Shown here: piece by piece, positions 1 through 64,000 of the stretch
How positions within the stretch are numbered: position 1 is the stretch's first letter
Layout of the letters: each line of letters opens with the position of its first letter
Source: Nocardia sp. BMG51109
GTDB lineage: Bacteria; Actinomycetota; Actinomycetes; Mycobacteriales; Mycobacteriaceae
NCBI RefSeq assembly: GCF_000526215.1
Contig: NZ_JAFQ01000004.1
Coordinates: 4,588,001 to 4,652,000 of the forward strand
Direction of reading: 5' to 3'
DNA: 64,000 nucleotides
Translations under genes and position numbers: made by a program
Notes under the pieces: generated by a model
Databases searched by the model: none
What the model was told of the DNA's origin: nothing
Seen by the model: only the letters and a program-made list of their open reading frames with translations

Positions 1-421
1 GGCAGTTGGCGACCGGCACCTTCACGTATTCGGCCATCGCGCCGTCGACCGTATCGCCGATCGCGCCCCAGTTCTCGCACAGGTTGCCGCGGCCGATCGC
101 GCAGTAGTGACAGTGCCCGCAGAACAGCGACGGATCGACGGCCACGGTGTCACCCACTCGCACACCGTCGCCCACTCGCACGCTGCCGCCCACTCGCACA
201 CCGTCGGACGCCCGGCCCGATTCGACCACCTCCCCGGCGAATTCGTGCCCGGGAACGATCGGATAGGGCGTGGGCGGGAATTCCCCGGCGACGATGTGCA
301 GGTCGGTGCCGCAGATGCCGACCGCGTCCACCCGCACGATCACCTCGTCCGGGCCCGGCGCCGGATCGGGCACGGTCGCCACCGAAAATCGCCCGGGTTC
401 ATCGATCACCAGCGCACGCAT
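1..421 (-). CDS. Zinc-dependent alcohol dehydrogenase, N-terminal part
   Basis: This is the N-terminal ~140 residues of a medium-chain zinc alcohol dehydrogenase; the rest lies outside the window. Visible family marks are the catalytic-zinc Cys in VGICGTDLH, the GHE of IVPGHEFAGEV, and the four structural-zinc cysteines in CGHCHYCAIGRGNLC. Such enzymes oxidise alcohols or polyols with NAD(P); the substrate cannot be told from this part. The ATG at 421 gives MRALVIDEPG, a normal family start. Oddly, the stretch between the GHE motif and the structural-zinc lobe holds three copies of a six-residue unit (VRVGGS, VRVGDG, VRVGDT) from an 18-bp DNA repeat, lengthening a loop that is usually short. 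Confidence 0.85.
   Translation of the reverse strand, partial: MRALVIDEPGRFSVATVPDPAPGPDEVIVRVDAVGICGTDLHIVAGEFPPTPYPIVPGHEFAGEVVESGRASDGVRVGGSVRVGDGVRVGDTVAVDPSLFCGHCHYCAIGRGNLCENWGAIGDTVDGAMAEYVKVPVANC
153..206. repeat. 18-bp in-frame tandem repeat, 3 copies
   Basis: Three adjacent 18-bp units (153-170, 171-188, 189-206) lie inside the alcohol dehydrogenase gene. The outer two are identical and the middle one differs at three bases. The length is a multiple of three, so the reading frame is kept and a six-residue unit is repeated. Slippage is the likely origin. Confidence 0.9.
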
Positions 422-462
422 AGCTCTACTGTGCACTCCGCAGTGCCCGAAATGGGCCGATT

Positions 463-1503
463 TCACCCCGATGTTGCCGTATGGCGGCGGCCGGTGACCG
501 AGCGATGCTGGTACCAGAGCGCGGTGGTGGCTATTTCGGCGTCCTCGAGCGGGAGATAGCGGCCGTTGTCGCGCCAGCCCAGCGCCTGAACGGTGACGCG
601 CAGGCTGCGGTCGAAACAGATCGGATCGCGCACGTGCCAGCGGTACATCCCGAATCGCTGCTCGGGCCGGTAGATGTGCTCGGCGGGCAGTGCCTGCACG
701 AAACCGAGATACGGGGTGGAATAGGTGTGGTAATTGTCGGCGAGATCGAAATTCCAGGCGCCGCCGAAATAGTCCTCGGTGCCGGTGCCGCAGATGGTGG
801 GGAATTCGGTGTCGCCGTCCAGGTAGAACTTCAGCGCACCCTCGCCCCACCAGCCGGGAGCATTCGGCACGATCGCCAGATAGGTGCCGACGTAGCGGCC
901 CGGCCCCGGAACGTCGTCGAGGAGCGTGTGCACCGCGGGGCTGCCCAGCGGACTCCGCTGCCGCCAGCGGGCGTGCAGATAGCCCGCCGAGCGCGGCACC
1001 TCCTGCTCCAGGTAGGTCATCTGGTAGTACACCGGCACCTCGCGGTCGCTGCCGTTGTGCAGCGTGATCCGGGCCCGGGAGCGAAAAGGCATGGGCCAGA
1101 AGCTGTTCAGCCCGCCGGCGGGCGCCACCACCACCATCTCGGAATTCACCAGCGCCAGCTCGTCCCACCCGTTGCAGAAGAACGCGCCCAGCGGCACGTC
1201 GATCGCCGGCTCGGGCTCGGCGTCCCAATACATGCGCAGCGTCAGCTGCGGCAGCACGGTGCGGTCGGTGGTCAGCCAGAAGTGGCGGACGATGCCGGGC
1301 CCGGGCACGTCGGCCAGCGTGGCCGTGTCGCCGGCCGGTAGGTGGATCGACGGTGACACCTTCCAGCCGATGCCCAGGTCGCCGGCGGCGTGCGCGCCGG
1401 TACCGGTCGTCGCGCGGCCGCCCGATCCCGGTTCCCCCGTCGGGTTCTCCGGACTGATCGAGCGGGTACGTCCCTGATCGAGCCGCCATATCTCGTGCAC
1501 CAT
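463..1503 (-). CDS. DUF2961 / glycoside hydrolase family 172 protein
   Basis: A 346-residue protein of the DUF2961 (GH172) family. The family signature GTGTEDYFGGAWNF is present, with the usual WWGEGALKFYLDGD stretch before it and the YLEQEVP-type strand region in the middle. Known GH172 enzymes act on fructofuranosides or D-arabinofuranosides; in mycolata a plausible substrate is the D-arabinan of arabinogalactan or lipoarabinomannan, but this is inference. No signal peptide is visible, so it may be cytoplasmic. The ATG at 1503 is chosen because homology starts near it (MVHEIWRL); the open frame continues upstream to 3228 only as the antisense of other genes. It stands alone, divergent from the LLM oxidoreductase. 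Confidence 0.82.
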   Translation of the reverse strand: MVHEIWRLDQGRTRSISPENPTGEPGSGGRATTGTGAHAAGDLGIGWKVSPSIHLPAGDTATLADVPGPGIVRHFWLTTDRTVLPQLTLRMYWDAEPEPAIDVPLGAFFCNGWDELALVNSEMVVVAPAGGLNSFWPMPFRSRARITLHNGSDREVPVYYQMTYLEQEVPRSAGYLHARWRQRSPLGSPAVHTLLDDVPGPGRYVGTYLAIVPNAPGWWGEGALKFYLDGDTEFPTICGTGTEDYFGGAWNFDLADNYHTYSTPYLGFVQALPAEHIYRPEQRFGMYRWHVRDPICFDRSLRVTVQALGWRDNGRYLPLEDAEIATTALWYQHRSVTGRRHTATSG

Positions 1504-1662
1504 CCGGATTTTGACATGCCACCCGCCCGCGGCGGTGACGATTCGCGGCAGCGTTGCGAAGATCGCCGTCGACCGGCCTCGGCCGCGGCATCGTGGAACG
1601 CGGCCGAGCGGGGCATAGTGTGGATGACCGAACCCGACGCTCATCCACCGAGGAGGCTCACC

Positions 1663-2574
1663 GTGCGGATCGGCATCCTGCTGAACGAACCGACCGGACC
1701 GGACGCGTTCGCCCGGTTGACCGACGACCTGCGGCAGGCCGCCGACGAGGGTTTCGACTCGGCCTGGCTGTCGCACATCTTCGGGGTCGACGCGCTGACG
1801 GCGCTGGCCGTCCTCGGCAGCCGGGTGCCGGGCATCGAGCTGGGCACCGCCGTCGTACCCACCTATCCGCGCCATCCGGGCACGATGGCCCAGCAGGCCC
1901 GCACCGCCGCGCTGGCGATCGGTCCCGGGCGGCTGAACCTGGGCATCGGCCTGTCGCACCAGGTCGTCATCGAGAACCTCTTCGGATACGACTTCGGGCG
2001 GCCCGCCCGGCACATGAAGGAGTACCTGTCGGTGCTGATGCCGCTGCTCGAGGGCGAGCCGGTCTCGTATCAGGGCGAGACGCTCAGCGCCAATCTGGCC
2101 CTGAGCGTGCCGAACGAGGGCCGGATCCCGGTGCTGGTGGCGGCGATGGGGACGCAGATGCTGAAGCTGGCCGGTCGCCGGACCGACGGCACGGTGCTGT
2201 GGATGACCGGCCCGGCGACGATTCGCGACCACATCGCGCCGACCATCACCGCCGCCGCGACCGAGGCGGGGCGGCCGGCGCCGCGGGTGGTGTGTGCGCT
2301 GCCGGTGCTGGTCACCAACGACGTCGACGGTGCGCGGGAGACGGCCGCCTCGATCTTCGGCGCCTACGGCCAGCTGCCGTCCTACCGCGCGATGATGGAT
2401 CGCGAGGGCGCCGACGGGCCGGCGGATCTGGCCGTCATCGGCTCCGAGGAGTACGTGGCCGCCCGCGTCCGGGAGGTCTTCGCAGCCGGGGCCACGGAGT
2501 TCTACGGCGCCGTGTTCGCCGACGGCGAGGACGCGGTGCGCACCCGCAAACTGCTTGCCGGACTGGCCGATTGA
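1663..2574 (+). CDS. LLM-class F420-dependent oxidoreductase
   Basis: A 303-residue luciferase-like TIM-barrel protein of the LLM class, which in actinobacteria mostly uses coenzyme F420. It begins MRIGILLNE, and the barrel motifs follow: SAWLSHIFGVDALTALAVL, GTAVVPTYPRHPGTMAQQA and the GRLNLGIGLSHQ phosphate-binding strand. The GTG at 1663 is preferred over an in-frame ATG at 1624 because AGGAGG (1651-1656) lies six bases before it. The substrate is unknown. It is followed after nine bases by a MmcQ/YjbR-family gene and the two are probably co-transcribed. Confidence 0.88.
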   Translation: MRIGILLNEPTGPDAFARLTDDLRQAADEGFDSAWLSHIFGVDALTALAVLGSRVPGIELGTAVVPTYPRHPGTMAQQARTAALAIGPGRLNLGIGLSHQVVIENLFGYDFGRPARHMKEYLSVLMPLLEGEPVSYQGETLSANLALSVPNEGRIPVLVAAMGTQMLKLAGRRTDGTVLWMTGPATIRDHIAPTITAAATEAGRPAPRVVCALPVLVTNDVDGARETAASIFGAYGQLPSYRAMMDREGADGPADLAVIGSEEYVAARVREVFAAGATEFYGAVFADGEDAVRTRKLLAGLAD

Positions 2575-2583
2575 GGTCCGGCG

Positions 2584-2994
2584 ATGGTACGGCGCGCGCG
2601 GGTGGACGACGTGCACGAGCTGGCCGGGGCCATGCCGCACGTCACCGTCGAGTACGGCCCGCAGGGTAATGCGATCTACCAGGTGGGGCGCAAGTCGTTC
2701 GTGTTCTTCCGGACACCGCGCCCGGACGCGTTCGATCCGGGAACCGGGGAGCGCTACGCCGATGTGATCGTGTTCTGGGTGCCGTCGGAGTCGGACAAGC
2801 TTGCCCTGGTGCAGGATCCGGATTCGCCGTTCTTCAGCACGCCGCATTTCGACGGCCATCTGTCGGTCCTGTTGCGCGGCAGCAGGATCGGGGAACTCGG
2901 GCTGGACGAGCTGACCGAGGTGGTGCAGGATGCGTGGCTGTCGCGCGCCTCGGCGGCCCGGGCGAAACGCTGGCTGGCCGAACATGGTTCGTGA
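2584..2994 (+). CDS. MmcQ/YjbR-family (DUF1801-like fold) protein
   Basis: A 136-residue soluble protein resembling the MmcQ/YjbR family: an N-terminal strand-rich part (QGNAIYQVGRKSFVFFR), the central VIVFWVPSESDKLALVQD region and a C-terminal helix ending WLSRASAARAKRWLAEHG, the typical SKR-like end of the family. The family has a double-wing DNA-binding-like fold, but its biochemical role is not established. It starts nine bases after the F420-type oxidoreductase and shares its direction, so it is likely the second gene of a two-gene unit. Confidence 0.75.
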   Translation: MVRRARVDDVHELAGAMPHVTVEYGPQGNAIYQVGRKSFVFFRTPRPDAFDPGTGERYADVIVFWVPSESDKLALVQDPDSPFFSTPHFDGHLSVLLRGSRIGELGLDELTEVVQDAWLSRASAARAKRWLAEHGS

Positions 2995-3061
2995 CCAGGT
3001 CCCGGAATTGTCCGGCGGCGGGGCTTGACCTCGAGTGTGGTTGAGGGTAGAGGCTGCGGGC

Positions 3062-3730
3062 ATGACGCAGACAGCAGAGTTCTGGAATTCGGTGTACGAC
3101 GACGACACCGCCCCCTGGGTGATCGGCGAGCCGCAACCGGCGATCGTGGCGCTCGAGCAGGAGGGACGCATCACCGGCCGGGTGCTCGATCCGGGCACCG
3201 GCGCGGGCGAGCACACGATCCTGCTCACCCGCCTCGGCTACGACGTGCTCGGCGTCGACCTGTCGCCCAGCGCGGTCGCCTACGCCCAGCGCAACGCCGC
3301 CGGCAAGGGCGTGCCCGCGGCGCGGTTCCGGGTCTTCGACGCCGTGCGCGCGGGCCGGGAGCCGGAGGTCGCCGCGGAACTGGGTGTCTTCGACACGATC
3401 GTCGACAGCGCGCTGTTCCACATCTTCGGCGACGACCCCGCGACGCGCGCCGATTACGTGCGGGCCCTGCACGCCCTGTGCACACCGGGCGGATTCGTCC
3501 ACGTGCTCGCGCTGTCGACCGTCGAACCCGGCTTCGGCCCGCGCATCAGCGACACCCTGATCCGCGAATCCTTCGGCGCGGGATGGGAATTGGAGGAGCT
3601 GCGGCCCGACCGCTACCACGGCCGGGTCACCGAGCTGACCGCCGAGGAGGTGGCGAAGCACGGCCTCACCACCACTGCCGACGGCGCCGTCGACACCGCC
3701 GCCTGGCTGGCCCGCATCCGCCGCCTCTGA
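3062..3730 (+). CDS. Class I SAM-dependent methyltransferase (TPMT-like)
   Basis: A 222-residue methyltransferase. The N-terminus FWNSVYDDDTAPWVIGEP is typical of thiopurine-methyltransferase-like enzymes; motif I is LDPGTGAGEHT and the acidic loop is VLGVDLSPSAVAYAQ. The post-motif region DTIVDSALFHIFGDD fits the family. The substrate is unknown; relatives act on small nucleophiles. The ATG at 3062 follows a modest purine-rich tract (AGAGG), whereas the open frame from 3035 adds residues without homology. It is monocistronic as far as can be seen and converges on the next, minus-strand methyltransferase. Confidence 0.85.
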   Translation: MTQTAEFWNSVYDDDTAPWVIGEPQPAIVALEQEGRITGRVLDPGTGAGEHTILLTRLGYDVLGVDLSPSAVAYAQRNAAGKGVPAARFRVFDAVRAGREPEVAAELGVFDTIVDSALFHIFGDDPATRADYVRALHALCTPGGFVHVLALSTVEPGFGPRISDTLIRESFGAGWELEELRPDRYHGRVTELTAEEVAKHGLTTTADGAVDTAAWLARIRRL

Positions 3731-3911
3731 AACCCGACTCGTGCACGTCGGCGTCCCGGCCCGGCCGGGAGTCGTCGGCCGTCGGCCTCCGTTACCTGGC
3801 CTGTCGGTCGCCGTTGTGCCCGGGGTACGGGATGGCGAGCCCGAGGTGACACGGGTGGGGTGACACGGTGGCAGGCCGGGGTGACGGAGCAGGCCACGAG
3901 GACGGCAAGCG

Positions 3912-4598
3912 TCAGTCCGGGCGGGTGGCTCGGTAGTAGGTGACCCGGCCCATGGCCCGGTGCCGCTGAGTGGCGACCTCGGTGCAGTCGAATCCGGCCT
4001 CGCGCAACAGGCGGGGGATGTTGTCGCCGAGGTTTCCCGCGACGTGATGGCCGCGCAGTGTGAGCCGTGCCGCCGGACCGTCGGCAGGTGTCATCGGGCC
4101 GCCGACGTCTACCAGGTGCAGCCGCCCGCCGGGGCGCAGCACGCGCAGGATCTCGGCGGCCATCGGTGCCTTCACGTCGTCGTCGAGGTGGTGCAGCATC
4201 AGCGACGACAACGCTCGGTCGAATTCGCCGTCGCCGTAAGGGAGTTCCTGGCCGTATGCCCGGTCGAAGCGAATTCCCGGTAGCCCGTGCGCCTTTCGTT
4301 CGGCACGCGACAGCGCCCGGGGATCGGGATCGGCCCCGGTCACCTCGGCGGCGGGGCGCGACCGCCTGGCCATGATGGTGAGATTGCCGGTGCCGCAACC
4401 GACTTCCAGGATCTTGTGGTCGTCGCGGAGATCTGCCTGATCGATGAGCCGCTGGTGTACGCGGGGTACGCCGAGCGTGCGGGTGAGCAGGTCATAGGTG
4501 GGGAGCAGGGCGTCGCGGCCCGCGGCGGGCAGGTAGTCGTGCCGGTTCCCCATGGCGGTAGTCGCGGAATGTGGACGATGTTCGGTCATGTACTCCAT
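3912..4598 (-). CDS. Class I SAM-dependent methyltransferase (UbiE-like)
   Basis: A 228-residue methyltransferase with motif I LEVGCGTGNLTI, the acidic loop VTGADPDPRALSRA, the post-I DRALSSLMLHHLDDD and the late motif ILRVLRPGGRLHLVDVG. It belongs to the broad UbiE/Methyltransf_11 group; the substrate is unknown. Either ATG at 4598 or at 4589 could start it. It is divergent from an AraC-family regulator with only 65 bases between the starts, so the regulator may control it from the shared promoter region. Confidence 0.83.
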   Translation of the reverse strand: MEYMTEHRPHSATTAMGNRHDYLPAAGRDALLPTYDLLTRTLGVPRVHQRLIDQADLRDDHKILEVGCGTGNLTIMARRSRPAAEVTGADPDPRALSRAERKAHGLPGIRFDRAYGQELPYGDGEFDRALSSLMLHHLDDDVKAPMAAEILRVLRPGGRLHLVDVGGPMTPADGPAARLTLRGHHVAGNLGDNIPRLLREAGFDCTEVATQRHRAMGRVTYYRATRPD

Positions 4599-4663
4599 GG
4601 TGAGTAGCTCGGGCGCGCGGTAGTTGGGTGATTCTCGGAAGAAATGGGACTATATTCGGCTCT

Positions 4664-5614
4664 ATGCCCGAGTCGACCCGAGTGGTGGGACATCGCCGGG
4701 GCGTGCCGGTGTACGACTACCGGTCCGATCTCGTCACGCCGCCGATATCGCTGATGCGTTTCGAGGCGTTCGGCATCGGTACCGCACCGGCGGGCGCCCA
4801 CGATGCGGCCCTGTCGTCGGTGGTGCGCCCGCACATCCACGACTTCCCGGCGCTGTGGTACGTCGCCGACGCCGGCCTGGTGTTCGTCATCGGCGCCGGC
4901 CAGGTCGTCGATGTCACCGCGGCCGACGAGATCACCAGCGGCGTCGGAGTGTTCTTCGACCCCGCCGCACTCGACGGCGGCCGTATTCCGTGGCCGGCAT
5001 GGCGATCTCACCCGCTGCTGTTCCCGTTCCTGCACGGCCGCTCCAGCGGCATACTGCGGCTGCCGGTGCCCGCCGACGGCCGGGCGCTGTGGGATGCCGG
5101 GATCGCGGCCGTCGAGACCGAACTCGCCGAGCGGCGGGAAGGGTACCGGCAGGCGGCCTCGGCGCATCTCACGCTGCTGCTGATCGATCTCGCCCGCTCG
5201 GCCGCCGATGTCGTCGGCGATCTGCGCCGCAGCGGTGAGCCGCTGCTGGCCGAGGTCTTCGACGTGATCGAGAAGCGCTACGTCGAGCCGCTGTCGCTGC
5301 GCGATGTGGCCCGTGCGGTCGGCATGACACCGGGCCATCTGACCACCGTGGTCCGCCGCCGCACCGGACGCACCGTGCAGGAGTGGATCATCGATCGGCG
5401 CATGTCCGAGGCTCGCCGGCTGCTGTCGGAAACCGAGCTGCCGGTGGCCGATATCGCCCGCCGGGTCGGGATATCCGACGCCGGCTACTTCACCCGGCTG
5501 TTCCGCCGCACCCACGGCGAGCCACCTCGCCGCTGGCGTGACTGCGGCGAGGTCGATCCCGGCGGTCCGGCGCGTGCGAATTTTCATGTGCTCGGGCAGG
5601 GGTCGGCCATCTAG
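4664..5614 (+). CDS. AraC-family transcriptional regulator
   Basis: A 316-residue regulator. The N-terminal ~170 residues form an effector/cupin-like domain with the HIHDFPALWYV metal-type strand. The C-terminus (~205-305) carries the two AraC helix-turn-helix units: LRDVARAVGMTPGHLTTVVRR and VADIARRVGISDAGYFTRLFRR, followed by the usual THGEPPRRWR end. The ATG at 4664 is chosen; an upstream in-frame start at 4628 lies in the divergent promoter gap. It is followed after ten bases by a NmrA-like gene on the same strand and is divergent from a methyltransferase, both candidate targets. Confidence 0.85.
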   Translation: MPESTRVVGHRRGVPVYDYRSDLVTPPISLMRFEAFGIGTAPAGAHDAALSSVVRPHIHDFPALWYVADAGLVFVIGAGQVVDVTAADEITSGVGVFFDPAALDGGRIPWPAWRSHPLLFPFLHGRSSGILRLPVPADGRALWDAGIAAVETELAERREGYRQAASAHLTLLLIDLARSAADVVGDLRRSGEPLLAEVFDVIEKRYVEPLSLRDVARAVGMTPGHLTTVVRRRTGRTVQEWIIDRRMSEARRLLSETELPVADIARRVGISDAGYFTRLFRRTHGEPPRRWRDCGEVDPGGPARANFHVLGQGSAI

Positions 5615-5624
5615 CCTGGCTTCC

Positions 5625-6428
5625 ATGAAGATTCTGGTCACCGGTGCCACCGGGAATATCGGGCGGAAAGTGGTCGATCATCTGATTTCGCTGGGGGCGG
5701 ACGATATTCGCGCCCTGTCCAACCATCCGGAACGCGCCGCGCTGCCCGAGGGCGTCGAGGTCGTGCCCGGATATCTGCGCCGGCTGTCCTCGCTGCCCGC
5801 GGCCTTCGAGGGCGTGCAGCGGATGTACCTGGCGCCCGTTCTGGAGAACCTGACGGACGTGCTGCGGCTGGCGCGGGAGGCGGGTATCGAGCGCGTCGTC
5901 GACCTGTCCGGCGACGAGAACACCGACTGGCAGCCGGTCGCGCAGGCCGTCGAGAAGTCGGGCATGTCCTGGACCCACCTGTACGCGGGCGAATTCATGG
6001 ACAATTTCACGCTGTGGGCCGACCAGGTGCGGACCACCGGCACGGTGCGCGAGCCGTATCCGGATTCGGCCAACGCGGCCATCGCGATGGACGATATCGC
6101 CCGCGTCGCCGCCACCATCCTGACCCAGGACGGCCACGACGGCATCGCCTACACCCTCACCGGCCCCGAAACCCTCACCCGCGCGGAACGTCTCCGCCGG
6201 CTCGGCGTGGCACTCGGCCGCGATCTGACCTTCGAGACCGTCACCCACGACGAGGGCGTCGAGCAGTTGCGCCCGGCGATGGGCGATTTCGCCGAGTGGT
6301 ACGTCTCCGGCCTGGCCATGACGGTCGAGCACCCACAACAGGCGACGACCGCCGTCGCCGACCTCACCGGCCGCCCCGGCACCACCTTCGCCGAATGGGC
6401 GGCGGCCCACGCCGGCCAGTTCCGCTGA
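5625..6428 (+). CDS. NmrA-like NAD(P)-binding protein
   Basis: A 267-residue atypical short-chain dehydrogenase/NmrA-family protein. It begins MKILVTGATGNIGRKVVDHL, the Rossmann TGxxGxxG motif, and keeps GIERVVDLSGDE, SWTHLYAGEFMDNF and the AMDDIARVAATIL region of NAD(P)-binding epimerase-like proteins. Members serve as redox sensors, oxidoreductases or isomerases; nothing here decides which. It lies ten bases downstream of the AraC regulator and is probably co-transcribed with it. It converges on the ribokinase gene. Confidence 0.82.
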   Translation: MKILVTGATGNIGRKVVDHLISLGADDIRALSNHPERAALPEGVEVVPGYLRRLSSLPAAFEGVQRMYLAPVLENLTDVLRLAREAGIERVVDLSGDENTDWQPVAQAVEKSGMSWTHLYAGEFMDNFTLWADQVRTTGTVREPYPDSANAAIAMDDIARVAATILTQDGHDGIAYTLTGPETLTRAERLRRLGVALGRDLTFETVTHDEGVEQLRPAMGDFAEWYVSGLAMTVEHPQQATTAVADLTGRPGTTFAEWAAAHAGQFR

Positions 6429-6473
6429 GCGGCATGCCGTCAGGCCCTGTGCCGGTCGGCTGCCGTTGCGGTA

Positions 6474-7343
6474 CTACGGACTCGAGGGCTGTGGCGACAT
6501 CGCCGCCTCGATGGCGGCGCGATCCGGAATGGACGCGCCGGCACCGGGTTTCGTAGTGGCCAGGGCTCCGGCGGTGCATGCCCAGGCGAGGGCGGTGGCA
6601 GGGCCCTCCTGCCAGTGGGCGGCGAGGGCGCCGGTGAATGCGTCGCCGGCGCCGGTGGTGTCGACCGCTCGGACCGCGACGCCGGGGTGGTGGTGCTCGC
6701 CGCCGGGGCCGCGATGCACGGCGCCGTGTGCACCGCGCGTGACCACCACATCGGCGACCGGAGCGAGCGCCGGACCCAGGTGCTCGTACTCGCCCTCGTT
6801 CACCACCGCGATATCGACGACATCCCACAGTTCGCGCGAAAGCTGTTGTACAGGGGAGGGGTTGAGCAGAACGAGAGTTCCCGAGGCGCGGGCGTGGCGG
6901 GCGGCGGCCAGCACGGTCGGCACGGGAATCTCCAACTGGCACAGCACCATATCGGCCTCGGCGATCGCCGCGAGATCGTCCGGGCCGAGTGCGGTCACCG
7001 TCGTGTTCGCCCCGCCCGCGACGATGATGCTGTTCTCACCGGTCGAATCCACCACGATCGAGGCGACCCCGCTGGGTCCGGCCGCCGACCGCAACCGCCG
7101 GGTGCGCACACCCGCGTCGGCGAGCACCGTCCGCAGTTCCCCGGCGAACAGATCGTCCCCGACCGCCCCCACGAATTCCACCTCGGCACCGGCCCGCCGC
7201 GCCGCGATCGCCTGATTCGCCCCCTTCCCGCCGGGCACCATCCGGAACCCCTCCCCGAGCACGGTTTCCCCCGGTTCCGGCCGCCGCCCGACCGTAGCCA
7301 CCAGATCCATATTGATGCTGCCCACCACCACGATTCGCGCCAT
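6474..7343 (-). CDS. rbsK: Ribokinase (PfkB family)
   Basis: A 289-residue PfkB-family sugar kinase that phosphorylates ribose at O5 using ATP. The N-terminal substrate motif is GSINMDLV, the glycine-rich signature GGKGANQAIAARRAGA follows, and the C-terminal PfkB signature with the catalytic Asp is DTTGAGDAFTGALA. Length matches bacterial ribokinases. The ATG at 7343 gives MARIVVVGSINMD. No ribose transporter or ribose operon lies beside it, so the true substrate could be another pentose. Confidence 0.9.
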   Translation of the reverse strand: MARIVVVGSINMDLVATVGRRPEPGETVLGEGFRMVPGGKGANQAIAARRAGAEVEFVGAVGDDLFAGELRTVLADAGVRTRRLRSAAGPSGVASIVVDSTGENSIIVAGGANTTVTALGPDDLAAIAEADMVLCQLEIPVPTVLAAARHARASGTLVLLNPSPVQQLSRELWDVVDIAVVNEGEYEHLGPALAPVADVVVTRGAHGAVHRGPGGEHHHPGVAVRAVDTTGAGDAFTGALAAHWQEGPATALAWACTAGALATTKPGAGASIPDRAAIEAAMSPQPSSP

Positions 7344-7710
7344 ATCGGCACGGTAGCCCCCGCCGCCGGCGGATCCCCGGAATTCGGCACCGAGCCGCCG
7401 CACCGCCGCGCTCCCGGGGGACCGGGGATGCCCGAGCACGCGGCCGTCGGCGTGAGCGAGGACCTTCGGTAGCGGCAACCTTGTCGGGAAGTGGGGAGGC
7501 CGAGTGTGGCGAGCAAGGACCCGGCCCGCGACGCGATCGCCGGCAGCAGCGGCAACCGCACCGGATCCGACAGCAAGTGAGAGGGCCGGTGAACTCGTCT
7601 GCCTCCCCGGGACGTGCCGGATGCTCCCCGGCGGTGCTGTCGCAGCAGGCGCTCGAGCACCGCACGGTCCGCAGGCCAGGGTGTCGGTGCCGGTCAGTAC
7701 GCTGTAACCC
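7344..7710. other. Divergent intergenic region rbsK-proA
   Basis: These 367 bases lie between two divergent starts. No open frame with protein-like character, RNA gene or clear repeat is seen. It must hold the promoters for rbsK (leftward) and proA (rightward), but no confident -35/-10 pair can be named. Confidence 0.5.
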
Positions 7711-8979
7711 ATGACTGCTCCCACTGCCACCGGCCAGGACTCCGTCCGCGCGGTGGTGCACGACGCGGCGCGCCGGGCCAGGGTGGCGTCGCGGACGCTC
7801 GCCCAGCTGACCACCGAACAGAAGAACACCGCGCTGCACGCCGCCGCCGATGCGCTGCTGGCCGCCGCCGACCGGGTGCTCGAGGCCAATTTCGACGACA
7901 TCGAGACCGCCCGCGCCGGCGGCACCGCGGATTCGCTGCTGGATCGCCTGCGCCTGACCACCGCGCGCATCGACGGCATCGCCTCCGGGCTGCGCCAGGT
8001 CGCGGGCCTGCCGGATCCGGTCGGCGTGGTGGTGCGGGGCTCGACGCTGCCGAACGGGCTGGAAATCCGCCAGGTGCGCGTTCCGCTGGGCGTGGTCGGC
8101 ATGGTGTACGAGGCGCGGCCGAATGTCACGGCCGACGCCTTCGGGCTGGCGCTGAAATCAGGCAACGCGGCCCTGCTGCGCGGTTCGTCCTCGGCGGCCC
8201 GCTCGAATGCCGCGCTGGTCGAGGTGCTTCGGGAAGCGCTTGCGGCACAAGGACTTCCCGAAGATTCGGTGCAGCTGCTGCCGAGCGAGGACCGCTCCAG
8301 CGTCACCCACCTGATCCAGGCCCGCGGCCTGGTGGACGTGGTGATCCCGCGCGGCGGCGCCGGCCTGATCAACGCCGTGGTCCGCGACGCGCAGGTGCCG
8401 ACCATCGAGACGGGCACCGGCAACTGCCACGTCTACGTCCACTCGGCCGCCGATCTGGATATGGCCGAGTCGATCCTGCTCAACGCCAAGACCCGCCGCC
8501 CGAGCGTCTGCAACGCGGCCGAGACCGTGCTGATCGACGACGCCATCGCCACGATCGCGGTGCCGCGGCTGATCGAGGCGCTGGAGCGGCACGGCGTCAC
8601 CGTGCACGGCGATCTGCCCGGCCTGATCCCGGCGAACGACACGGACTGGGGCGAGGAGTACCTGTCGCTGGACATCGCGCTCGAGGTGGTCGACGACCTG
8701 GACGCGGCCGTCGAGCACATCAACACCTGGGGCACCGGGCACACCGAGGCCATCGTCACCGGCGATCTGGCCGCGGCCCGCGAGTTCAGCAACAGGGTCG
8801 ATGCGGCGGCCGTCATGGTCAACGCCTCCACCGCCTTCACCGACGGCGAGCAGTTCGGCTTCGGTGCCGAGATCGGCATCTCCACCCAGAAACTGCACGC
8901 CCGCGGCCCGATGGGCCTGCCCGAGCTGACGTCCACCAAGTGGATCGTCTGGGGCGACGGCCAGACCCGCCCCGCCTGA
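7711..8979 (+). CDS. proA: Glutamate-5-semialdehyde dehydrogenase
   Basis: A 422-residue gamma-glutamyl phosphate reductase, the second step of proline synthesis: NADPH reduces gamma-glutamyl phosphate to glutamate semialdehyde. Family marks are [19 protein letters not shown], the catalytic-cysteine region [13 protein letters not shown] and the C-terminal [20 protein letters not shown] block. Length is normal. proB is not adjacent; in many actinobacteria proB-proA lie just upstream of nadD, and here about 5 kb of other genes separate proA from nadD. Confidence 0.96.
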
Positions 8980-9129
8980 CCGGTTTCCCGGGAGCAGCTG
9001 TCTCCTGGCCGGGCTCACTGTGTACCGTCGATACGGGTGTTCTATACGGTGCATACCTCATGTGCCCACGGCCCCGGGCCGGGAGAACGGTAGGGAGCGG
9101 TTGGTTCGCTCCGGAGGAGGACCGCAACA

Positions 9130-10005
9130 GTGCAGACCGCAGTGCACGAGCCGATCTTCGCATCGGTCGAGGATGTGACCGAGCGGCTGGCGCAGACCGG
9201 CTACCTGGCCGACAAGGGGACCGCCACCTCGGTATTTCTGGCCGACCGGCTCGGTAAGCCGTTGCTCATCGAGGGCCCGGCCGGTGTCGGCAAGACCGAG
9301 CTGGCCCGCGCGGTGTCGCAGGCGACGGATGCCGGACTGGTGCGGTTGCAGTGCTACGAGGGCATCGACGAGGCGCGGGCGCTGTACGAGTGGAACCACG
9401 CCAAACAGATCCTGCGTATCCAGGCGTCCAGTGAAAACGGCTGGGAGGACACGAAATCCGACGTCTTCAGCGATGAGTTCCTGCTGTCGCGCCCGCTGCT
9501 CACCGCGATCCGGCGCACCGAGCCCACGGTGCTGCTGATCGACGAGGCCGACAAGGCCGACGTCGAGATCGAGGGCCTGATGCTCGAGGTGCTCAGCGAC
9601 TTCGCCGTGACCGTCCCCGAACTCGGCACCATCGCCGCCGTCCGCCGCCCGTTCACGGTGCTCACCTCCAACGCCACCCGCGAACTGTCCGAGGCGCTCA
9701 AGCGCCGCTGCCTCTACCTGCACATCGACTTTCCCGACGAGGAACTGGAGCGCCGCATCCTGGCAAGCCGGGTACCGGAACTGAAACCGGCCGTGGCGGC
9801 GCAGCTGGTGCGGGTCGTGCACGTCCTGCGTGGCATGCAGCTCAAGAAGCTGCCGTCGGTGGCGGAATCCATCGACTGGGGTCACACGCTGCTGGCGCTG
9901 GGCCTGAAGGACCTCGACGACAAGACCGTGCGCGCCACGCTCGGCGTCGTGCTCAAGCACCGCAGCGACCACGAGCGCGCGCTGGCCGAGTTGAAGCTGG
10001 CCTGA
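9130..10005 (+). CDS. MoxR-family AAA+ ATPase
   Basis: A 291-residue MoxR-type AAA+ ATPase. Walker A is GPAGVGKTELAR, Walker B is VLLIDEADKAD, sensor 1 lies in FTVLTSNATRELSEAL and the arginine-finger region is LKRRCLYLHIDFP. Such ATPases act as chaperones that mature or load metals into partner enzymes, working with a VWA-domain protein. The GTG at 9130 is supported by GGAGGAGG at 9113-9120. The VWA partner starts two bases after its stop codon, so they form one translational unit. Confidence 0.92.
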   Translation: MQTAVHEPIFASVEDVTERLAQTGYLADKGTATSVFLADRLGKPLLIEGPAGVGKTELARAVSQATDAGLVRLQCYEGIDEARALYEWNHAKQILRIQASSENGWEDTKSDVFSDEFLLSRPLLTAIRRTEPTVLLIDEADKADVEIEGLMLEVLSDFAVTVPELGTIAAVRRPFTVLTSNATRELSEALKRRCLYLHIDFPDEELERRILASRVPELKPAVAAQLVRVVHVLRGMQLKKLPSVAESIDWGHTLLALGLKDLDDKTVRATLGVVLKHRSDHERALAELKLA

Positions 10006-10007
10006 TC

Positions 10008-11483
10008 GTGTCCGGCAGGCGAGGCGCCCGCTCACTCGTCTCGGCGGCGCGGCCGGACGCGCCGGCCCGGCCGCCCGAGCCGGAATCCGTTGCGCCGCAC
10101 GGGCTGTCCGGTCATCTGGTCGGATTCGTGGAGGCGTTGCGCGCCCGGGGAGTTCCGGTGGGTCCGTCGGAAACCGTCGACGCGGGACAGGTTCTCACGG
10201 TGCTGGACCTGATGGACCGCGAGATGCTGCGCGAGGGGCTGTCCTGCGCGCTGGTGCGGCGTTCCGCGCAGCGCGCCACCTTCGATGCGCTGTTCGACCT
10301 GTGGTTCCCGGCGGCGCTGGGCGAGCGCGCGGGTGCGCGGGAGATCGAGATCCCGCGCAAGCCCGACGGCGAGGTCGACATCATCGAGCTGCGAAAGATG
10401 CTGGCGGAGTTGCTGGTCGCCGACCCGTCGGGCGAACGGGCCCGGCAGCTGCAGGATCTGGCCGCGCAGATGGTCGAGCAGATGGGGCAGTACCGGTCCG
10501 CGAACGGTCCGTCGTTCTCGGCGTACCAGACGCTCCGGGACGTGCAGCCGGAACTGCTGGTGAGCAAGATCCTCGCGGGACTTGCCGCGGGCCAGGACAA
10601 TTCGGATTTCGACACCGAGGTCGCCCGGCGCGCGGCCCGGCAGCGGATCAAGAGCTTCCGCGGCACCGTCGAGTCCGAGACCCGCCGCCGGGTGGCCGAG
10701 CGCATCGGCCGCGACCGGGTGGCCACCTACGGCGTACCCCGTCAGGCCGAGGACGCCGACTTCCTGCGCATCTCGGAGAACGAGCTGGCCGAGCTGCGGC
10801 GCAGCAGCCAGCGACTGGCGCGGGTGCTGGCCTCTCGGCTGGCGGCCCGCCGCCGCCGTTCCCGGCGCGGGGAGATCGATCTGCGCAAGACACTGCGCAA
10901 GTCCATGTCGACCGGCGGCGTCCCGATCAAGCTGGCCGCCCGCAAGCCGCGCCCCGGCCGCCCGGATCTCGTTCTGCTGTGCGATATCTCGGGTTCGGTG
11001 GCCGGATTCTCCAGTTTCACCATGTTTCTGGTGAACGCGCTGCGCGAGCAGTTCTCCCGGGTGCGGATCTTCGCGTTCGTCGATCGCGTCGACGAGGTCA
11101 CCGATCTGTTCGACCAGGTGACTCCCTTGGATCAGGTGACGCGCCGGATCTTCGCCGAGGCGAAGGTCGTCGGCATCGAGGGGCACTCCGATTACGGTGC
11201 GGCCCTGGAGGGTTTCGCCGAGAACTGGTCCGACGCGGTGACCAGCCGCACGTCGCTGCTGATCCTGGGGGACGCCCGCACCAACTACCGCGACCCCGCG
11301 CTGGACACCCTGCGGCAGCTGGTGGAGGTGGCCAAACACGCCTACTGGCTGAATCCGGAGGCGGAGAAGATGTGGGGGACGGGCGATTCCGCCGCCGACC
11401 GCTACGACGAGATCATCGAGATGCACGAGTGCCGCTCGGCCCGCCAGCTCACGACGGTCGTCAGCCGCCTGCTGCCGGTGTAG
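10008..11483 (+). CDS. VWA-domain protein (CoxE-like)
   Basis: A 491-residue protein whose C-terminal third is a von Willebrand A domain with the MIDAS motif DISGS (in LLCDISGSVAGFSSF) and a second metal-loop threonine region near TSRTSLLILGDARTNY. The N-terminal ~300 residues are helical and rich in Arg and Glu. This is the CoxE-like partner of MoxR ATPases, used in maturing complexes such as CO dehydrogenases; the client here is unknown and none is adjacent. The GTG at 10008 is two bases from the MoxR stop. Confidence 0.88.
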   Translation: MSGRRGARSLVSAARPDAPARPPEPESVAPHGLSGHLVGFVEALRARGVPVGPSETVDAGQVLTVLDLMDREMLREGLSCALVRRSAQRATFDALFDLWFPAALGERAGAREIEIPRKPDGEVDIIELRKMLAELLVADPSGERARQLQDLAAQMVEQMGQYRSANGPSFSAYQTLRDVQPELLVSKILAGLAAGQDNSDFDTEVARRAARQRIKSFRGTVESETRRRVAERIGRDRVATYGVPRQAEDADFLRISENELAELRRSSQRLARVLASRLAARRRRSRRGEIDLRKTLRKSMSTGGVPIKLAARKPRPGRPDLVLLCDISGSVAGFSSFTMFLVNALREQFSRVRIFAFVDRVDEVTDLFDQVTPLDQVTRRIFAEAKVVGIEGHSDYGAALEGFAENWSDAVTSRTSLLILGDARTNYRDPALDTLRQLVEVAKHAYWLNPEAEKMWGTGDSAADRYDEIIEMHECRSARQLTTVVSRLLPV

Positions 11484-11592
11484 AACGAAGTCCGAAGCGA
11501 TCTAAGGCCGGATGCGCTGCGGGTTCGGGTCCGCGTGCCGGATATTAGAAGTCGTTAAGTCGCCCGCAAGCAGTGCGGGCGATCATGCGCGT

Positions 11593-12327
11593 GTGCCGAG
11601 CCGACCCTGGGATGCCGACGATCACCCCGCCGATGCGTCGAGCGCCCTATCGTCCGACAAGCCCGGGTGTTCCCCGGACGAGCTGTCGTCGTGTTCCCCG
11701 GACGAGCTGTCGTCCCTGATCGAGTTCGGCACCGCCCGGCTGGCCGATACCCCGGCCGTCGCCGAAGCCACGCTCCGCCGCGCGGCCGCCGCCGGCGAGG
11801 GCGTCCTGCCCGCCGATCGGCTGGCCCGCCTGTATTCGCTGATCGTCACGGCCATCTGCGGCCAGCCCGGCCGCGACGCGGATCTCGCCGCCGCGGCGCT
11901 GACGGCCGCCGAACACTGGCGCGGCCTCTCGCCCGCCGACGCCGCACACCACACCCTGCTGGCCGCCCGCATCTATTACCGAACCAGGCGCTACCGCGAC
12001 GCCGTCCCGCTCTACCGCACCGCCCTGGCTCACCCCGACATCCCCTACCCGGCCCCCCAGATCGCCGTCCTCCACGAACAGTTCGGCGAATGCCTGAACG
12101 CGCTGCACCGATACCGCTCCGCGGCAAGAGAATTCACCAGGGGCGCGCAATGGGTCGCCGGTACACCCGGCTGCCGCGAACTACACGCCGACCTCCTGTC
12201 CTCGGCCGCCGCCGCCCACGCCGCCACCCGCCCGCCGGCGGTCCTCCGCCGCCTCGCCACCGAACTCGTCAAGCGCCGACGAAGCGCCCCGAGCCACCAC
12301 ACCACCGACCCCGGCAGCCCCTCGTAA
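11593..12327 (+). CDS. TPR-like hypothetical protein
   Basis: About 244 residues, all-helical, with TPR-like character in the second half: AARIYYRTRRYRDAVPLYRTAL and LHEQFGECLNALHRYRSAAREF read like consecutive helix pairs. No family name or function can be assigned. The start is uncertain: an ATG at 11512 is in frame, but the codons between it and the GTG at 11593 include ATA and TTA and look non-coding, so the GTG is preferred. The N-terminal part carries a duplicated eight-residue unit (CSPDELSS twice) from a 24-bp tandem repeat. Confidence 0.6.
   Translation: MPSRPWDADDHPADASSALSSDKPGCSPDELSSCSPDELSSLIEFGTARLADTPAVAEATLRRAAAAGEGVLPADRLARLYSLIVTAICGQPGRDADLAAAALTAAEHWRGLSPADAAHHTLLAARIYYRTRRYRDAVPLYRTALAHPDIPYPAPQIAVLHEQFGECLNALHRYRSAAREFTRGAQWVAGTPGCRELHADLLSSAAAAHAATRPPAVLRRLATELVKRRRSAPSHHTTDPGSPS
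11668..11715. repeat. 24-bp in-frame tandem duplication
   Basis: Two adjacent 24-bp units, 11668-11691 and 11692-11715, differ only in the last base. They encode CSPDELSS twice in the TPR-like protein. The frame is preserved. Confidence 0.9.
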
Positions 12328-12439
12328 CCTCGCCCGCCCGACACGTGCACTGGTGGAGCGGACGCGCCGGACCCTCCTCTCCGGGGCGCACACTCCTCCG
12401 GCCGCCATGTGCGGTGACGAGGGACGTTGCAGTATTAGC

Positions 12440-13447
12440 GTGAGCACGGTGACTGCCCGGCGTGTACTGATCGTCGCCTACGACGATGTCCAGATTCTCG
12501 ATGTGGCCTGCCCCAGTGGAGCTTTGGACGCCGCCACGAGGTTGGGTGCGGCTCCGCCCTACGCGGTGGAGCTGGCCGCCGCCGGTGGCGGGACGGTGCG
12601 AACCTCGGCCGGGATAGTGCTGGGCAGCGGGCGCCTGGCGGCGGTCACCGGCACCCTGGACACCCTCATGGTCGTCGGCGGCGTCGGGACCCGGCGCGCG
12701 GCCACCGACTCCGGCCTGCTCGAACAGGTTCGCCGACTGGCCGGGAGAAGTCGCCGGACGGTCGGAATATGTACGGGCGCATATATTCTGGCCGCGGCCG
12801 GACTGCTGGACGATCGCCGGGTCACCACGCACTGGGGATTCGGCGACGACCTCGCGGCCCACTATCCGGCGGTGGCGGTGGACACCACGGCGCTGTACAT
12901 CCGCGACGGCCACATCTACACCAGCGGCGGGGCCACCGCGGCCCTGGACCTGACGCTGTCGCTGATCGAAGACGACCACGGCCCCACCCTGGCCCGCTCC
13001 GTCGCCCGGGAGCTGGTCACCTACCTGCACCGTCCGGCCGATCAGGCGCAGATCAGCATGTTCCTGGCCGCGCCGCCGCCCGCCGACCGCCTGGTTCGCG
13101 ACCTGACCGGTTACATCGCCGGTCATCTCCGCGAGGACCTGACGCCCGCGGCGCTCGCCGGCCGCGCGGGCGTGAGCACACGACACCTCACCCGGCTGTT
13201 CAGCGCCTATCTGGGGACCACACCGGCCGAGGCCGTCCGCGCGGCCCGCACCGAGGCCGCGGCGCACCTGATCCGCGGGACCGGACTGCCACTGGCGGCG
13301 ATCGCCCGGCGCTGCGGTTTCGGTTCGGCGCAGACCTTGCGCCAGGCCCTGCTCGACAGATACGGCATGAGCGGGGACACGATGCGCAAGCAGACGGACA
13401 TACCGCTGTCCACCCGTGGCGACGCCGACGACACTGCGGTGTCATGA
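12440..13447 (+). CDS. GlxA-family AraC-type transcriptional regulator
   Basis: About 335 residues in two domains. The N-terminal ~190 residues are a DJ-1/PfpI-like glutamine-amidotransferase fold (VLIVAYDDVQILDVACPSGA; nucleophile-elbow region [16 protein letters not shown]). The C-terminal ~100 residues are an AraC helix-turn-helix pair (LAGRAGVSTRHLTRLFSAYLG and LPLAAIARRCGFGSAQTLRQAL). This is the GlxA/FtrA type of regulator. The GTG at 12440 is a best guess; an in-frame GTG at 12449 also fits. Its stop overlaps the start of a DJ-1/PfpI gene by ATGA, so the pair is translationally coupled. Confidence 0.88.
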   Translation: MSTVTARRVLIVAYDDVQILDVACPSGALDAATRLGAAPPYAVELAAAGGGTVRTSAGIVLGSGRLAAVTGTLDTLMVVGGVGTRRAATDSGLLEQVRRLAGRSRRTVGICTGAYILAAAGLLDDRRVTTHWGFGDDLAAHYPAVAVDTTALYIRDGHIYTSGGATAALDLTLSLIEDDHGPTLARSVARELVTYLHRPADQAQISMFLAAPPPADRLVRDLTGYIAGHLREDLTPAALAGRAGVSTRHLTRLFSAYLGTTPAEAVRAARTEAAAHLIRGTGLPLAAIARRCGFGSAQTLRQALLDRYGMSGDTMRKQTDIPLSTRGDADDTAVS

Positions 13448-14223
13448 CGCCTTCGCCGCCTCCGGGCTCCCGGCTCGCTGCCCGCCGAAATGTCTTGCGC
13501 GGCAGCACCGTCCTGCTCGCCACCGCATTCGCCGCCGCGGGCGCACGCCGTGCCGAGGCGCGTCCCGATGCCACCGGACCGAGTATCGGAATCCTGCTGT
13601 ACGACGGATTCAGCCTGCTCGATCCCACCGGTCCGGCGGAGATCCTGTCCCGGGTGCCGGACGCGCGGGTGACCATGATCGGCGAACGGCCCGGCCCGAT
13701 CCGCACCGACACCGGGGACGCCGCACTCGTCGCGGAGCGCGCGTTCGGCGACGTGGACCACGTCGATGTGCTGCTGATCCCCGGCGGTGACGAACGCGGG
13801 TTCCGCGCCGTGACACAGAACAACGCGCTGCTGGACTGGATCCGCCGCATCGACGGGACCTCTCGTTGGACGACGTCGGTATGCACCGGCGCGCTGATAC
13901 TCGCGGCAGCCGGGCTGCTGACGGGGCATTCCGCGACCACCTACTGGGCGGCCGGCCCCTACCTGGAATCCACCTTCGGCGTGCGGTACCTACCCCAGCG
14001 CTACGTCCGGTCGGGCAAATTCATCACGGCCGCAGGCGTTTCCGCGGGCATCGACATGGCGCTGTACCTGGCCGCGCAGCTCACCGACGAAGACACGGCA
14101 CGGGCCATCCAGCTCGGCATCGAATACGATCCGCAGCCCCCCTTCGATGCGGGCAATGCGACGCGGGCCGATGCGGACCAGCGGGCCCGTGCCCAAGCGA
14201 TAATCGCCCGATCACAGCGCTAG
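13444..14223 (+). CDS. DJ-1/PfpI family protein with Tat-like signal
   Basis: 259 residues. The N-terminus has a twin-arginine-like signal ([21 protein letters not shown], ending at an A-x-A site around residue 38), so the protein is probably exported folded. The rest is a DJ-1/PfpI domain with [20 protein letters not shown] and the nucleophile-Cys elbow [17 protein letters not shown], close to isonitrile-hydratase-like proteins. The ATG overlaps the regulator stop (ATGA at 13444-13447). The pairing of a cytoplasmic DJ-1-like regulator and an exported DJ-1 protein is common in actinobacteria; the substrate is unknown. Confidence 0.83.
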
Positions 14224-14374
14224 CGTTGTCGGTCCGGGGGGATACGCAACGGCCGAGTCGCGCCGGCAGGGGAGTGGCGGTCACCGGCTCGGGGCCGCCC
14301 TGGGACCGGATGGCCGGGGGGTGCTCGACGGTGCTGCCGAATCGGCCGGAGCGTGCCCAGTAAGCTCGGCATTC

Positions 14375-15019
14375 GTGCAGGAAACAGGTCGGCGGAAACT
14401 GGGCGTGATGGGCGGGACGTTCGATCCCGTGCACCACGGGCACCTGGTTGCCGCCAGCGAGGTCGCGCACCGCTTCGACCTCGATGAAGTCGTATTCGTA
14501 CCGACGGGCGAGCCGTGGCAGAAGTCCGCCAAGCAGGTCAGCCCGGCCGAGGACCGGTATCTGATGACCGTGATAGCGACCGCGTCCAATCCGCGGTTCT
14601 CGGTCAGCCGGGCCGACATCGACCGCGGCAAGGTCACCTACACCGTCGACACCCTGCGTGACCTGCGGTCCCAGCATCCCGACACCGACCTGTACTTCAT
14701 CACGGGTGCGGACGCGCTGGCCAGCATCCTCACGTGGCAGGATTGGGCGGAACTGTTCGAGCTGGCGAAGTTCGTCGGGGTGAGTCGTCCGGGGTACGAG
14801 TTGAACGTCGACCACCTCGCCGAGCACCTGCGGGGTATGCCGGCCGATGCGGTCACCGTCATCGAGATCCCCGCCCTGGCGATCTCGTCGAGCGAATGCC
14901 GTCGCCGCGCCGCCGAGGGGCGGCCGGTGTGGTACCTCGTTCCCGACGGTGTCGTGCAGTACATATCGAAGCGGCACCTGTACGTGCCGGGAGGAAACGG
15001 GAAGGTGACACAGGCGTGA
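14375..15019 (+). CDS. nadD: Nicotinate-nucleotide adenylyltransferase
   Basis: 214 residues. It adenylates nicotinate mononucleotide to deamido-NAD, an essential NAD synthesis step. The nucleotidyltransferase motif [15 protein letters not shown] and the C-terminal [13 protein letters not shown] (ISSTxxR type) are present, with the mycobacterial-type [15 protein letters not shown] and [11 protein letters not shown] between them. The GTG at 14375 gives [14 protein letters not shown], matching the usual start; a longer frame from 14321 looks non-coding. Its stop overlaps a GTG that opens a mini-ORF (GTGA, 15016-15019), starting a coupled chain to rsfS. Confidence 0.95.
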
Positions 15020-15096
15020 GCGAGCAGGCACGTGGCGTGGGGAACGGGCCACAGCGGGGGCAGCGGCCCGCGCACGCCGGAGGGGGTACGGCATGA
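15016..15096 (+). CDS. Mini-ORF coupled to nadD stop (26 aa)
   Basis: A 26-codon frame whose GTG overlaps the nadD stop (GTGA) and whose own stop overlaps the next ATG (ATGA at 15093-15096). It reads MSEQARG...PAHAGGGTA. It shares its beginning (MS-x-QAR) and end (PA-x-AGG-x-TA) with the last unit of the following repeat ORF, so it looks like the diverged ancestor of that unit. No function is known. It may be translated simply as a relay between nadD and rsfS. Confidence 0.4.
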
Positions 15097-15151
15097 GCGG
15101 TCAGGCCCGGAGGCGGCAGCGGAGTGTGACCACGGAGGGCCCCGCTCATGC
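15091..15151 (+). mobile_element. Palindromic element with terminal inverted repeats (best copy)
   Basis: The first repeat unit contains a 61-bp segment bounded by perfect 10-bp inverted repeats, GCATGAGCGG at 15091-15100 and CCGCTCATGC at 15142-15151. Its interior (GGAGGCGGCAG ... ACCACGGAGG) is closely matched by a second copy inside cysH at 60195-60259, which has its own different but again matched ends. Compensated ends plus a conserved interior suggest a small mobile or formerly mobile palindromic element. Confidence 0.6.
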
Positions 15152-15320
15152 CGCAGTGCGATACCGCATGAGCGGTCAGGCCCGGAGGCGGCAGCGGAGT
15201 GTAACCACGGAGGGCCCCGCTCGTGCCGCAGTGCGATACCGCATGAGCGGTCAGGCCCGGAGGCGGCAGCGGAGTGTAACCATGGAGGGCCCCGCTCGGG
15301 CCGGAGGTGATACGGCATGA
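15093..15320 (+). CDS. Repeat mini-ORF (75 aa) coupled to rsfS
   Basis: A 75-codon frame made of three 25-residue units, each beginning [13 protein letters not shown]. It is preceded by a strong Shine-Dalgarno-like GGAGGGGG (about 15080-15087), and its TGA overlaps the rsfS ATG (ATGA, 15317-15320). The product would be very basic and is not recognised. Because the DNA repeat is exactly 75 bp the frame stays open through all copies, and each unit supplies an internal ATG. Whether the peptide matters, or only translation through the region, cannot be told. Confidence 0.4.
   Translation: MSGQARRRQRSVTTEGPAHAAVRYRMSGQARRRQRSVTTEGPARAAVRYRMSGQARRRQRSVTMEGPARAGGDTA
15303..15310 (+). promoter_or_regulatory. 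Strong ribosome-binding site of rsfS
   Basis: GGAGGTGA is a full anti-16S match, six bases before the rsfS ATG at 15317. It lies in the diverged tail of the third repeat unit and fixes the rsfS start. Confidence 0.85.
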
Positions 15321-15712
15321 CGGCAACCGTGGAAGCGGTCGAGATGGCGCAGACGGCCGCGCGCGCGGCCGACGAGAAGCTGGCGACCGACGTGGTGGTG
15401 CTCGACGTCTCCGAACAGCTGGTCATCACCGACTGTTTCGTGATCGCGTCCGCGCCGAACGAGCGGCAGGTCAACGCGATCGTCGACAACGTCGAGGAGA
15501 AGCTGCGGCTGACCGGGCACAAGCCGGTGCGGCGCGAGGGCACCCGCGAGGGCCGCTGGGTGCTGCTGGACTACGTCGAGCTGGTGGTGCACATCCAGCA
15601 CAGCGACGAGCGCGAATTCTATGGCCTGGAACGGCTGTGGAAGGACTGTCCGCAGATTCCGGTGGACGGGATCGGGGGTCGGCCCGACGACGATGCAGAG
15701 GCCGCCGAGTGA
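15317..15712 (+). CDS. rsfS: Ribosome silencing factor RsfS
   Basis: 131 residues of the RsfS/Iojap family. It binds ribosomal protein L14 and blocks joining of the 30S and 50S subunits when nutrients are short. Typical motifs: DVVVLDVSEQLVITDCFVIAS, VNAIVDNVEEKL, REGTREGRWVLLDY and the L14-contact region HIQHSDEREFYGLERLWKD. Length is normal with a short acidic tail. It is the third member of the nadD-rsfS-gpgP order conserved in mycobacteria; its stop overlaps the GTG of gpgP. Confidence 0.96.
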   Translation: MTATVEAVEMAQTAARAADEKLATDVVVLDVSEQLVITDCFVIASAPNERQVNAIVDNVEEKLRLTGHKPVRREGTREGRWVLLDYVELVVHIQHSDEREFYGLERLWKDCPQIPVDGIGGRPDDDAEAAE

Positions 15713-16416
15713 ATCTGGAACCCGCCGTGCACGATTCCGCGCTACCGAGCGCCCGGCAGGGTAAACACGCCGGAGTTCGACGACTGATCCTGTTGCGGCA
15801 CGGCCAGACCGAGTGGAACGCCGCCGATCGCATGCAGGGCCAGATCGACACCGAGCTGAGCGAGCTGGGCCGCCGCCAGGCCAAGGACGCCGCCCGCGAG
15901 CTGGTCAGCCACGACGCCATCGCCATCGTGTCATCGGACCTGCGGCGCGCCTACGACACCGCGGTCGCCCTGGCCGACCACACCGCCGTGGACGTGGTGC
16001 GCGATCGGCGGCTGCGCGAGACCAGCCTCGGCGAGTGGGAGGGGCTCACGCACATCGATGTGGACGATCGGTATCCGGGTGCGCGCCAGATCTGGCGGCT
16101 CAATGCCGACTACACCCCGCCGGGCGGGGAGAGCAAGCTCGAGGTCGGTGCCCGCGCCCTGCCGGTGGTCGAAGAGCTGTTCGCCGAGCGCACCGACTGG
16201 CCCGGCCGTACCATCATCCTCGTCGCGCACGGCGGGCTGATCGCAGCGCTGACCGCCGCGCTGCTGGAGCTGCCCCATGAGAACTGGCCGGTGTTGGGCG
16301 GGCTGGCCAACACCAGCTGGGTGCAGCTCAGCAGCCACGGTCCGAGCATCGAGCAGCCCGGGTGGCGGCTCGATGTGTGGAACGCGGCGGCAAAGGTAGC
16401 ACCTGATGTCCTCTGA
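15709..16416 (+). CDS. gpgP: Glucosyl-3-phosphoglycerate phosphatase (histidine phosphatase family)
   Basis: 235 residues of the phosphoglycerate-mutase-like histidine phosphatase family. The catalytic RHG motif is LILLRHGQTEWN, with the second catalytic His in ILVAHGGLIAAL and the acid in RETSLGEWEGL. By position (after nadD-rsfS, before an octT-like gene) it is the orthologue of mycobacterial GpgP, which dephosphorylates glucosyl-3-phosphoglycerate to glucosylglycerate, an early step of methylglucose lipopolysaccharide synthesis. The start is the GTG overlapping the rsfS stop (GTGA, 15709-15712). The N-terminal ~22 residues before the core are a short extension. Confidence 0.88.
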   Translation: MNLEPAVHDSALPSARQGKHAGVRRLILLRHGQTEWNAADRMQGQIDTELSELGRRQAKDAARELVSHDAIAIVSSDLRRAYDTAVALADHTAVDVVRDRRLRETSLGEWEGLTHIDVDDRYPGARQIWRLNADYTPPGGESKLEVGARALPVVEELFAERTDWPGRTIILVAHGGLIAALTAALLELPHENWPVLGGLANTSWVQLSSHGPSIEQPGWRLDVWNAAAKVAPDVL

Positions 16417-17839
16417 TAGATCTTCCGACGACCGGGACGAACCGGTCCGGCAGATATCCGACGAATTGCTTCGCAAGGCGTCCGAAGGTCCCGTGCGGCA
16501 CCTACCGGACGACCTGTTCGGTGGCCCGCCACCCGAAAAGCCCGCGCGGCCGGCCGAGCCGGAGTTCGAGCGCGGCGGGGCCGTGCCCGACGAACTGTTT
16601 CGCAAGGAGTCCGATACGCCGGTGCGGCAACTGCCCGACCTGCTGTTCGGCGGGCCGGTGGCGCCGCCCGAATCGCAGGGCGGCGAGGCGGTCCAGCCGG
16701 ATGAGGCGCCCGGCGACTCGGTGACCTCGCCGGAAGCGGTGGTGAGTGCGAGCGCCGGATCCGATGCCGCCGACGCGGCGAACGCTCCTGCCGTGGCGTC
16801 CGATGCCGAGGCCGCAGAGGTGGTCCAGCCGGGCGAGATGCCCGGTGACTCGGTGACCTCGTCGGAAGCGGTGGTGAGTGCGAGCGCCGGACTCGATGCC
16901 GCCGATGCGGCGAACGCTCCTGTCGAGGGTGCTGCTGTGGTGTCCGATACGGGGGTGTCCGATGCCGAGACCGCCGGGCATGTGGCGGGGACGGTCGAGG
17001 ATTCCGCTGTGACCGAATCGGCTGTGCGGCAGCAAGAGCCCGGCGAGAGCCCGCAGGTTTCCGCGTCCGGTGAATCGTCGGCCCCGGCGGAATCGGCTGT
17101 CTCGGCGGAAAGTGCCGCTGTGGAACCTGCCGACGGTACCGCGGCGACGGCTGATGGTGCAGCGGACGCCGCCGGCCCCGAGGCCGTTCCGGAAGCTACG
17201 GCGCCTGATGCGTCGGCGGAGTCGGTCGCAGCGCGGGAGAGCACCGCTGCCGAACCGGCTGATGGTGCGGCGGAGAAGGAGGCCGTTCCAGGCAGTTCGG
17301 TGTCCGATGCGTCGGCTGCGTCGGCGGAATCGGTTGTGCCGCAGGAGCGGACCGATGCTGTCGAGCGGGCGGCTGATGCTGCGGGGGCGGCTGAGGAGCC
17401 GTCGGTGGTCCCGCAGGAGAGTGGCGACATCGAGTCCGGTGACGGCGCTGCGGGGAACGCTGGTGGCGGTGTCGTTCCGCAGGATTCGGTGCCCGACGAG
17501 TCGGGCGTGTCGGCGGAATCGGCTGTGCCGCAGGAGAAGGCCGACGGCGCGGCAGCCGATGGCCGGGACGGCCGGGATGACTCCACGTCCTCCTCGGACG
17601 GGCCGACCGAGGGTTCGCCCGTCGCGGAGGCCGGCGACGGCCCGGGCACGACGGCGCCTCCGGCCGCGCCGACGCCCGGTGGGGCAACGGTCGGCACCGG
17701 GCAGGAAACCCGCGCTGACGAGGCGGGACAACCCGAGCGCCTCGCTCCGGCCGCAGGTGCCGACGCCACAGGGGATGCCGCCGGCGGCGGGAAGCTGCTG
17801 CGGGCCGTGAAGCGGCTGTTCGGAGGGCGATCTACGTGA
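16406..17839 (+). CDS. Acidic, disordered repeat protein between gpgP and octT
   Basis: 477 residues with no recognised family. The N-terminus has a twice-repeated motif of the form [20 protein letters not shown] (residues ~12-32 and ~57-77). A long Ala/Ser/Glu/Asp/Val-rich low-complexity middle follows, including a 44-codon-offset duplication, and the end is basic ([18 protein letters not shown]), resembling an amphipathic helix. No signal peptide or membrane segment. It is real rather than a chance frame because it overlaps gpgP by 11 bases (ATG 16406) and its stop overlaps the octT GTG (GTGA, 17836-17839). Large antisense frames here are shadows. A scaffold or regulator for the methylglucose-polymer enzymes is possible but unproven. 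Confidence 0.75.
16691..16922. repeat. Internal ~100-bp duplication at 132-bp offset
   Basis: Segments 16691-16790 and 16823-16922 are nearly identical and in the same frame. Both encode [25 protein letters not shown] in the disordered protein. This shows growth of the low-complexity region by duplication. Confidence 0.85.
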
Positions 17840-18825
17840 CGCGTTCCGGCCCCGTCGACCCCGATCCGAATGGTCGGCCCACTGGCCCCGAACCCGTCGG
17901 CGCGGACGTATCCGATAGCGCGCAAGCGGTTTCGGGCAGCGCGATCGAGCCCGCCGCGGCCGGCGATGGACAGGCAGCCACGGGTTCGGGGACGTCGTCG
18001 GTGGCCGGTATCGAACCATCCCGCGACGCGGCCACAACCGTCGGCGCCGATCCGGCCGGCCAGGACGTTGCGGGGGCCGGCACCGAGTCGTCGCCGACCG
18101 GTCGGCGGCCGGTGCTGCTGGTGATCGCCGACTCGCTGGCCTATTTCGGACCGCAGGGTGGCCTGGCCGCCAACGATCCCCGGATCTGGCCGAATCTGGT
18201 TGCGGCCGAATTGGACTGGGACGTCGAGCTGGTGGGGCGAATCGGCTGGACCTGCCGCGACGCCTACTGGGCACTCATCGGCGACCCGCGGGTGTGGGCG
18301 GCGGTGCCGCGGGCGGGGGCGGTCGTCTTCGCCACGGGCGGTATGGATTCCCTGCCGTCGCCGCTGCCGACCGCGCTGCGCGAACTCATCCGGTACCTCC
18401 GTCCGCCGTCGCTGCGGCGGGTGGTGCGCACCGGATACCAGTGGGCGCAACCCCGGCTGGCCAAGCTGGGCCGCCCGGTCGCGCTGCCGCCGCGAGTGAG
18501 CGTCGACTATCTGGAGCAGTCGCGAAAGGCGTTGGCGCAGTTGCGTCCCGACCTTCCGATGGTCGCGGTGCTGCCATCGGTGCACGACTGCGAGGCGTAC
18601 GGCCGGGTGCATTCCGGCCGCGAGCCCGCCGTCCGGGCGATGCGCGCGTGGTCGGCGACCACCGCCGTGCCGCTGGTGGATCTGGCGGAAGCTGTGCGCG
18701 ACAACATCTTCGGCGGGGAATCCAATCCGGACGGCATTCACTGGGGCTGGGAGGGGCACGACGCGGTGGCCCGCGCGATGGTGAAGGTGCTGTCGGAGGT
18801 CGGTGAGCCCGAGGGCGGTGCATGA
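17836..18825 (+). CDS. octT: OctT-like diglucosylglycerate octanoyltransferase (SGNH fold)
   Basis: 329 residues. From residue ~93 on it is an SGNH/GDSL-type domain: block I is [12 protein letters not shown], a [12 protein letters not shown] strand follows, and the C-terminal catalytic Asp/His block is [16 protein letters not shown]. In mycobacteria the gene at this position (Rv2418c) transfers octanoyl groups to diglucosylglycerate in methylglucose lipopolysaccharide synthesis; the assignment here rests on position and fold. The first ~90 residues are a Gly/Ala/Pro/Asp-rich disordered extension resembling the upstream disordered protein in composition. The GTG at 17836 overlaps the upstream stop; an internal start near residue 90 cannot be excluded. 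Confidence 0.78.
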
Positions 18826-18884
18826 GCCGCACCCTTCCGGATCGCCAGCCCCGCACCGCCGGTCACCGGGAGGCCGGGTAGCGG

Positions 18885-19727
18885 ATGGCCGTCGTCGTGG
18901 TGACCGACTCCTCCGCCAGCCTGCCCGCCGATCTCGTCGCGGACCTGGGCATCGTCGTCGTGCCGCTGCACGTCCTGGTGGACGGCCGCGCGATTCGCGA
19001 GGGCGTCGACGACGAGCCGATCGACTACACCTCCTCGACGGTGACGACCTCGGCGGCCGCACCGGGTGAGCTGGGCGCCGCCTACGAGCGAGCCCTGGCC
19101 CGCAGTGGCGGCGACGGTGTTGTGGCCGTGCATATTTCACGCCGGCTGTCGTCCACCTGGGAGGCCGCCCGGCAGGCGGTCCGCGATGTGGATGCCGCCG
19201 ATCGGGTGCGGCTGGTGGATTCGCTGAGCGCCGGGCTCGGCACGGGACTGCCGGTGCTGGCGGCCGCCCGCCGGGCGCGGGCGGGGGCCGACCTCCGGGC
19301 GGTATACGACGCCGCCACCTCCGCCGCGACCCGCGGCCGGGCGTTCATCGTGGTCAACCGGACCGAACAGCTGCGCCGCGGCGGCCGCCTGAGCTCGGCC
19401 GCCGCCTTCTTCGGCACCGAACTGGTCACCAAACCCATCCTGCACATAGTCGACGGCCGCCTGGAACTCCGCGAGAAGGCCCGCACCCGCTCCAAGTCCT
19501 ACGCGAAACTCGTTGCCGCGGCAGTGGATGCGGCCGGCGACGACGGCGCCGCGGTGGCCGTCCAGCACCTCGGCGCCCCCGAGGCCGCCGCCACCATCAC
19601 AACCCAGCTGACCGACCTCATCCCCGGAATCGACGAACTGATCACCGCCGAATTCGGCCCCACCCTGGCCGTCCACCTCGGCCCGGGCGCGGTGGGGGTC
19701 CTGGTCGTTCCCGGCGGCTGTAGTTGA
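18885..19727 (+). CDS. DegV family fatty-acid-binding protein
   Basis: 280 residues of the DegV family, which bind a fatty acid and, in Firmicutes, serve as the FakB subunit of fatty acid kinase. Typical features: MAVVVVTDSSASLPADL at the start, VVAVHISRRLSSTWEAA, DSLSAGLGTGL and NRTEQLRRGGRLSSAAAFFG. Its place after octT matches Rv2417c in M. tuberculosis, where an acyl-chain role fits. The ATG at 18885 lies 59 bases after octT and follows GGGAGGCCGG. Confidence 0.92.
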   Translation: MAVVVVTDSSASLPADLVADLGIVVVPLHVLVDGRAIREGVDDEPIDYTSSTVTTSAAAPGELGAAYERALARSGGDGVVAVHISRRLSSTWEAARQAVRDVDAADRVRLVDSLSAGLGTGLPVLAAARRARAGADLRAVYDAATSAATRGRAFIVVNRTEQLRRGGRLSSAAAFFGTELVTKPILHIVDGRLELREKARTRSKSYAKLVAAAVDAAGDDGAAVAVQHLGAPEAAATITTQLTDLIPGIDELITAEFGPTLAVHLGPGAVGVLVVPGGCS

Positions 19728-19931
19728 GGGCCACCGAACCCCTGATCCACCGGGCCGTCGCTCTCCCCGTCGAACTGTCCCGACTCATGGCGAAACGGAA
19801 GTCACGGCGCATCGACTCGGTGTAGGGAAAACGGCCTCTTCGGCACCATTCCGGATGACATTGTGCATGTGGATTTGCCAACCCGGCAACAATGTTTGAC
19901 CGAACTGGCTGGGCGGGCGCATGGTCGAGGC

Positions 19932-20774
19932 ATGGACCACGATCATGACTTCGATTGGGCCGCCATGGCGGACATGCTGGTGGACGAGGGGGAGGCGTAC
20001 AGCCCGTATCTGGTTGCCGCGTTCGATCGGCTCGCGGATCCGGAGCCGAAGCGGATTCTGGATATCGGGTCCGGACCCGGTGTGGCGGCGTGTCTGCTGG
20101 CCGAGCGGTTTCCGGGCGCCGAGGTGATCGCGGTGGACGGGACACCGGAGTTGCTGGCGCGTGCCGAGGAGCGGGCCGGGCGGCTCGGGGTCCGGCTGCA
20201 GACGCAGGTGGCGGAGTTTCCGGCCGGTCTGGGCGAACTTCCCGAGGCCGACCTGGTGTGGTCGGCGAATGTCGTCCATCATGTCGGTGATCAGCAGGGC
20301 GCGCTGACCCGGATGGCCGCGCTGCTGCGTCCGGGCGGGACGCTGGCCATCGCCGAGGGCGGCCTGCCGACGCGGTGGCTGCCCCGTGACATCGGATTCG
20401 GCCGCCCCGGCCTGCAACTGCGGCTGGAGGTGGCGATGGCGGAACGGTTCGACCGCATGCGCGCCGAACTACCCGATTCCGCGCCGGTGACCGAGGATTG
20501 GCCCGCCATGCTGCGCGCGGCCGGCCTGGTCGAGGCGCACAGCCGCAGCTTCCTGGTCGACCGTCCCGCGCCGCTGGAGGAGGGCCCGCGCCGCTCGGTG
20601 CGCCAGTGGTTCGAACGCCTTCGCGGCATGCAGGCCGACCATCTGGACCCCGACGACCGCGCGGCGCTGGACCGCCTACTGAACCCCGATGATCCGCAGA
20701 GCATCGATCGCCGCCCGGACCTCTTTCTGCTGACCGCCCGGACCGTCCATTACGCCCACCGCCCAGCGGGCTGA
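19932..20774 (+). CDS. Class I SAM-dependent methyltransferase
   Basis: 280 residues. Motif I is ILDIGSGPGVAACLLAERF, the acidic loop VIAVDGTPELLARAEE, and the post-I DLVWSANVVHHVGDQQGAL and LRPGGTLAIAEGGLP follow. The C-terminal third is an extra helical lid, as in methyltransferases acting on small molecules. The ATG at 19932 is preferred over the frame opening at 19863 because the added residues show no homology. It sits where mycobacteria carry eis, so it is a lineage-specific insertion in the conserved block. Confidence 0.82.
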   Translation: MDHDHDFDWAAMADMLVDEGEAYSPYLVAAFDRLADPEPKRILDIGSGPGVAACLLAERFPGAEVIAVDGTPELLARAEERAGRLGVRLQTQVAEFPAGLGELPEADLVWSANVVHHVGDQQGALTRMAALLRPGGTLAIAEGGLPTRWLPRDIGFGRPGLQLRLEVAMAERFDRMRAELPDSAPVTEDWPAMLRAAGLVEAHSRSFLVDRPAPLEEGPRRSVRQWFERLRGMQADHLDPDDRAALDRLLNPDDPQSIDRRPDLFLLTARTVHYAHRPAG

Positions 20775-21158
20775 TCGCAGGCGATTAGCGAGCTGCCAGT
20801 GGATTCCACTCCCGCGACGAGAGCATCGAGGCCACGTCAGCTGCCGACGACCTGAGCTGCCCGAGCCGCTGGAGAGCGATTCGAGAAGGGTGCTGTGCTG
20901 TCGACGCCCAGGTTGCCGTCCCGATGTCCGTGGCGGCTCGCGCTACGACCGATGTCGCGGGTGGCGGACGGTCCGGATGACCGCGTCGGGGTCGTTCTGC
21001 TGTCGGCCGCACGGAAGGGCCGGCCGATACCAGATCGGTGTGACAGGTGATGGGTGATCCCGGGTGTGTTGTGCACAGGGAGTTCCCTGTCCCCAGGGTT
21101 GCCGAAAGCCCTTGTCGGCCGGGTCGTTCAGGCGGTTGGTCTGCCTACGTTGGTCCGC
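20775..21158. other. Intergenic region before comEA
   Basis: These 384 bases hold no convincing gene, terminator or repeat. Open frames here are antisense or lack protein-like character. The comEA promoter should be near the 3' end. Confidence 0.5.
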
Positions 21159-22142
21159 ATGGGGCGAAACGAGGAGCGGAGGCGGGTGCGGGAGCGGCTA
21201 GGGGCGCTCGCCGCGGGGCCCGGCGGGACACGGGCCGTGCCCGGCGGGCGGTGGGATCGCGACGAGGCGGAACCGGGCGAGCTCGACTCCGGCGAGCCGG
21301 GTCATGACGACGGCCGCCCGGACCGGTGGGACGAGACGGTCGAGGGCCCGCGCACTCCGCAGTGGCTGAGCGAACCCTCCGGTGCTCTCTCGCTGTGGCA
21401 CGAGCGGTTGGTCCCCGAGCGTTTCCGGGGGACCAGGCTCGACCCCGGACGACGGGGCGTGCTGGTGCTGGCCGCGGTGGGGCTGGTGGCCGTACTGCTC
21501 GCGGCCGCCGCGGCACAGCGGGAAAGACCTGTGGCGCAACCCGTTCCGCCGCTGCCGGCCGTGCGTACCAGCGCGGTGCCGAGTCCGGCCGGGGCGGCGG
21601 AACCGGCGTCCGCGCCGACCGCCGCCGCATCGTCCGGCAGCGCTCCGGCCGCACCGGCCAGCGACCGGGCCGCCGAGCTGGTGGTGAGTGTGGTCGGACT
21701 CGTCGAGCATCCCGGACTGCTGCGTCTGCCACCCGGTTCCCGTGTGGCAGACGCCCTTTCGATCGCCGTCGCCAAGGACGGCGCCGACCTCGCGAGCCTG
21801 AACCTCGCCCAGCGCCTCGCCGACGGCGACCAGATCGCCGTCGGCGCCCTCGGGCCTCAGCCGGGCCCGCCGCAGATGGGAAGCGTGGTCGTTCCGGGCG
21901 GCCGGACCTCTTCCGGCGGAGGGACTCCCGGACAGCCCACCGGCCCGCCCGCGAAGATCGATCTGAACGCCGCCGCCGAGTCCGAACTCGACGCACTGCC
22001 CGGCGTCGGCCCGACCACAGCGCGCGCGATCGTCGCCTGGCGCACCGAACACGGCCGCTTCACCAGCGTCGACCAACTCGCCGAGATCACCGGAATCGGC
22101 CCGGCCCGATTGGCCCGCCTCCGCGATTCGGTGACGGTATGA
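21159..22142 (+). CDS. comEA: ComEA-like helix-hairpin-helix DNA-binding protein
   Basis: 327 residues. A charged N-terminal cytoplasmic part (~1-97) precedes one membrane helix ([20 protein letters not shown], ~100-120), a Pro/Ala linker, a SLBB domain ([20 protein letters not shown] onward), and a C-terminal double helix-hairpin-helix ([20 protein letters not shown] ... [18 protein letters not shown]). This is the standard ComEA layout, binding DNA outside the membrane and passing it to ComEC. The ATG at 21159 is chosen; the frame extends to 21054 without homology. Order with comEC and holA is conserved in mycolata. Natural competence itself is unproven. Confidence 0.9.
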
Positions 22143-22447
22143 ACTCCGGGGGCGCTGCGCCGACGACGTGCCGCTCCCCGCAGATGCGCGTACTCATCGA
22201 CGCCGTCCGCGCGGTATGGGCACCGCGAGCGGCGGATGGCGTGCCCAGCGTCCAGGCGGTTCGGGGTCGAAGCGTCGCACCGAGATCGGTGACGAACGCA
22301 CGCCGGCAACGAAATCGGTGATCAGCGGTGTGACAAGTGAAGCCGGAGGCGTATTCGAGCCGACGGCGAAATCGGTAATGGAACCTGGGCCGAGGGCGCG
22401 GCCGGTGACGGCTGGGCCGGCGGTGAGGTCGACCGGCGGCGGGATCG
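22143..22447. other. Intergenic region comEA-comEC
   Basis: A 305-base gap unusual for this normally tight pair. No gene or terminator is recognisable. Short phrases of the type GAAATCGGT/AGATCGGTGA recur but no clear repeat unit emerges. Confidence 0.45.
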
Positions 22448-24061
22448 ATGATGAACGGGGGAGACATGGTGCGGGATACCGTGCGGAGGAGCCGGCGGGA
22501 GCGGGAGCCCGTTGCCGAGCCGGATCTCCTCGACGTGCGGTTGGTGCCGTCGGTCGTGATGTGCTGGGGTGCAACGGTTGTGGCCGTCGTCCTCGGTTGG
22601 CGGGTGGGGCTGGCGCTGGCCGTCGCATCGGCGACCGTGGGAATCATGCTGGGTGCGTGGTCGGTTCGGGTGACGCCGGGCGGGATTCGGCGGGTGATCG
22701 CGTCTGCCACGGTGGCCGCGGCGCTGGCGGGGAGCGGGTTCGCGGTGGCCGCCGCCTGGCACGAGTACCGGGTGGCGGAGCATCCGCTGCGGGCCGCGGC
22801 CCCGGGGACCTACCTGACGGTCGTGATCACGCCGACCGACGATCCGAAACCTTTGCCCGCCAAAGCCTTCGGGGGACGCCAGTGGATGCTGCGGGCGAGC
22901 CTGCGGGAATACCGCCACGGCGAGGTTCCCGTCCGGGCGGGCGGAGCCGTATTCGTCGTGGCATCGGAACCCGGCTGGGCGACGGTGCTGCCGGGGCAGT
23001 CGGTGGAATTCCGCGCGCGAACCGACCTGCCCTGGCGGCGGGATCTGACGGTGTCGGTCCTGCGGGCACAGGGCCCGCCGAAGATGGTGTCGCAGGCGCC
23101 GTGGTGGCAGGGCGTCGCGGGCGCGGCCCGGTCGAGGTTCGCCGCCGCGGCGGGTGCGGCACTGTCCGAGGATGCGGCCGGGCTGTTGCCGGGCCTGGTC
23201 GTCGGCGATGTGTCCCGGCTGCCCGACCACGTCCGCGAGAATTTCGAGCAAACGGACCTGACGCATCTGACGGCCGCCTCGGGGATGAACGTGTCGATTC
23301 TCTTCGCCGCCGTCCTCGTGTCGGTGCGGGTCCTCACCCTCGACGCCCGGCTGGGCATTGCACTTGCGGCGCTGGTGCTGGTGGTGTTCGTGATTCTCGC
23401 GCGGCCGTCGCCGTCGGTCCTGCGGGCCGCGGTGATGGGTGGCATAGCCGTACTGGCGATGGCGACCGGACGCCGGAAACACGTCCTGTCCGCGCTGTGC
23501 GCGGCGGTCCTCGGCTTGCTCGCCTATGCACCCGCCTTGGCGATGGACGCCGGATTCGCACTGTCGGTTTTCGCCACGGCGGGCCTGATCCTGCTGGCGC
23601 CGAACTGGGCGCGATGGTTGCGCGAGCGCGGCTGGCGGCACTGGCCCGCCGAGGCATTCGCCGTCTCGGCGGCGGCGTTCCTCGTCACGACCCCGATCAT
23701 CGCCGCATTGACCGGGCACGTCGGCTTGCTGGCCATCCTGGCGAACGTACTGGTCGAACCGGTCGTAGCACCGATCACCATCCTCGGGACGATCGGCGCG
23801 GTGCTGGCGTGCGTGTGGCAGCCGGTCGCGGTTCCGGTGCTATGGCTGACCGGTCCACCGCTGTGGTGGTTGCTCTCCGTCGCCGAACACGGTGCGGCGC
23901 TGGACCTGTCGGTGGCGGTGCCGAACGGCGTGCGCGGCACCGTCATCGTCGTGGCCGTCGTGGCACCGACGGTCGTACTGCTGTGCCGACTCACCCGGAC
24001 CTGTGCCGATCCCGGCGGTGCCGAGCGCGAGCCGCACCGATCCGGCCGGGCCGCGCCATGA
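22448..24061 (+). CDS. comEC: ComEC/Rec2-family membrane channel protein
   Basis: 537 residues, mostly membrane helices. The competence-domain signature is clear: [19 protein letters not shown], then [20 protein letters not shown], and later [20 protein letters not shown] and [19 protein letters not shown]. The N-terminal part carries the OB-like periplasmic domain (residues ~115-210). The C-terminal metallo-beta-lactamase-like domain of Bacillus ComEC is missing, as is usual in mycobacteria. It would form the DNA import channel, with ComEA as receptor. The stop overlaps an in-frame ATG at 24058 that could be a longer start for holA. Confidence 0.92.
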
Positions 24062-24156
24062 TGCGCGCCGCGGGCAGCGACCGCTCGTGGCCCGGCGGGC
24101 CGTCCTCGGTTCGGGGGATGCCGATCCTGTCGGACCTCACCCGTAGGATCGTGCCC

Positions 24157-25125
24157 GTGACCGAACGCCCCGCACCCGTCCATCTCGTGCTCGGTGAGGA
24201 AGAACTGCTGATCGAGCGTGCGGTCGCCGCGATCGTCACGCGGGTGCGCGCGGGCGCACCGGATCCGGAGGCGCTACCCGTGGATCGGCTGCGCGCCGGC
24301 GATGCGAGCACGTCCGAGCTGGCCGAGTTGCTCAGCCCGTCGCTGTTCGCGGAGGACAGGGTGATCATCCTGGAATCCGCGGCCGAGGCCGGTAAGGACG
24401 CGGTGGCGGTGATCACCGACGCGGTCTCGGCACCGCCCGAGGGGGTGGTGCTGGTCGTCCTGCACACCGGCGGCGGCCGGGCGAAGGCGCTGGCCCCGGC
24501 CCTGCAGAAGACGGGCGCCGAGGTGCACAACTGCGCCAAGATCGCCAAGGCCGCCGAGCGAGTCGAGTTCGTGCGCAACGAATTCCGCGCCGCCGGCGTC
24601 CGCGCCTCGGGAGAGGTGGTGCAGACGGTCCTGGAGGCGGTCGGCTCCGACCTGCGCGAGCTGGCCGCCGCGTGCTCGCAGCTGGCGGCCGATACGGGCG
24701 GCCGGGTCGATGTCGCGGCCGTGCGCCGTTACTACTCCGGCCGGGCCGAGGTCACCGGTTTCGATGTCGCTGAGCGTGCCGTCTCGGGTGATCGCCCCGG
24801 CGCGATGGAGGCGCTGCGCTGGGCCACCGACCGCGGGGTTCCGGCGGTCCTGCTCGCCGACGCCCTGGCCGACTCGGTGCACACCATCGCCCGGGTGGGC
24901 TCCGCCGGGCGGGGCGACCCGTTCAAACTCGCCTCCACCCTGGGCATGCCGCCGTGGAAGGTCAAGAAGGCCCAATCCCAGGCCCGCGGCTGGACGGCCG
25001 AGACCATCGGCACCGCCCTCCAGGTAGTCGCTACCTTGAATGCCAACGTCAAGGGCCAGGCCGCCGACGCCGACTTCGCCCTCGAGCACGCCTTGTCGAA
25101 GATCCTGGACTTGTACGCGGCCTGA
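24157..25125 (+). CDS. holA: DNA polymerase III delta subunit
   Basis: 322 residues. HolA is the clamp-loader subunit that opens the beta clamp. The N-terminus [34 protein letters not shown], the [20 protein letters not shown] block and [19 protein letters not shown] match mycobacterial HolA. The GTG at 24157 starts near the conserved core; in-frame GTG 24151 or ATG 24058 (overlapping the comEC stop as ATGA) are alternatives, the latter adding 33 residues without obvious homology. It ends just before a convergent lipoprotein gene. Confidence 0.93.
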
Positions 25126-25135
25126 CCGGCCTGTC

Positions 25136-26173
25136 CTACGACCCGTTGTGCCGGATGATCTCGCCGACCAGTTCCGGGCCGGGGAAGTCCATCATCAAGA
25201 TTCCCGTCGCGCTACCGGGCCGGGCGCGTAGCTGGTCCAGGGTGTGCTGGTTCTGGTAGGAGGCGTAGCGGCCGGGGAACTTGGTGGGGTCCGGGGCGCC
25301 GTTGGCGGACAGGTAGTTCACGTAGAGGGTGTCGGGCGGTGCCGCAGCGGTCCGGTCCAGGTGGGCGGCGACGGCGGCCCACTTCGCTTCCATATCGGGG
25401 CCGTCCCAGAGATCCTGCGCGTCCACGCCCATCCCGCGCTGGCCGTCCGCGATGCCGCTGAATTCGGTGATCACGATCGCGCCGCGCACGTCCCGCAGCG
25501 CCGGAACTCCCGCACGCCCGGTGGCCGAGGGCCGCCAGACCCGAGGGTGGGCGGCGAGATACCGGTCGACCAGTGCCGGATCCGGCCCGAGGCCGCCGGC
25601 GTCCGCGCAGCTGAAGGGCGCCCCGTCATTGGTGCATTCGGCCTTCACCCGCATCAGGACGGTCTCGCGCGGGTGCTGCGAGAGGAAGTCGTCGGCCACG
25701 GCGAGCACATCCTCGAAGCTCGCTCGCTGGTAGAACGAGCCGTGCTGGATGGCGAGCGCGTCGGCCTCATCGCGCCGCACCCGGATGTCCAGGGCGCGGA
25801 TCCCGGCCGCCAGCTGCCGAGCCAGGCTCCGCCGCGAGGTGCAGGTGTCGTCGAGGCAGCCGGAGTCGAACCCTTCCTGCGTGACGACCGCCGGCCCGGC
25901 CTTGCCGCCGTGCACGGACATGGTGTCGTGGGTGCCCGGAATCGAAACCCGGCTCAGCGGGCGATCATCGGGCAGCGCAGCCATCCAGTCGGGATGGTTG
26001 GCGGCATCGAGACCATTCTGTGCGCCGGAGGATTTGAAGCCGGGCAGCCCCATCGCGACGGGCGTCGGTTCGGGCTCCGGAGTGGTTGCGGGGGTGGAGG
26101 ATTCGCCACATCCGGCTAGAACCGCCCCCACCGCGATCGCCACCGCTATTCTGCACAACGCCCCGCCCAGCAT
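25136..26173 (-). CDS. PI-PLC X-domain lipoprotein
   Basis: 345 residues. A lipoprotein signal (AVAIAVGAVLAGCGESS, lipobox LAGC) precedes a phosphatidylinositol-specific phospholipase C X domain. The catalytic His region is VSIPGTHDTMSVHGG, then IRALDIRVRRDEADALAIQH with the second His, VLMRVKAEC and a DFPGPELVGEIIR end. It would be anchored outside the membrane and cleave a phosphoinositide or glycosyl-PI headgroup; mycolata have abundant PI-based glycolipids, so self-lipid turnover is possible. It converges on holA and lies downstream of rpsT behind a terminator. Confidence 0.86.
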   Translation of the reverse strand: MLGGALCRIAVAIAVGAVLAGCGESSTPATTPEPEPTPVAMGLPGFKSSGAQNGLDAANHPDWMAALPDDRPLSRVSIPGTHDTMSVHGGKAGPAVVTQEGFDSGCLDDTCTSRRSLARQLAAGIRALDIRVRRDEADALAIQHGSFYQRASFEDVLAVADDFLSQHPRETVLMRVKAECTNDGAPFSCADAGGLGPDPALVDRYLAAHPRVWRPSATGRAGVPALRDVRGAIVITEFSGIADGQRGMGVDAQDLWDGPDMEAKWAAVAAHLDRTAAAPPDTLYVNYLSANGAPDPTKFPGRYASYQNQHTLDQLRARPGSATGILMMDFPGPELVGEIIRHNGS

Positions 26174-26227
26174 CCGATTACGGTAACCGACCCCGCCCCG
26201 CCGCGCGAATCAGGTTGCCGGACACGA

Positions 26228-26275
26228 CAAAAGCCGCCGTGGTCGTCTGCTTCACAGACCCGCTGCCACGGCGGC
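26228..26275 (-). terminator. Rho-independent terminator after rpsT
   Basis: Read on the minus strand, a perfect 10-bp stem GCCGCCGTGG/CCACGGCGGC (26233-26242 with 26266-26275) encloses an inner hairpin (GTCTG/CAGAC) and is followed by TTTTG. It lies about 90 bases past the rpsT stop, beyond the 27-bp repeats. Confidence 0.85.
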
Positions 26276-26283
26276 GTTACGAC

Positions 26284-26364
26284 ATTGTGCGGTGGCTACC
26301 GCGAAGGGATATTGTGCGGTGGCTACCGCGAAGGGATATTGTGCGGTGGCTACCGCGAAGGGAT
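26284..26364. repeat. 27-bp tandem repeat, 3 copies, abutting the rpsT stop
   Basis: Perfect units at 26284-26310, 26311-26337 and 26338-26364. The last unit ends exactly where the rpsT stop codon (26365-26367) begins. Each unit contains the small hairpin GCGGT/ACCGC, so the rpsT 3' UTR would carry three hairpins before its terminator. Confidence 0.95.
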
Positions 26365-26628
26365 TCAGCCGAGCTTGTTGTAGGCCAGCGACAGCGCCGA
26401 CTTCTTGTTGGCGGCCTGGTTGGCGTGGATGACACCCTTGGAGGCGGCCTTGTCCAGGTCGCGGCTCGCGGTGCGCATCAGGTCGAGCGCCTTGTCCTTC
26501 TCGCCGGCCGCGGCGGCCTCGCGGAACTTGCGGATCGAGGTGCGCAGCGCGGACTTGACCGACTGGTTGCGCTGCCGCGCCGCCTCGTTGGTACGGATCC
26601 GCTTCATCTGGGACTTGATGTTGGCCAC
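26365..26628 (-). CDS. rpsT: 30S ribosomal protein S20
   Basis: 87 residues, very basic, beginning [20 protein letters not shown] and ending with the typical [20 protein letters not shown]. It binds 16S rRNA in the small subunit. The start is GTG at 26628, seven bases after AGAGGA. It is a single-gene unit, with its own terminator and an unusual 27-bp triple repeat straight after the stop. Confidence 0.98.
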
Positions 26629-27269
26629 GCCTGTATCCTCTGATTCCTGTCGTCAGTTGATGTCCTGCTCGGAAAGTGTCTGTGGGCGCACCACGCCGGA
26701 CGGGTAGCGCAGCACCGACGGTCGAGGTTACCAGCCGCCCCGTTCCGGAGCGAAATCGCCCCGCTCATCCGCCCGTACCACCGCAGCCGACGACGACGTC
26801 CGCTCCGCTGAACAGCAGATCGGCGCCCCGTGTCCGAGCCGACTGCCCGGTCTCCACCAGCCGGGACTCCGGTGCGAGCCGTCGCCATTCGCCGAGGACG
26901 ACCTCGACGGCCAGAGGAACGACGGTCAAGGGAACGACGGCCGGGGAACTCCGTCACGCCACCCGTCTCCCGGCAATCGCGACCCGGCATCGATCCCGTC
27001 GCGCCGCCGGAGCGGAGGTTCGCCGGGGCCGGAAACGCACCGGCCGTGGAGACGACAGCCGGGGCCGACGCCGCTGTCCTGTGGTGAACGCCCATGCTCC
27101 CCGGCCCGGTCAGTGGGTCGCGCGAGGCCGAAGCCGGGCCGGACGGTCGTTGTGCGGCGGCCCTGGGGAGCGTAGCGTCCGGATCGGGCGGCCGTACCAG
27201 GTCGTTTGTTCCCGGAGTCTCCGCGTAGTACCTGATCTCGATGCTCTGCTCGAAAGGGGAAGGTGGCAG
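26629..27269. other. Divergent region rpsT-aquaporin
   Basis: 641 bases between divergent starts. It must contain the rpsT promoter at its left end and the aquaporin promoter at the right (ribosome-binding site AGGGGAAGG at 27255-27263). The frames inside are rich in Arg and Pro and look like non-coding GC-rich DNA. No RNA gene is recognised. Confidence 0.5.
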
Positions 27270-28061
27270 ATGTCTCCCAGCGCTCAGGAAGTCGTCGAAG
27301 AGGACGTGGTGGGTCGGCCGGTGCCGCTGGCCCGCAAGCTGCTCGCCGAGGGGATCGGCACGTTCGTGCTGGTGCTCGGCGGCGTCGGTACGGCCGTGAT
27401 CGCGGGGGAGCGGGTCAGTGCGCTGGGGGTCGCTCTGGCGTTCGGGTTCACGCTGCTGTTCCTGGTGTACGCGATCGGCCCGATCTCCGGTTGCCACGTG
27501 AACCCGGCGGTGACACTGGGGCAGCTGCTGCTCGGCCGGATCAGCGTGGTGAATGCGCTCTATTACGTTGTGGCACAGCTGATCGGCGGGCTCGTGGCGG
27601 GCGCCGTGGTGTACTCGCTGGCGAAGAACCTGCCCTCGTACCACCGTGTGCGCGACGGCCTCGGCGCCAACGGCTGGGGCGCGCACAGCCCGTCGAAGAC
27701 CGAGATCGCGGGCCCGTTCGGGGTGATCACGCAGAACGGCTACGGCCTGGCCGCCGCGATCACCGTCGAGATCCTCCTGACCGGCCTGCTGGTGTTCGTG
27801 GTCCTGGCCTCCACCGACCAGCTCTCGGACGCGCCGCTGGCCGGGCTGTCCATCGGCATCACGCTCACCGTCGCCCACCTGGTCTCGATCCCGATCGACA
27901 ACACCTCGGTCAACCCGGCCCGCAGCCTGGCCGTCGCCCCCTACCAGGACGGTGCCCTGGCCCAGCTCTGGGTATTCCTCGTCTTCCCGCTCGTCGGCGG
28001 CGCCCTCGGCGCCCTCCTCTACGGCCTCCTGTTCGGCCGCTCCCGCACTATGACCTCGTGA
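27270..28061 (+). CDS. MIP-family aquaporin
   Basis: 263 residues, six membrane helices and the two NPA loops of the major intrinsic protein family: GCHVNPAVTLGQ after helix 2 and NTSVNPARSLAV after helix 5. Loop spacing and the SNPAR-like second NPA fit water-selective AqpZ-type channels more than glycerol facilitators; the insertion ANGWGAHSPSKTEIAGPFG between helices 3 and 4 is long. The ATG at 27270 is set by AGGGGAAGG six bases before it. Confidence 0.92.
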   Translation: MSPSAQEVVEEDVVGRPVPLARKLLAEGIGTFVLVLGGVGTAVIAGERVSALGVALAFGFTLLFLVYAIGPISGCHVNPAVTLGQLLLGRISVVNALYYVVAQLIGGLVAGAVVYSLAKNLPSYHRVRDGLGANGWGAHSPSKTEIAGPFGVITQNGYGLAAAITVEILLTGLLVFVVLASTDQLSDAPLAGLSIGITLTVAHLVSIPIDNTSVNPARSLAVAPYQDGALAQLWVFLVFPLVGGALGALLYGLLFGRSRTMTS

Positions 28062-28099
28062 CCACAGACGGTGGTGCGCGGTGGTGCGCTCGGTCAGTG

Positions 28100-28666
28100 T
28101 CAGTACCAGTGGTATTCGGCGCAGAGGCGGTGGGCGACGCGGTCGAAGGTTCTGCGGGGCAGGATGGCGCCCTCGCGGCGGATGCCTGCCTCGGGGACGT
28201 CGAGGACCCGGTCCAGCCGGACCCAGCTCGGGCGGTCCTGGTGATCCCAAGGGCCGGAACCGATGTCGACCCAGTTGCGGTCGCGGGCGCGTTCCGGATT
28301 CGACGAGAGCATCAGCCCCAGCAGGGTGGCGCGCTCGCGGCCGACCACCAGCACCGGCCGGTCCTTACCGTTGTCCGGATCCTCCTCGAAGGGCACCCAG
28401 GTCCATACGATCTCGCCGGGATCGGCGCGGCCGTCCAGATGCGGGCGATACACGACCTGCCGCGCCCGTTCCCGGGTCGGCACCGGGGTCGACGCGGCCG
28501 GCCGCACGGCGACCCGCGGCGCCCGCCGCCCCAGCGCGCGACCCCATACGGGGGTGCGCTGCATCCGGTTCACCAGCTTCGGCGCCTGTTCCCGGACGAT
28601 ATCGGGGCCCTGCTGCAAGGCGATGGTTCCCAGCTGCTTGCCGAGTAAGCTCCACGTACCGGCCAT
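28100..28666 (-). CDS. PemK/MazF-like toxin-domain protein
   Basis: 188 residues. The C-terminal ~115 residues form a PemK-like domain: GEIVWTWVPFEEDP, GKDRPVLVVGRE, LGLMLSSNPERARDR and SWVRLDRVLDVPEAGI. The N-terminal ~70 residues are a basic helical extension common in actinobacterial members. The family are mRNA-cutting toxins, but no antitoxin gene is adjacent, so this may be a solitary, domesticated nuclease. The ATG at 28666 is the first start before homology. Confidence 0.8.
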   Translation of the reverse strand: MAGTWSLLGKQLGTIALQQGPDIVREQAPKLVNRMQRTPVWGRALGRRAPRVAVRPAASTPVPTRERARQVVYRPHLDGRADPGEIVWTWVPFEEDPDNGKDRPVLVVGRERATLLGLMLSSNPERARDRNWVDIGSGPWDHQDRPSWVRLDRVLDVPEAGIRREGAILPRRTFDRVAHRLCAEYHWY

Positions 28667-28698
28667 GAATCGGACTATAACGGCGCATGGACGCAATC

Positions 28699-29082
28699 TC
28701 ACCCCGCCCAACTCCCTTGTGCGGGCTGGGTATTTGCCGGATCGTCCGAGGTAGCCGCGGTGGTGTGGTTCCCCGCGGTGAGCCGCATCACCCGCGCGCG
28801 GAACGCCCCCTGGCGCCCGGCCTGGTACGGGCTGTCGTTCCCGCCCTCCTCCAGGGCCAGCGTGAGGCGGCGGTTGCCGAGTGTGAAGCACAGCACGGCG
28901 TCGAGCAGGGCGCTGATGCGCTGACGCGGTTCGGTGGCGGGCCCCAGGGGCGGCGGACCGGCTTCGACGGCATGCCTGACCGGTTCGAGCCTTTTCCGGT
29001 AGAGCGCGAGGAGCAACCCGGCTCGATCGTCGAAGGCGCGGAACAGCGTCCCCTTCCCGACGCCGGCCGCCGCCGGAGTCGA
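28699..29082 (-). pseudogene. TetR-family regulator, 5' end missing
   Basis: The frame reads AAAGVGKGTLFRAFDDRAGL, the second half of a TetR helix-turn-helix, then a helical ligand domain (PRQRISALLDAVLCFTLGN, LTLALEEGG). A stop codon (29083-29085) lies just before it, and the first ~40 residues of a TetR protein are absent. The missing part would lie where the duplicated 3' end of the Rpn gene begins (29115), so that duplication or an accompanying deletion probably removed it. An internal start at the MLLAL-type codon would give no DNA-binding domain. Confidence 0.75.
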
Positions 29083-29114
29083 TCATTCGCGCCCGAAAAT
29101 CCCTGATTCGCCAC

Positions 29115-29690
29115 CGGTGGCTCGAGGCGTTTACTGTGCCAGCACCTCGTCCACGACGGTTGCCGTCAGCACTCGGTGGCTCATGGTTCGCAACCGCGCC
29201 GGATCCGCTGTCCGAATGAACTGCACGACCTGTTCCGGCAACGGCCCGAACTTCAGCGACAACTGATCGAGCAGCATCTCGGCCTGTCCTTCGGCTCGTC
29301 CCTCGGTGCGAAGTTGCTCTGCCGTCGTCACCATTGCCTCCTTGGTTTCCGGCCCGAGCCGGTCGACGACCGGAGTCAAGTCACGCACACCGGGATCGGT
29401 GGCTCGAGGCGTTTACTGTGCCAGCACCTCGTCCACGACGGTTGCCGTCAGCACTCGGTGGCTCATGGTTCGCAACCGCGCCGGATCCGCTGTTCGAACG
29501 GACTGCACGACCTGTTCCGGCAACGGCCCGAACTTCAGCGACAACTGATCGAGCAGCATCTCGGCCTGTCCCTCGGCTCGTCCTTCGGCTCGTCCCTCGG
29601 TGCGAAGTTGCTCTGCCGTCGTCACCATTGCCTCCTTGGTTTCCGGCCCGAGCCGATCGACGACCGGCAACAAGTCATCCACACCGGTCT
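29115..29690. repeat. 282-bp tandem duplication of the rpn 3' end
   Basis: Copy 1 spans 29115-29396 and copy 2 starts at 29397 and runs to about 29690. Each contains the last ~86 codons of the Rpn-type gene plus ~16 bases beyond its stop. Copy 2 has an extra 12 bp (one more GRAE codon unit). Confidence 0.9.
29131..29388 (-). pseudogene. Duplicated C-terminal fragment of the Rpn-family gene
   Basis: 86 codons nearly identical to the last 86 residues of the complete Rpn-family gene upstream ([20 protein letters not shown] ... [11 protein letters not shown]). It lacks the nuclease domain. It differs by a missing GRAE unit and a few substitutions (for example VQFIRT against VQSVRT), so the copy is not brand new. 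It is part of a 282-bp tandem duplication. Confidence 0.9.
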
Positions 29691-30390
29691 CGCCGACGGT
29701 ACAGATGTACTCCATCAAGCGTATCAATTCCGTCCGCCCACCTGCCTCTGCGGCCAACGCTTTCAGGTCCCCCATCAGCAGCGACAACACCCGGTCGAGG
29801 TGCCGGTTACCGGGAGCCGTCTTCAACATTGTCAGCATCACCCGCACTCGTGCGGGCTCGCGAGAGCACAGGGCCGCCACGTCGAGGGTGGCGAGGTCGT
29901 CGAGCACGAACCCCATCCGGGGAAGGTAACCGGCGAGCGCCGCCCGCATGCCGGGGTCCACGTCGATCAGATCCGCCACTTCGGTCGGTGCGGTCCACCG
30001 CGCACCGGTCGGGTCGGCGTGCACCACCACCGGTATCACTGCGGGTAGCTGTCGTGCTGTCGAGTTCTCGCTCAGGTACCGGCTCCAGATTGCGACGACA
30101 TATTCCAGCATCCGGAACGCCATCAGACGATCGGTCTTGCTCTGATGCTCCACCAGCAGATAGACGAACGCATCGCGGCCGGCCCACCGAGTACGGAACA
30201 GCACATCGGTGTAGCGGGACCGCAGTTCGGCGGGGACGAAACTGCACGACTGCAGTTGCAGGTATTTCCAGTCGATCTGCGCCGACACCGCCTCGGGTAG
30301 CACCGCGCGCAACTCCCCAGCGGCGGCGTCGGAGTGCGACAACACCTGCCGGAAGTAGGCGTCGTGCGGATTCTTCGGCGGCTCAGCCAT
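29413..30390 (-). CDS. Rpn-family recombination-promoting nuclease / putative transposase
   Basis: 325 residues. The N-terminus is a PD-(D/E)xK nuclease of the Rpn (YhgA-like) family: [19 protein letters not shown], then [26 protein letters not shown] with the catalytic Asp and the E-x-Q/K pair, and [15 protein letters not shown]. The C-terminal part is helical with GRAE repeats ([19 protein letters not shown]) of variable copy number. Family members are DNA endonucleases linked to RecA-independent recombination and phage defence. The ATG at 30390 is followed by [13 protein letters not shown]. Its 3' end is tandemly duplicated downstream. Confidence 0.88.
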
Positions 30391-30782
30391 ATTCGGGTAA
30401 CCTACCCGCACGTCGATGCGGCGATACGGTAAACGGTGACTCTGCCCGAAACGGCGACTCTGCCCGGCGGTCGGCGTTGTGCGCGAGGAGATTTCGGCAC
30501 CGGTCGTGGTTGTGTCCGTCGGAGTGGTGGACGGCGGGTCGTCGAGCAGATGAGCACGCCGTGTCGGCCGTGTTGTCGTGCGGCCCGAATTCGGGTGGTG
30601 CTCCCCGCGGACCTCCACCGGTCGGCGCTCGGGCTCCGACGCGTTTCCCGGCACACCGGGGCGGTGCCGACCTGGTCGGCGGGTGGGTCGGAGTTTGCTC
30701 CAAGCGGCGACCGGTGCTCGGGCGGGTTGGCTGTACATGGGACGATGGTGCCGAGTTCGCCGATCACCGAGTGGGGAGTGGA
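30391..30782. other. Divergent region rpn-lepA
   Basis: 392 bases between the divergent Rpn and lepA starts. A long frame through here in the lepA phase (from 29334) is mostly antisense to rpn and is not coding. No RNA or repeat is recognised; GGGGAG at 30773-30778 precedes the lepA GTG. Confidence 0.5.
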
Positions 30783-32639
30783 GTGCCAAGCTTCGTCGAG
30801 ACGACGTTCACCGATCCGGCCCGGATCCGGAACTTCTGCATCATCGCGCATATCGACCACGGGAAGTCGACCCTGGCCGATCGGATGCTGCAGCTGACCG
30901 GTGTGGTCGAGGAGCGGCAGATGCGCGCGCAGTATCTGGACCGGATGGATATCGAGCGGGAGCGCGGCATCACGATCAAGGCGCAGAACGTGCGGCTGCC
31001 CTGGACGATCGACACCGACGGTCGATCCGAAGAGCATGTGATGCACCTGATCGACACCCCCGGCCACGTGGACTTCACCTACGAGGTCTCCCGGGCGCTG
31101 GAGGCGTGCGAGGGCGCGATCCTGCTGGTCGACGCGGCGCAGGGCATCGAGGCGCAGACGCTGGCCAACCTCTACCTGGCGATGGACAAGGACCTGGTGG
31201 TCATCCCGGTCCTGAACAAGATCGACCTACCGGCCGCCGACCCGGACCGCTATGCCGCCGAGCTGGCCCACATCGTGGGCTGCGAGCCGGAGGAGGTGCT
31301 GCGGGTCTCGGGCAAGACCGGCGCCGGCGTGCCCGAACTGTTGAACGAAGTGGTCCGGCAGGTCCCGCCGCCGGTGGGGGAGGCCGACGCGCCCGCGCGG
31401 GCGATGATCTTCGACTCGGTCTACGACACCTACCGCGGCGTCGTCACCTATGTGCGCGTGGTGGACGGCAAGCTCACCCCGCGCGAGAAGATCCGGATGA
31501 TGTCCACCGGCGCCACGCACGAGCTGCTGGAGATCGGCATCGTCTCGCCGGAGCCGAAACCTACTCGGGGGCTCGGCGTCGGTGAGGTCGGCTACCTGAT
31601 CACCGGCGTGAAGGACGTCCGTCAGTCGAAGGTCGGCGATACCGTCACCAGCGCGAAAGGCGGTGCGGCAGAACCGCTTACCGGCTATCGCGAGCCGCAC
31701 CCGATGGTCTTCTCCGGCCTGTACCCGGTGGACGGCTCGGACTATCCCGACCTCCGCGACGCCCTGGACAAGTTGCAGCTCAACGACGCCGCGCTGACCT
31801 ACCAGCCGGAGACGTCCGTGGCGCTGGGCTTCGGTTTCCGCTGCGGCTTCCTGGGCCTGCTGCATATGGAGATCACCCGCGAGCGGCTGCAGCGCGAGTT
31901 CGACCTGGACCTGATCTCCACCGCGCCGAACGTGATCTACCGGGTGGTCATGGAGGACGGCGTCGAGCACACCGTCACCAACCCCTCGTACTGGCCGGAG
32001 GGCAAGTCGCGCCAGGTCTTCGAGCCGATCGTCAAGGTCACCATAATCTCGCCGAGCGAATTCATCGGTTCGATCATGGAGTTGTGCCAGTCCCGCCGCG
32101 GCGAACTGGGCGGCATGGACTACCTGTCGGAAGAGCGCGTGGAGATGCGCTACACGCTGCCGATGGCCGAGATCATCTTCGACTTCTTCGATTCGCTGAA
32201 GTCGCGCACCCGCGGCTACGCCAGCCTCGACTACGAGGAGGCCGGCGAGCAGCAGGCCGACCTGGTGAAGGTGGACATTCTGTTGCAGGGCGAGGCCGTC
32301 GACGCGTTCTCGGCCATCGTGCACCGTGACGCGGCCCAGGCCTACGGCCGCAAGATGACCGAGAAGCTCAAGGAGCTGATCCCGCGCCAGCAGTTCGAGG
32401 TGCCGATCCAGGCGGCGATCGGGTCGAAGGTCATCGCCCGTGAGAATATTCGTGCCATCCGTAAGGACGTGCTGTCCAAGTGCTACGGCGGCGACATCAG
32501 CCGCAAGCGCAAGCTGCTGGAGAAGCAGAAGGAGGGCAAGAAGCGGATGAAGACCATCGGGCGGGTCGACGTTCCGCAGGAGGCATTCGTCGCCGCCTTG
32601 TCCGCGGAGGCGCCGTCGGACAAGCCGAAGGGGAAATAG
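30783..32639 (+). CDS. lepA: Translation elongation factor 4
   Basis: 618 residues. EF-4 is a translational GTPase that back-translocates or remodels stalled ribosomes. G1 is [15 protein letters not shown]3 DTPGHVDF, G4 NKIDLP; domain II, an EF-G-like domain and the LepA-specific C-terminus ([20 protein letters not shown]) are complete. The GTG at 30783 gives [19 protein letters not shown], the usual mycolata start. Position relative to rpsT and the trehalase matches M. tuberculosis. Confidence 0.98.
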
Positions 32640-32916
32640 CTCCCGAGGGATGGCCGCCGCGCATCACCGCTGGTCTGAGCGCTTGACCGGTTGGTTTGCC
32701 CGGTGATCTTGGGGCTTTCATACTGATTGGAGCCCTGCAAGGCTGGTAGCGCTCACGGTCGTCCGGTGCATCCCGTCCGCGGGGAGAGTGGAACGGCCAG
32801 GTCGGCTGGTGCAATGGATGTGACAGCCCGGATTTCCGGAAATAAGGTGTACAAGGATCTCATTTTGGCAACACCCGTTCGGTTCGGACTACCGGACATC
32901 CGAGAGTGGAGCTTGT

Positions 32917-35499
32917 ATGACGCGTGACCTGCCCATGGAGGACGACGATCCGGGCGCGGGCGATCACGCGGATGATCTCGCGTATCGCGCCGCCACCGGT
33001 GTCGCGCGGGTCGCCAGGGCGGGCGCGTATGTCACCGGCGGGGCGCTGATCGCCTCGAACGGCTCGCCGGCCCCCACCAACGAGTCGCACACCAGCCACA
33101 TCACCGGATGGGTCAGCAACGATCCGCAGCCGGACGCGCCCAACCCGGTGATCACCTATCCCGATCCCGGCCCGGATTCCGCGCCGCCGCCGGTGCCGGC
33201 CACGGCCACGCCCGAACCGGTCGCGCCCAAGTACTGGACCCCGCCGCAGGACGGCGGGGTGCCGGCTCCGCAGTTCGGCACGCTGGGCGGCAGTCCGGGA
33301 GTGTGGACGGGTACGGATTCGCCGGCGCCCACCGCCGATTTCGACGAGTATCTGCCCGGCGGATCCGAGTCGTTCATTCCGGCGCCCGCGCCCAGCACCG
33401 GCACGCACGGGCTGGAGTCGACGCAGGTGCCGGCGCACGGCTATTCCGGCACGTCGCCGTTCGGGCTACCCGGCACGGACGGCTCCGAATTCGGGCTGCC
33501 CGGCAGCGATCAGGGCTTCGACCTGCCTGGATATCTCATGCACCCGACGCAGGCGCCGGTCGCCGACAGCATGTCGCCGGGTTCCGGGTTCTCATCTTTC
33601 GGAGCCTCGCCATTCGACGACGCCGACCCGAGCGCGCGGATGTTCGGGATGCCCGGCGCCGACTCGGCGACCCCCTCGGACCAGGGTTTCGGGCCTTCCG
33701 AGGGATATGGTGTCGGGCCCTCCGCCGGGTCGCACCCGCCCGGCGCGGACGGTCTCGGCACGAGCGGGTTCGGAGCGCCCGACACCGGCGACGCGTTCGA
33801 CGGCATCGGCGACGGCGGCATGATGGGCGTGTACTTCCATACGGAATCGACGCTCGACGTGCACGTCGGCCTCGACGGCATCTGGGCGACGACCTCGACC
33901 GAGGTCGACGTCGTGGTCGGGGATGTCGCGGTCGGGGATCTCGGCCAGCAACTCGACCGGTACGGCGATCTGCTGGGCGGAGGCACCGGCAGTGCCGCGG
34001 CCGATCCGGCCGCGCCCGGCGGCGATCATCCGATGCTCTCGGGCCTGGGTGGGCAGGCGCCGCACGCCGCCGTCCCGGGTGCGCAGCCCGCCGAGGCCGG
34101 CGGTCCGGCGGGAGCGCAGTCGGCGCCCGCCGCGACGACCGGTTCCGCGGTGGTCGGCCAGGGCGCCCCGACCGCCGGACCCGTACCTGTCGCGGGTGCC
34201 GCACCCGGAGCCGCGCCCACACCGGGAGCCGCGCCGGCCGGAGCCTCACCCGCGCCGATGGCGGCCGCCACCCCCGCTCCGATGGCCGCGCCCGCTGCGA
34301 TGGCGCCCGCGCCGATGGCTCCGGCCCCCGCTCCGTTCGCGCCGCCCGCGCCGGTGCCGAATATATCCGTCGCACAACCGTTCTCGGCCGCCCCGGCGCC
34401 GATCGCCGCGGCCCCGCCCCCGCCGCCCCCACCGGCTCCGGCCCCGATGATCGCGCAGCCGGTGGCCGTGACGCCCTGGCAGACGACCATCCAGCCGGAG
34501 GCGGCCTCGCATCCGATCGCCAATGTGCTGGTCGCCCATCCCGGCCCGTCGCCGCTGACGGCGCCCGCCGCCGCGGTGCCGGCACTGTTCGAACGCGGCC
34601 CCTCGTACGGTCCGGAGACCGGCGGCGCCGGCCCCTCGCAGGACGGCGAGTCCTCGACGTCGGTGACGCACTCGCCGACCGGCAGCTCCACGCCCTCTTC
34701 GACCCCGCACGGCGGCGCCGGTACCACGACGGGCGGCACCACCAAGCCGTCGCACACCACCGATCCGGATCGGCCGGGCGTGCTCCCGTTCGGCCCGGGT
34801 TCGTCCACTACGGTCACGCCCAGCCACGATTCGGGAACCACCCGGCCGGATACGTCTCGTCCCGAGACCACCCGGCCGGGGACCTCCACCGAGACCCGTG
34901 ACCCCGACGACGCGACGGTCACGCCCACGGTGACCCCGCCGCGCGAGTCGGACTCCGACAACCCGGCCGGTGGCGCGCACCGGCCCACGACCTCCGATCA
35001 GGACAGCCGGCCGAGCGACGGTGGGCCGAGCCACGACGGGCCGAGCAGGGTGCCGACCCGGGATGCGCCCTCCCAGGAATCCACCGGGGCCGAGCCGACT
35101 AGCATCCCCAGTCATGCTCCGACGGTCCCCAGCATCAGCAGGCCGGTGCAGCCCGATCGCGACGGCACGGACACCGGCAATGGCACCGGCAACGGCCCCG
35201 CGACGCACACCCAGCCGACCCAGCCGCACACCACAGTGAACCCGCCGACCACCGCCGACCAGCTCCCCGACAGCTCGCATCCGGTGAGACCGGTTGCGTA
35301 CCAGCCGGATTCGTACGACGACGCGCATACGGGGCTGTCCGCCGGGATGCATCACGGGCTGATCACCGCCGACGGTGACGCACTGTCGGGCCGCGCCGAC
35401 GGTGGCGCACTGTCGGGCAACCTGCTCCCCGATCCGGCCCATGGTGACCCGCACCAGCCGGTGCTGCACCTGGTCGCCGACCCGCACTTCCTGCTGTGA
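32917..35499 (+). CDS. Pro/Ala/Ser-rich IniB-like protein
   Basis: 860 residues, strongly low-complexity. A short acidic N-terminus with a weak hydrophobic stretch (GVARVARAGAYVTGGALIAS, ~28-47) leads to a long Pro/Gly/Ser-rich region. A compact segment at ~303-350 (GVYFHTESTLDVHVGLDGIW, then VDVVVGDVAVGDLGQQLDRY) is the only part that looks folded. Pro/Ala repeats (APMAAPAAMAPAPMAPAP) and a Thr/Ser/Asp-rich tail follow. It overlaps the dynamin-like gene by GTGA (35496-35499), recalling iniB before iniA/iniC in mycobacteria, an operon induced by cell-wall stress. Sequence similarity to IniB itself is not evident; the name is by position and composition. Confidence 0.6.
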   Translation: MTRDLPMEDDDPGAGDHADDLAYRAATGVARVARAGAYVTGGALIASNGSPAPTNESHTSHITGWVSNDPQPDAPNPVITYPDPGPDSAPPPVPATATPEPVAPKYWTPPQDGGVPAPQFGTLGGSPGVWTGTDSPAPTADFDEYLPGGSESFIPAPAPSTGTHGLESTQVPAHGYSGTSPFGLPGTDGSEFGLPGSDQGFDLPGYLMHPTQAPVADSMSPGSGFSSFGASPFDDADPSARMFGMPGADSATPSDQGFGPSEGYGVGPSAGSHPPGADGLGTSGFGAPDTGDAFDGIGDGGMMGVYFHTESTLDVHVGLDGIWATTSTEVDVVVGDVAVGDLGQQLDRYGDLLGGGTGSAAADPAAPGGDHPMLSGLGGQAPHAAVPGAQPAEAGGPAGAQSAPAATTGSAVVGQGAPTAGPVPVAGAAPGAAPTPGAAPAGASPAPMAAATPAPMAAPAAMAPAPMAPAPAPFAPPAPVPNISVAQPFSAAPAPIAAAPPPPPPPAPAPMIAQPVAVTPWQTTIQPEAASHPIANVLVAHPGPSPLTAPAAAVPALFERGPSYGPETGGAGPSQDGESSTSVTHSPTGSSTPSSTPHGGAGTTTGGTTKPSHTTDPDRPGVLPFGPGSSTTVTPSHDSGTTRPDTSRPETTRPGTSTETRDPDDATVTPTVTPPRESDSDNPAGGAHRPTTSDQDSRPSDGGPSHDGPSRVPTRDAPSQESTGAEPTSIPSHAPTVPSISRPVQPDRDGTDTGNGTGNGPATHTQPTQPHTTVNPPTTADQLPDSSHPVRPVAYQPDSYDDAHTGLSAGMHHGLITADGDALSGRADGGALSGNLLPDPAHGDPHQPVLHLVADPHFLL
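35368..35421. repeat. 27-bp in-frame tandem duplication
   Basis: Units 35368-35394 and 35395-35421 encode ADGDALSGR and ADGGALSGN near the C-terminus of the IniB-like protein. Confidence 0.85.
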
Positions 35500-37289
35500 C
35501 CGGAACCGCCGCAGTGGAATCCTCCTCGGCCAAGCATCCGGACGCGATGGCTCCGCTGCTGGGACTTCTCGACAAGCTGCTGGGGCAGACCCGGGACGCG
35601 GGGCGCGCCGACCTGTCCGCGCGCCTCGGCATGTCCCGGGCCCGGGTGGCCGATCCGCGGGTGCGCCTGGTGGTGATCGGCGCACCGAAGAACGGGATGA
35701 GCACGCTGGTCAACGGGCTGGTCGGCACGGTGGTCAGCCCCGTCGACAGTCCGATCAGCGTGCCCGCGATCGCCGAGTACGGCCCGCAGCCGACGGCCAC
35801 CCTCGTCCGGGCCGTCGGCGGCGGACGCACCGAGCGCCAGCCGGTCGACCCGCTCGATCCCGCGCCGGCCCTGGCCGCCGAGGGCGTGATCCGGGCGGAG
35901 TTCACCGAACCCAGCCCGCTGCTGGCCGAGGGTTTCGTGGTGATGGACGCGCCCGGCGCACCCGCCGACACCCCGACCACCTGGTCGCTGATCGCGGCCG
36001 CCGACGCCGTGCTGTACGTCGCCGACGCCGGTGCCGAGTACGCCCCCGAGCAGATCGCCCTGCTACAGCGCATCCAGCAGGTGTGCCCGATGGTGGTGTG
36101 CGTCCTCAACAAGATCGATCGGCATCCGCAGTGGGCGCGGGTGCAGCAGCGCAACCGGGATCTGCTCGACGCGGCCGGTCTCGGCTTCGCCGTCGCGCCG
36201 GTCTCGGCCGAACTGCATCTGCGCGCCGGCGGTGATCGGCGCCGCGATCTCGAGTCCGGGGTGCCCCAGCTGGTCGAGCACCTGCGCGAGTACGTGCTGG
36301 CCCGCGCGGACACTCTCGCCCGCGAGGCAGCGGTGCGCGATATCCGCACCATCACCGACCATCTGGCGATGGCGCTGCGCACCGAGGCCGAGACGCTGCG
36401 CGATCCACGCCGCCGCAGCGAGTTCACCGAGCAGCTGCGCAGCGCCCGCGCCGACGCCGACGAGCTGCGCCAGCGGTCGGCGAACTGGCAGGTCACGCTG
36501 GCCGACGGCTGTTCGGAGCTGATGGCCGACATCGAGCACGATCTGCGCCACCGGCTGCGCACGCTGATCCGGGAGGCCGAGTCCGAGATCGGCAAGCGCG
36601 ATCCGGCCCGCCGCTGGCGCGAGTTCGGCGCCGACCTGGACGCGCGCATCTGCGAGGCGGTGGAGGAGAACTTCGTCATCGCGCACTACCGCTCGATCGA
36701 GCTGGCCGAGCAGGTGTCGGAGAAGTTCCCGCACACCGATTGGGACGTGCCGCTGCCGGATATGCGGCTGGAGAACCCGGGCGAGGTGCTCGAGCCGGTG
36801 GCCTCCCTGGAACCGCTCGGTAGCGCGAAAGTCAGTGTGACGCAATCGGTTCTGAACGCCACCCGGGGCTCCTACGGCGGCCTGCTGATGGTCGGCGTGC
36901 TCACCACCCTGCTGAATATGCCGCTGCTGAACTGGTATTCGGGGTCGGCCGCGGTCCTGCTGGGCGTCAACGCGCTGTGGGAGGACCGCAAGATGCGCCG
37001 CGAACGCCGCCAGTCCGAGGCGAAGGTCGCGGTGGGTCGGCTGATGGACGACGTGATCTTCCAGGTGAGCAAGGAATCCCGGTTCCGCCTGCGCAACGTG
37101 CAGCGCACCCTGCGCGACCACTTCACCGAGATCGCCAACCAGACGCTGCGCTCGGTCGACGAATCGCTGCGCGCCGCCGAGGAGGCCGCCGCGGTGCACT
37201 CCCCGGAGAGCCGCGACCGCCGCCTCACCGAGATCGAGAAGACCCTGGTCCAGCTCCGCGACATCCGCGAACGCGCCGACGCGGTCTGA
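35496..37289 (+). CDS. Dynamin-like GTPase (IniA/IniC-like) with altered P-loop
   Basis: 597 residues. G3 is FVVMDAPGAP, G4 VVCVLNKIDRH, then a long helical stalk (~270-455), a hydrophobic paddle-like segment (GGLLMVGVLTTLLNMPLLNW and on, ~461-495) and a C-terminal helical bundle. This is the bacterial dynamin-like layout of IniA and IniC, which bend or fuse membrane. The P-loop reads GAPKNGMST at residues 62-70: the invariant Lys before Ser is Met (ATG at 35697-35705 region), with a Lys three places earlier. GTP hydrolysis may be lost or changed. The GTG start overlaps the upstream stop. Confidence 0.82.
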   Translation: MTGTAAVESSSAKHPDAMAPLLGLLDKLLGQTRDAGRADLSARLGMSRARVADPRVRLVVIGAPKNGMSTLVNGLVGTVVSPVDSPISVPAIAEYGPQPTATLVRAVGGGRTERQPVDPLDPAPALAAEGVIRAEFTEPSPLLAEGFVVMDAPGAPADTPTTWSLIAAADAVLYVADAGAEYAPEQIALLQRIQQVCPMVVCVLNKIDRHPQWARVQQRNRDLLDAAGLGFAVAPVSAELHLRAGGDRRRDLESGVPQLVEHLREYVLARADTLAREAAVRDIRTITDHLAMALRTEAETLRDPRRRSEFTEQLRSARADADELRQRSANWQVTLADGCSELMADIEHDLRHRLRTLIREAESEIGKRDPARRWREFGADLDARICEAVEENFVIAHYRSIELAEQVSEKFPHTDWDVPLPDMRLENPGEVLEPVASLEPLGSAKVSVTQSVLNATRGSYGGLLMVGVLTTLLNMPLLNWYSGSAAVLLGVNALWEDRKMRRERRQSEAKVAVGRLMDDVIFQVSKESRFRLRNVQRTLRDHFTEIANQTLRSVDESLRAAEEAAAVHSPESRDRRLTEIEKTLVQLRDIRERADAV

Positions 37290-37393
37290 CCGTCCGTGGC
37301 CGCGCGGGTACCACCGATCCGGCGTGTAGCTCGACCGCGCATGTTGTAGGTTGACGGGCGATACGTGCTGTTGTGTTGCGGGATGGAGTCGTT

Positions 37394-37663
37394 GTGCGCA
37401 CCAAACTCGTCGCCGGTCTGCCGGTTGCCTTCTTACTGAGTTCGGCGGCCGCCGTTCTCGCCGCCCCCGAGGCCGCGGCCGTGCCGACCTATTCCTGCAC
37501 CGCGCAGGCCTACGACGGTTCGCAGTTGGATCCGGTGGTCGTGGAGGCGCGGCAGGGCACGACCCAGGCGCGGCTGCGGGCCCGTCCGGAATGGCGCGGC
37601 CAAGCCAAGTTCGACACGATCCAGTGCACGCCGACGGGAGATAACGTTCAGCCGGAGCGTTGA
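37394..37663 (+). CDS. Small secreted protein
   Basis: 89 residues. A clear signal peptide (VRTKLVAGLPVAFLLSSAAA, cleavage likely after VLAAPEAAA) precedes a ~55-residue mature part with two cysteines (TYSC ... TIQC) that could form a disulfide. No family is recognised. The GTG at 37394 follows GGAG about six bases upstream. It stands alone between the dynamin-like gene and a repeat-bearing gap before the trehalase terminus. Confidence 0.6.
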   Translation: MRTKLVAGLPVAFLLSSAAAVLAAPEAAAVPTYSCTAQAYDGSQLDPVVVEARQGTTQARLRARPEWRGQAKFDTIQCTPTGDNVQPER

Positions 37664-37733
37664 GGGGGCCGACCCGAGCGCGGAGATCCAGGATCCGCGC
37701 ACCGAGTTCCGGGTTGCTCGAGCGTTCGGGCGT

Positions 37734-37800
37734 AGGTCATTCCGGCGTGCTCTCGGCCGAGCCTCTGCGGCGTGGTGGATCCCAGCCACAAGCGCGCAGT
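37734..37800. repeat. Degenerate palindromic repeat element (family 2)
   Basis: The left arm GTCATTCCGGCGTGCTCTCG (from 37737) and a right arm around GGATCCCAGCCACAAGCGCG are imperfect inverted repeats. They resemble the arms at 57020-57092 and the left arm near 55975, so this looks like one more degraded copy of a dispersed element. Confidence 0.55.
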
Positions 37801-37813
37801 AACGATGGTGCGC

Positions 37814-37847
37814 GTGGTCGGCCCGTGCCGGTGGTCGGCCCGTGACG
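37814..37847. repeat. 17-bp tandem duplication near the trehalase 3' end
   Basis: GTGGTCGGCCCGTG is repeated at a 17-bp interval (37814-37830, 37831-37847), ending 16 bases before the trehalase stop. Confidence 0.8.
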
Positions 37848-37863
37848 ACGGGGTTCGCGCGGG

Positions 37864-39903
37864 TCAGGTCGTCCGGTGTGCGGGGTGGAATTCGCCCGCG
37901 CCGACCGATTCCTCCGCGCGGATCACGTGCATCACGGCGTTGATCAGGGCCAGGTGGGTGAACGCCTGCGGGAAATTGCCCAGGTGCCGGCCCGTGCGCG
38001 GGTCGATCTCCTCCGCATAGAGCTTGAGCGGGCTGGAGTAGCCGAGCAGCCGCTCCAGCAGGTGCCGCGCCCGGCGCACCTCGCCGATCTCCACCAGCGC
38101 CGACACCAGCCAGAACGAGCAGATGGTGAAGGTGCCCTCGGTGCCGGTCAGCCCGTCGTCGGTGGATTCGGTGCGATACCGCAGCACCAGGCCCTGATCG
38201 GTGAGATCGTCGGCGATGGCCAGCACCGTGTCGCGGACCCGGGAATCGTCGGGCGGCAGGAACCGCAGCAGCGGCACCAGCAGCAGTGAGGCATCCAGGG
38301 ACTGCCCGCCGTAGGTCTGGGTGAACACCCCGTCGGAGTTCACGCCGTGGTCCAGGATGTCGGCGTGGATCTCGTGGGCGATGTCGCGCCATTTCCTGGC
38401 GTAGTCGTATTCGCCGTGCATCTCGGCCAGTTTCGCGCCGCGGTCCAGCGCGACCCAGCACATCACCTTCGACGAGGTGAAGTGCTGTGGTTCGCCGCGC
38501 ACCTCCCACAGGCCGCGGTCGGGGTCGCGCCAGTGCTCGATCGCGGCCTGCACCTGCCGCTCCAGTATCGGCCACAGCGATTCGGGCACCTGCTGGCGCG
38601 ATTTCACGTGCAGGTAGACCGAATCGAGGATGGTGCCCCAGATGTCGTGCTGTTCCTGCTGGTATGCGTCGTTGCCGACGCGGACCGGCCGGGCGCCGTC
38701 GTAGCCGTGCAGATGGCCCAGCTCGTATTCGGTGATCTCGCGCTCCCCGCCGATGCCGTAGAGCACCTGCAGCGGCATCGCCTCACCGTCGTCGCACTTG
38801 GTGACGTCGTAGAGGAACGAGAAGAAGTCGTCGGCCTCGCGGTTGAGCCCGAGGGTGTAGAGGCCCCACAGGGCGAAGGTGGAGTCGCGGACCCAGCTGT
38901 AGCGGTAGTCCCAGTTGCGTTCGCCGCCGGGGGTTTCCGGGAGGGAGGTGGTGGCGGCGGCGAGCAGGGCGCCGGTGGGGGCGTAGGTGAGGCCTTTCAG
39001 GGTGAGTGCGCTGCGTTGCAGGTAGCCGCGCCATTCGTGGTCGGGGAACTTGCCGAGGGTGATCCATTGCCGCCAGTATTCGGTGGTGGCCCACATCTTC
39101 TCGGCGGCCTCGGCGAAGGTGCGTGGTGGCGGGAGCGGGGACCAGGACAGGGCGACGAAGACCTCGTCGCCTTCCTTCATGCGGGTGCGGGCCTGCGCGG
39201 AGCGGCCCTCCAGGCCCAGCCGCATATCGGTGGTGAGAGTCAGCGTCGGGCAATCAGGCATGTTCTCGCACGTCGCTCGCGCCTGCTCGTAGACGTCACC
39301 GGAGTATTCCCAGTCGGCGACGCCGCGGTAGTAGTCGAAGGCCGGCTCGCAGGTCATCTCCAGTTCGACGACGCCGTTCACGCATTTCACCGTGCGCAGC
39401 AGAATATGTTCGGCATCCCAGTCCCGCGGCGTGCGGCGGTAGGTGCGGCTGCGCTTGTCGTTGTTGTGCCACGGACCCAGGACCAGGGCGTCGCGCACGA
39501 TCAGCCAGCCGGTCTCGGTCTGCCAGGTCGTCTCCACGATGATGCCGCCGGGCAGGTAGCGGCGGGCCGCGGGCACGTTCACCCCGTACGGGCCGAGCCG
39601 GAAGTGCCCGGCACCGCGGTCGAGCATGGCGCCGAACACGCTGGGGGAGTCGGGCCGCGGCAGGCACATCCACTCCACCGAGCCGTTGCGCGCGATCAGG
39701 CAGCTGGTCTCGCAGTCGGACAGGAAGGCGTAGTCGTCGATCGGCGGATACACCGACCGGTGCGTCGCCCCGGGCGCGACCGGGATGAATCCGGCGGCCA
39801 GCGAGGCGTCGGGAACGTCGTCCAGCGCGTCGCGCGGAACCGGCAGTCCGTCGGACAGGATTCCGCCGGGGGTGTTGGTGATCGGCTCATCGTACGACGA
39901 CAT
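37864..39903 (-). CDS. treH: Trehalase, glycoside hydrolase family 15
   Basis: 679 residues. The N-terminal GH15-associated domain (IDDYAFLSDCETSCLIARNG, VEWMCLPRPDSPSVFGAML) and the (alpha/alpha)6 catalytic domain (GERNWDYRYSWVRDSTFALW; late EIGEVRRARHLLERLLGYSS) match the actinobacterial trehalase Rv2402, whose place next to lepA and the sulfate importer is the same. It would hydrolyse trehalose to two glucoses, relevant because mycolata use trehalose for mycolate carriers and storage. The ATG at 39903 gives MSSYDEPITNTPGG. Length is close to the ~640-residue family norm with an N-terminal extension. Confidence 0.92.
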   Translation of the reverse strand: MSSYDEPITNTPGGILSDGLPVPRDALDDVPDASLAAGFIPVAPGATHRSVYPPIDDYAFLSDCETSCLIARNGSVEWMCLPRPDSPSVFGAMLDRGAGHFRLGPYGVNVPAARRYLPGGIIVETTWQTETGWLIVRDALVLGPWHNNDKRSRTYRRTPRDWDAEHILLRTVKCVNGVVELEMTCEPAFDYYRGVADWEYSGDVYEQARATCENMPDCPTLTLTTDMRLGLEGRSAQARTRMKEGDEVFVALSWSPLPPPRTFAEAAEKMWATTEYWRQWITLGKFPDHEWRGYLQRSALTLKGLTYAPTGALLAAATTSLPETPGGERNWDYRYSWVRDSTFALWGLYTLGLNREADDFFSFLYDVTKCDDGEAMPLQVLYGIGGEREITEYELGHLHGYDGARPVRVGNDAYQQEQHDIWGTILDSVYLHVKSRQQVPESLWPILERQVQAAIEHWRDPDRGLWEVRGEPQHFTSSKVMCWVALDRGAKLAEMHGEYDYARKWRDIAHEIHADILDHGVNSDGVFTQTYGGQSLDASLLLVPLLRFLPPDDSRVRDTVLAIADDLTDQGLVLRYRTESTDDGLTGTEGTFTICSFWLVSALVEIGEVRRARHLLERLLGYSSPLKLYAEEIDPRTGRHLGNFPQAFTHLALINAVMHVIRAEESVGAGEFHPAHRTT

Positions 39904-39993
39904 ACAGCCATCATCGGTGCCCGCGGCCGCCCCGTCCACAACGCGGGCGGTGCGCCCGGATCGACGTCCGCCGCGACGGTTAGGCTGGGGTCC

Positions 39994-40227
39994 GTGCATC
40001 GCATTGCTGGCTGGTGGGACGGCTTCGAACTGTGGGTCGCCGGCCTGCCGTTCGTTCCGCAGTTCGTCGTGGTGCTGGCCGGGGCGCTCCCGGTCAGCTT
40101 CGCCATCGCCTTCGTGCTCGACCGCGTGCTGCGGGTGGTGCTGCGACTGCTGGGCCGCGACCGGGCCGTGGAAGACGATTCGGAGCGGCCCGAGCCCGCC
40201 CGTACGGCGCACAAGGAGGCCGCGTGA
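39994..40227 (+). CDS. Small single-span membrane protein
   Basis: 77 residues with one long hydrophobic helix (FVVVLAGALPVSFAIAFVLD, ~24-44) followed by a basic then acidic cytoplasmic tail. No family name is recognised. The GTG at 39994 is divergent from the trehalase gene, 90 bases away. Its stop overlaps the next GTG (40224-40227). A small membrane gene lies at the same place in M. tuberculosis, suggesting conservation. Confidence 0.65.
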   Translation: MHRIAGWWDGFELWVAGLPFVPQFVVVLAGALPVSFAIAFVLDRVLRVVLRLLGRDRAVEDDSERPEPARTAHKEAA

Positions 40228-40364
40228 GCGGCACCGAGCCGGACTCCGGCAGGGACGTCGGCCGCACCGGCCGGGACGGCGGCTGGATGCCCCGGTCCCG
40301 CGTGCAGCTTGCCCTGGTCGCGCTGCTGGTGCTGGTGATCGTCGCCTGGTTGCTCACGCGCTGA
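40224..40364 (+). CDS. Tiny C-tail-anchored membrane protein
   Basis: 46 residues. A charged, glycine-rich N-terminal half is followed by one membrane helix at the very end (LALVALLVLVIVAWLLTR), a tail-anchor layout. The GTG overlaps the upstream stop (GTGA) and AAGGAGG lies at 40213-40219, an excellent ribosome-binding site, so it is likely real despite its size. Function unknown. Confidence 0.6.
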   Translation: MSGTEPDSGRDVGRTGRDGGWMPRSRVQLALVALLVLVIVAWLLTR

Positions 40365-40379
40365 GGTACTGTGCTCGGC

Positions 40380-40643
40380 ATGCCAACCGATGAGGAATTC
40401 GCGGAGATCGCGCAGTTGCTGGACTCCGACGAGCTCGATGAGGGACCGCGTTTGCTTGCCACCCACTACGCGTCGCCGGAGGAGGCCGTAGAGATGGTGA
40501 AGGCCGCTCAGGTCCTCGGCCTGGGGGTACGGCTGCAGAATCAGCTACGCGTCGAGGGCACCAACGAGGACGGCGAGGAGTCGGCCACGGAGGAGTGGAT
40601 CATCGACCTGCTCGAGAGCCCCCCGGAGGTCGAGGACGAGTAA
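40380..40643 (+). CDS. Conserved small acidic hypothetical protein
   Basis: 87 residues, acidic and helical (PTDEEFAEIAQLLDSDELDE; EEWIIDLLESPPEVEDE), with no membrane segment or recognised domain. The ATG at 40380 is preferred over an in-frame GTG at 40371. It follows the tiny membrane gene by 15 bases and may be the third gene of that unit. Confidence 0.6.
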   Translation: MPTDEEFAEIAQLLDSDELDEGPRLLATHYASPEEAVEMVKAAQVLGLGVRLQNQLRVEGTNEDGEESATEEWIIDLLESPPEVEDE

Positions 40644-40713
40644 CCGGCCGGTGTCGGCGATTACTCGTTTCCCCAGCTCAACGCTGTTGCTGAGCGTCTC
40701 TACGCGGCACTGA

Positions 40714-40741
40714 GCTTCGAAATACCGGCTTCGAAATACCG
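40714..40741. repeat. 14-bp tandem duplication
   Basis: GCTTCGAAATACCG occurs twice without spacer (40714-40727, 40728-40741) in the gap before the sulfate-importer leader. Confidence 0.85.
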
Positions 40742-40929
40742 TTTCATCTACTGCCCTGTCCCACGGTGCCACTGCGGCCCGGCGTCGCGGCCGAGGTTGC
40801 GCACCGTGTGGATCGGGCGATCATCCCGAGCCGTCCCCCGGCATCCCAGGACGTGGATGCGGTTCGGACCGGCCATTCGGTTCTCCCGGTCTTTTTTCGC
40901 AACGTTCGCGGAACTTTGTCCTGTTCTGC

Positions 40930-40942
40930 TACAGTTTGCCGG
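40930..40942 (+). promoter_or_regulatory. -10 element for a leaderless leader peptide
   Basis: TACAGT (40930-40935) is a good -10 hexamer six bases before the GTG at 40942, so transcription would start at or next to that GTG and the leader peptide would be translated from a leaderless mRNA. No convincing -35 is seen. Confidence 0.5.
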
Positions 40943-41031
40943 TGTCACTGAGCGTCGTACCGCAGGTCCGCCATGAATTGGCGTTGATCGCAGTCGGCTG
41001 TCTCGTCCTCGCGGACATCTACTGTCGCTGA
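40942..41031 (+). CDS. Cys-ending leader peptide before subI
   Basis: A 29-codon frame, VSLSVVPQVRHELALIAVG and then Cys20, ending with Cys28-Arg. It fits the short Cys-rich leader peptides described upstream of sulfate-transport genes in mycobacteria (the MSMEG_4533 type), where slow decoding of Cys codons when cysteine is scarce raises expression of the genes behind. It lies 199 bases upstream of subI. Identification rests on position, size, the RHELALIAVGC-like core and a well-placed -10 element. Confidence 0.7.
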   Translation: MSLSVVPQVRHELALIAVGCLVLADIYCR

Positions 41032-41230
41032 GCGCGCGCGGTCACGCTCGCGCCGGGTCGGCTCGCCTAGACTGGCCGACGCATCTTCCACGAGCGTTTC
41101 CGTCGTGCGCGGCCCTCCGGGCCAGTCGCCCGCCGTTGCCGAATTCCGTTGTGCGGCAAGGAGAGGCGGCGAAATCGCAGTTTCACCGCCGGCGCCGGGT
41201 CCGGTGGGCACAGGAAGGGTTCACATCCGA

Positions 41231-42271
41231 ATGTCTCGCAGCCCTCGGTTCCGGGCCAGGACGACGACGAGCGTCGCGCTGCTCACGCTGGCGGCGCTGC
41301 TACTCGGCGCCTGCAGCGGCGGAGCCAGCGATATCCCCGGCACCAAGGGCGGCGGTGCGAGCAGCACGCTGACGCTGTATGCGTACGCCACCCCCAAGCC
41401 GGGATTCGACAAGGTCATCCCCGCCTTCGCCAAGACCTCGGCCGGATCGGACGTGCAGGTGCAGCAGTCCTACGGCGCCTCCGGCGACCAGTCCCGCAAG
41501 GTGAAGGACGGCGCGCAGGCCGACGTCGTCAACTTCTCCGTCGAACCCGACATCACCCGCCTGGTCGACGCCGGGCTGGTCGATCAGAACTGGAACAGCG
41601 ACGCGCACCGGGGCATCCCGTTCGGATCGGTGGTCGCGATCGTGGTGCGCAAGGACAACCCGAAGGGCATCAAGGACTGGGACGACCTGCTGAAACCGGG
41701 CGTCGAGGTGGTCACCCCGAACCCGTTCAGCTCGGGTTCCGCCAAGTGGAACCTGCTGGCCCCGTACGCCGCGAAGAGCGACGGCGGCAAGAACCCGCAG
41801 GCCGGTCTCGACTACCTGGGCAAGCTGGTCACCCCCGAGCACGTGAAGGTCCAGCCGAAGTCGGGCCGCGAGGCCACCGAGACGTTCCTGCAGGGCACCG
41901 GCGATGTGTTGCTCAGCTACGAGAACGAGGCCATCTTCTCGCAGCGCCAGGGCGACGCGATCGACTACACGGTTCCCGAGGAGACCTTCAAGATCGAGAA
42001 TCCGATCGCGGTCCTGAAGACCAGCCGGAATCTCGACAAGGCGGTGGCGTTCAAGGACTTCCAGTACACCCCGGCGGGCCAGCGGGCCTGGGCGCAGGCC
42101 GGTTTCCGGCCGGTCGATCCGGAGGTGGCGGAGGAGTTCAACAAGGACTTCCCCGAGCCGCGCAGGTTGTGGACGATCGCGGATCTGGGCGGCTGGAAGC
42201 AGGTCGACAAGGAGCTGTTCACCCCCGGCTCCGGCAGCGTCGCGGCCATCTACGAGAAGGCAACCAAATGA
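41231..42271 (+). CDS. subI: Sulfate ABC transporter substrate-binding lipoprotein
   Basis: 346 residues. A lipoprotein signal with lipobox LLGACSGG precedes a periplasmic sulfate/thiosulfate-binding fold: LYAYATPKPGFDKVIPAF, QQSYGASGDQSRKV, ADVVNFSVEPDI, and TPNPFSSGSAKWNLLAPY. It captures sulfate outside the membrane for CysTWA. The ATG at 41231 fits the signal; AGGAAGGG lies 13 bases upstream, rather far. Its stop overlaps the cysT ATG (42268). The operon lies behind the Cys leader peptide. Confidence 0.95.
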   Translation: MSRSPRFRARTTTSVALLTLAALLLGACSGGASDIPGTKGGGASSTLTLYAYATPKPGFDKVIPAFAKTSAGSDVQVQQSYGASGDQSRKVKDGAQADVVNFSVEPDITRLVDAGLVDQNWNSDAHRGIPFGSVVAIVVRKDNPKGIKDWDDLLKPGVEVVTPNPFSSGSAKWNLLAPYAAKSDGGKNPQAGLDYLGKLVTPEHVKVQPKSGREATETFLQGTGDVLLSYENEAIFSQRQGDAIDYTVPEETFKIENPIAVLKTSRNLDKAVAFKDFQYTPAGQRAWAQAGFRPVDPEVAEEFNKDFPEPRRLWTIADLGGWKQVDKELFTPGSGSVAAIYEKATK

Positions 42272-43128
42272 CCAGTATCGACGCCGGACCCGCCCCGGCG
42301 AAAAGCGGCGGCGGTGTCCGGTCCTGGCTCCGGGTGACCGGGTCGGTCGGCCCGCTGGGCATCGCCACCGCGGTGCTGTGGCTGAGCGTGATCGTGCTGC
42401 TACCGCTGGCCGCGCTCGTCTTCCATTCCTTCGACGACGGCTGGTCCGGGTTCTGGGACGCGGTGACCGCGCCCGCCGCGCTGGACGCGTTGCGCGTCAC
42501 CGTCCTCGTCTCGGTGGTGGTGGCGCTGCTCAACGTCGTGATGGGCACGCTCGTCGCGTGGGTGCTGGTGCGGGACGACTTCCCCGGCAAGAGCATCGTG
42601 AACGCGCTGATCGACCTGCCGTTCGCGCTGCCGACGATCGTGGCCAGCATCGTCATGTTGTCGCTGTACGGCCCGCAGAGCCCGATCGACGTACACCTCA
42701 ACGCCACCCAGCCCGGCCTGGTGGCGGCGCTCGGATTCGTCACGCTGCCGTTCGTGGTGCGCTCGGTGCAGCCGGTGCTGATCGAGGCCGACGCGGAGGT
42801 GGAGCAGGCCGCGATCTCGCTGGGCGCCGACAACTGGACCACCTTCCGGCGCATCGTGCTGCCCACCCTGGTGCCGGCGATCATCTCCGGCGGCGGGCTC
42901 GCTTTCGCCAGGGCCATCGGCGAATTCGGCTCGGTGGTCCTGATCGGCGGCAACATTCCGGGCAAGACCCAGGTGGCCTCGCAGTACATTCAGCAGCAGA
43001 TCGAGGTCGACCGCCCGGTGAACGCGGCCGCGGTTTCTGTTGCGCTGCTGGCTATTTCGTTCGTGACACTGCTGGTGCTTCGGCTGTTCGCCGATCGCAG
43101 CGCGCGCAAGGAGCAGGCAACGCGATGA
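42268..43128 (+). CDS. cysT: Sulfate ABC transporter permease CysT
   Basis: 286 residues, six membrane helices of the binding-protein-dependent permease family, with the EAA-type loop VEQAAISLGADNWTTFRRIV contacting the ATPase. Motifs ALPTIVASIVMLSLYGPQSP and FARAIGEFGSVVLIGGNIPG are typical of CysT. It starts in an ATGA overlap with subI and ends in an ATGA overlap with cysW, so the complex subunits are made together. Confidence 0.95.
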   Translation: MTSIDAGPAPAKSGGGVRSWLRVTGSVGPLGIATAVLWLSVIVLLPLAALVFHSFDDGWSGFWDAVTAPAALDALRVTVLVSVVVALLNVVMGTLVAWVLVRDDFPGKSIVNALIDLPFALPTIVASIVMLSLYGPQSPIDVHLNATQPGLVAALGFVTLPFVVRSVQPVLIEADAEVEQAAISLGADNWTTFRRIVLPTLVPAIISGGGLAFARAIGEFGSVVLIGGNIPGKTQVASQYIQQQIEVDRPVNAAAVSVALLAISFVTLLVLRLFADRSARKEQATR

Positions 43129-43934
43129 ATCTGTCTGTGCTGTCCCGGCTTTCGCTGCGCACGGTTGCGCTGCTGTATTTATTCGTACTGCTGGTGGCGC
43201 CGCTGGTGATCATCCTGTGGCGCAGCTTCGAGAACGGCATCGGCCAGTTCATCGACTGGATCTCCACGCCCGCGGCCATTTCGGCGTTCAATATCTCGGT
43301 CGTCATCGTGCTGATCACCGTGCCCTTGAACGTCATCTTCGGGATCGTCACCGCGACCGCATTGGTGCGCGGGCACTTTCCGGGCCGCTCGCTCATCCAG
43401 GGCGTGGTGGATCTGCCGTTCTCGGTGTCGCCGGTGGTGGTCGGCGTCGCGCTGATCATGCTGTGGGGTACGGCCGGCTGGTTCGGCGGCGTCGAGAATC
43501 TCGGCTTCCGGGTGATATTCGGGCTGCCCGGCATGGTGATCGCGACGGTCTTCGTCACGCTGCCGTACGTGGTGCGCGAGGTGGAGCCGGTGCTGCGCGA
43601 GATCGGCGACGATCAGGAGCAGGCCGCGGCGACGCTGGGCGCCTCGCGCTGGCAGACCTTCTGGCGGATCACGCTGCCGGCCATCCGCTGGGGCCTGACC
43701 TACGGCGTCGTGCTGACGGTGGCCCGGGCGCTGGGTGAGTTCGGCGCGGTGATCATGGTGTCGACCGGTCTGCCCGGTGGCGGGCAGACGCTGACCTTGC
43801 TGGTCAACTCGCGATATATGAACGACCGCAACATCTTCGGCGCCTACTGCGCGGCCACGCTGCTGATGGGGATGGCGCTGGTCACTCTTCTTCTCATGAC
43901 CGTTCTGGAACGTAAGCGGGGGACCGCGAAATGA
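43125..43934 (+). CDS. cysW: Sulfate ABC transporter permease CysW
   Basis: 269 residues, the second permease. Typical CysW motifs: [20 protein letters not shown], the EAA loop [20 protein letters not shown] and [20 protein letters not shown]. The ATG at 43125 overlaps the cysT stop. cysA begins 22 bases after its stop. Confidence 0.95.
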
Positions 43935-43956
43935 GCACCTTGCCGGAGGCAGGAAA

Positions 43957-44952
43957 ATGATCACTGTAACCGACGCGAGGAAGTCCTACGGCACCTTCGC
44001 GGCGCTCGACAATGTCAGCATCGATATCCCGTCGGGCGAGCTGACCGCGCTGCTGGGCCCGTCCGGGTCCGGCAAGTCGACGCTGCTGCGTTCGATCGCC
44101 GGATTGGAATCGCTGGATTCCGGGGTGGTCAGCATCGCCGGAACCGATGTGACCCGGGTCGCGCCGCAGAAGCGCGGTATCGGTTTCGTCTTCCAGCATT
44201 ACGCGGCGTTCAAGCACATGACCGTGCGCGACAACGTGGCGTTCGGGCTGAAGATCCGCAAGCGGCCCAAGAACGAAATCCGCACGCGCGTCGACGAATT
44301 GCTCGGCATCGTCGGGCTGGACGGCTTCCAGCACCGCTATCCGGCCCAGTTGTCCGGCGGTCAGCGGCAGCGCATGGCGCTGGCCCGGGCGCTGGCCGTG
44401 GATCCGCAGGTGCTGCTGCTGGACGAGCCGTTCGGCGCACTGGACGCCAAGGTCCGTCAGGACCTGCGCAAATGGTTGCGCCGGCTGCACGAGGAGGTGC
44501 ACGTGACCACCGTGCTGGTCACCCACGATCAGGAGGAGGCCCTGGACGTGGCCGACCGGATCGCGGTGATGAACTCCGGCCGCATCGAACAGATCGGCAG
44601 CCCGGAGGAGGTCTACGACCGTCCCGCCAACGATTTCGTCATGTCGTTTCTCGGCGATGTGGCGAAATTGAACGGTCACCTGGTCCGCCCGCACGATATC
44701 CGCATCGGTCGCGACGCGGATGTGGCGAAGGCCGAACACGAGGGCACCGCGGAATCGGCCGGCGTCACCCGTGCCACCGTCGAGCGCATCGTCCGCCTGG
44801 GTTTCGAGGTCCGCCTGGAACTGCGCAACGCCGCCACCGGCGACCTGTTCACCGCCCAGGTCACCCGCGGCGACGCCGAGGCCCTCCGCCTGGCCGACGG
44901 CGAGACCGTCTACGCCCGCGCGACCCGAATCCCGGAGCTGCCGGTCGGCTGA
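43957..44952 (+). CDS. cysA: Sulfate ABC transporter ATPase CysA
   Basis: 331 residues. Walker [13 protein letters not shown]-loop [13 protein letters not shown], signature [15 protein letters not shown], Walker [13 protein letters not shown] and H-loop [10 protein letters not shown] are intact. A C-terminal TOBE-like regulatory domain ([20 protein letters not shown] and on) completes it. It drives sulfate/thiosulfate import with CysTW and SubI. Confidence 0.96.
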
Positions 44953-45006
44953 TCGGGGGAGTTTCCTCCATCGCTCACACCGGGACGTTGCCCCGCCGCG
45001 AATTCG

Positions 45007-45026
45007 GAGTTAGGGTTACCTAACTC
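45007..45026 (+). promoter_or_regulatory. Perfect inverted repeat, probable operator
   Basis: GAGTTAGGGTTACCTAACTC is a perfect palindrome with 8-bp arms and a 4-base centre. It lies directly before an ATG at 45027 and about 20 bases before the preferred GTG of the methyltransferase. The TTAGG/CCTAA halves recall DtxR/IdeR iron boxes, but the spacing differs, so the regulator is unknown. Confidence 0.65.
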
Positions 45027-45047
45027 ATGAGTGGAAGGGGAGTCACC

Positions 45048-45647
45048 GTGAAGCTCAACACCATCGAGCGCCTGGCGATGAACAATCCGGTCCGCGCCGC
45101 GCACCAGCACCACCGGGAGGCGGCGTGGTTCCGTCGCCTTGCCGGAGGTGACCTGTCCGGTCGGCGCGTGCTCGAGGTCGGTTGCGGCCGCGGAGTCGGC
45201 GTCGAGGTACTCCAGGATCGTCTCGGTGCGGCGCACGTGACCGCGTTCGACTTCGATCCGGCCATGGTCGACGTCGCCGAACGCAGGCTGCACGGTCGTG
45301 CGAATGTCGCACTCTCGCAAGGGGATGTGTGCGAGATCCGGCAACCGGACGCGAGCATGGACGTGGTGATGGATTTCGGGATCATCCACCATGTCCCCGA
45401 CTGGCGGCAGGCGCTCGCGGAGGTCGTCCGGGTGCTGCGGCCCGGCGGCACGGTGCTGTTCGAGGAGGTTCCCCGGCACCTGCTGGACACCTGGGCGATG
45501 CGGACGTTCACGGTGCATCCGCGCGAGAACCGGTTCGAGGCGACGGAATTCGTCACCGAGTTGAGGCGGCACGGCCTGCACGGACAGGCCGAGATCGAAC
45601 ACCACCTCGGCGGACTGCTCTTCGTCGGGGCTGCCACCAAGTCCTGA
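45048..45647 (+). CDS. Class I SAM-dependent methyltransferase
   Basis: 199 residues from the GTG. Motif I is VLEVGCGRGVGVEVL, the acidic loop VTAFDFDPAMVDVAERR, post-I VVMDFGIIHHVPDWRQAL and the late VRVLRPGGTVLFEEVPRHL. The GTG at 45048 is favoured by GGAAGGGGAG five bases upstream; an ATG at 45027 would add seven residues and sits right against a perfect palindrome. The substrate is unknown. Expression is probably controlled through the palindrome at 45007-45026. Confidence 0.82.
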   Translation: MKLNTIERLAMNNPVRAAHQHHREAAWFRRLAGGDLSGRRVLEVGCGRGVGVEVLQDRLGAAHVTAFDFDPAMVDVAERRLHGRANVALSQGDVCEIRQPDASMDVVMDFGIIHHVPDWRQALAEVVRVLRPGGTVLFEEVPRHLLDTWAMRTFTVHPRENRFEATEFVTELRRHGLHGQAEIEHHLGGLLFVGAATKS

Positions 45648-45886
45648 CTTCGGCAAACCGGTACCGGGCGATGTCCGACCGCGACCTTGCCCGGTGTGGC
45701 GGTCGTTGCGGCAAGTGATTACGCAGGTTGGGTCCGTCGTCCGGTCGAGTCGATAGCGGGGCGCATCACCGGCGCTCGGGCGGACAACCACATGTCCGGT
45801 GCTTGGCAATCTTTCAGCACAGTGGTGTCCTGGATCAGGTTCGGATCACGGTTCGGTAAACGGCTCGTCGATCGAGGGTGGACGTG

Positions 45887-47044
45887 ATGATGGTTGGGCT
45901 CGGAGTCAGCATCGGCACGGTCAACACGGTGCGTGCGGTGGCGTACGGAGGCGGTAAGCACGGGCCGGGGCATCGGGGGCGTCGGGGGCATTGCCCGCCG
46001 GAGACCTGGCGCACCACCCTGACGTTCGACAGTACCGGCACCGCGCGCGTCGGCCGGATCCCCAAGCACGGCCGGGCCATCACCGATTTCGCCGACCTCA
46101 CCCAGCGTTCGGCGCCGACCGCCCGGGTCGGGCATCGCGCGCTGTCGGCCGCCGACCTGGTGGCGACGGTCGCCGCGACCGTGCTGACCGACGTGCGCGA
46201 GCTGACCGACGTGCGCGAGCCGGAGTCCGGCGTCACCGTCACCCACCCGGCCGGCTATCCGCCGCAGCGCGTGGACGATCTGCGCGAGGCCCTCGACGCG
46301 GCCGGGCTGGAACAGGCCGTGCTGGCGGCCGAGCCGGTCGCAGCCGCCGCCTGGCTGGAGGACGCCTGCGGCCCGATGATGCCCGGCCTGGCGCTGGTGT
46401 ACGACCTGGGCGGCTCCGGGCTCCGGGTCACCCTGGTCCGGGTCGGCGCGGGCTGCCCGACCGATCCGGTGGTCGGAGAATCGTTGCGCTCCAGCGATTT
46501 CGGCGGCCGCGCGTTCGGCGCACAGATGGCCCGGCGGTCCGGCTGGCGCTCCGGGGACGGGTCGAACGCCGCCTCCGATGCGGTCATCACCGAACTGCGC
46601 ACCAAACACGTGCGCAAATCGCTCGGCATGGTCTACAAGTGCCTGCGCGTCGCCGATGTCACGATGGCCGACGTCGACTGCGTCCTGGTGATCGGCGGCG
46701 CGGCCCGGCCGCCGGAGGTGGTCGATGTCCTCGCCGCCGCCCTGGCCCGGCCGATCATCGTGGCGCCCGACCCGGAGCACACCGTCGCCGAGGGCGCCGC
46801 GATCCTGGCCCGCCGGTCCGTCGAGGGGGAGACGGGCACGACCGGTCACCGCCGCGGCTGGTGGCGCGGTGGACCGGCCCGCCTCGGCCGGGTGGGGGCC
46901 GGTCGGCTGTTCGGCCGGCGCGCCGTCCGGGTGACGGCCACCGCGGCGATCGCCGCCACCGCGGCCCTGTGCGCAACCACGGCGGTCGCTGGCGATGCCA
47001 CGATCCCCGCCGCCGACGCGTGTGTAGCGCACCCGTGCCGTTGA
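45887..47044 (+). CDS. Hsp70-like actin-fold protein with C-terminal membrane anchor
   Basis: 385 residues. The actin/Hsp70 fold is seen in phosphate-1 VGLGVSIGTVNTV, phosphate-2 LVYDLGGSGLRVTLV and the adenosine motif VLVIGGAARPPEVVDVL, but the substrate-binding domain of DnaK is absent. Instead a basic linker leads to a hydrophobic helix (VTATAAIAATAALCATTAVA, ~348-367) and a short tail with two cysteines. It has a paralogue at 50670. Such truncated, anchored Hsp70-like proteins are common in Nocardia and Mycobacterium and their role is not settled. Inside it an 18-bp unit is duplicated (LTDVRE twice). Confidence 0.78.
   Translation: MMVGLGVSIGTVNTVRAVAYGGGKHGPGHRGRRGHCPPETWRTTLTFDSTGTARVGRIPKHGRAITDFADLTQRSAPTARVGHRALSAADLVATVAATVLTDVRELTDVREPESGVTVTHPAGYPPQRVDDLREALDAAGLEQAVLAAEPVAAAAWLEDACGPMMPGLALVYDLGGSGLRVTLVRVGAGCPTDPVVGESLRSSDFGGRAFGAQMARRSGWRSGDGSNAASDAVITELRTKHVRKSLGMVYKCLRVADVTMADVDCVLVIGGAARPPEVVDVLAAALARPIIVAPDPEHTVAEGAAILARRSVEGETGTTGHRRGWWRGGPARLGRVGAGRLFGRRAVRVTATAAIAATAALCATTAVAGDATIPAADACVAHPCR
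46184..46219. repeat. 18-bp in-frame tandem duplication
   Basis: CTGACCGACGTGCGCGAG occurs twice (46184-46201, 46202-46219), encoding LTDVRE twice in the first Hsp70-like protein. Confidence 0.9.
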
Positions 47045-47068
47045 CCTGCGCACCCGTCCCGCTCTGAA
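47027..47068. repeat. 21-bp tandem duplication across the Hsp70-like stop
   Basis: Units 47027-47047 and 47048-47068 share GCGCACCCGT and CCG positions. The stop codon (47042-47044) lies in the first unit. Confidence 0.7.
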
Positions 47069-47330
47069 TCCGGGCCGCGCCTCGTATTCCGAACCCGTCT
47101 CGTAGCCGGCCGCGCCTCATGCCGGCCGCGCTGCGTATCTGGGCTGTGCCTCGTGTACGGGGCCGCGCCGCGCATCCGGGCTGCGGCCTCGTACCCGGTT
47201 TGTGTTTCGTAGCCGGCTCGTCTTCGTCCCCGACTTGTGCCTTGTCGGGCTCGTCCTCGTAGCCGGCCTGTGCCTCGCATCCGGGTCATGCCTCGCACCC
47301 GGCCCGTGTCACGTATTCGGCTCGCATCGC
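47063..47330. repeat. Degenerate minisatellite, about 15 units of 15-19 bp
   Basis: The region is built of imperfect units of the form CCTCGTANCCGGGCNGTG (for example CCTCGTAGCCGGCCTGTG, CCTCGCACCCGGCCCGTG, CCTCGTACCCGGTTTGTG). It directly follows the 21-bp duplication after the Hsp70-like gene and fills half of the 533-base gap before the AurF-like gene. Neither strand gives a convincing protein. Its role is unknown. Confidence 0.75.
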
Positions 47331-47515
47331 GGGTCGGCGCTCCGGCGGAATCGCTCATCGAGCACGGCCATACCCCTATCTGGTGAACGTGATCCGGAAC
47401 ACTCTGCCCCGGGAAGCCGCCGGATAACACCCTCTTGACCAGCGCGATAAATACACACTATCGATTATTCGGTGTACAGGTGTGCACTCGAGTTCGAATC
47501 GTCGCTGTGTCACTA

Positions 47516-47543
47516 TTGACCGGTCCCCTTGTTGGTGTAACCA
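47516..47543 (+). promoter_or_regulatory. Possible promoter of the AurF-fprB unit
   Basis: TTGACC (47516-47521), a 16-base spacer and TAACCA (47538-47543) form a fair sigma-70-like pair about 35 bases before the GTG at 47578. Confidence 0.4.
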
Positions 47544-47577
47544 TGGGACACAGTTAATAGTCCGAGATGGAGAGGCT

Positions 47578-48591
47578 GTGACGACGATGTCTGTTGCCGC
47601 GACGCCCGACGTCGACCCGGTGGTCGCCCAGGCTCAGGAGTACGCCCAGAAGCTGATGCTGCTCTCGGAGGGCTCGGTCAACAAGCACTTCGATCCGTTC
47701 GAGGACATCGACTGGGACAACCCCGATTTCGCCGCCGACGCCGGCGAGGAGCGCTGGGTGCTGCCCGTCTCCGGTGACGCGCTCGGCCGCCACCCCTGGT
47801 ATCAGGCGCAGCCGCTGGAGCGCAAGATTGCCATCGGCAAGTATCGCCAGGCCAATGTCGCCAAGGTCGGCCTGCAGTTCGAGTCGATCCTGATCAGCGG
47901 CATGGTGACGCACAACTTCGGACTGCCCAACGGATCCCCCGAGTTCCGGTACTGCTCCCACGAGATGATCGAGGAGCACAACCACACCCTGATGTTCCAG
48001 GAGATGGTCAACCGGATCGGTATCGACGTACCCGGGATGGGCCCGCTGGTCAGCAAGTTCAAGTACATCGGGGCGCCGGTCGCCGCGAAGTTCCCGAACC
48101 TGTTCTTCATGGCGGTGCTGGCCGGCGAGGAGCCGATCGATCACATCCAGAAGGCGATCCTGCGCTCGGGCGACGAGGTGCACCCGATCATGCGCGGCGT
48201 GATGTCCATTCACGTGGCCGAGGAGGCCCGGCACATCTCCTTCGCGCACGAGTTCCTCAAGCAGCACGTGCCCGAGACGGGTAAGGCCAACAAGTTCGCG
48301 CTGTCGCTGCTGATGCCGCTCGTCATGTGGATCCTGGGACGGTCGATCTACACTCCGCCGCGGTCGTTCTGGCGAGAGTTCGACATTCCCGACCACGTCC
48401 GCAAGGAGCTGTTCTACGGCTCCAAGGAGGCGAAGCAGGACTTCAGCGACTTCTTCGGTGACGTGCGCACGCTCGCCAAGGAGATCGGCCTGATGAACCC
48501 GATCGCCAAGGGCATGTGGAAGCTGCTGCGGATCGACGGCCACACCACCCGGTACCGCTCGGAGCCCGTGCGCGCGGCGCGAGCCGGCTGA
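47578..48591 (+). CDS. AurF-family diiron oxygenase
   Basis: About 337 residues of the p-aminobenzoate N-oxygenase (AurF) family. Ligand motifs for the two irons are visible: EEHNHTLMFQEM in the middle helix, LAGEEPIDHIQ, and HVAEEARHISFAHEFL. AurF oxidises an aryl amine to the nitro level; relatives in mycolata are uncharacterised and may hydroxylate or N-oxidise other substrates. The GTG at 47578 (GGAG five bases before) or the ATG at 47587 could start it. A ferredoxin-reductase gene begins 12 bases after its stop and probably supplies electrons. Confidence 0.86.
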   Translation: MTTMSVAATPDVDPVVAQAQEYAQKLMLLSEGSVNKHFDPFEDIDWDNPDFAADAGEERWVLPVSGDALGRHPWYQAQPLERKIAIGKYRQANVAKVGLQFESILISGMVTHNFGLPNGSPEFRYCSHEMIEEHNHTLMFQEMVNRIGIDVPGMGPLVSKFKYIGAPVAAKFPNLFFMAVLAGEEPIDHIQKAILRSGDEVHPIMRGVMSIHVAEEARHISFAHEFLKQHVPETGKANKFALSLLMPLVMWILGRSIYTPPRSFWREFDIPDHVRKELFYGSKEAKQDFSDFFGDVRTLAKEIGLMNPIAKGMWKLLRIDGHTTRYRSEPVRAARAG

Positions 48592-48603
48592 GCGACGGTC
48601 GCG

Positions 48604-50190
48604 ATGCCCTACGTGGTCACGCAGTCGTGCTGTAGCGACGCCTCGTGCGTGTACGCCTGCCCGGTCAACTGCATCCACCCCACGCCGGACGAGCCGGACT
48701 TCCTGTCCGCGGAGATGCTCTACGTCGATCCGGCGTCGTGCGTGGACTGCGGCGCCTGCGCCTCGGCCTGTCCGGTGGACGCCATCACCTCGACGAAGAA
48801 GCTGACCGACGAACAGCAGCCGTTCATCGAGATCAATGCCGACTTCTACCGGCAGGTGCGGCCGCGGCCGGTGCTGGCCAAGCCCATTCCGGCGGCGGCC
48901 GTCCGGACCGGACAGGGTCCGCTGCGGGTCGCGGTCGTCGGTTCGGGCCCGTCGGCCATGTATGCCGCCGATGAGCTGCTGACCCAGCCGGGAGTGTCGG
49001 TGACGGTCCTCGACCGGCTGCCGGTGCCGTACGGGCTGGCCCGGCACGGCGTGGCGCCCGACCACACCCGCACCCGTCAGGTGAGCCGGCTGTTCGATGT
49101 GATCTCCGCGCAGCCAGGCTTCGGGTCGTACCTGAATGTCGAGGTGGGTGAGCATATTTCGCACGCCGAGCTGCGCGAGCACTTTCACGCGGTGATCTAC
49201 GCGGTGGGCGCCTCGGCCGATCGCAAGCTCGGCGTTCCCGGCGAGGGTTTGCCCGGCAACGTCTCCGCCACGGAGTTCGTGGCCTGGTACAACGGGCATC
49301 CCGATCACGCCGGGCGGGAGTTCGACCTGTCCCGGCGGCGCGCGGTGATCGTCGGCAACGGCAATGTGGCGCTCGACGTTGCTCGCATTCTCACCGCCGA
49401 CCCCGAGACGCTGTCCGGCACGGAGGTCTCGCCGGTGGCGCTGGCGGCGTTGCGGCACAGCAAGATCGAAGAAGTCGTGATCGTCGGCCGTCGCGGTCCG
49501 GCCGAATCCGCCTTCACGGTGCCGGAATTCGTGGGCCTGCTCGGCTCCGACGTCGATATCGTCGTGGAAGGTGAAGTGCCCGAGGCGGTTCCGGGGATGC
49601 CGCAGAAGGTGGAGCAGAAGCTGCGCCTGCTGCGCGGGGTGTCCCATCGGCCGGTGGGTGCGCGCAAGCGGATCGTGTTCCGCTACCTGTCGTCGCCGAC
49701 CGCGCTGCTGGGGACCGACGAGGTGAGCGGAATCCGGCTGGAGCGCACCGAGCTTCGCACCGACGAGGACGGCACGGTGCGGGCGGTCGGGACCGGCGAG
49801 GCCGAATCCCTCGATGCCGGACTGGTGTTGACGTCGGTCGGATATCGCGGCGTGGCGCTGCCCGGCCTGCCCTTCGACGAGCGGGCGAGCGTGATCCCCA
49901 ACGACGAGGGCCGGGTGCTCGACTCGTCCGGGGGCGCCGTCGTCCCGGCCACCTACGTGACCGGCTGGATCAAGCGCGGCCCGACGGGCTTCATCGGCAC
50001 CAACAAATCCTGTGCCCAGCAGACGGTCCGGCATCTGGTCGACGACTTCAATGCCGGGCGCCTGCCCGCACCGGCCGCGAGCGCGGCCGATCTCGACCGT
50101 CTGATCGCCGGGCGCCGTCCGGGCGCGATCCGCGGCGGCGGTGCCGCGGACCGGCCGTGGTGGAAGCGCAAGCTCCTGGCTCGCGCCTGA
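48604..50190 (+). CDS. fprB: FprB-type ferredoxin/NADP reductase fusion
   Basis: 528 residues. The first ~80 residues are a bacterial 7Fe/8Fe-type ferredoxin (CCSDASCVYACPVNC and CVDCGACASACPVDA). The rest is an adrenodoxin-reductase-like flavoprotein: VAVVGSGPSAMYAADELL for FAD, RHGVAPDHTRTRQV, VIVGNGNVALDVARIL for NADP, and the final VTGWIKRGPTGFIGTNK. This matches mycobacterial FprB. It would carry electrons from NADPH through its own clusters, most simply to the AurF-like enzyme just upstream. The minus-strand frame of 826 codons over this pair is a shadow. Confidence 0.93.
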   Translation: MPYVVTQSCCSDASCVYACPVNCIHPTPDEPDFLSAEMLYVDPASCVDCGACASACPVDAITSTKKLTDEQQPFIEINADFYRQVRPRPVLAKPIPAAAVRTGQGPLRVAVVGSGPSAMYAADELLTQPGVSVTVLDRLPVPYGLARHGVAPDHTRTRQVSRLFDVISAQPGFGSYLNVEVGEHISHAELREHFHAVIYAVGASADRKLGVPGEGLPGNVSATEFVAWYNGHPDHAGREFDLSRRRAVIVGNGNVALDVARILTADPETLSGTEVSPVALAALRHSKIEEVVIVGRRGPAESAFTVPEFVGLLGSDVDIVVEGEVPEAVPGMPQKVEQKLRLLRGVSHRPVGARKRIVFRYLSSPTALLGTDEVSGIRLERTELRTDEDGTVRAVGTGEAESLDAGLVLTSVGYRGVALPGLPFDERASVIPNDEGRVLDSSGGAVVPATYVTGWIKRGPTGFIGTNKSCAQQTVRHLVDDFNAGRLPAPAASAADLDRLIAGRRPGAIRGGGAADRPWWKRKLLARA

Positions 50191-50207
50191 TCCTCCGCAC
50201 CGAACCG

Positions 50208-50233
50208 GCCCGGGCGTGTTTCCACGCCCGGGC
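50208..50233 (+). terminator. Rho-independent terminator after fprB
   Basis: A perfect 11-bp stem, GCCCGGGCGTG and CACGCCCGGGC, with loop TTTC, followed by TTCGTGTTGT. It lies 17 bases past the fprB stop. Confidence 0.88.
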
Positions 50234-50669
50234 TTCGTGTTGTCCGGGGCGAGAGTGCGTGTCTCACACCAGAACCGATCGGTCCGTTTGGAATGGGGGA
50301 AATGCCGGATCGACTCCTTCTCGCATCGATAGCAACCTTTCAGTCATTCAGATTTTCCGGTCTTGTTCTGTGTGGCATGTGATCGTTTTGGATTCACAAC
50401 AGCGCACCGGTCGGTATGTATCGGTAATTACTGGGAAGTAGCTGGTTTCGGCGCAAATTTGCCGTTTGGGTACGATTTCAAATCCATTCGAAGGCTTGCA
50501 TGTCCGCCTATCAGGCATTTCATGATGTAGACCAGCGGGTATGAAAGTTTTTCCGCCCGTTCGGTATTGACCACCGACAATTGCCAGCTAACCTGTGGTC
50601 GCTGTTTGGAAAACGACCGCGACCACATGGATCGTCTTCGTGGGGCCGTGGTCTCGGTGCGTTGACGGG
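50234..50669. other. AT-rich gap before the second Hsp70-like gene
   Basis: 436 bases clearly richer in A and T than the rest of the window (for example around 50320-50590), with no credible gene. It must hold the promoter of the Hsp70-like gene. The change in composition suggests foreign or regulatory DNA, but no site can be named. Confidence 0.55.
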
Positions 50670-52718
50670 ATGGCAATGACAGTTGGCTTCGGCATGAGCA
50701 TCGGCACAGTGAACTCCGTCTCGGCGGTGGCCGGTGATCGCGATCGGCCGGCCGTGCGGCTGCGCCGCACGGCCGTCACCTTCGACAGCACCGGCGCCGC
50801 ATGCGTGGGCGGCATGCCGCGATTCGCCCCGGTGGCAACGGATTTCGCGGATCTCACGCGGCGGTCGGAGCCGGTGACGCTGGGCGGCCGGATCTGGACG
50901 CCGGCCGATCTGGTGGCCGCGGTGGTCGGCTGCCTCGTCGGGGCCGCCGAGCCGACGGCGGGACCGGTCGCCACCTTTCCCGCCTGCTACGGCACGCGCC
51001 AGCTGTCACCGCTGCGGCACGCCCTGGACCGTTCGGGCGCCGCCGACACCGTGCTGATGCCGGAGCCGGTGGCGGCGGTGGAATGGCTCGACGCGGAACA
51101 CGGTGTGTCGGAGTCCGGGCTCACGCTGGTCTACGACCTGGGTGGGAGCAGCCTCGACGTCGCGGTCGTGCGCACTGAGGGGGATCGTGACGAGCGGGGT
51201 GTGCTGGGCAGGGCGGTGCGCTCGCGCCGGTACGGCGGCCGTCCGCTGGGGACCGTGCTGGCGCGCTATGCCCGCACCCTGGAGCCGGGCGGGTCGGCGC
51301 CGGTGTCGAAGGTGGTCTCCCTCGACGACACCGCCCGATTACGCGCGTGGACCGTCCGCAATTCCCTTCCGCTGGTGCGGAAATGCGTGCAGGGCGCGGG
51401 CCTGACGATGCGGGACATCGACCGGGTTCTGCTCGTCGGGGGCGCCGCTCGGCCGCCCGAGGTCGCGCAGGTGCTGGCCGAACTCGGCCGGCCCGTGCTG
51501 ATGTCTCCGGATCCGGCGCACACCGTGGCCATCGGTGCGGCGACGGCCGCGGCCCGGAGGGCGGGCGCGGGAACGACTTCGGGCCGGTACGCGCGGGGCG
51601 CGGCCGTGGTGTCCAGTGCCGCGGTCGCTTCCGCGGTGGCCGTGTCGGCCGCGTCCATGCTGGGCAGCGGGCCGATCGGAACCGACGGCCCGGCACTGGA
51701 ATTCGCGCCGGCGCTGGCCGGCCCCGCGCGCGACGCCCGCCAAGATTTCGGCCGCCTGCCGCCGCTCGAGGGCCTCGACGACGCCCCGCCGCTCGGGGGT
51801 GAAGCGGAGGGGGTCTGGTCGGTGACGAAGCCCGTCGCGCGCTCGTACGGTGCAGTGGCGCAGTCGGTGTCGACGGGTGCCACGGCCGTCGCGGAGCGCC
51901 CGGTCGCCACGCGTGGTGCCCCGCCGCACACCTCGCCGATCTCCCGCCGCGGCGCCTCGCCCTATGCCGATCCGGCGCGCTTCACCAATCCGCTCCCGTT
52001 CGACAGGACTCCGAGCGGCCCCACGCCGGCCGGGCTGTCCGGTGGCCGCATCCCCTCGGTCAGCCTGCCCGGGAGCGGTGCCTTTCCCGCTCCGCGGCCT
52101 CCCGGTGGCTCGCTGTCCAATCCGTCCGAGGGGGCGGCGGGCTCCCACGCCGGCACCGGATGGGCGGGCGGAACCGGTCCCGGCGCAAAGGCTTCCGATG
52201 GCCCGGGTTCTGCTCCGATCGCGGGGTCACCCGCGGGAACGGGTTCCGCGGGGGGAGGGGCCGGTGGGGTCTCGGCCGGCGGTGCCGGGCAGAGCGGCAG
52301 TGCGGGGTTCGGCGGGGGATCGACCGGTACGGGCGGCTCGTCGGCCGGATCGGCGAGCTCCGGCGGTGACTCCTCGGGGAGCGCTCCGTCCGGCGGATCC
52401 GCGGGCGGCGGATCGGGACCGGCGGGATCGTCCGGCGGTGGCCTCGGGAACGGTGGAGTCTCCGGCGGCGGATCGGCGTCCGGCGGATCCGGCGGCGGTT
52501 CGGCTTCGGACGTCGGCAAGGCGTCCGGCGGCTTGTCCGGCGGCACCTCGAACTCCGGCGGTTCCTCGGGAGACGGTGGTTCCTCGCGACACGGTGGTTC
52601 CTCGGGCGGCAAGGATTCCGGTGGGCCCTCGGGTGGTGGCTCCAAGTCGGGTGGTTCGTCGGGGGGATCCCACGGCGGTTCGGGTGGCGGTGGAGGAGGG
52701 GGCGGTTCGCGCCGCTGA
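50670..52718 (+). CDS. Hsp70-like protein with transmembrane helix and Gly/Ser-rich tail
   Basis: 682 residues. Residues ~1-300 form an actin/Hsp70 ATPase fold: VGFGMSIGTVNSVSAV, TLVYDLGGSSLDVAVVR, and VLLVGGAARPPEVAQVL. A hydrophobic segment at ~310-333 (AAVVSSAAVASAVAVSAASM) is a likely membrane span. After a Pro-rich linker, the last ~170 residues are almost only Gly and Ser (units such as GGSSGDGGSS) ending GGSRR. It is a larger paralogue of the protein at 45887. The tail is predicted outside the membrane; function unknown. The gene ends directly against a truncated dehydrogenase remnant. Confidence 0.78.
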   Translation: MAMTVGFGMSIGTVNSVSAVAGDRDRPAVRLRRTAVTFDSTGAACVGGMPRFAPVATDFADLTRRSEPVTLGGRIWTPADLVAAVVGCLVGAAEPTAGPVATFPACYGTRQLSPLRHALDRSGAADTVLMPEPVAAVEWLDAEHGVSESGLTLVYDLGGSSLDVAVVRTEGDRDERGVLGRAVRSRRYGGRPLGTVLARYARTLEPGGSAPVSKVVSLDDTARLRAWTVRNSLPLVRKCVQGAGLTMRDIDRVLLVGGAARPPEVAQVLAELGRPVLMSPDPAHTVAIGAATAAARRAGAGTTSGRYARGAAVVSSAAVASAVAVSAASMLGSGPIGTDGPALEFAPALAGPARDARQDFGRLPPLEGLDDAPPLGGEAEGVWSVTKPVARSYGAVAQSVSTGATAVAERPVATRGAPPHTSPISRRGASPYADPARFTNPLPFDRTPSGPTPAGLSGGRIPSVSLPGSGAFPAPRPPGGSLSNPSEGAAGSHAGTGWAGGTGPGAKASDGPGSAPIAGSPAGTGSAGGGAGGVSAGGAGQSGSAGFGGGSTGTGGSSAGSASSGGDSSGSAPSGGSAGGGSGPAGSSGGGLGNGGVSGGGSASGGSGGGSASDVGKASGGLSGGTSNSGGSSGDGGSSRHGGSSGGKDSGGPSGGGSKSGGSSGGSHGGSGGGGGGGGSRR

Positions 52719-52800
52719 CCACCCGGCGCGCGGTCGCCGCGCCCACACCCGAACTGGCGCCGCTGATCAGCACCACCTCGGTTTCGAACCGCGCACTCAT
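52719..52800 (-). pseudogene. 5' remnant of a short-chain dehydrogenase gene
   Basis: From the ATG at 52800, preceded by AAAGGGGAG, the frame reads MSARFETEVVLISGASSGVG and then AATARRVV, the classical Rossmann start of an SDR enzyme. After ~29 codons homology stops exactly where the convergent Hsp70-like gene ends. The rest of the enzyme is absent, so the gene was cut when the two segments were joined. Confidence 0.75.
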
Positions 52801-52946
52801 CGACTCCCCTTTCCCTGTCTTTCTTGCGATTTCGTTGACGCGATCCAGTAGGCCCACCGACCGGCAGCCGATCCGGCGGAAGCCGAACGTCGTGTTGATG
52901 TGTCATGCGTTGCCGGGGGCGGTTTTCCGGGCGGACACTGGAACGG

Positions 52947-53666
52947 GTGGATACCAGAATCATCGGCACCGTGATGCCGGTGCTCGAGGTCACCCTGCAG
53001 CCGGACGACCGGGTGATCGCGGAGGCGGGGCAGCTGTCGTGGATGAGTGAGTCCATCCGGCTGCGCACCTCGTCACGGGTCATGGCAGGCGGCATGTTCG
53101 GCGCCGTGCGGCGCGCCTTCGCCGGCGCGGGATGGTTCATGACCGAATACTCCGCCGCTCGCCTGCCGGGGACGGTGGCCTTCGCCGCGAAGCTGCCCGG
53201 CCAGATCGTGCCGGTCGCCGTGCGGCCGGACGCGGAGTATCTGGTGCATCGGCACGGATTCCTGTGTGCCACCGGCGATGTGCGGGTGGCGCTGAGTTTT
53301 CAGCGCCGCCTGGGCGCGGGGATCTTCGGCGGGACCGGATTCACGCTGCAGCGGATCGGCGGTGCGGGAAACGCCTGGGTGGAGTTGTCCGGCGAGGTCG
53401 TGACCTACGACCTGGCGCCGGGGCAGACGCTGCGCGTGCACCCGGGACATGTCGGAATGTTCGAGGCCGGTGTCGATTTCGACATCACCGTGCTGCGCGG
53501 CATCCGCAACATCCTGTTCGGCGGCGACGGCCTGTTCCTGGCGGCGCTCACCGGGCCGGGCCGGGTGTGGCTGCAATCGCTGACGATGAGCAGCCTGGCA
53601 CACGCGGTCACGCCGTACCTTCCGCTGCCGGAGGCCGGCGATCGGCAGCGCGAGCACGGACAGTGA
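52947..53666 (+). CDS. AIM24 / TIGR00266-family protein
   Basis: 239 residues of the AIM24 beta-rich family. Typical features are VLEVTLQPDDRVIAEAGQLS, a Gly-rich turn after the first sheet, FLCATGDVRVALSFQRRLGAGIF and LFGGDGLFLAALTGPGRVWL. Members are of unknown function (the yeast homologue affects mitochondrial inner-membrane organisation). The GTG at 52947 is the best start; the frame from 52905 adds unrelated residues. It is followed after 34 bases by a HAD phosphatase. Confidence 0.85.
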   Translation: MDTRIIGTVMPVLEVTLQPDDRVIAEAGQLSWMSESIRLRTSSRVMAGGMFGAVRRAFAGAGWFMTEYSAARLPGTVAFAAKLPGQIVPVAVRPDAEYLVHRHGFLCATGDVRVALSFQRRLGAGIFGGTGFTLQRIGGAGNAWVELSGEVVTYDLAPGQTLRVHPGHVGMFEAGVDFDITVLRGIRNILFGGDGLFLAALTGPGRVWLQSLTMSSLAHAVTPYLPLPEAGDRQREHGQ

Positions 53667-53700
53667 CGAAGATGCAAGTGCATCTGCATCATCGGTAACA

Positions 53701-54507
53701 ATGGGGCGGGTGGAGACAGCAGAACCCCCGCAGTTGATAGCGCTCGATGTGGACGGCACCCTCATGGCGACCGGGGAACAGATCAGTGCCCGGGTACGGG
53801 ACGCGGTCCGGGCGGCGGTCGCGGCCGGGGCGCACGTGGTGATCACGACCGGCCGCACGCTGCTGGCCACCCGGATGGTGGTCGAGGAGCTGGGTCTCGG
53901 CGCGGGCCGGGCGCTGTGCTCGAACGGGGCTGTGCACGTGGATATTTCGAACTGGGAGCCGCTGTCGGTGCACACCTTCGACCCGGAGCCCGCGGTGGCG
54001 GTGCTGCGCACGCTGTTCCCCGACATGGTGCTGTCGGTGGAGAAGGTCGGCATCGGCACCTGGACGACGGGGTACTACCCCGGCAGCTTCCGGCTGGGCG
54101 AGTTCCGGTTCGTCGACGACCATCAGCTGAGCCTGGAACCGACCACGCGGTTGAACGGCTGGTGGCCGGGCGGCACGCTGACCGACATGGTGGAGGTGAT
54201 GGCCGAGCAGAACCTGCCCGGCGCGGGCTGGGTGCACGGCGAGCACGAGCCCTGGCTGGTGGCCTCCAAACTGGGCGTGACCAAGGGCTGGGCGCTCGAG
54301 CAACTGCGTCGCGAACTCGGTATCCCGCCCGAGGTCACCCTCGCGATGGGCGATGGCTACAATGATCGCGAAATGCTCGCCTGGGCCGGACATTCCGTGG
54401 CCATGGGCAATGCGGTGGACCCGGTGCTGGAACTGGCCGACGAGATCACCGCCGACGTCGGGGAGGACGGCGTGGCAGTCGTGCTCGAGCGCTGGTTTCA
54501 TAACTGA
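53701..54507 (+). CDS. Cof-type HAD-IIB hydrolase
   Basis: 268 residues. HAD motif I is LIALDVDGTLMATG, motif II ITTGRT, motif III Lys in GVTKGWALEQL, motif IV LAMGDGYNDREMLAWAG. The C2B cap lies in the middle. Such enzymes dephosphorylate sugar phosphates or nucleotides; the substrate is unknown. The ATG at 53701 or the GTG at 53710 may start it. Just upstream, GATGCA and TGCATC form a short inverted repeat (53669-53690) of unknown meaning. Confidence 0.9.
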   Translation: MGRVETAEPPQLIALDVDGTLMATGEQISARVRDAVRAAVAAGAHVVITTGRTLLATRMVVEELGLGAGRALCSNGAVHVDISNWEPLSVHTFDPEPAVAVLRTLFPDMVLSVEKVGIGTWTTGYYPGSFRLGEFRFVDDHQLSLEPTTRLNGWWPGGTLTDMVEVMAEQNLPGAGWVHGEHEPWLVASKLGVTKGWALEQLRRELGIPPEVTLAMGDGYNDREMLAWAGHSVAMGNAVDPVLELADEITADVGEDGVAVVLERWFHN

Positions 54508-54629
54508 CCGGTCGGGTCGTCGCCGATGCGGCCCGTTCGGAGGTAGGATAGGCGGCCGAGTGTGGTTACATCGGGGCGTACACCGGCTACCGTACCGCCA
54601 CACCATCACGAGTATCGGGAGACGACCTC

Positions 54630-55520
54630 ATGGCTGCAGAACCCACACGGTTCGGCCAAGTCGAGCAGACCGTCGTCGAGCGTGGCCCGACGGCATTGCG
54701 TATCGCGGTCGGCGGACAGTTGCGCAAGCTACGCGAGTCCCGGGGCATCTCCCGGGAGGACGCGGGCGAGCACATCCGTGGTTCGCATGCCAAGATCAGC
54801 CGGCTGGAGCTGGGCCGGACGGGTTTCAAGGAACGCGACATCCGCGACCTTCTGACGCTGTACGGCATCGTCGATCCGGAGGAGCGTGAGCCGTTCCTGG
54901 ATCTGGTCCGCAAGGCCAACGAGCCGGGGTGGTGGCAGCGGTTCGGCGATCTACTACCACAGTGGTTCGAGACCTACATCGGTCTGGAGCATGCCGCGGA
55001 GTCGATCAGAACCTTTGAGGCCCAACTGATTCCGGGCCTCCTGCAGACCGAGGACTACACCCGTGCGGTCGTCTCGCTCGGCCACGGCAAGGACGCGCCG
55101 CGCCGGGTGGAGCTGCGTCGGCGTCGGCAGGAGGTGCTGGAGCGGTCCGGCGGGCCCGGGCTGTGGGCGGTGATCGATGAGGCGGTCCTGCATCGGGCGA
55201 TCGGCGGCCGGGCCGTGCTGCGGGGGCAGCTCGAGCATCTGGCCGAGCTGTCGAACAGGAAGAACCTGACCATTCAGGTGTTGCCCTTCGAGGTCGGCGG
55301 GCACGGTGCGGCGGGCAGTTCGTTCACGATGCTGCGCTTCGCCGAGCCGGAATTGCCCGATCTGGTTTATCTCGAGCATCTGACCAGCGCGCTGTACCTG
55401 GATCGCCCGCGTGACCTGGAGATGTACCGGCAGGTCATGGACACCCTCAGCATGCAGGCGGCGACGCCGGAGCAGTCGCGCCAGATCCTGCTGAAGAGGG
55501 CCACCGAGCTCGGGGAGTAA
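54630..55520 (+). CDS. XRE-family regulator with DUF5753 domain
   Basis: 296 residues. An N-terminal helix-turn-helix (QLRKLRESRGISREDAGEHI, then SHAKISRLELGRTGF) precedes the long DUF5753 domain (LEHAAESIRTFEAQLIPGLL; ITIQVLPFEVGGHG-like NLTIQVLPFEVGGHGAAGSS). These regulators are typical of Streptomyces and Nocardia and often pair with a small DUF397 protein; the small gene that follows here is not DUF397-like. Targets unknown. Confidence 0.9.
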   Translation: MAAEPTRFGQVEQTVVERGPTALRIAVGGQLRKLRESRGISREDAGEHIRGSHAKISRLELGRTGFKERDIRDLLTLYGIVDPEEREPFLDLVRKANEPGWWQRFGDLLPQWFETYIGLEHAAESIRTFEAQLIPGLLQTEDYTRAVVSLGHGKDAPRRVELRRRRQEVLERSGGPGLWAVIDEAVLHRAIGGRAVLRGQLEHLAELSNRKNLTIQVLPFEVGGHGAAGSSFTMLRFAEPELPDLVYLEHLTSALYLDRPRDLEMYRQVMDTLSMQAATPEQSRQILLKRATELGE

Positions 55521-55588
55521 CGCCCCGGGCGCCGACCCGCGAGAGTGCCCTTCGCGGATCCGACGGTTCCATGCTGCTCGATTCCTGG

Positions 55589-55620
55589 ATCTGCCGGAAG
55601 GGGCATCTACCGGAAGGGGC
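55589..55620. repeat. 16-bp tandem duplication
   Basis: ATCTGCCGGAAGGGGC and ATCTACCGGAAGGGGC lie side by side (55589-55604, 55605-55620) just upstream of the next start, doubling a purine-rich tract. Confidence 0.85.
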
Positions 55621-55629
55621 AGGGACAAC

Positions 55630-55908
55630 GTGATAGGGCCGGATCGCCAGTTGGCGCAGCAGCGGACGAGAGCGCTCGCGGAACTGTCCGAGTTGCGCAC
55701 GATGCTGGGTAGGCTGCCGGAGGACGACCGAGGCTACGACGAACTCGCCGTCCGGAAAAGGGTGGCCGCCGCCGAGGCGTTGAACCTGGGCGTCCCCGAC
55801 CAGACGGTGCGGACTGTGGGCATGCTCGACGACCTGGAGTTCCAGCGGGCCCAGCGCGAGGCCGCGGATTTCCGCGACTACGACGCCGAGCTATACGAGG
55901 ATGGCTGA
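55630..55908 (+). CDS. Small helical hypothetical protein
   Basis: 92 residues, helical and charged (QQRTRALAELSELRTMLGRL; DDLEFQRAQREAADFRDYD), no membrane segment and no recognised domain. The GTG at 55630 is the only reasonable start. It may be expressed with the XRE regulator 109 bases upstream. Confidence 0.5.
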   Translation: MIGPDRQLAQQRTRALAELSELRTMLGRLPEDDRGYDELAVRKRVAAAEALNLGVPDQTVRTVGMLDDLEFQRAQREAADFRDYDAELYEDG

Positions 55909-55971
55909 GCCCGCCGTTGTGCGGAGTCGCAGCCTCGGGCGATCCGTGGGGTAGTCGCGCACCACCGCATC

Positions 55972-56135
55972 GTCATTCCGGCGTGCTGATGGCCGGAATT
56001 CATTGCCGCTGTGGGTGGCCGGAGTCCGCTGTTGTCGCGGGTGGCCGGAATTCATTGCCGCCTTGGGTGGCCGAATCCACTGTCTCCATGTAGTGGCCGC
56101 ACCGTGGATCCCGGCGGTGTGCCGGAATGGCGGTT
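55972..56135. repeat. Degraded palindromic repeats (family 2)
   Basis: GTCATTCCGGCGTGCTGATG begins a left arm like those at 37737 and 57020, and GGATCCCGGCGGTGTGCC near 56106 is a matching right arm. Between them the phrase GGCCGGAATTCATTGCCGC occurs twice and GGGTGGCCGGA three times. Confidence 0.55.
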
Positions 56136-56203
56136 CGACGCGGTCGGATCACAAGGAGACGCTCGAATCTGCCGCGGTCCCGGGCGGTCGAGCGCGCCCC
56201 GGC

Positions 56204-57124
56204 TCAGGCGGACAGATCCAGGGTAGGCGTTATGGCAGCCGCATATCTGTCCAGCGCCACCTCGGCGAGAAGCGGGTGTGCGCCGATGGTTTCCGCGTGC
56301 CGGAGATCGGCGGCCGCGGTGCGCAGGCGATCGGTGAGCAGGCCGGGGGCGAGGAACCACGGGGCCACCAGCACACGATCGCAGCCGCGGTCGCGCAGGC
56401 TCGAAACCGCCTCGGCCGGGCCGGGTTCCGTGGTGGCGAAGCAGACGGTGGTCCGCCAGGCGGTGCCGGCGGCGAGCAGGTCGCCGATCCGTGTCGTGCG
56501 GCGGTTGGCCGCGGCCGAGGACGATCCGACGGCGGCGACCGCGATTCCGGTGCGTTCGTCGCGCGGGTCGGCACCGGCGGCGACGATGCGGTCGCGCAGC
56601 GCGGTGACCAGGCGCGGATCGGTGCCGAGGACATCGGCCTGGGTCAGGCGCAGGCGCGGGTGCCGAACGCCGGCGGTGGCCAGCAGGCCCGGCAGATCGA
56701 CACGGGCGTGAAATGCGCTGCCCAACAGGAGCGGAACCACCACGGCGTCGGTATGTCCCTGGGCGGCAACGGCATCCACGACCTGCTCCACCGAGGGGGT
56801 GTTCAGATCGAGAAACGCCGGCCGGACGTCCAGGTCGGGACGCCGCACGGCGATATCGGCGACCACGGCGGATATCGTCGCGGCCGAACGGGGATCGCGG
56901 CTGCCGTGCGCCACGGCGATCAGCGCCGGCCTGCCCCGCCGGGCATTCTCGCCGCCGTTACTCCGGAAGCTTTCCCTCTCGTTCCGGACGCCCTCTCGAT
57001 CGTTCCGGAGGCTCTCCCCGTCATCCCGGTATGCTTGTGGCCGGAATCCCGCCGTACGCTGTGGATCCCGGCCACGGGCATGCCGGGATGACGGGCCGTG
57101 CCGGGACGCGGGCAGCGAACTCAT
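56204..57124 (-). CDS. Sirohydrochlorin chelatase-like protein (CbiX/Che1 type)
   Basis: 306 residues. From residue ~68 it is a two-lobed CbiX/SirB-type chelatase: ALIAVAHGSRDPRSAATISA with the metal-binding His, DAVVVPLLLGSAFHARVDLP in the first lobe, and VAAVGSSSAAANRR and VLVAPWFLAPGLLTDRL in the second. It matches Rv2393 (che1) beside sir-cysH in M. tuberculosis and would insert iron into sirohydrochlorin to make siroheme for Sir. The first ~60 residues are not family sequence: they read through a palindromic repeat (57020-57092) and a degenerate unit (LRNDREGVRNERESFRSN). The ATG at 57124 is one base past the cysN stop. Confidence 0.82.
   Translation of the reverse strand: MSSLPASRHGPSSRHARGRDPQRTAGFRPQAYRDDGESLRNDREGVRNERESFRSNGGENARRGRPALIAVAHGSRDPRSAATISAVVADIAVRRPDLDVRPAFLDLNTPSVEQVVDAVAAQGHTDAVVVPLLLGSAFHARVDLPGLLATAGVRHPRLRLTQADVLGTDPRLVTALRDRIVAAGADPRDERTGIAVAAVGSSSAAANRRTTRIGDLLAAGTAWRTTVCFATTEPGPAEAVSSLRDRGCDRVLVAPWFLAPGLLTDRLRTAAADLRHAETIGAHPLLAEVALDRYAAAITPTLDLSA
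57020..57092. mobile_element. Palindromic element with 30-bp arms (family 2)
   Basis: The arms 57020-57049 and 57063-57092 are inverted repeats matching at 26 of 30 positions around a 13-base centre. The arms begin GTCATCCCGG and end GCCGGGATGAC. The element lies inside the 5' coding region of the chelatase-like gene. Related, more degraded arms occur near 37737 and 55972. Confidence 0.7.
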
Positions 57125-57125
57125 C

Positions 57126-58427
57126 TCAGCTGCCGGCTTCCGTGCCCACCTCGACGGCGGTCAGGACGTCGCCCACCAGCCCGGCTGCGAGCGTGTTGCC
57201 GCCCGACGGGTCGATGAGCAGGAAGCTGCCGGTGTGCCGGTTGACGCGGTAGTCGTCGGCGACGACCGGATCGGCGACGCGCACCGAGACGCGGCCGATA
57301 TCGTTGAGCGCCAACGATTCCGGGTCGGGATCGGCGGCCAGGTTCTGTTCGTCGAAACGCTCCAGCAGCGCGCCGACGATGGCCTGGGTGGTGCGGGTGC
57401 CGTGCTTGAGCAGCAGCCGCGCACCCGGGCGCAGCGGTTTGTCGCCCAGCCAGCAGACCGTGGCGTCGAACGAGTCCAGCGGTTCCGGAGCATCGATGGC
57501 CGAGGCGATGATGTCGCCGCGGGAGATGTCGACGTCGTCGGTCAGGATCAGCGTGACGCTGCGGCCCGGCTGCGCGGTGGCCAGTTCGCCGTCCGGGGTG
57601 TCGATCCGTTCGATCGTGCTGCGGATGCCCGACGGCAGCACCACGACCTCGTCACCCTTCGACACCGCGCCCGCGGCAACCTGTCCCGCGTAGCCGCGGT
57701 AGTCCGGGTGCTCGGCGGTGCGCGGGCGGATCACATACTGCACCGGGAACCGCAGCCCGACCTGATGCGGGCCGGAGCTGTCGGCGTCGACCGGCACCGA
57801 CTCCAGGTACTCGATGAGCGACGGCCCGTCGTAGAACGGCGTGTTCTCGGAGCGCGACGCGACATTGTCGCCGTGCAGCGCGGACACCGGGATCTCCACC
57901 ACGTCCTCGGGCGCCCAGCCGAGTCGCGTGGTGAGTTCGGTGAATTCGGCCGCGATCTCGGCGAACACCCCGGCCGCGTCGTCGACCAGGTCGATCTTGT
58001 TCACGGCCAGGACGAGCCTCGGCACCCCCAGCAGCGCCATCACCGCGGCGTGCCGGCGGGTCTGCTCGATCACACCCTTGCGGGCGTCGACGAGCAGAAT
58101 GACCAGCTGGGCCGTCGATGCCCCCGACACCGTGTTGCGGGTGTACTGCACATGACCCGGGGTGTCGGCCAGCACGAAGGTCCGCCGGGGCGTGGCGAAG
58201 TAGCGGTACGCCACATCGATGGTGATGCCCTGCTCGCGCTCGGCGCGCAGGCCGTCGACGAGCAGCGACAGGTCGGGGGTGGACAGGCCCCGGTCGACCG
58301 ATGCGCGGGTGACGGCGTCGATCTGGTCGGCCAGAACGGATTTCGTATCGAAGAGAAGACGTCCGACCAGTGTGGACTTGCCGTCGTCGACGCTGCCGGC
58401 GGTGGCCAGTCGTAACAGGTCGGACAT
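57126..58427 (-). CDS. cysN: Sulfate adenylyltransferase large subunit (GTPase)
   Basis: 433 residues. An EF-Tu-like GTPase that drives sulfate activation to APS with CysD. G1 GSVDDGKSTLVGRL, G3 ADTPGHVQYTRN, G4 AVNKIDL and the beta-barrel domains are complete. Unlike mycobacterial CysNC it has no fused APS kinase, fitting the presence of an APS reductase (CysH) in the operon. The ATG at 58427 overlaps the stop of a mini-ORF by one base (TGATG). Confidence 0.95.
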   Translation of the reverse strand: MSDLLRLATAGSVDDGKSTLVGRLLFDTKSVLADQIDAVTRASVDRGLSTPDLSLLVDGLRAEREQGITIDVAYRYFATPRRTFVLADTPGHVQYTRNTVSGASTAQLVILLVDARKGVIEQTRRHAAVMALLGVPRLVLAVNKIDLVDDAAGVFAEIAAEFTELTTRLGWAPEDVVEIPVSALHGDNVASRSENTPFYDGPSLIEYLESVPVDADSSGPHQVGLRFPVQYVIRPRTAEHPDYRGYAGQVAAGAVSKGDEVVVLPSGIRSTIERIDTPDGELATAQPGRSVTLILTDDVDISRGDIIASAIDAPEPLDSFDATVCWLGDKPLRPGARLLLKHGTRTTQAIVGALLERFDEQNLAADPDPESLALNDIGRVSVRVADPVVADDYRVNRHTGSFLLIDPSGGNTLAAGLVGDVLTAVEVGTEAGS

Positions 58428-58543
58428 CAGAAATAACCCTCTCGCTTGCGGTCCTCCATCGCGGCCTCCGAGACGCGGTCGTCGTCTCTCGAGGAGTGGG
58501 CACTGCGCGCCGCGTTCGGTCTGGTGGCTGGTGCGGTGTGCAT
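58427..58543 (-). CDS. Mini-ORF 2 carrying a copy of the CysD C-terminus (38 aa)
   Basis: 38 residues: MHTAPATRPNAARSAHSSRD followed by DDRVSEAAMEDRKREGYF, the last 18 residues of CysD. Its ATG overlaps the previous mini-ORF stop and its stop overlaps the cysN ATG, both as TGATG. It arose by tandem duplication. Translation is likely through coupling; function of the peptide is doubtful. Confidence 0.5.
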   Translation of the reverse strand: MHTAPATRPNAARSAHSSRDDDRVSEAAMEDRKREGYF

Positions 58544-58720
58544 CAGAAGTAGCCCTCTCGCTTGCGGTCTTCCATTGCCGCTTCCGAGACGCGGTCGTCG
58601 TCTCTTGGGGAGTGGGCACTGCGCGCCGCGTTCGGTCTGGTGGCTGGTGCGGTGTGCATCAGAAGTAGCCCTCTCGCTTGCGGTCTTCCATTGCCGCTTC
58701 CGAGACGCGGTCGTCGCCTC
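58428..58720. repeat. 116-bp tandem duplication of the cysD 3' end
   Basis: The TGATG junction recurs at 58425-58429, 58541-58545 and 58657-58661, a period of 116 bp. Each unit has about 60 bp of cysD 3' coding sequence plus about 56 bp of other DNA; the third, cysD-proximal copy is the true gene end and lacks the 56-bp part. Confidence 0.92.
58543..58659 (-). CDS. Mini-ORF 1 carrying a copy of the CysD C-terminus (38 aa)
   Basis: 38 residues nearly identical to the following mini-ORF (SPRD instead of SSRD), also ending in the CysD tail. The ATG overlaps the cysD stop as TGATG (58657-58661). Together the two mini-ORFs relay translation from cysD to cysN. Confidence 0.5.
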   Translation of the reverse strand: MHTAPATRPNAARSAHSPRDDDRVSEAAMEDRKREGYF

Positions 58721-59600
58721 GGGTGGCCCCGCGTTCGGTCAGCCTCGACGCGGCGACCTCGGCGAGGATGTCCTCGTTGGTCGCGGCGGTCGACAGTATT
58801 GCGCCCGTGGTGGATCCGTCGCCGACGGTGCGGTAGCGCACCGATTTCACGACCAGTTCCTCGTCGTCGCGCGGGCCGCCCCACGAGCCGGGCGTCATCC
58901 ACATGCCGTCGCGCTGGTAGACGGGGCGCTCGTGGGCGTAGTAGATCGTCGCGAGGTCGATGTTCTCGCGGGCGATGTAGCGCCAGATGTCGAGTTCGGT
59001 CCAGTTGCTCAGCGGGAACACCCGCACGTGCTCGCCCGGCGCGTGCCGGCCGTTGTACAGGTTCCACAGTTCGGGGCGCTGCCGCTTGGGATCCCAGCGC
59101 CCGAACGCGTCGCGCAGCGAGAAGATGCGTTCCTTGGCGCGGGAGCGTTCCTCGTCGCGGCGGCCGCCGCCGAATACCGCGTCGAAGCGGTTGTCGGCGA
59201 TGGCGTCCAGAAGGGGCACCGTCTGCAGCGGGTTGCGGATGCCGTCGGCGCGCTCGGTCAGCCGGCCGTCGGCGAGATACTGCTCGACCGCGGCGACGTG
59301 CAGGCGCAGCCCGTACTTCTCGACGACGCGATCGCGGAACTCGAGCACCTCCGGCAGGTTGTGCCCGGTGTCCACGTGCAGCACCGCGAACGGCAGCGGC
59401 GCCGGCCAGAACGCCTTGAGCGCCAGGTGCAGCAGCACCGTGGAGTCCTTGCCGCCGGAGAACAGGATCACCGGCCGCTCGAACTCGCCCGCGACCTCGC
59501 GGAAGATATGGATCGCTTCGCTCTCGAGTGCGGCCAGGGTGTCGAAGTCCTCGAGCGAGGCGAGAATGGCGGACTCGGTTTCGGTAACTGGTGTACTCAT
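58659..59600 (-). CDS. cysD: Sulfate adenylyltransferase small subunit
   Basis: 313 residues. The PP-loop SGGKDSTVLLHLALKAF binds ATP; FGGGRRDEERSRAKERIFS and FPLSNWTELDIWRYI are typical. With CysN it makes adenosine 5'-phosphosulfate. The ATG at 59600 overlaps the cysH stop (ATGA). The C-terminal tail EDRKREGYF is the family norm and is the part duplicated downstream. Confidence 0.96.
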   Translation of the reverse strand: MSTPVTETESAILASLEDFDTLAALESEAIHIFREVAGEFERPVILFSGGKDSTVLLHLALKAFWPAPLPFAVLHVDTGHNLPEVLEFRDRVVEKYGLRLHVAAVEQYLADGRLTERADGIRNPLQTVPLLDAIADNRFDAVFGGGRRDEERSRAKERIFSLRDAFGRWDPKRQRPELWNLYNGRHAPGEHVRVFPLSNWTELDIWRYIARENIDLATIYYAHERPVYQRDGMWMTPGSWGGPRDDEELVVKSVRYRTVGDGSTTGAILSTAATNEDILAEVAASRLTERGATRGDDRVSEAAMEDRKREGYF

Positions 59601-60388
59601 GACGCGTGCAACCCGCATTCGGTCTTGGCGAGGCCGGCCCAGCGGCCGCTTCGCGGATCGGATCCCGGTTCCGGCTTCCGCGTGCACGGAGCGCAACCGA
59701 TGGACGGATACCCCTCGTCGACCAGGGGATTGACGAGAATGCCGTGCTCTTCGATGTACGCGGCCATCTCGTCGTCGGTCCAGGCGGCGATCGGGTTGAT
59801 CTTCACCAGGCCGAAACCCTCGTCGAAGGAGATCAGGGGCGCGTTGGCGCGGGTAGGGGACTCCACCCGGCGGATGCCGGTGACCCAGGCGTTGTAGCCG
59901 GACAGCGACCGCTTCAGCGGCACCACCTTGCGCAACCGGCAGCATTCGCCCGGATCGCGCGCGAACAAATCCTTGCCGAGCAGCCGATCCTGTTCGGCCA
60001 CGGTGTTTTCCGGCTCGACGTTGACGATATTCACGCCGTAGACGGTCTCGACGGCGTCGCGGGTGCCGATGGTCTCGGCGAAGTGGTAGCCGGTGTCCAG
60101 GAACAGGATGTCGACACCCGCGCGGACCTGCGCCGCCAGGTGTACGAGCACCGCGTCCTGCATATTCGACGCGACGATGTAGCCGCATCCATTGGGCCCG
60201 CTCGGGGGGCCTCCGTGGTTACGCTCGGCTTCCGCCTCCGGCCCCTGACCGAGCGGGCCGCGCCCGAACGTGTCCTCGGTCCACCGCAGCAGCTCGGCCG
60301 CCGAGGCTTCCGGACCCAGTTGCGCCGCACCGTCTTCCGCGATTCTGCGCAGTTCGTCCTCGGAGAGTTTGTCCGAAGTGGTTGCCAT
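59597..60388 (-). CDS. cysH: APS reductase with in-frame palindromic insertion
   Basis: 263 residues. Assimilatory adenylylsulfate reductase: the iron-sulfur cysteines are in ECCRLRK and IGCAPCTRKP, and the C-terminal catalytic Cys in KTECGLHAS, which marks the APS (4Fe-4S) rather than PAPS type. It makes sulfite from APS with thioredoxin. Between LLRWTEDTFG and YIVASNMQDAV lies GQGPEAEAERNHGGPPSG, which is the translated palindromic element 60195-60259; M. tuberculosis CysH has an unrelated sequence in this loop. The ATG at 60388 is 15 bases from the sir stop. Confidence 0.95.
   Translation of the reverse strand: MATTSDKLSEDELRRIAEDGAAQLGPEASAAELLRWTEDTFGRGPLGQGPEAEAERNHGGPPSGPNGCGYIVASNMQDAVLVHLAAQVRAGVDILFLDTGYHFAETIGTRDAVETVYGVNIVNVEPENTVAEQDRLLGKDLFARDPGECCRLRKVVPLKRSLSGYNAWVTGIRRVESPTRANAPLISFDEGFGLVKINPIAAWTDDEMAAYIEEHGILVNPLVDEGYPSIGCAPCTRKPEPGSDPRSGRWAGLAKTECGLHAS
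60195..60259 (-). mobile_element. Palindromic element inside cysH, in frame
   Basis: Perfect 11-bp terminal inverted repeats, GGCCCGCTCGG and CCGAGCGGGCC, bound a 65-bp segment whose interior matches the element at 15091-15151 (shared GTCAGG, GGAGGCGG, ACCACGGAGG in the same order). The 63-bp core is 21 codons, so the cysH frame is kept. It falls in a variable surface loop. Confidence 0.75.
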
Positions 60389-60403
60389 AGTTGAGATCTC
60401 CCG

Positions 60404-62209
60404 TTACCGAAGGTCGGCGTCGTCGGCGCGGACGGCCCACTGCGAGAACCGCTCGCCCTCGTTGCGGTTCTTGGCGAAATTGCGCACCACACGTTCGATG
60501 TAGTCGCCGATCTCGGCGCTGGTCACCTTGTGCTGACGCAGTTTTCGGCCGAAGGCGGCGTCGAAACCGAGACTGCCACCCAGATGAACCTGATAGCCCT
60601 CGACCTGATTCCCGTTGCCGTCGTCGACCAGCTGGCCCTTGAACCCGATGTCGGCGATCTGGGAGCGGCCGCACGAATTGGGGCAGCCGTTGATATTGAT
60701 CGTGATCGGCACATCGAGCTGGGCGTTGATATCGGCCAGCCGCTGATCGAGCTCCGGGGCCAGTGTCTGCGACCGCTTGCGGGTCTCCACGAACGACAGC
60801 TTGCAGAACTCGATACCGCTGCACGCCACCAGGTTTCGCCGCCACAGCGAGGGGCGGGCGTGCAGGCCCAGCGGTTCCAGTTCGCCGATCAGCTCGTCGA
60901 TCTTGTCGTCGGGCACGTCGAGCACGATCAGCTTCTGGTAGGGGGTGAAGCGGATGCGGTCGGCGCCGACGCGCTCCACCGCATCGGCGACCTGGGTGAG
61001 GATGCTGCCCTTGACACGACCGGCGATGGGGGAGAACCCGACCGCGTTGAGACCGTTGCGCAGCTTCTGCACACCGACGTGGTCGATCGGGCGGGTCGGC
61101 GCCTCCGGGGCGGGGCCGTCGATGAGCTTGCGCTTCAGGTACTCCGTTTCGAGAACTTCGCGGAATTTTTCGATGCCCCAGTCCTTGATCAGGAACTTCA
61201 GCCGGGCCTTGGTGCGCAGCCGGCGGTAGCCGTAGTCGCGGAACAGCGAGACGACCGCCTCCCAGACCTCCGGCACCTCGTCCAGCGGCACCCACGCGCC
61301 GACCCGCTGGGCCAGCATCGGGTTGGTGGACAGGCCGCCGCCGACCCACAGGTCCAGGCCGGGGCCGTGCTCGGGATGTTCCACTCCGACGAAGGCCACG
61401 TCGTTGATCTCGTGCACCACGTCCTGCTGGCCCGAGATCGCGGTCTTGAACTTGCGCGGGAGGTTCGAGTACTCCTTCTTGCCGATGTAGCGGCGCACGA
61501 TCTCCTCGACCGCCGGCGTGGCGTCGAGGACCTCGTCCAGCGATTCGCCGGCCAGCGGCGATCCCAGCACCACGCGGGGGCAGTCGCCGCAGGCCTCGGT
61601 GGTCTGCAGCCCGACCGACTCCAGCCGCCGCCAGATCTCGGGGACGTTCTCGATCTCGATCCAGTGGTACTGCAGGTTCTCGCGGTCGGACAGGTCGGCG
61701 GTGTCGCGGGCGAACTCCGTGGAGATCCCGCCGAGGGTGCGCAGCTGCTCGACATTCAGGGCGCCGCCGTCGCAGCGCACCCGCATCATGAAGTAGCGCG
61801 CCTCGAGCAGATCGATGTTCTCGTCGCCGGTCCAGGTGCCGTCGTAGCCCTGCTCGCGCTGGGTGTAGAGGCCCCACCAGCGGAACCGGCCGCGCAGATC
61901 GCCCTTGTCGATCGAGTCGAAACCGCCCTTGGCGTAGATGTTCTCGATGCGGGCGCGGACGTTGAGCGGGTTGTCGTCCTTCTTGCTCTGCTCGTTGGGG
62001 TTCAGCGGTTCCCGGTAGCCGAGCGCCCACTGTCCCTCGGACTTGCGGCGGACCGGCTTACCCGTGCGTTCGCGCGGGCCGCTGGGCGTTTGTGCGCGCG
62101 AACGCACCCGACGCTCGCGGGCGGCCTGTTCGCGCTCGCGCGCGACCTCCTGCTGACGCGCGCTGCGTTCGGATTCGGATGTGGGACCGGCGTCGGTGCT
62201 CGACGTCAT
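60404..62209 (-). CDS. sir: Ferredoxin-dependent sulfite reductase
   Basis: 601 residues. It reduces sulfite to sulfide using siroheme and a 4Fe-4S cluster. The four cluster cysteines are in CSGIEFCKL and NGCPNSCGRSQ; the YSNLPRKFKTAISG region and the two ferredoxin-like half domains are present. The first ~60 residues are an Arg/Glu-rich extension. AGGAG lies eight bases before the ATG at 62209. It is the first structural gene of the minus-strand sulfur operon, behind a Cys leader peptide at 62337-62429. Confidence 0.95.
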   Translation of the reverse strand: MTSSTDAGPTSESERSARQQEVAREREQAARERRVRSRAQTPSGPRERTGKPVRRKSEGQWALGYREPLNPNEQSKKDDNPLNVRARIENIYAKGGFDSIDKGDLRGRFRWWGLYTQREQGYDGTWTGDENIDLLEARYFMMRVRCDGGALNVEQLRTLGGISTEFARDTADLSDRENLQYHWIEIENVPEIWRRLESVGLQTTEACGDCPRVVLGSPLAGESLDEVLDATPAVEEIVRRYIGKKEYSNLPRKFKTAISGQQDVVHEINDVAFVGVEHPEHGPGLDLWVGGGLSTNPMLAQRVGAWVPLDEVPEVWEAVVSLFRDYGYRRLRTKARLKFLIKDWGIEKFREVLETEYLKRKLIDGPAPEAPTRPIDHVGVQKLRNGLNAVGFSPIAGRVKGSILTQVADAVERVGADRIRFTPYQKLIVLDVPDDKIDELIGELEPLGLHARPSLWRRNLVACSGIEFCKLSFVETRKRSQTLAPELDQRLADINAQLDVPITININGCPNSCGRSQIADIGFKGQLVDDGNGNQVEGYQVHLGGSLGFDAAFGRKLRQHKVTSAEIGDYIERVVRNFAKNRNEGERFSQWAVRADDADLR

Positions 62210-62336
62210 GAGGGTCGCTCCTGCGGGTCGATCAGGCCTTTACGGCAGGCGGGAGGGGCTGGCTCACGCCTTCGGTATTCGGGCGGCCGGGGAGAGGGGG
62301 CGTCGAATGGCGACGCCGGAGCCGGAAAGGGCCGAG

Positions 62337-62429
62337 CTACCGGAGGCACTCCGGCAGACAGCTGGCACTGCAGACACGCTTGAAGTCGACGTGACGACGC
62401 GCCACCAGTCGAACTCCGAGCCCAGTCAT
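62337..62429 (-). CDS. Cys-rich leader peptide of the sir operon
   Basis: A 30-codon frame too short for most gene finders: MTGLGVRLVARRHVDFKRV, then Cys20, Cys24 and Cys28, ending Leu-Arg. The RLVARRHVD-x-KRV core and the Cys cluster match the Cys-rich leader peptides known before sulfite-reductase genes in mycobacteria (MSMEG_4527 type). CACAAT seven bases before the ATG could be a -10, making the mRNA leaderless. It lies 127 bases before sir. Low cysteine should stall ribosomes at the Cys codons and raise operon expression. Confidence 0.8.
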   Translation of the reverse strand: MTGLGVRLVARRHVDFKRVCSASCLPECLR

Positions 62430-62634
62430 GGAACCTATTGTGCCATGTCAGCGGGGTCGTTCCGACCGCGTACCCATATTTTCCGCAAATTCGAGGGAAA
62501 TTCCCTGGACGCTCGATCAAATTTGTGAGATCGCTCATAGATCGACTTCCGGAAGCTGGTTGGTTGATCGTGGAACCCCTCTCGGAACCCGAGATTTCGC
62601 GCCGATGAGTGGGTGGAAGTCCGACCGGTTGTGC

Positions 62635-62670
62635 GATCGGGTGACGTCGAGTGATCAGGTGACGTCGAGT
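62635..62670. repeat. 18-bp tandem duplication at the quinone-reductase stop
   Basis: GATCGGGTGACGTCGAGT and GATCAGGTGACGTCGAGT are adjacent (62635-62652, 62653-62670). The stop codon (62655-62657) lies in the second unit. Confidence 0.9.
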
Positions 62671-62995
62671 ACCGCCTTGCCGTGCAGCCGCCTGCCGAGC
62701 CGCACCTCGGCCGCCTCGCCGAGTCCGGTCCACTCGCCTCGCCAGGCGACCTGGGGGTCCGGCCGGCCGGTCGCGATTTGCTCCGACAGCCAGGTCAGGT
62801 CCGGGGCGAGGTCGTGTGTGGCACCGTCGGCAAGGAGGAAGAAGCGGGTGATCGTCCTGTCGTAACCCGGGCCGAACCGGGCGATGCGGATGCCCTCCAC
62901 GCCGAAGTCGATCGCGGCATGCGCCGACTGGCCGACGCTGACGAGCGTTCCTCCCGGTCGCAGGGCGGCGTAGGCCGAGACTGCCTGACCCTCGC
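62655..62995 (-). pseudogene. 3' remnant of a quinone-oxidoreductase-like gene
   Basis: About 110 codons reading YAALRPGGTLVSVGQSAHAA ... LADGATHDLAPDLTWLSEQI ... LGRRLHGKAVLDVT, the C-terminal third of a zinc-type NADPH:quinone oxidoreductase. Upstream in the same frame the sequence loses all family character, and no nucleotide-binding or catalytic domain is present, so the gene is a truncated remnant. Confidence 0.75.
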
Positions 62996-63104
62996 TCCGG
63001 GCTGACCGGCAGAGCGACCCTCGGGCATCGAGCTGTTCGGCGAGATCGGCGCCCGCCCTGCCCGGTCCGGGCTCGACAGCACCGGCCCGGCCGGTCCGGC
63101 GAGA

Positions 63105-63506
63105 ATGGGTCCCATGATGTCGAGGCGTGCAGATCTCCCGTTCGTCCGCGGTACGTCCCCGACCTACTACGCCGCGATCCTGACCACGGCGCTCTCCCCG
63201 GATCCCGGGGACCTGACGGGTTATGCGGACGCGGCCGCGGAAATGGCCGAACTCGCCGAACGGATCGACGGGTACCTCGGGATGGAGTTCGCGCGCGATC
63301 CGGCGTGCGGCATCACGGTGTCCTACTGGCGTGATCTCGAGGCGCTGCGGCGCTGGCGCGACGACATCGATCACCTCGCGGCGCAACGCCTCGGGCGAGA
63401 ACGATTCTACCTGGGGTATCGGGCCCGGATCTGCCGCGTCGAGCGCGAATACGAATGGACCCGACCGCCGGGACGGACACGCGGACCCGCCGCCGACTCG
63501 CCGTAA
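63105..63506 (+). CDS. Antibiotic biosynthesis monooxygenase (ABM) domain protein
   Basis: About 133 residues with a single ABM-type ferredoxin-like domain: TYYAAILTTALSPDPGDLTG, YADAAAEMAELAERIDGYLG, FARDPACGITVSYWRDLEAL and YRARICRVEREYEW. Such small proteins are heme- or cofactor-independent oxygenases or detoxifying enzymes; the substrate is unknown. ATGs at 63105, 63114 and 63117 are all in frame and the true one cannot be chosen. It is divergent from the quinone-reductase remnant. Confidence 0.8.
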   Translation: MGPMMSRRADLPFVRGTSPTYYAAILTTALSPDPGDLTGYADAAAEMAELAERIDGYLGMEFARDPACGITVSYWRDLEALRRWRDDIDHLAAQRLGRERFYLGYRARICRVEREYEWTRPPGRTRGPAADSP

Positions 63507-63643
63507 TACTCGCCCGGAATCGTCTCCGCCGCCTTCCGCAACGAATACCGTTCGACCGCAGTTTCTTTCGCCACGCCGGGCGCACGCGTCCGGCGGCTCG
63601 GTCATGCACTTCTCGTTGGACCGCACTCGGAAGGGGGCCGGAC

Positions 63644-64000
63644 ATGGTTCAGGAACTGATCGTCTGCGTGGTGTCCGCCGCGCTGGCGGTGACGGTGTTC
63701 GTCGCGGGGATTCGATTGCGGCCCAAGTCGTGGCACCTGTCCGAGGACGATACGGCGGGCGAGCTGGTACTCGATGTGGTCCGCAACCTCTTCATCGCGG
63801 TGGTCGCCTTCGTCGTGGTGCTGTGCTGGCAGCAGTACGACAACGCGCAGACGCACACGATCGACGAGGCCAAGGCGCTGACCGAAACCTATTGGCTCGC
63901 ACACACGATGCCGGAACCGGAGCATCAGCGGATTCAGGGGCTGGTGCGTGAGTACACCGAGCGAGTCGCCGGAGAGGAGTGGACGGTGATGGATCACGAG
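63644..64000 (+). CDS. DUF4239 / bestrophin-like membrane protein, N-terminal part
   Basis: 119 residues are visible; the gene runs off the window. A first membrane helix (LIVCVVSAALAVTVFVAGI) and a second (NLFIAVVAFVVVLCWQQYD) are followed by IDEAKALTETYWLAHTMP and the start of an amphipathic helix, the layout of DUF4239 (bestrophin-like) proteins. The ATG at 63644 follows AAGGGGGCCGG. Function of the family is unknown. Confidence 0.75.
   Translation, partial: MVQELIVCVVSAALAVTVFVAGIRLRPKSWHLSEDDTAGELVLDVVRNLFIAVVAFVVVLCWQQYDNAQTHTIDEAKALTETYWLAHTMPEPEHQRIQGLVREYTERVAGEEWTVMDHE

Follow-up and report, generated by a model that had tools for sequence, protein, structure and literature searches.

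The genome of Nocardia sp. BMG51109 carries numerous copies of a palindrome of about 75 nt which we take, with a probability of roughly 0.8, to be a non-autonomous mobile element that inserts both at NTGA junctions and inside genes, with its hairpin kept by compensatory change. The best reading of the data is that a single Nocardia family unites behaviour resembling that of the mycobacterial MIRUs with behaviour resembling that of RPEs. Two sites were studied in the window (the whole 64,000-nucleotide stretch of DNA that was analysed), with the following features.

14321..15019, + strand: nadD, upstream gene, start uncertain (ORF; kept beside rsfS in relatives)
15016..15092, + strand: probable diverged first unit, 77 nt, judged from the letters
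15093..15167, + strand: unit 1, 75 nt (model match 15088-15159, E 1.9e-16)
15091-15100 and 15142-15151, + strand: outer arms of unit 1, 10 bp each
15168..15242, + strand: unit 2, 75 nt (model match 15163-15234)
15243..15316, + strand: unit 3, 74 nt, directly abutting the rsfS start codon (model match 15238-15309)
15093..15320, + strand: 75-aa open frame spanning the array and closed by a TGA that shares letters with the rsfS ATG (ATGA, -4 nt)
15317..15712, + strand: rsfS, downstream gene (ORF; kept beside nadD in relatives)
59597..60388, - strand: cysH, phosphoadenylyl-sulfate reductase, 263 aa with the insert
60182..60256, - strand: in-frame insert in cysH, 75 nt, 25 residues PLGQGPEAEAERNHGGPPSGPNGCG (model match 60189-60261)
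60249-60259 and 60195-60205, - strand: arms of the cysH insert, 11 bp

The names nadD and rsfS are assumed here, following the original prediction. That prediction placed palindromes between these two genes and inside cysH, and both were recovered at its positions and with its arms. At nadD-rsfS, the element expected to be single was indeed present but is actually three tandem copies (15093-15316), and the core in cysH, given as 21 codons, measures 75 nt or 25 codons. The nadD-rsfS array (75, 75 and 74 nt) is probably preceded by a diverged fourth unit, which begins with GTGA on the nadD stop (15016) and whose reading frame closes at the ATGA of unit 1. The status of this stretch (15016-15092) is an inferred one because neither covariance model (R1 or R2, described below) gives it a score. 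It is absent from the six relatives with a -4 nadD-rsfS overlap. Among 12 relatives, 6/12 have this overlap, 5/12 have other spacers and one (G152) has a single unit of its own, which is scored by the model.

The cysH insert is missing in 12 of the 12 relatives examined, so the loop is not a feature common to the cysH orthologues of all relatives. The 25 residues were also found in none of the 120 homologues listed of 7894. The distance between two landmarks of the protein is 9 residues in 109 of these 120, 10 in one and 18-21 in the other ten, while it is 34 in the BMG51109 protein; the site thus tolerates changes in length, this spacing varying from 9 to 34 residues. The AlphaFold model of CysH had a mean pLDDT of 38 and was uninformative.

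With regard to the size of the family, a covariance model (R1) built from 27 copies of the BMG51109 genome gave 71 matches in that genome at E<=0.01, rising to 89 with a cut-off of E<=1, when 150 of the 15752 candidates from a first look were scored, so the further copies anticipated by the original prediction do exist. With up to 3 mismatches, the pattern of the shared core matches the window four times and none of 100 shuffles. Genome-wide the core pattern has 33 matches and a reversed control pattern has 0. Chance palindromes are ruled out by the 100 window shuffles and by this reversed pattern. R1 matches all 78 sampled genomes of the same genus, BMG51109 included, with 1 to 62 matches each (63 candidates scored per genome), and a second model (R2), made from in-gene copies, matches 39/39. 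Under strict filters in a sample of the family (n=151), R1 matches 10/10 genomes of the genus and 1/141 of other genera, this sole match lying in a genome that is 66% complete. A 2.66-Mb record of N. farcinica has the family at 23 places, and the nearest CysH proteins likewise point to Nocardia as the genus. Searches of a phage collection and of the RNA families described in Rfam gave no matches to the element. As the original prediction supposed, no Nocardia description of such an element was found among the papers listed by the literature searches, most subscription papers being outside them.

The element folds into a two-part hairpin. Its outer stem has 10-12 pairs and is followed by an unpaired TCA, an inner stem with about 5 pairs and a loop that is conserved. 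The observation that the ends differ between copies and still pair was upheld well beyond the two sites. In 27 copies (26 distinct), 31 cells are changed on both sides, against 6.0±2.1 when shuffled. An alignment of 86 copies fitted to the model (83 from the BMG51109 genome and 3 from relatives) has 133 such cells against 29.9±4.3, with 88.6% paired, and the 18 in-gene copies alone have 33 against 10.5±2.5; these shuffles carry no correction for the relatedness of the copies. The in-gene copies are 89.3% paired, compared with 33-49% when slid, a control that flatters the structure because it was drawn from the same sequences that were used for the covariation counts. This upkeep of the hairpin would be explained most simply if whatever moves the element recognises it as a folded strand.

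The arrays that were classed with a home-made codon-score script comprise 83 matches in BMG51109, taken up to E 0.12, and, at E<=0.01, 29 in genome G314 and 53 in genome G373. Here, 13/54 arrays (16 copies) lie in sense and in frame inside genes, or 12 if L121 is doubted, and one array lies inside a gene on the antisense strand. L121 is in-gene by one classification and between genes by another. A gene for a PH-domain protein (L089) has three copies in an open frame and is left out of the 13/54. The in-gene habit is uneven, since G373 (0/27) and G314 (0/19) hold no such arrays. The hosts identified here by Pfam are cysH, acs, murE, a PALP enzyme (cds), glnE, manB with three copies, adenosine deaminase, glpD and an AAA ATPase. 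Judged from their sequences, further hosts are presumably an NRPS, an fbiC-like protein and a membrane transferase-like protein, the last of which had no match in Pfam. The insert is missing from cds in 5/5 relatives examined, from glpD in 7/7 (the aligner placed the glpD gap wrongly, but 75 columns are missing in all seven regardless), from acs in 7/8 and from murE in 10/11. The eighth acs relative (G158) has a copy with different arms at the identical place, while the eleventh murE relative (L130) has a different insertion.

In other genomes, 61 loci with 63 arrays were inspected, an unfair sample because they were picked by score and length, giving 8 in-gene sense arrays, 10 in-gene antisense arrays, 21 at NTGA junctions and 24 others. 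Three of the eight sense arrays (L361, L381, L396) are N-terminal only. NCBIfam profiles place IleRS (partial), Ffh, GuaB3, CydB, ArgD and SdhA among the hosts elsewhere, as well as release factor 3 (partial), in which the insert is near the N-terminus; an acyl-CoA dehydrogenase-like host matched only below the cut-off. The in-gene empty-site comparisons cover cysH, cds, glpD, acs and murE of BMG51109.

The commoner habit is that of the junctions. The stop codon of the upstream gene lies exactly in the NTGA of the element in 19/54 arrays here, 9/19 in G314 and 15/27 in G373 (43/100). Among the remaining non-genic arrays (21 here, 10 in G314 and 12 in G373), both flanking genes are co-oriented with the element in 17, 8 and 9 respectively. 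The empty site in relatives is an NTGA overlap in 8/8 at one site (L015) and an ATGA overlap in 7/7 at qcrC-qcrA, the latter read directly from the letters. At a third site (L125), two of five relatives (G161, G154) hold copies of their own, and a fourth (L099) is an exception, with TAA or TAG plus a spacer and no NTGA overlap in 8/8 relatives. Over three genomes, 65 tandem periods measure 66-78 nt apart from two, of 83 and 114 nt, which involve degenerate copies. All but one of the 65 periods are 0 or 2 modulo 3 (29/29 here and 35/36 in G314 and G373), the other being 1 modulo 3. This distribution agrees with either stop and restart or fusion of reading frames, but is weaker as proof of selection because the 75-nt unit is shared by common descent.

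With these features, the element would often enter the overlapping stop and start codons of operons (NTGA) in sense orientation. There, translation of the downstream gene may be maintained by the ATG and open frame that the element itself brings, by its Shine-Dalgarno-like tail and by the ATGA that follows. Units of 74 or 77 nt would result in stop and restart and units of 75 nt in an in-frame fusion. Following insertion the units would multiply locally in tandem, tandem growth being probably the later event. Copies without the TGA would enter coding genes on either strand, and may survive there owing to a unit length of 75 or 72 nt and to three or four of the six frames being open, the latter as found in the seven units tested. 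The two-part hairpin would be retained through recognition of the folded strand by whatever moves the element.

Movement is favoured by the clean empty sites, the scattered hosts and the repeated use of one target, with apparently independent copies at a common target in G152 (nadD-rsfS), in G158 (acs) and in G161 and G154 (the L125 site). When the element is set beside a MITE, which has terminal inverted repeats and a target-site duplication, its arms pair, and NTGA or GC are the only letters common to its ends and the target. The target-site duplication that the original prediction proposed to look for did not emerge consistently, no longer duplication being shared across 37 arrays. The position after the TGA is like that at the downstream start in 33/37 first units and 51/62 internal units, and the next positions in 28/37 first units against 46/62 and 43/62 internal ones, so that first units are barely closer to the downstream start, in a comparison where part of the rows counted as host could be decayed units. 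A longer duplication is hinted at by a single array, that at qcrC-qcrA, whose outer ends have host letters which its internal units lack. Mobility by a Y1 (RAYT) transposase is unsupported, as PF01797, the only transposase family searched, had 0 matches in the BMG51109 genome, while 5/14 control genomes were positive. As a general rule, copying of the arms from the host was also rejected, because arms recur at unrelated sites, CGCCCGAGCGG being found both in murE of BMG51109 and in the acs gene of G158. It is a tentative and on balance doubtful idea that the hairpin itself picks its targets under an enzyme, through pairing of the target strand with an arm or with the unpaired TCA and with a preference for NTGA stop/start overlaps, and that the family, which can be translated in most frames, has become throughout the genus an origin of new segments of 25 residues in essential proteins. 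If true, a target-choosing palindrome would supply such segments to the essential proteins of a free-living bacterium. The empty sites in relatives make both the movement of the repeat and the tolerance of proteins to sudden in-frame inserts directly testable.

Other explanations were considered. The conserved loop and covarying stems, the sense orientation of most junction copies and a tail ending in AGGA or AGGG shortly upstream of the downstream start in 9/15 NTGA arrays of G373 (counted by eye) might be expected of a cis-acting regulatory RNA of operon junctions, the in-gene copies being strays. Yet the downstream genes are unrelated, most orthologous sites examined are without the element, in-gene copies are on both strands and Rfam has no match, which together make such an RNA very improbable. 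If the family were a minisatellite that spread through short matches, by recombination or gene conversion instead of transposition, this would account for the tandem arrays, for targets sharing only GC or NTGA and for the lack of an enzyme in the PF01797 search of the genome. Such a minisatellite fits poorly with single copies at scattered sites that have nearly no homology to the element, and with one target carrying copies whose arms differ from species to species, and we regard it as improbable, though less so than the regulatory RNA.

The least remote of these alternatives, albeit still an unlikely one, is that the copies are true MIRUs by descent, common to the mycobacteria. The comparison is one of descriptions: the Nocardia unit of 74-77 nt is close to MIRU units of 77 bp, with 53-bp units also existing (PMC2453075, PMC4213456), and the start-codon geometry with its -4 nt overlap is alike (PMC12548453). 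Against common descent, R1 under strict filters matches just one of the 141 genomes from other genera of the family. A MIRU fragment used as query had five matches, all of which are non-mycobacterial, and a MIRU04 primer was without an exact match in 401 genomes of the family and in 396 genomes of genus g29, presumably Mycobacterium, so that neither led to a MIRU locus. A mobile palindrome of Nocardia is still preferred by us.

Among known systems, MIRUs are described as 40-100 bp in length and often tandem (PMC2734929), and as apparently mobile elements which insert at start codons, their internal ORF being coupled at -4 nt (PMC12548453). Their range is confined by one source to M. leprae and the tuberculosis complex (PMC4213456) and given in a review as many mycobacteria (PMC12548453). 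The Nocardia element is like them in having tandem units within 40-100 bp (most periods 66-78 nt) and in inserting at start codons with an ORF that overlaps the downstream gene by 4 nt, as at rsfS. Its host, however, is Nocardia rather than mycobacteria, some of its copies lie in frame inside genes, its two-part hairpin shows covariation, and it is set beside MIRUs by description. REP elements, at 20-40 bp (PMC3733652), are likewise short palindromes in many copies, but the Nocardia element is 75 nt and the BMG51109 genome is without a Y1 transposase.

RPEs are described as 100-150 bp and as sitting in ORFs without destroying the frame (PMC3767692). Like them, the Nocardia element is palindromic, has many copies and occurs in pre-existing ORFs with the frame intact. 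The resemblance to RPEs put forward in the original prediction stands for the in-gene copies, which are in frame, in many genes, absent from the orthologues of relatives and still paired, but not for the commoner habit of the overlapping stop and start codons of operons, which is that described for mycobacterial MIRUs. The element is not classed as an RPE because of its length and host, being 75 nt, actinobacterial and mostly at NTGA junctions and in tandem, whereas RPEs are 100-150 bp and belong to Rickettsia and Wolbachia. Judged by descriptions, the Nocardia element appears to work like both a MIRU and an RPE and is classed as neither; two habits that have been described apart, that of MIRUs at start codons and that of RPEs inside proteins, are thereby tied to one family in one genus.

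Antisense copies of the element lie at the same place in the NRPS genes of two species, with two units in one (L391, genome G365) and one in the other (L395, genome G154), and because of this shared position, some of the copies within genes may be old or may have arisen repeatedly. The murE gene of a further genome, G152 (locus L130), carries an insertion other than the element, roughly 60 nt long, close to the position that the element occupies in murE of BMG51109.

Eight matches to the element, including three in tandem, were found in G014 (loci L068, L075, and L083), a 66%-complete genome from another genus of the family, reflecting either spread of the element beyond Nocardia or contamination.

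The window also possesses other repeats. The gene downstream of cysH has at its end a three-copy tandem repeat of 116 bp (58425-58772), the later copies of which match the first at 93 and 63%. An ORF of 477 aa contains two copies, 85% alike, of a 132-bp repeat (16665-16928). Tandem repeats of shorter spacing are present at 26281-26364 (27 bp) and 55985-56073 (26 bp).
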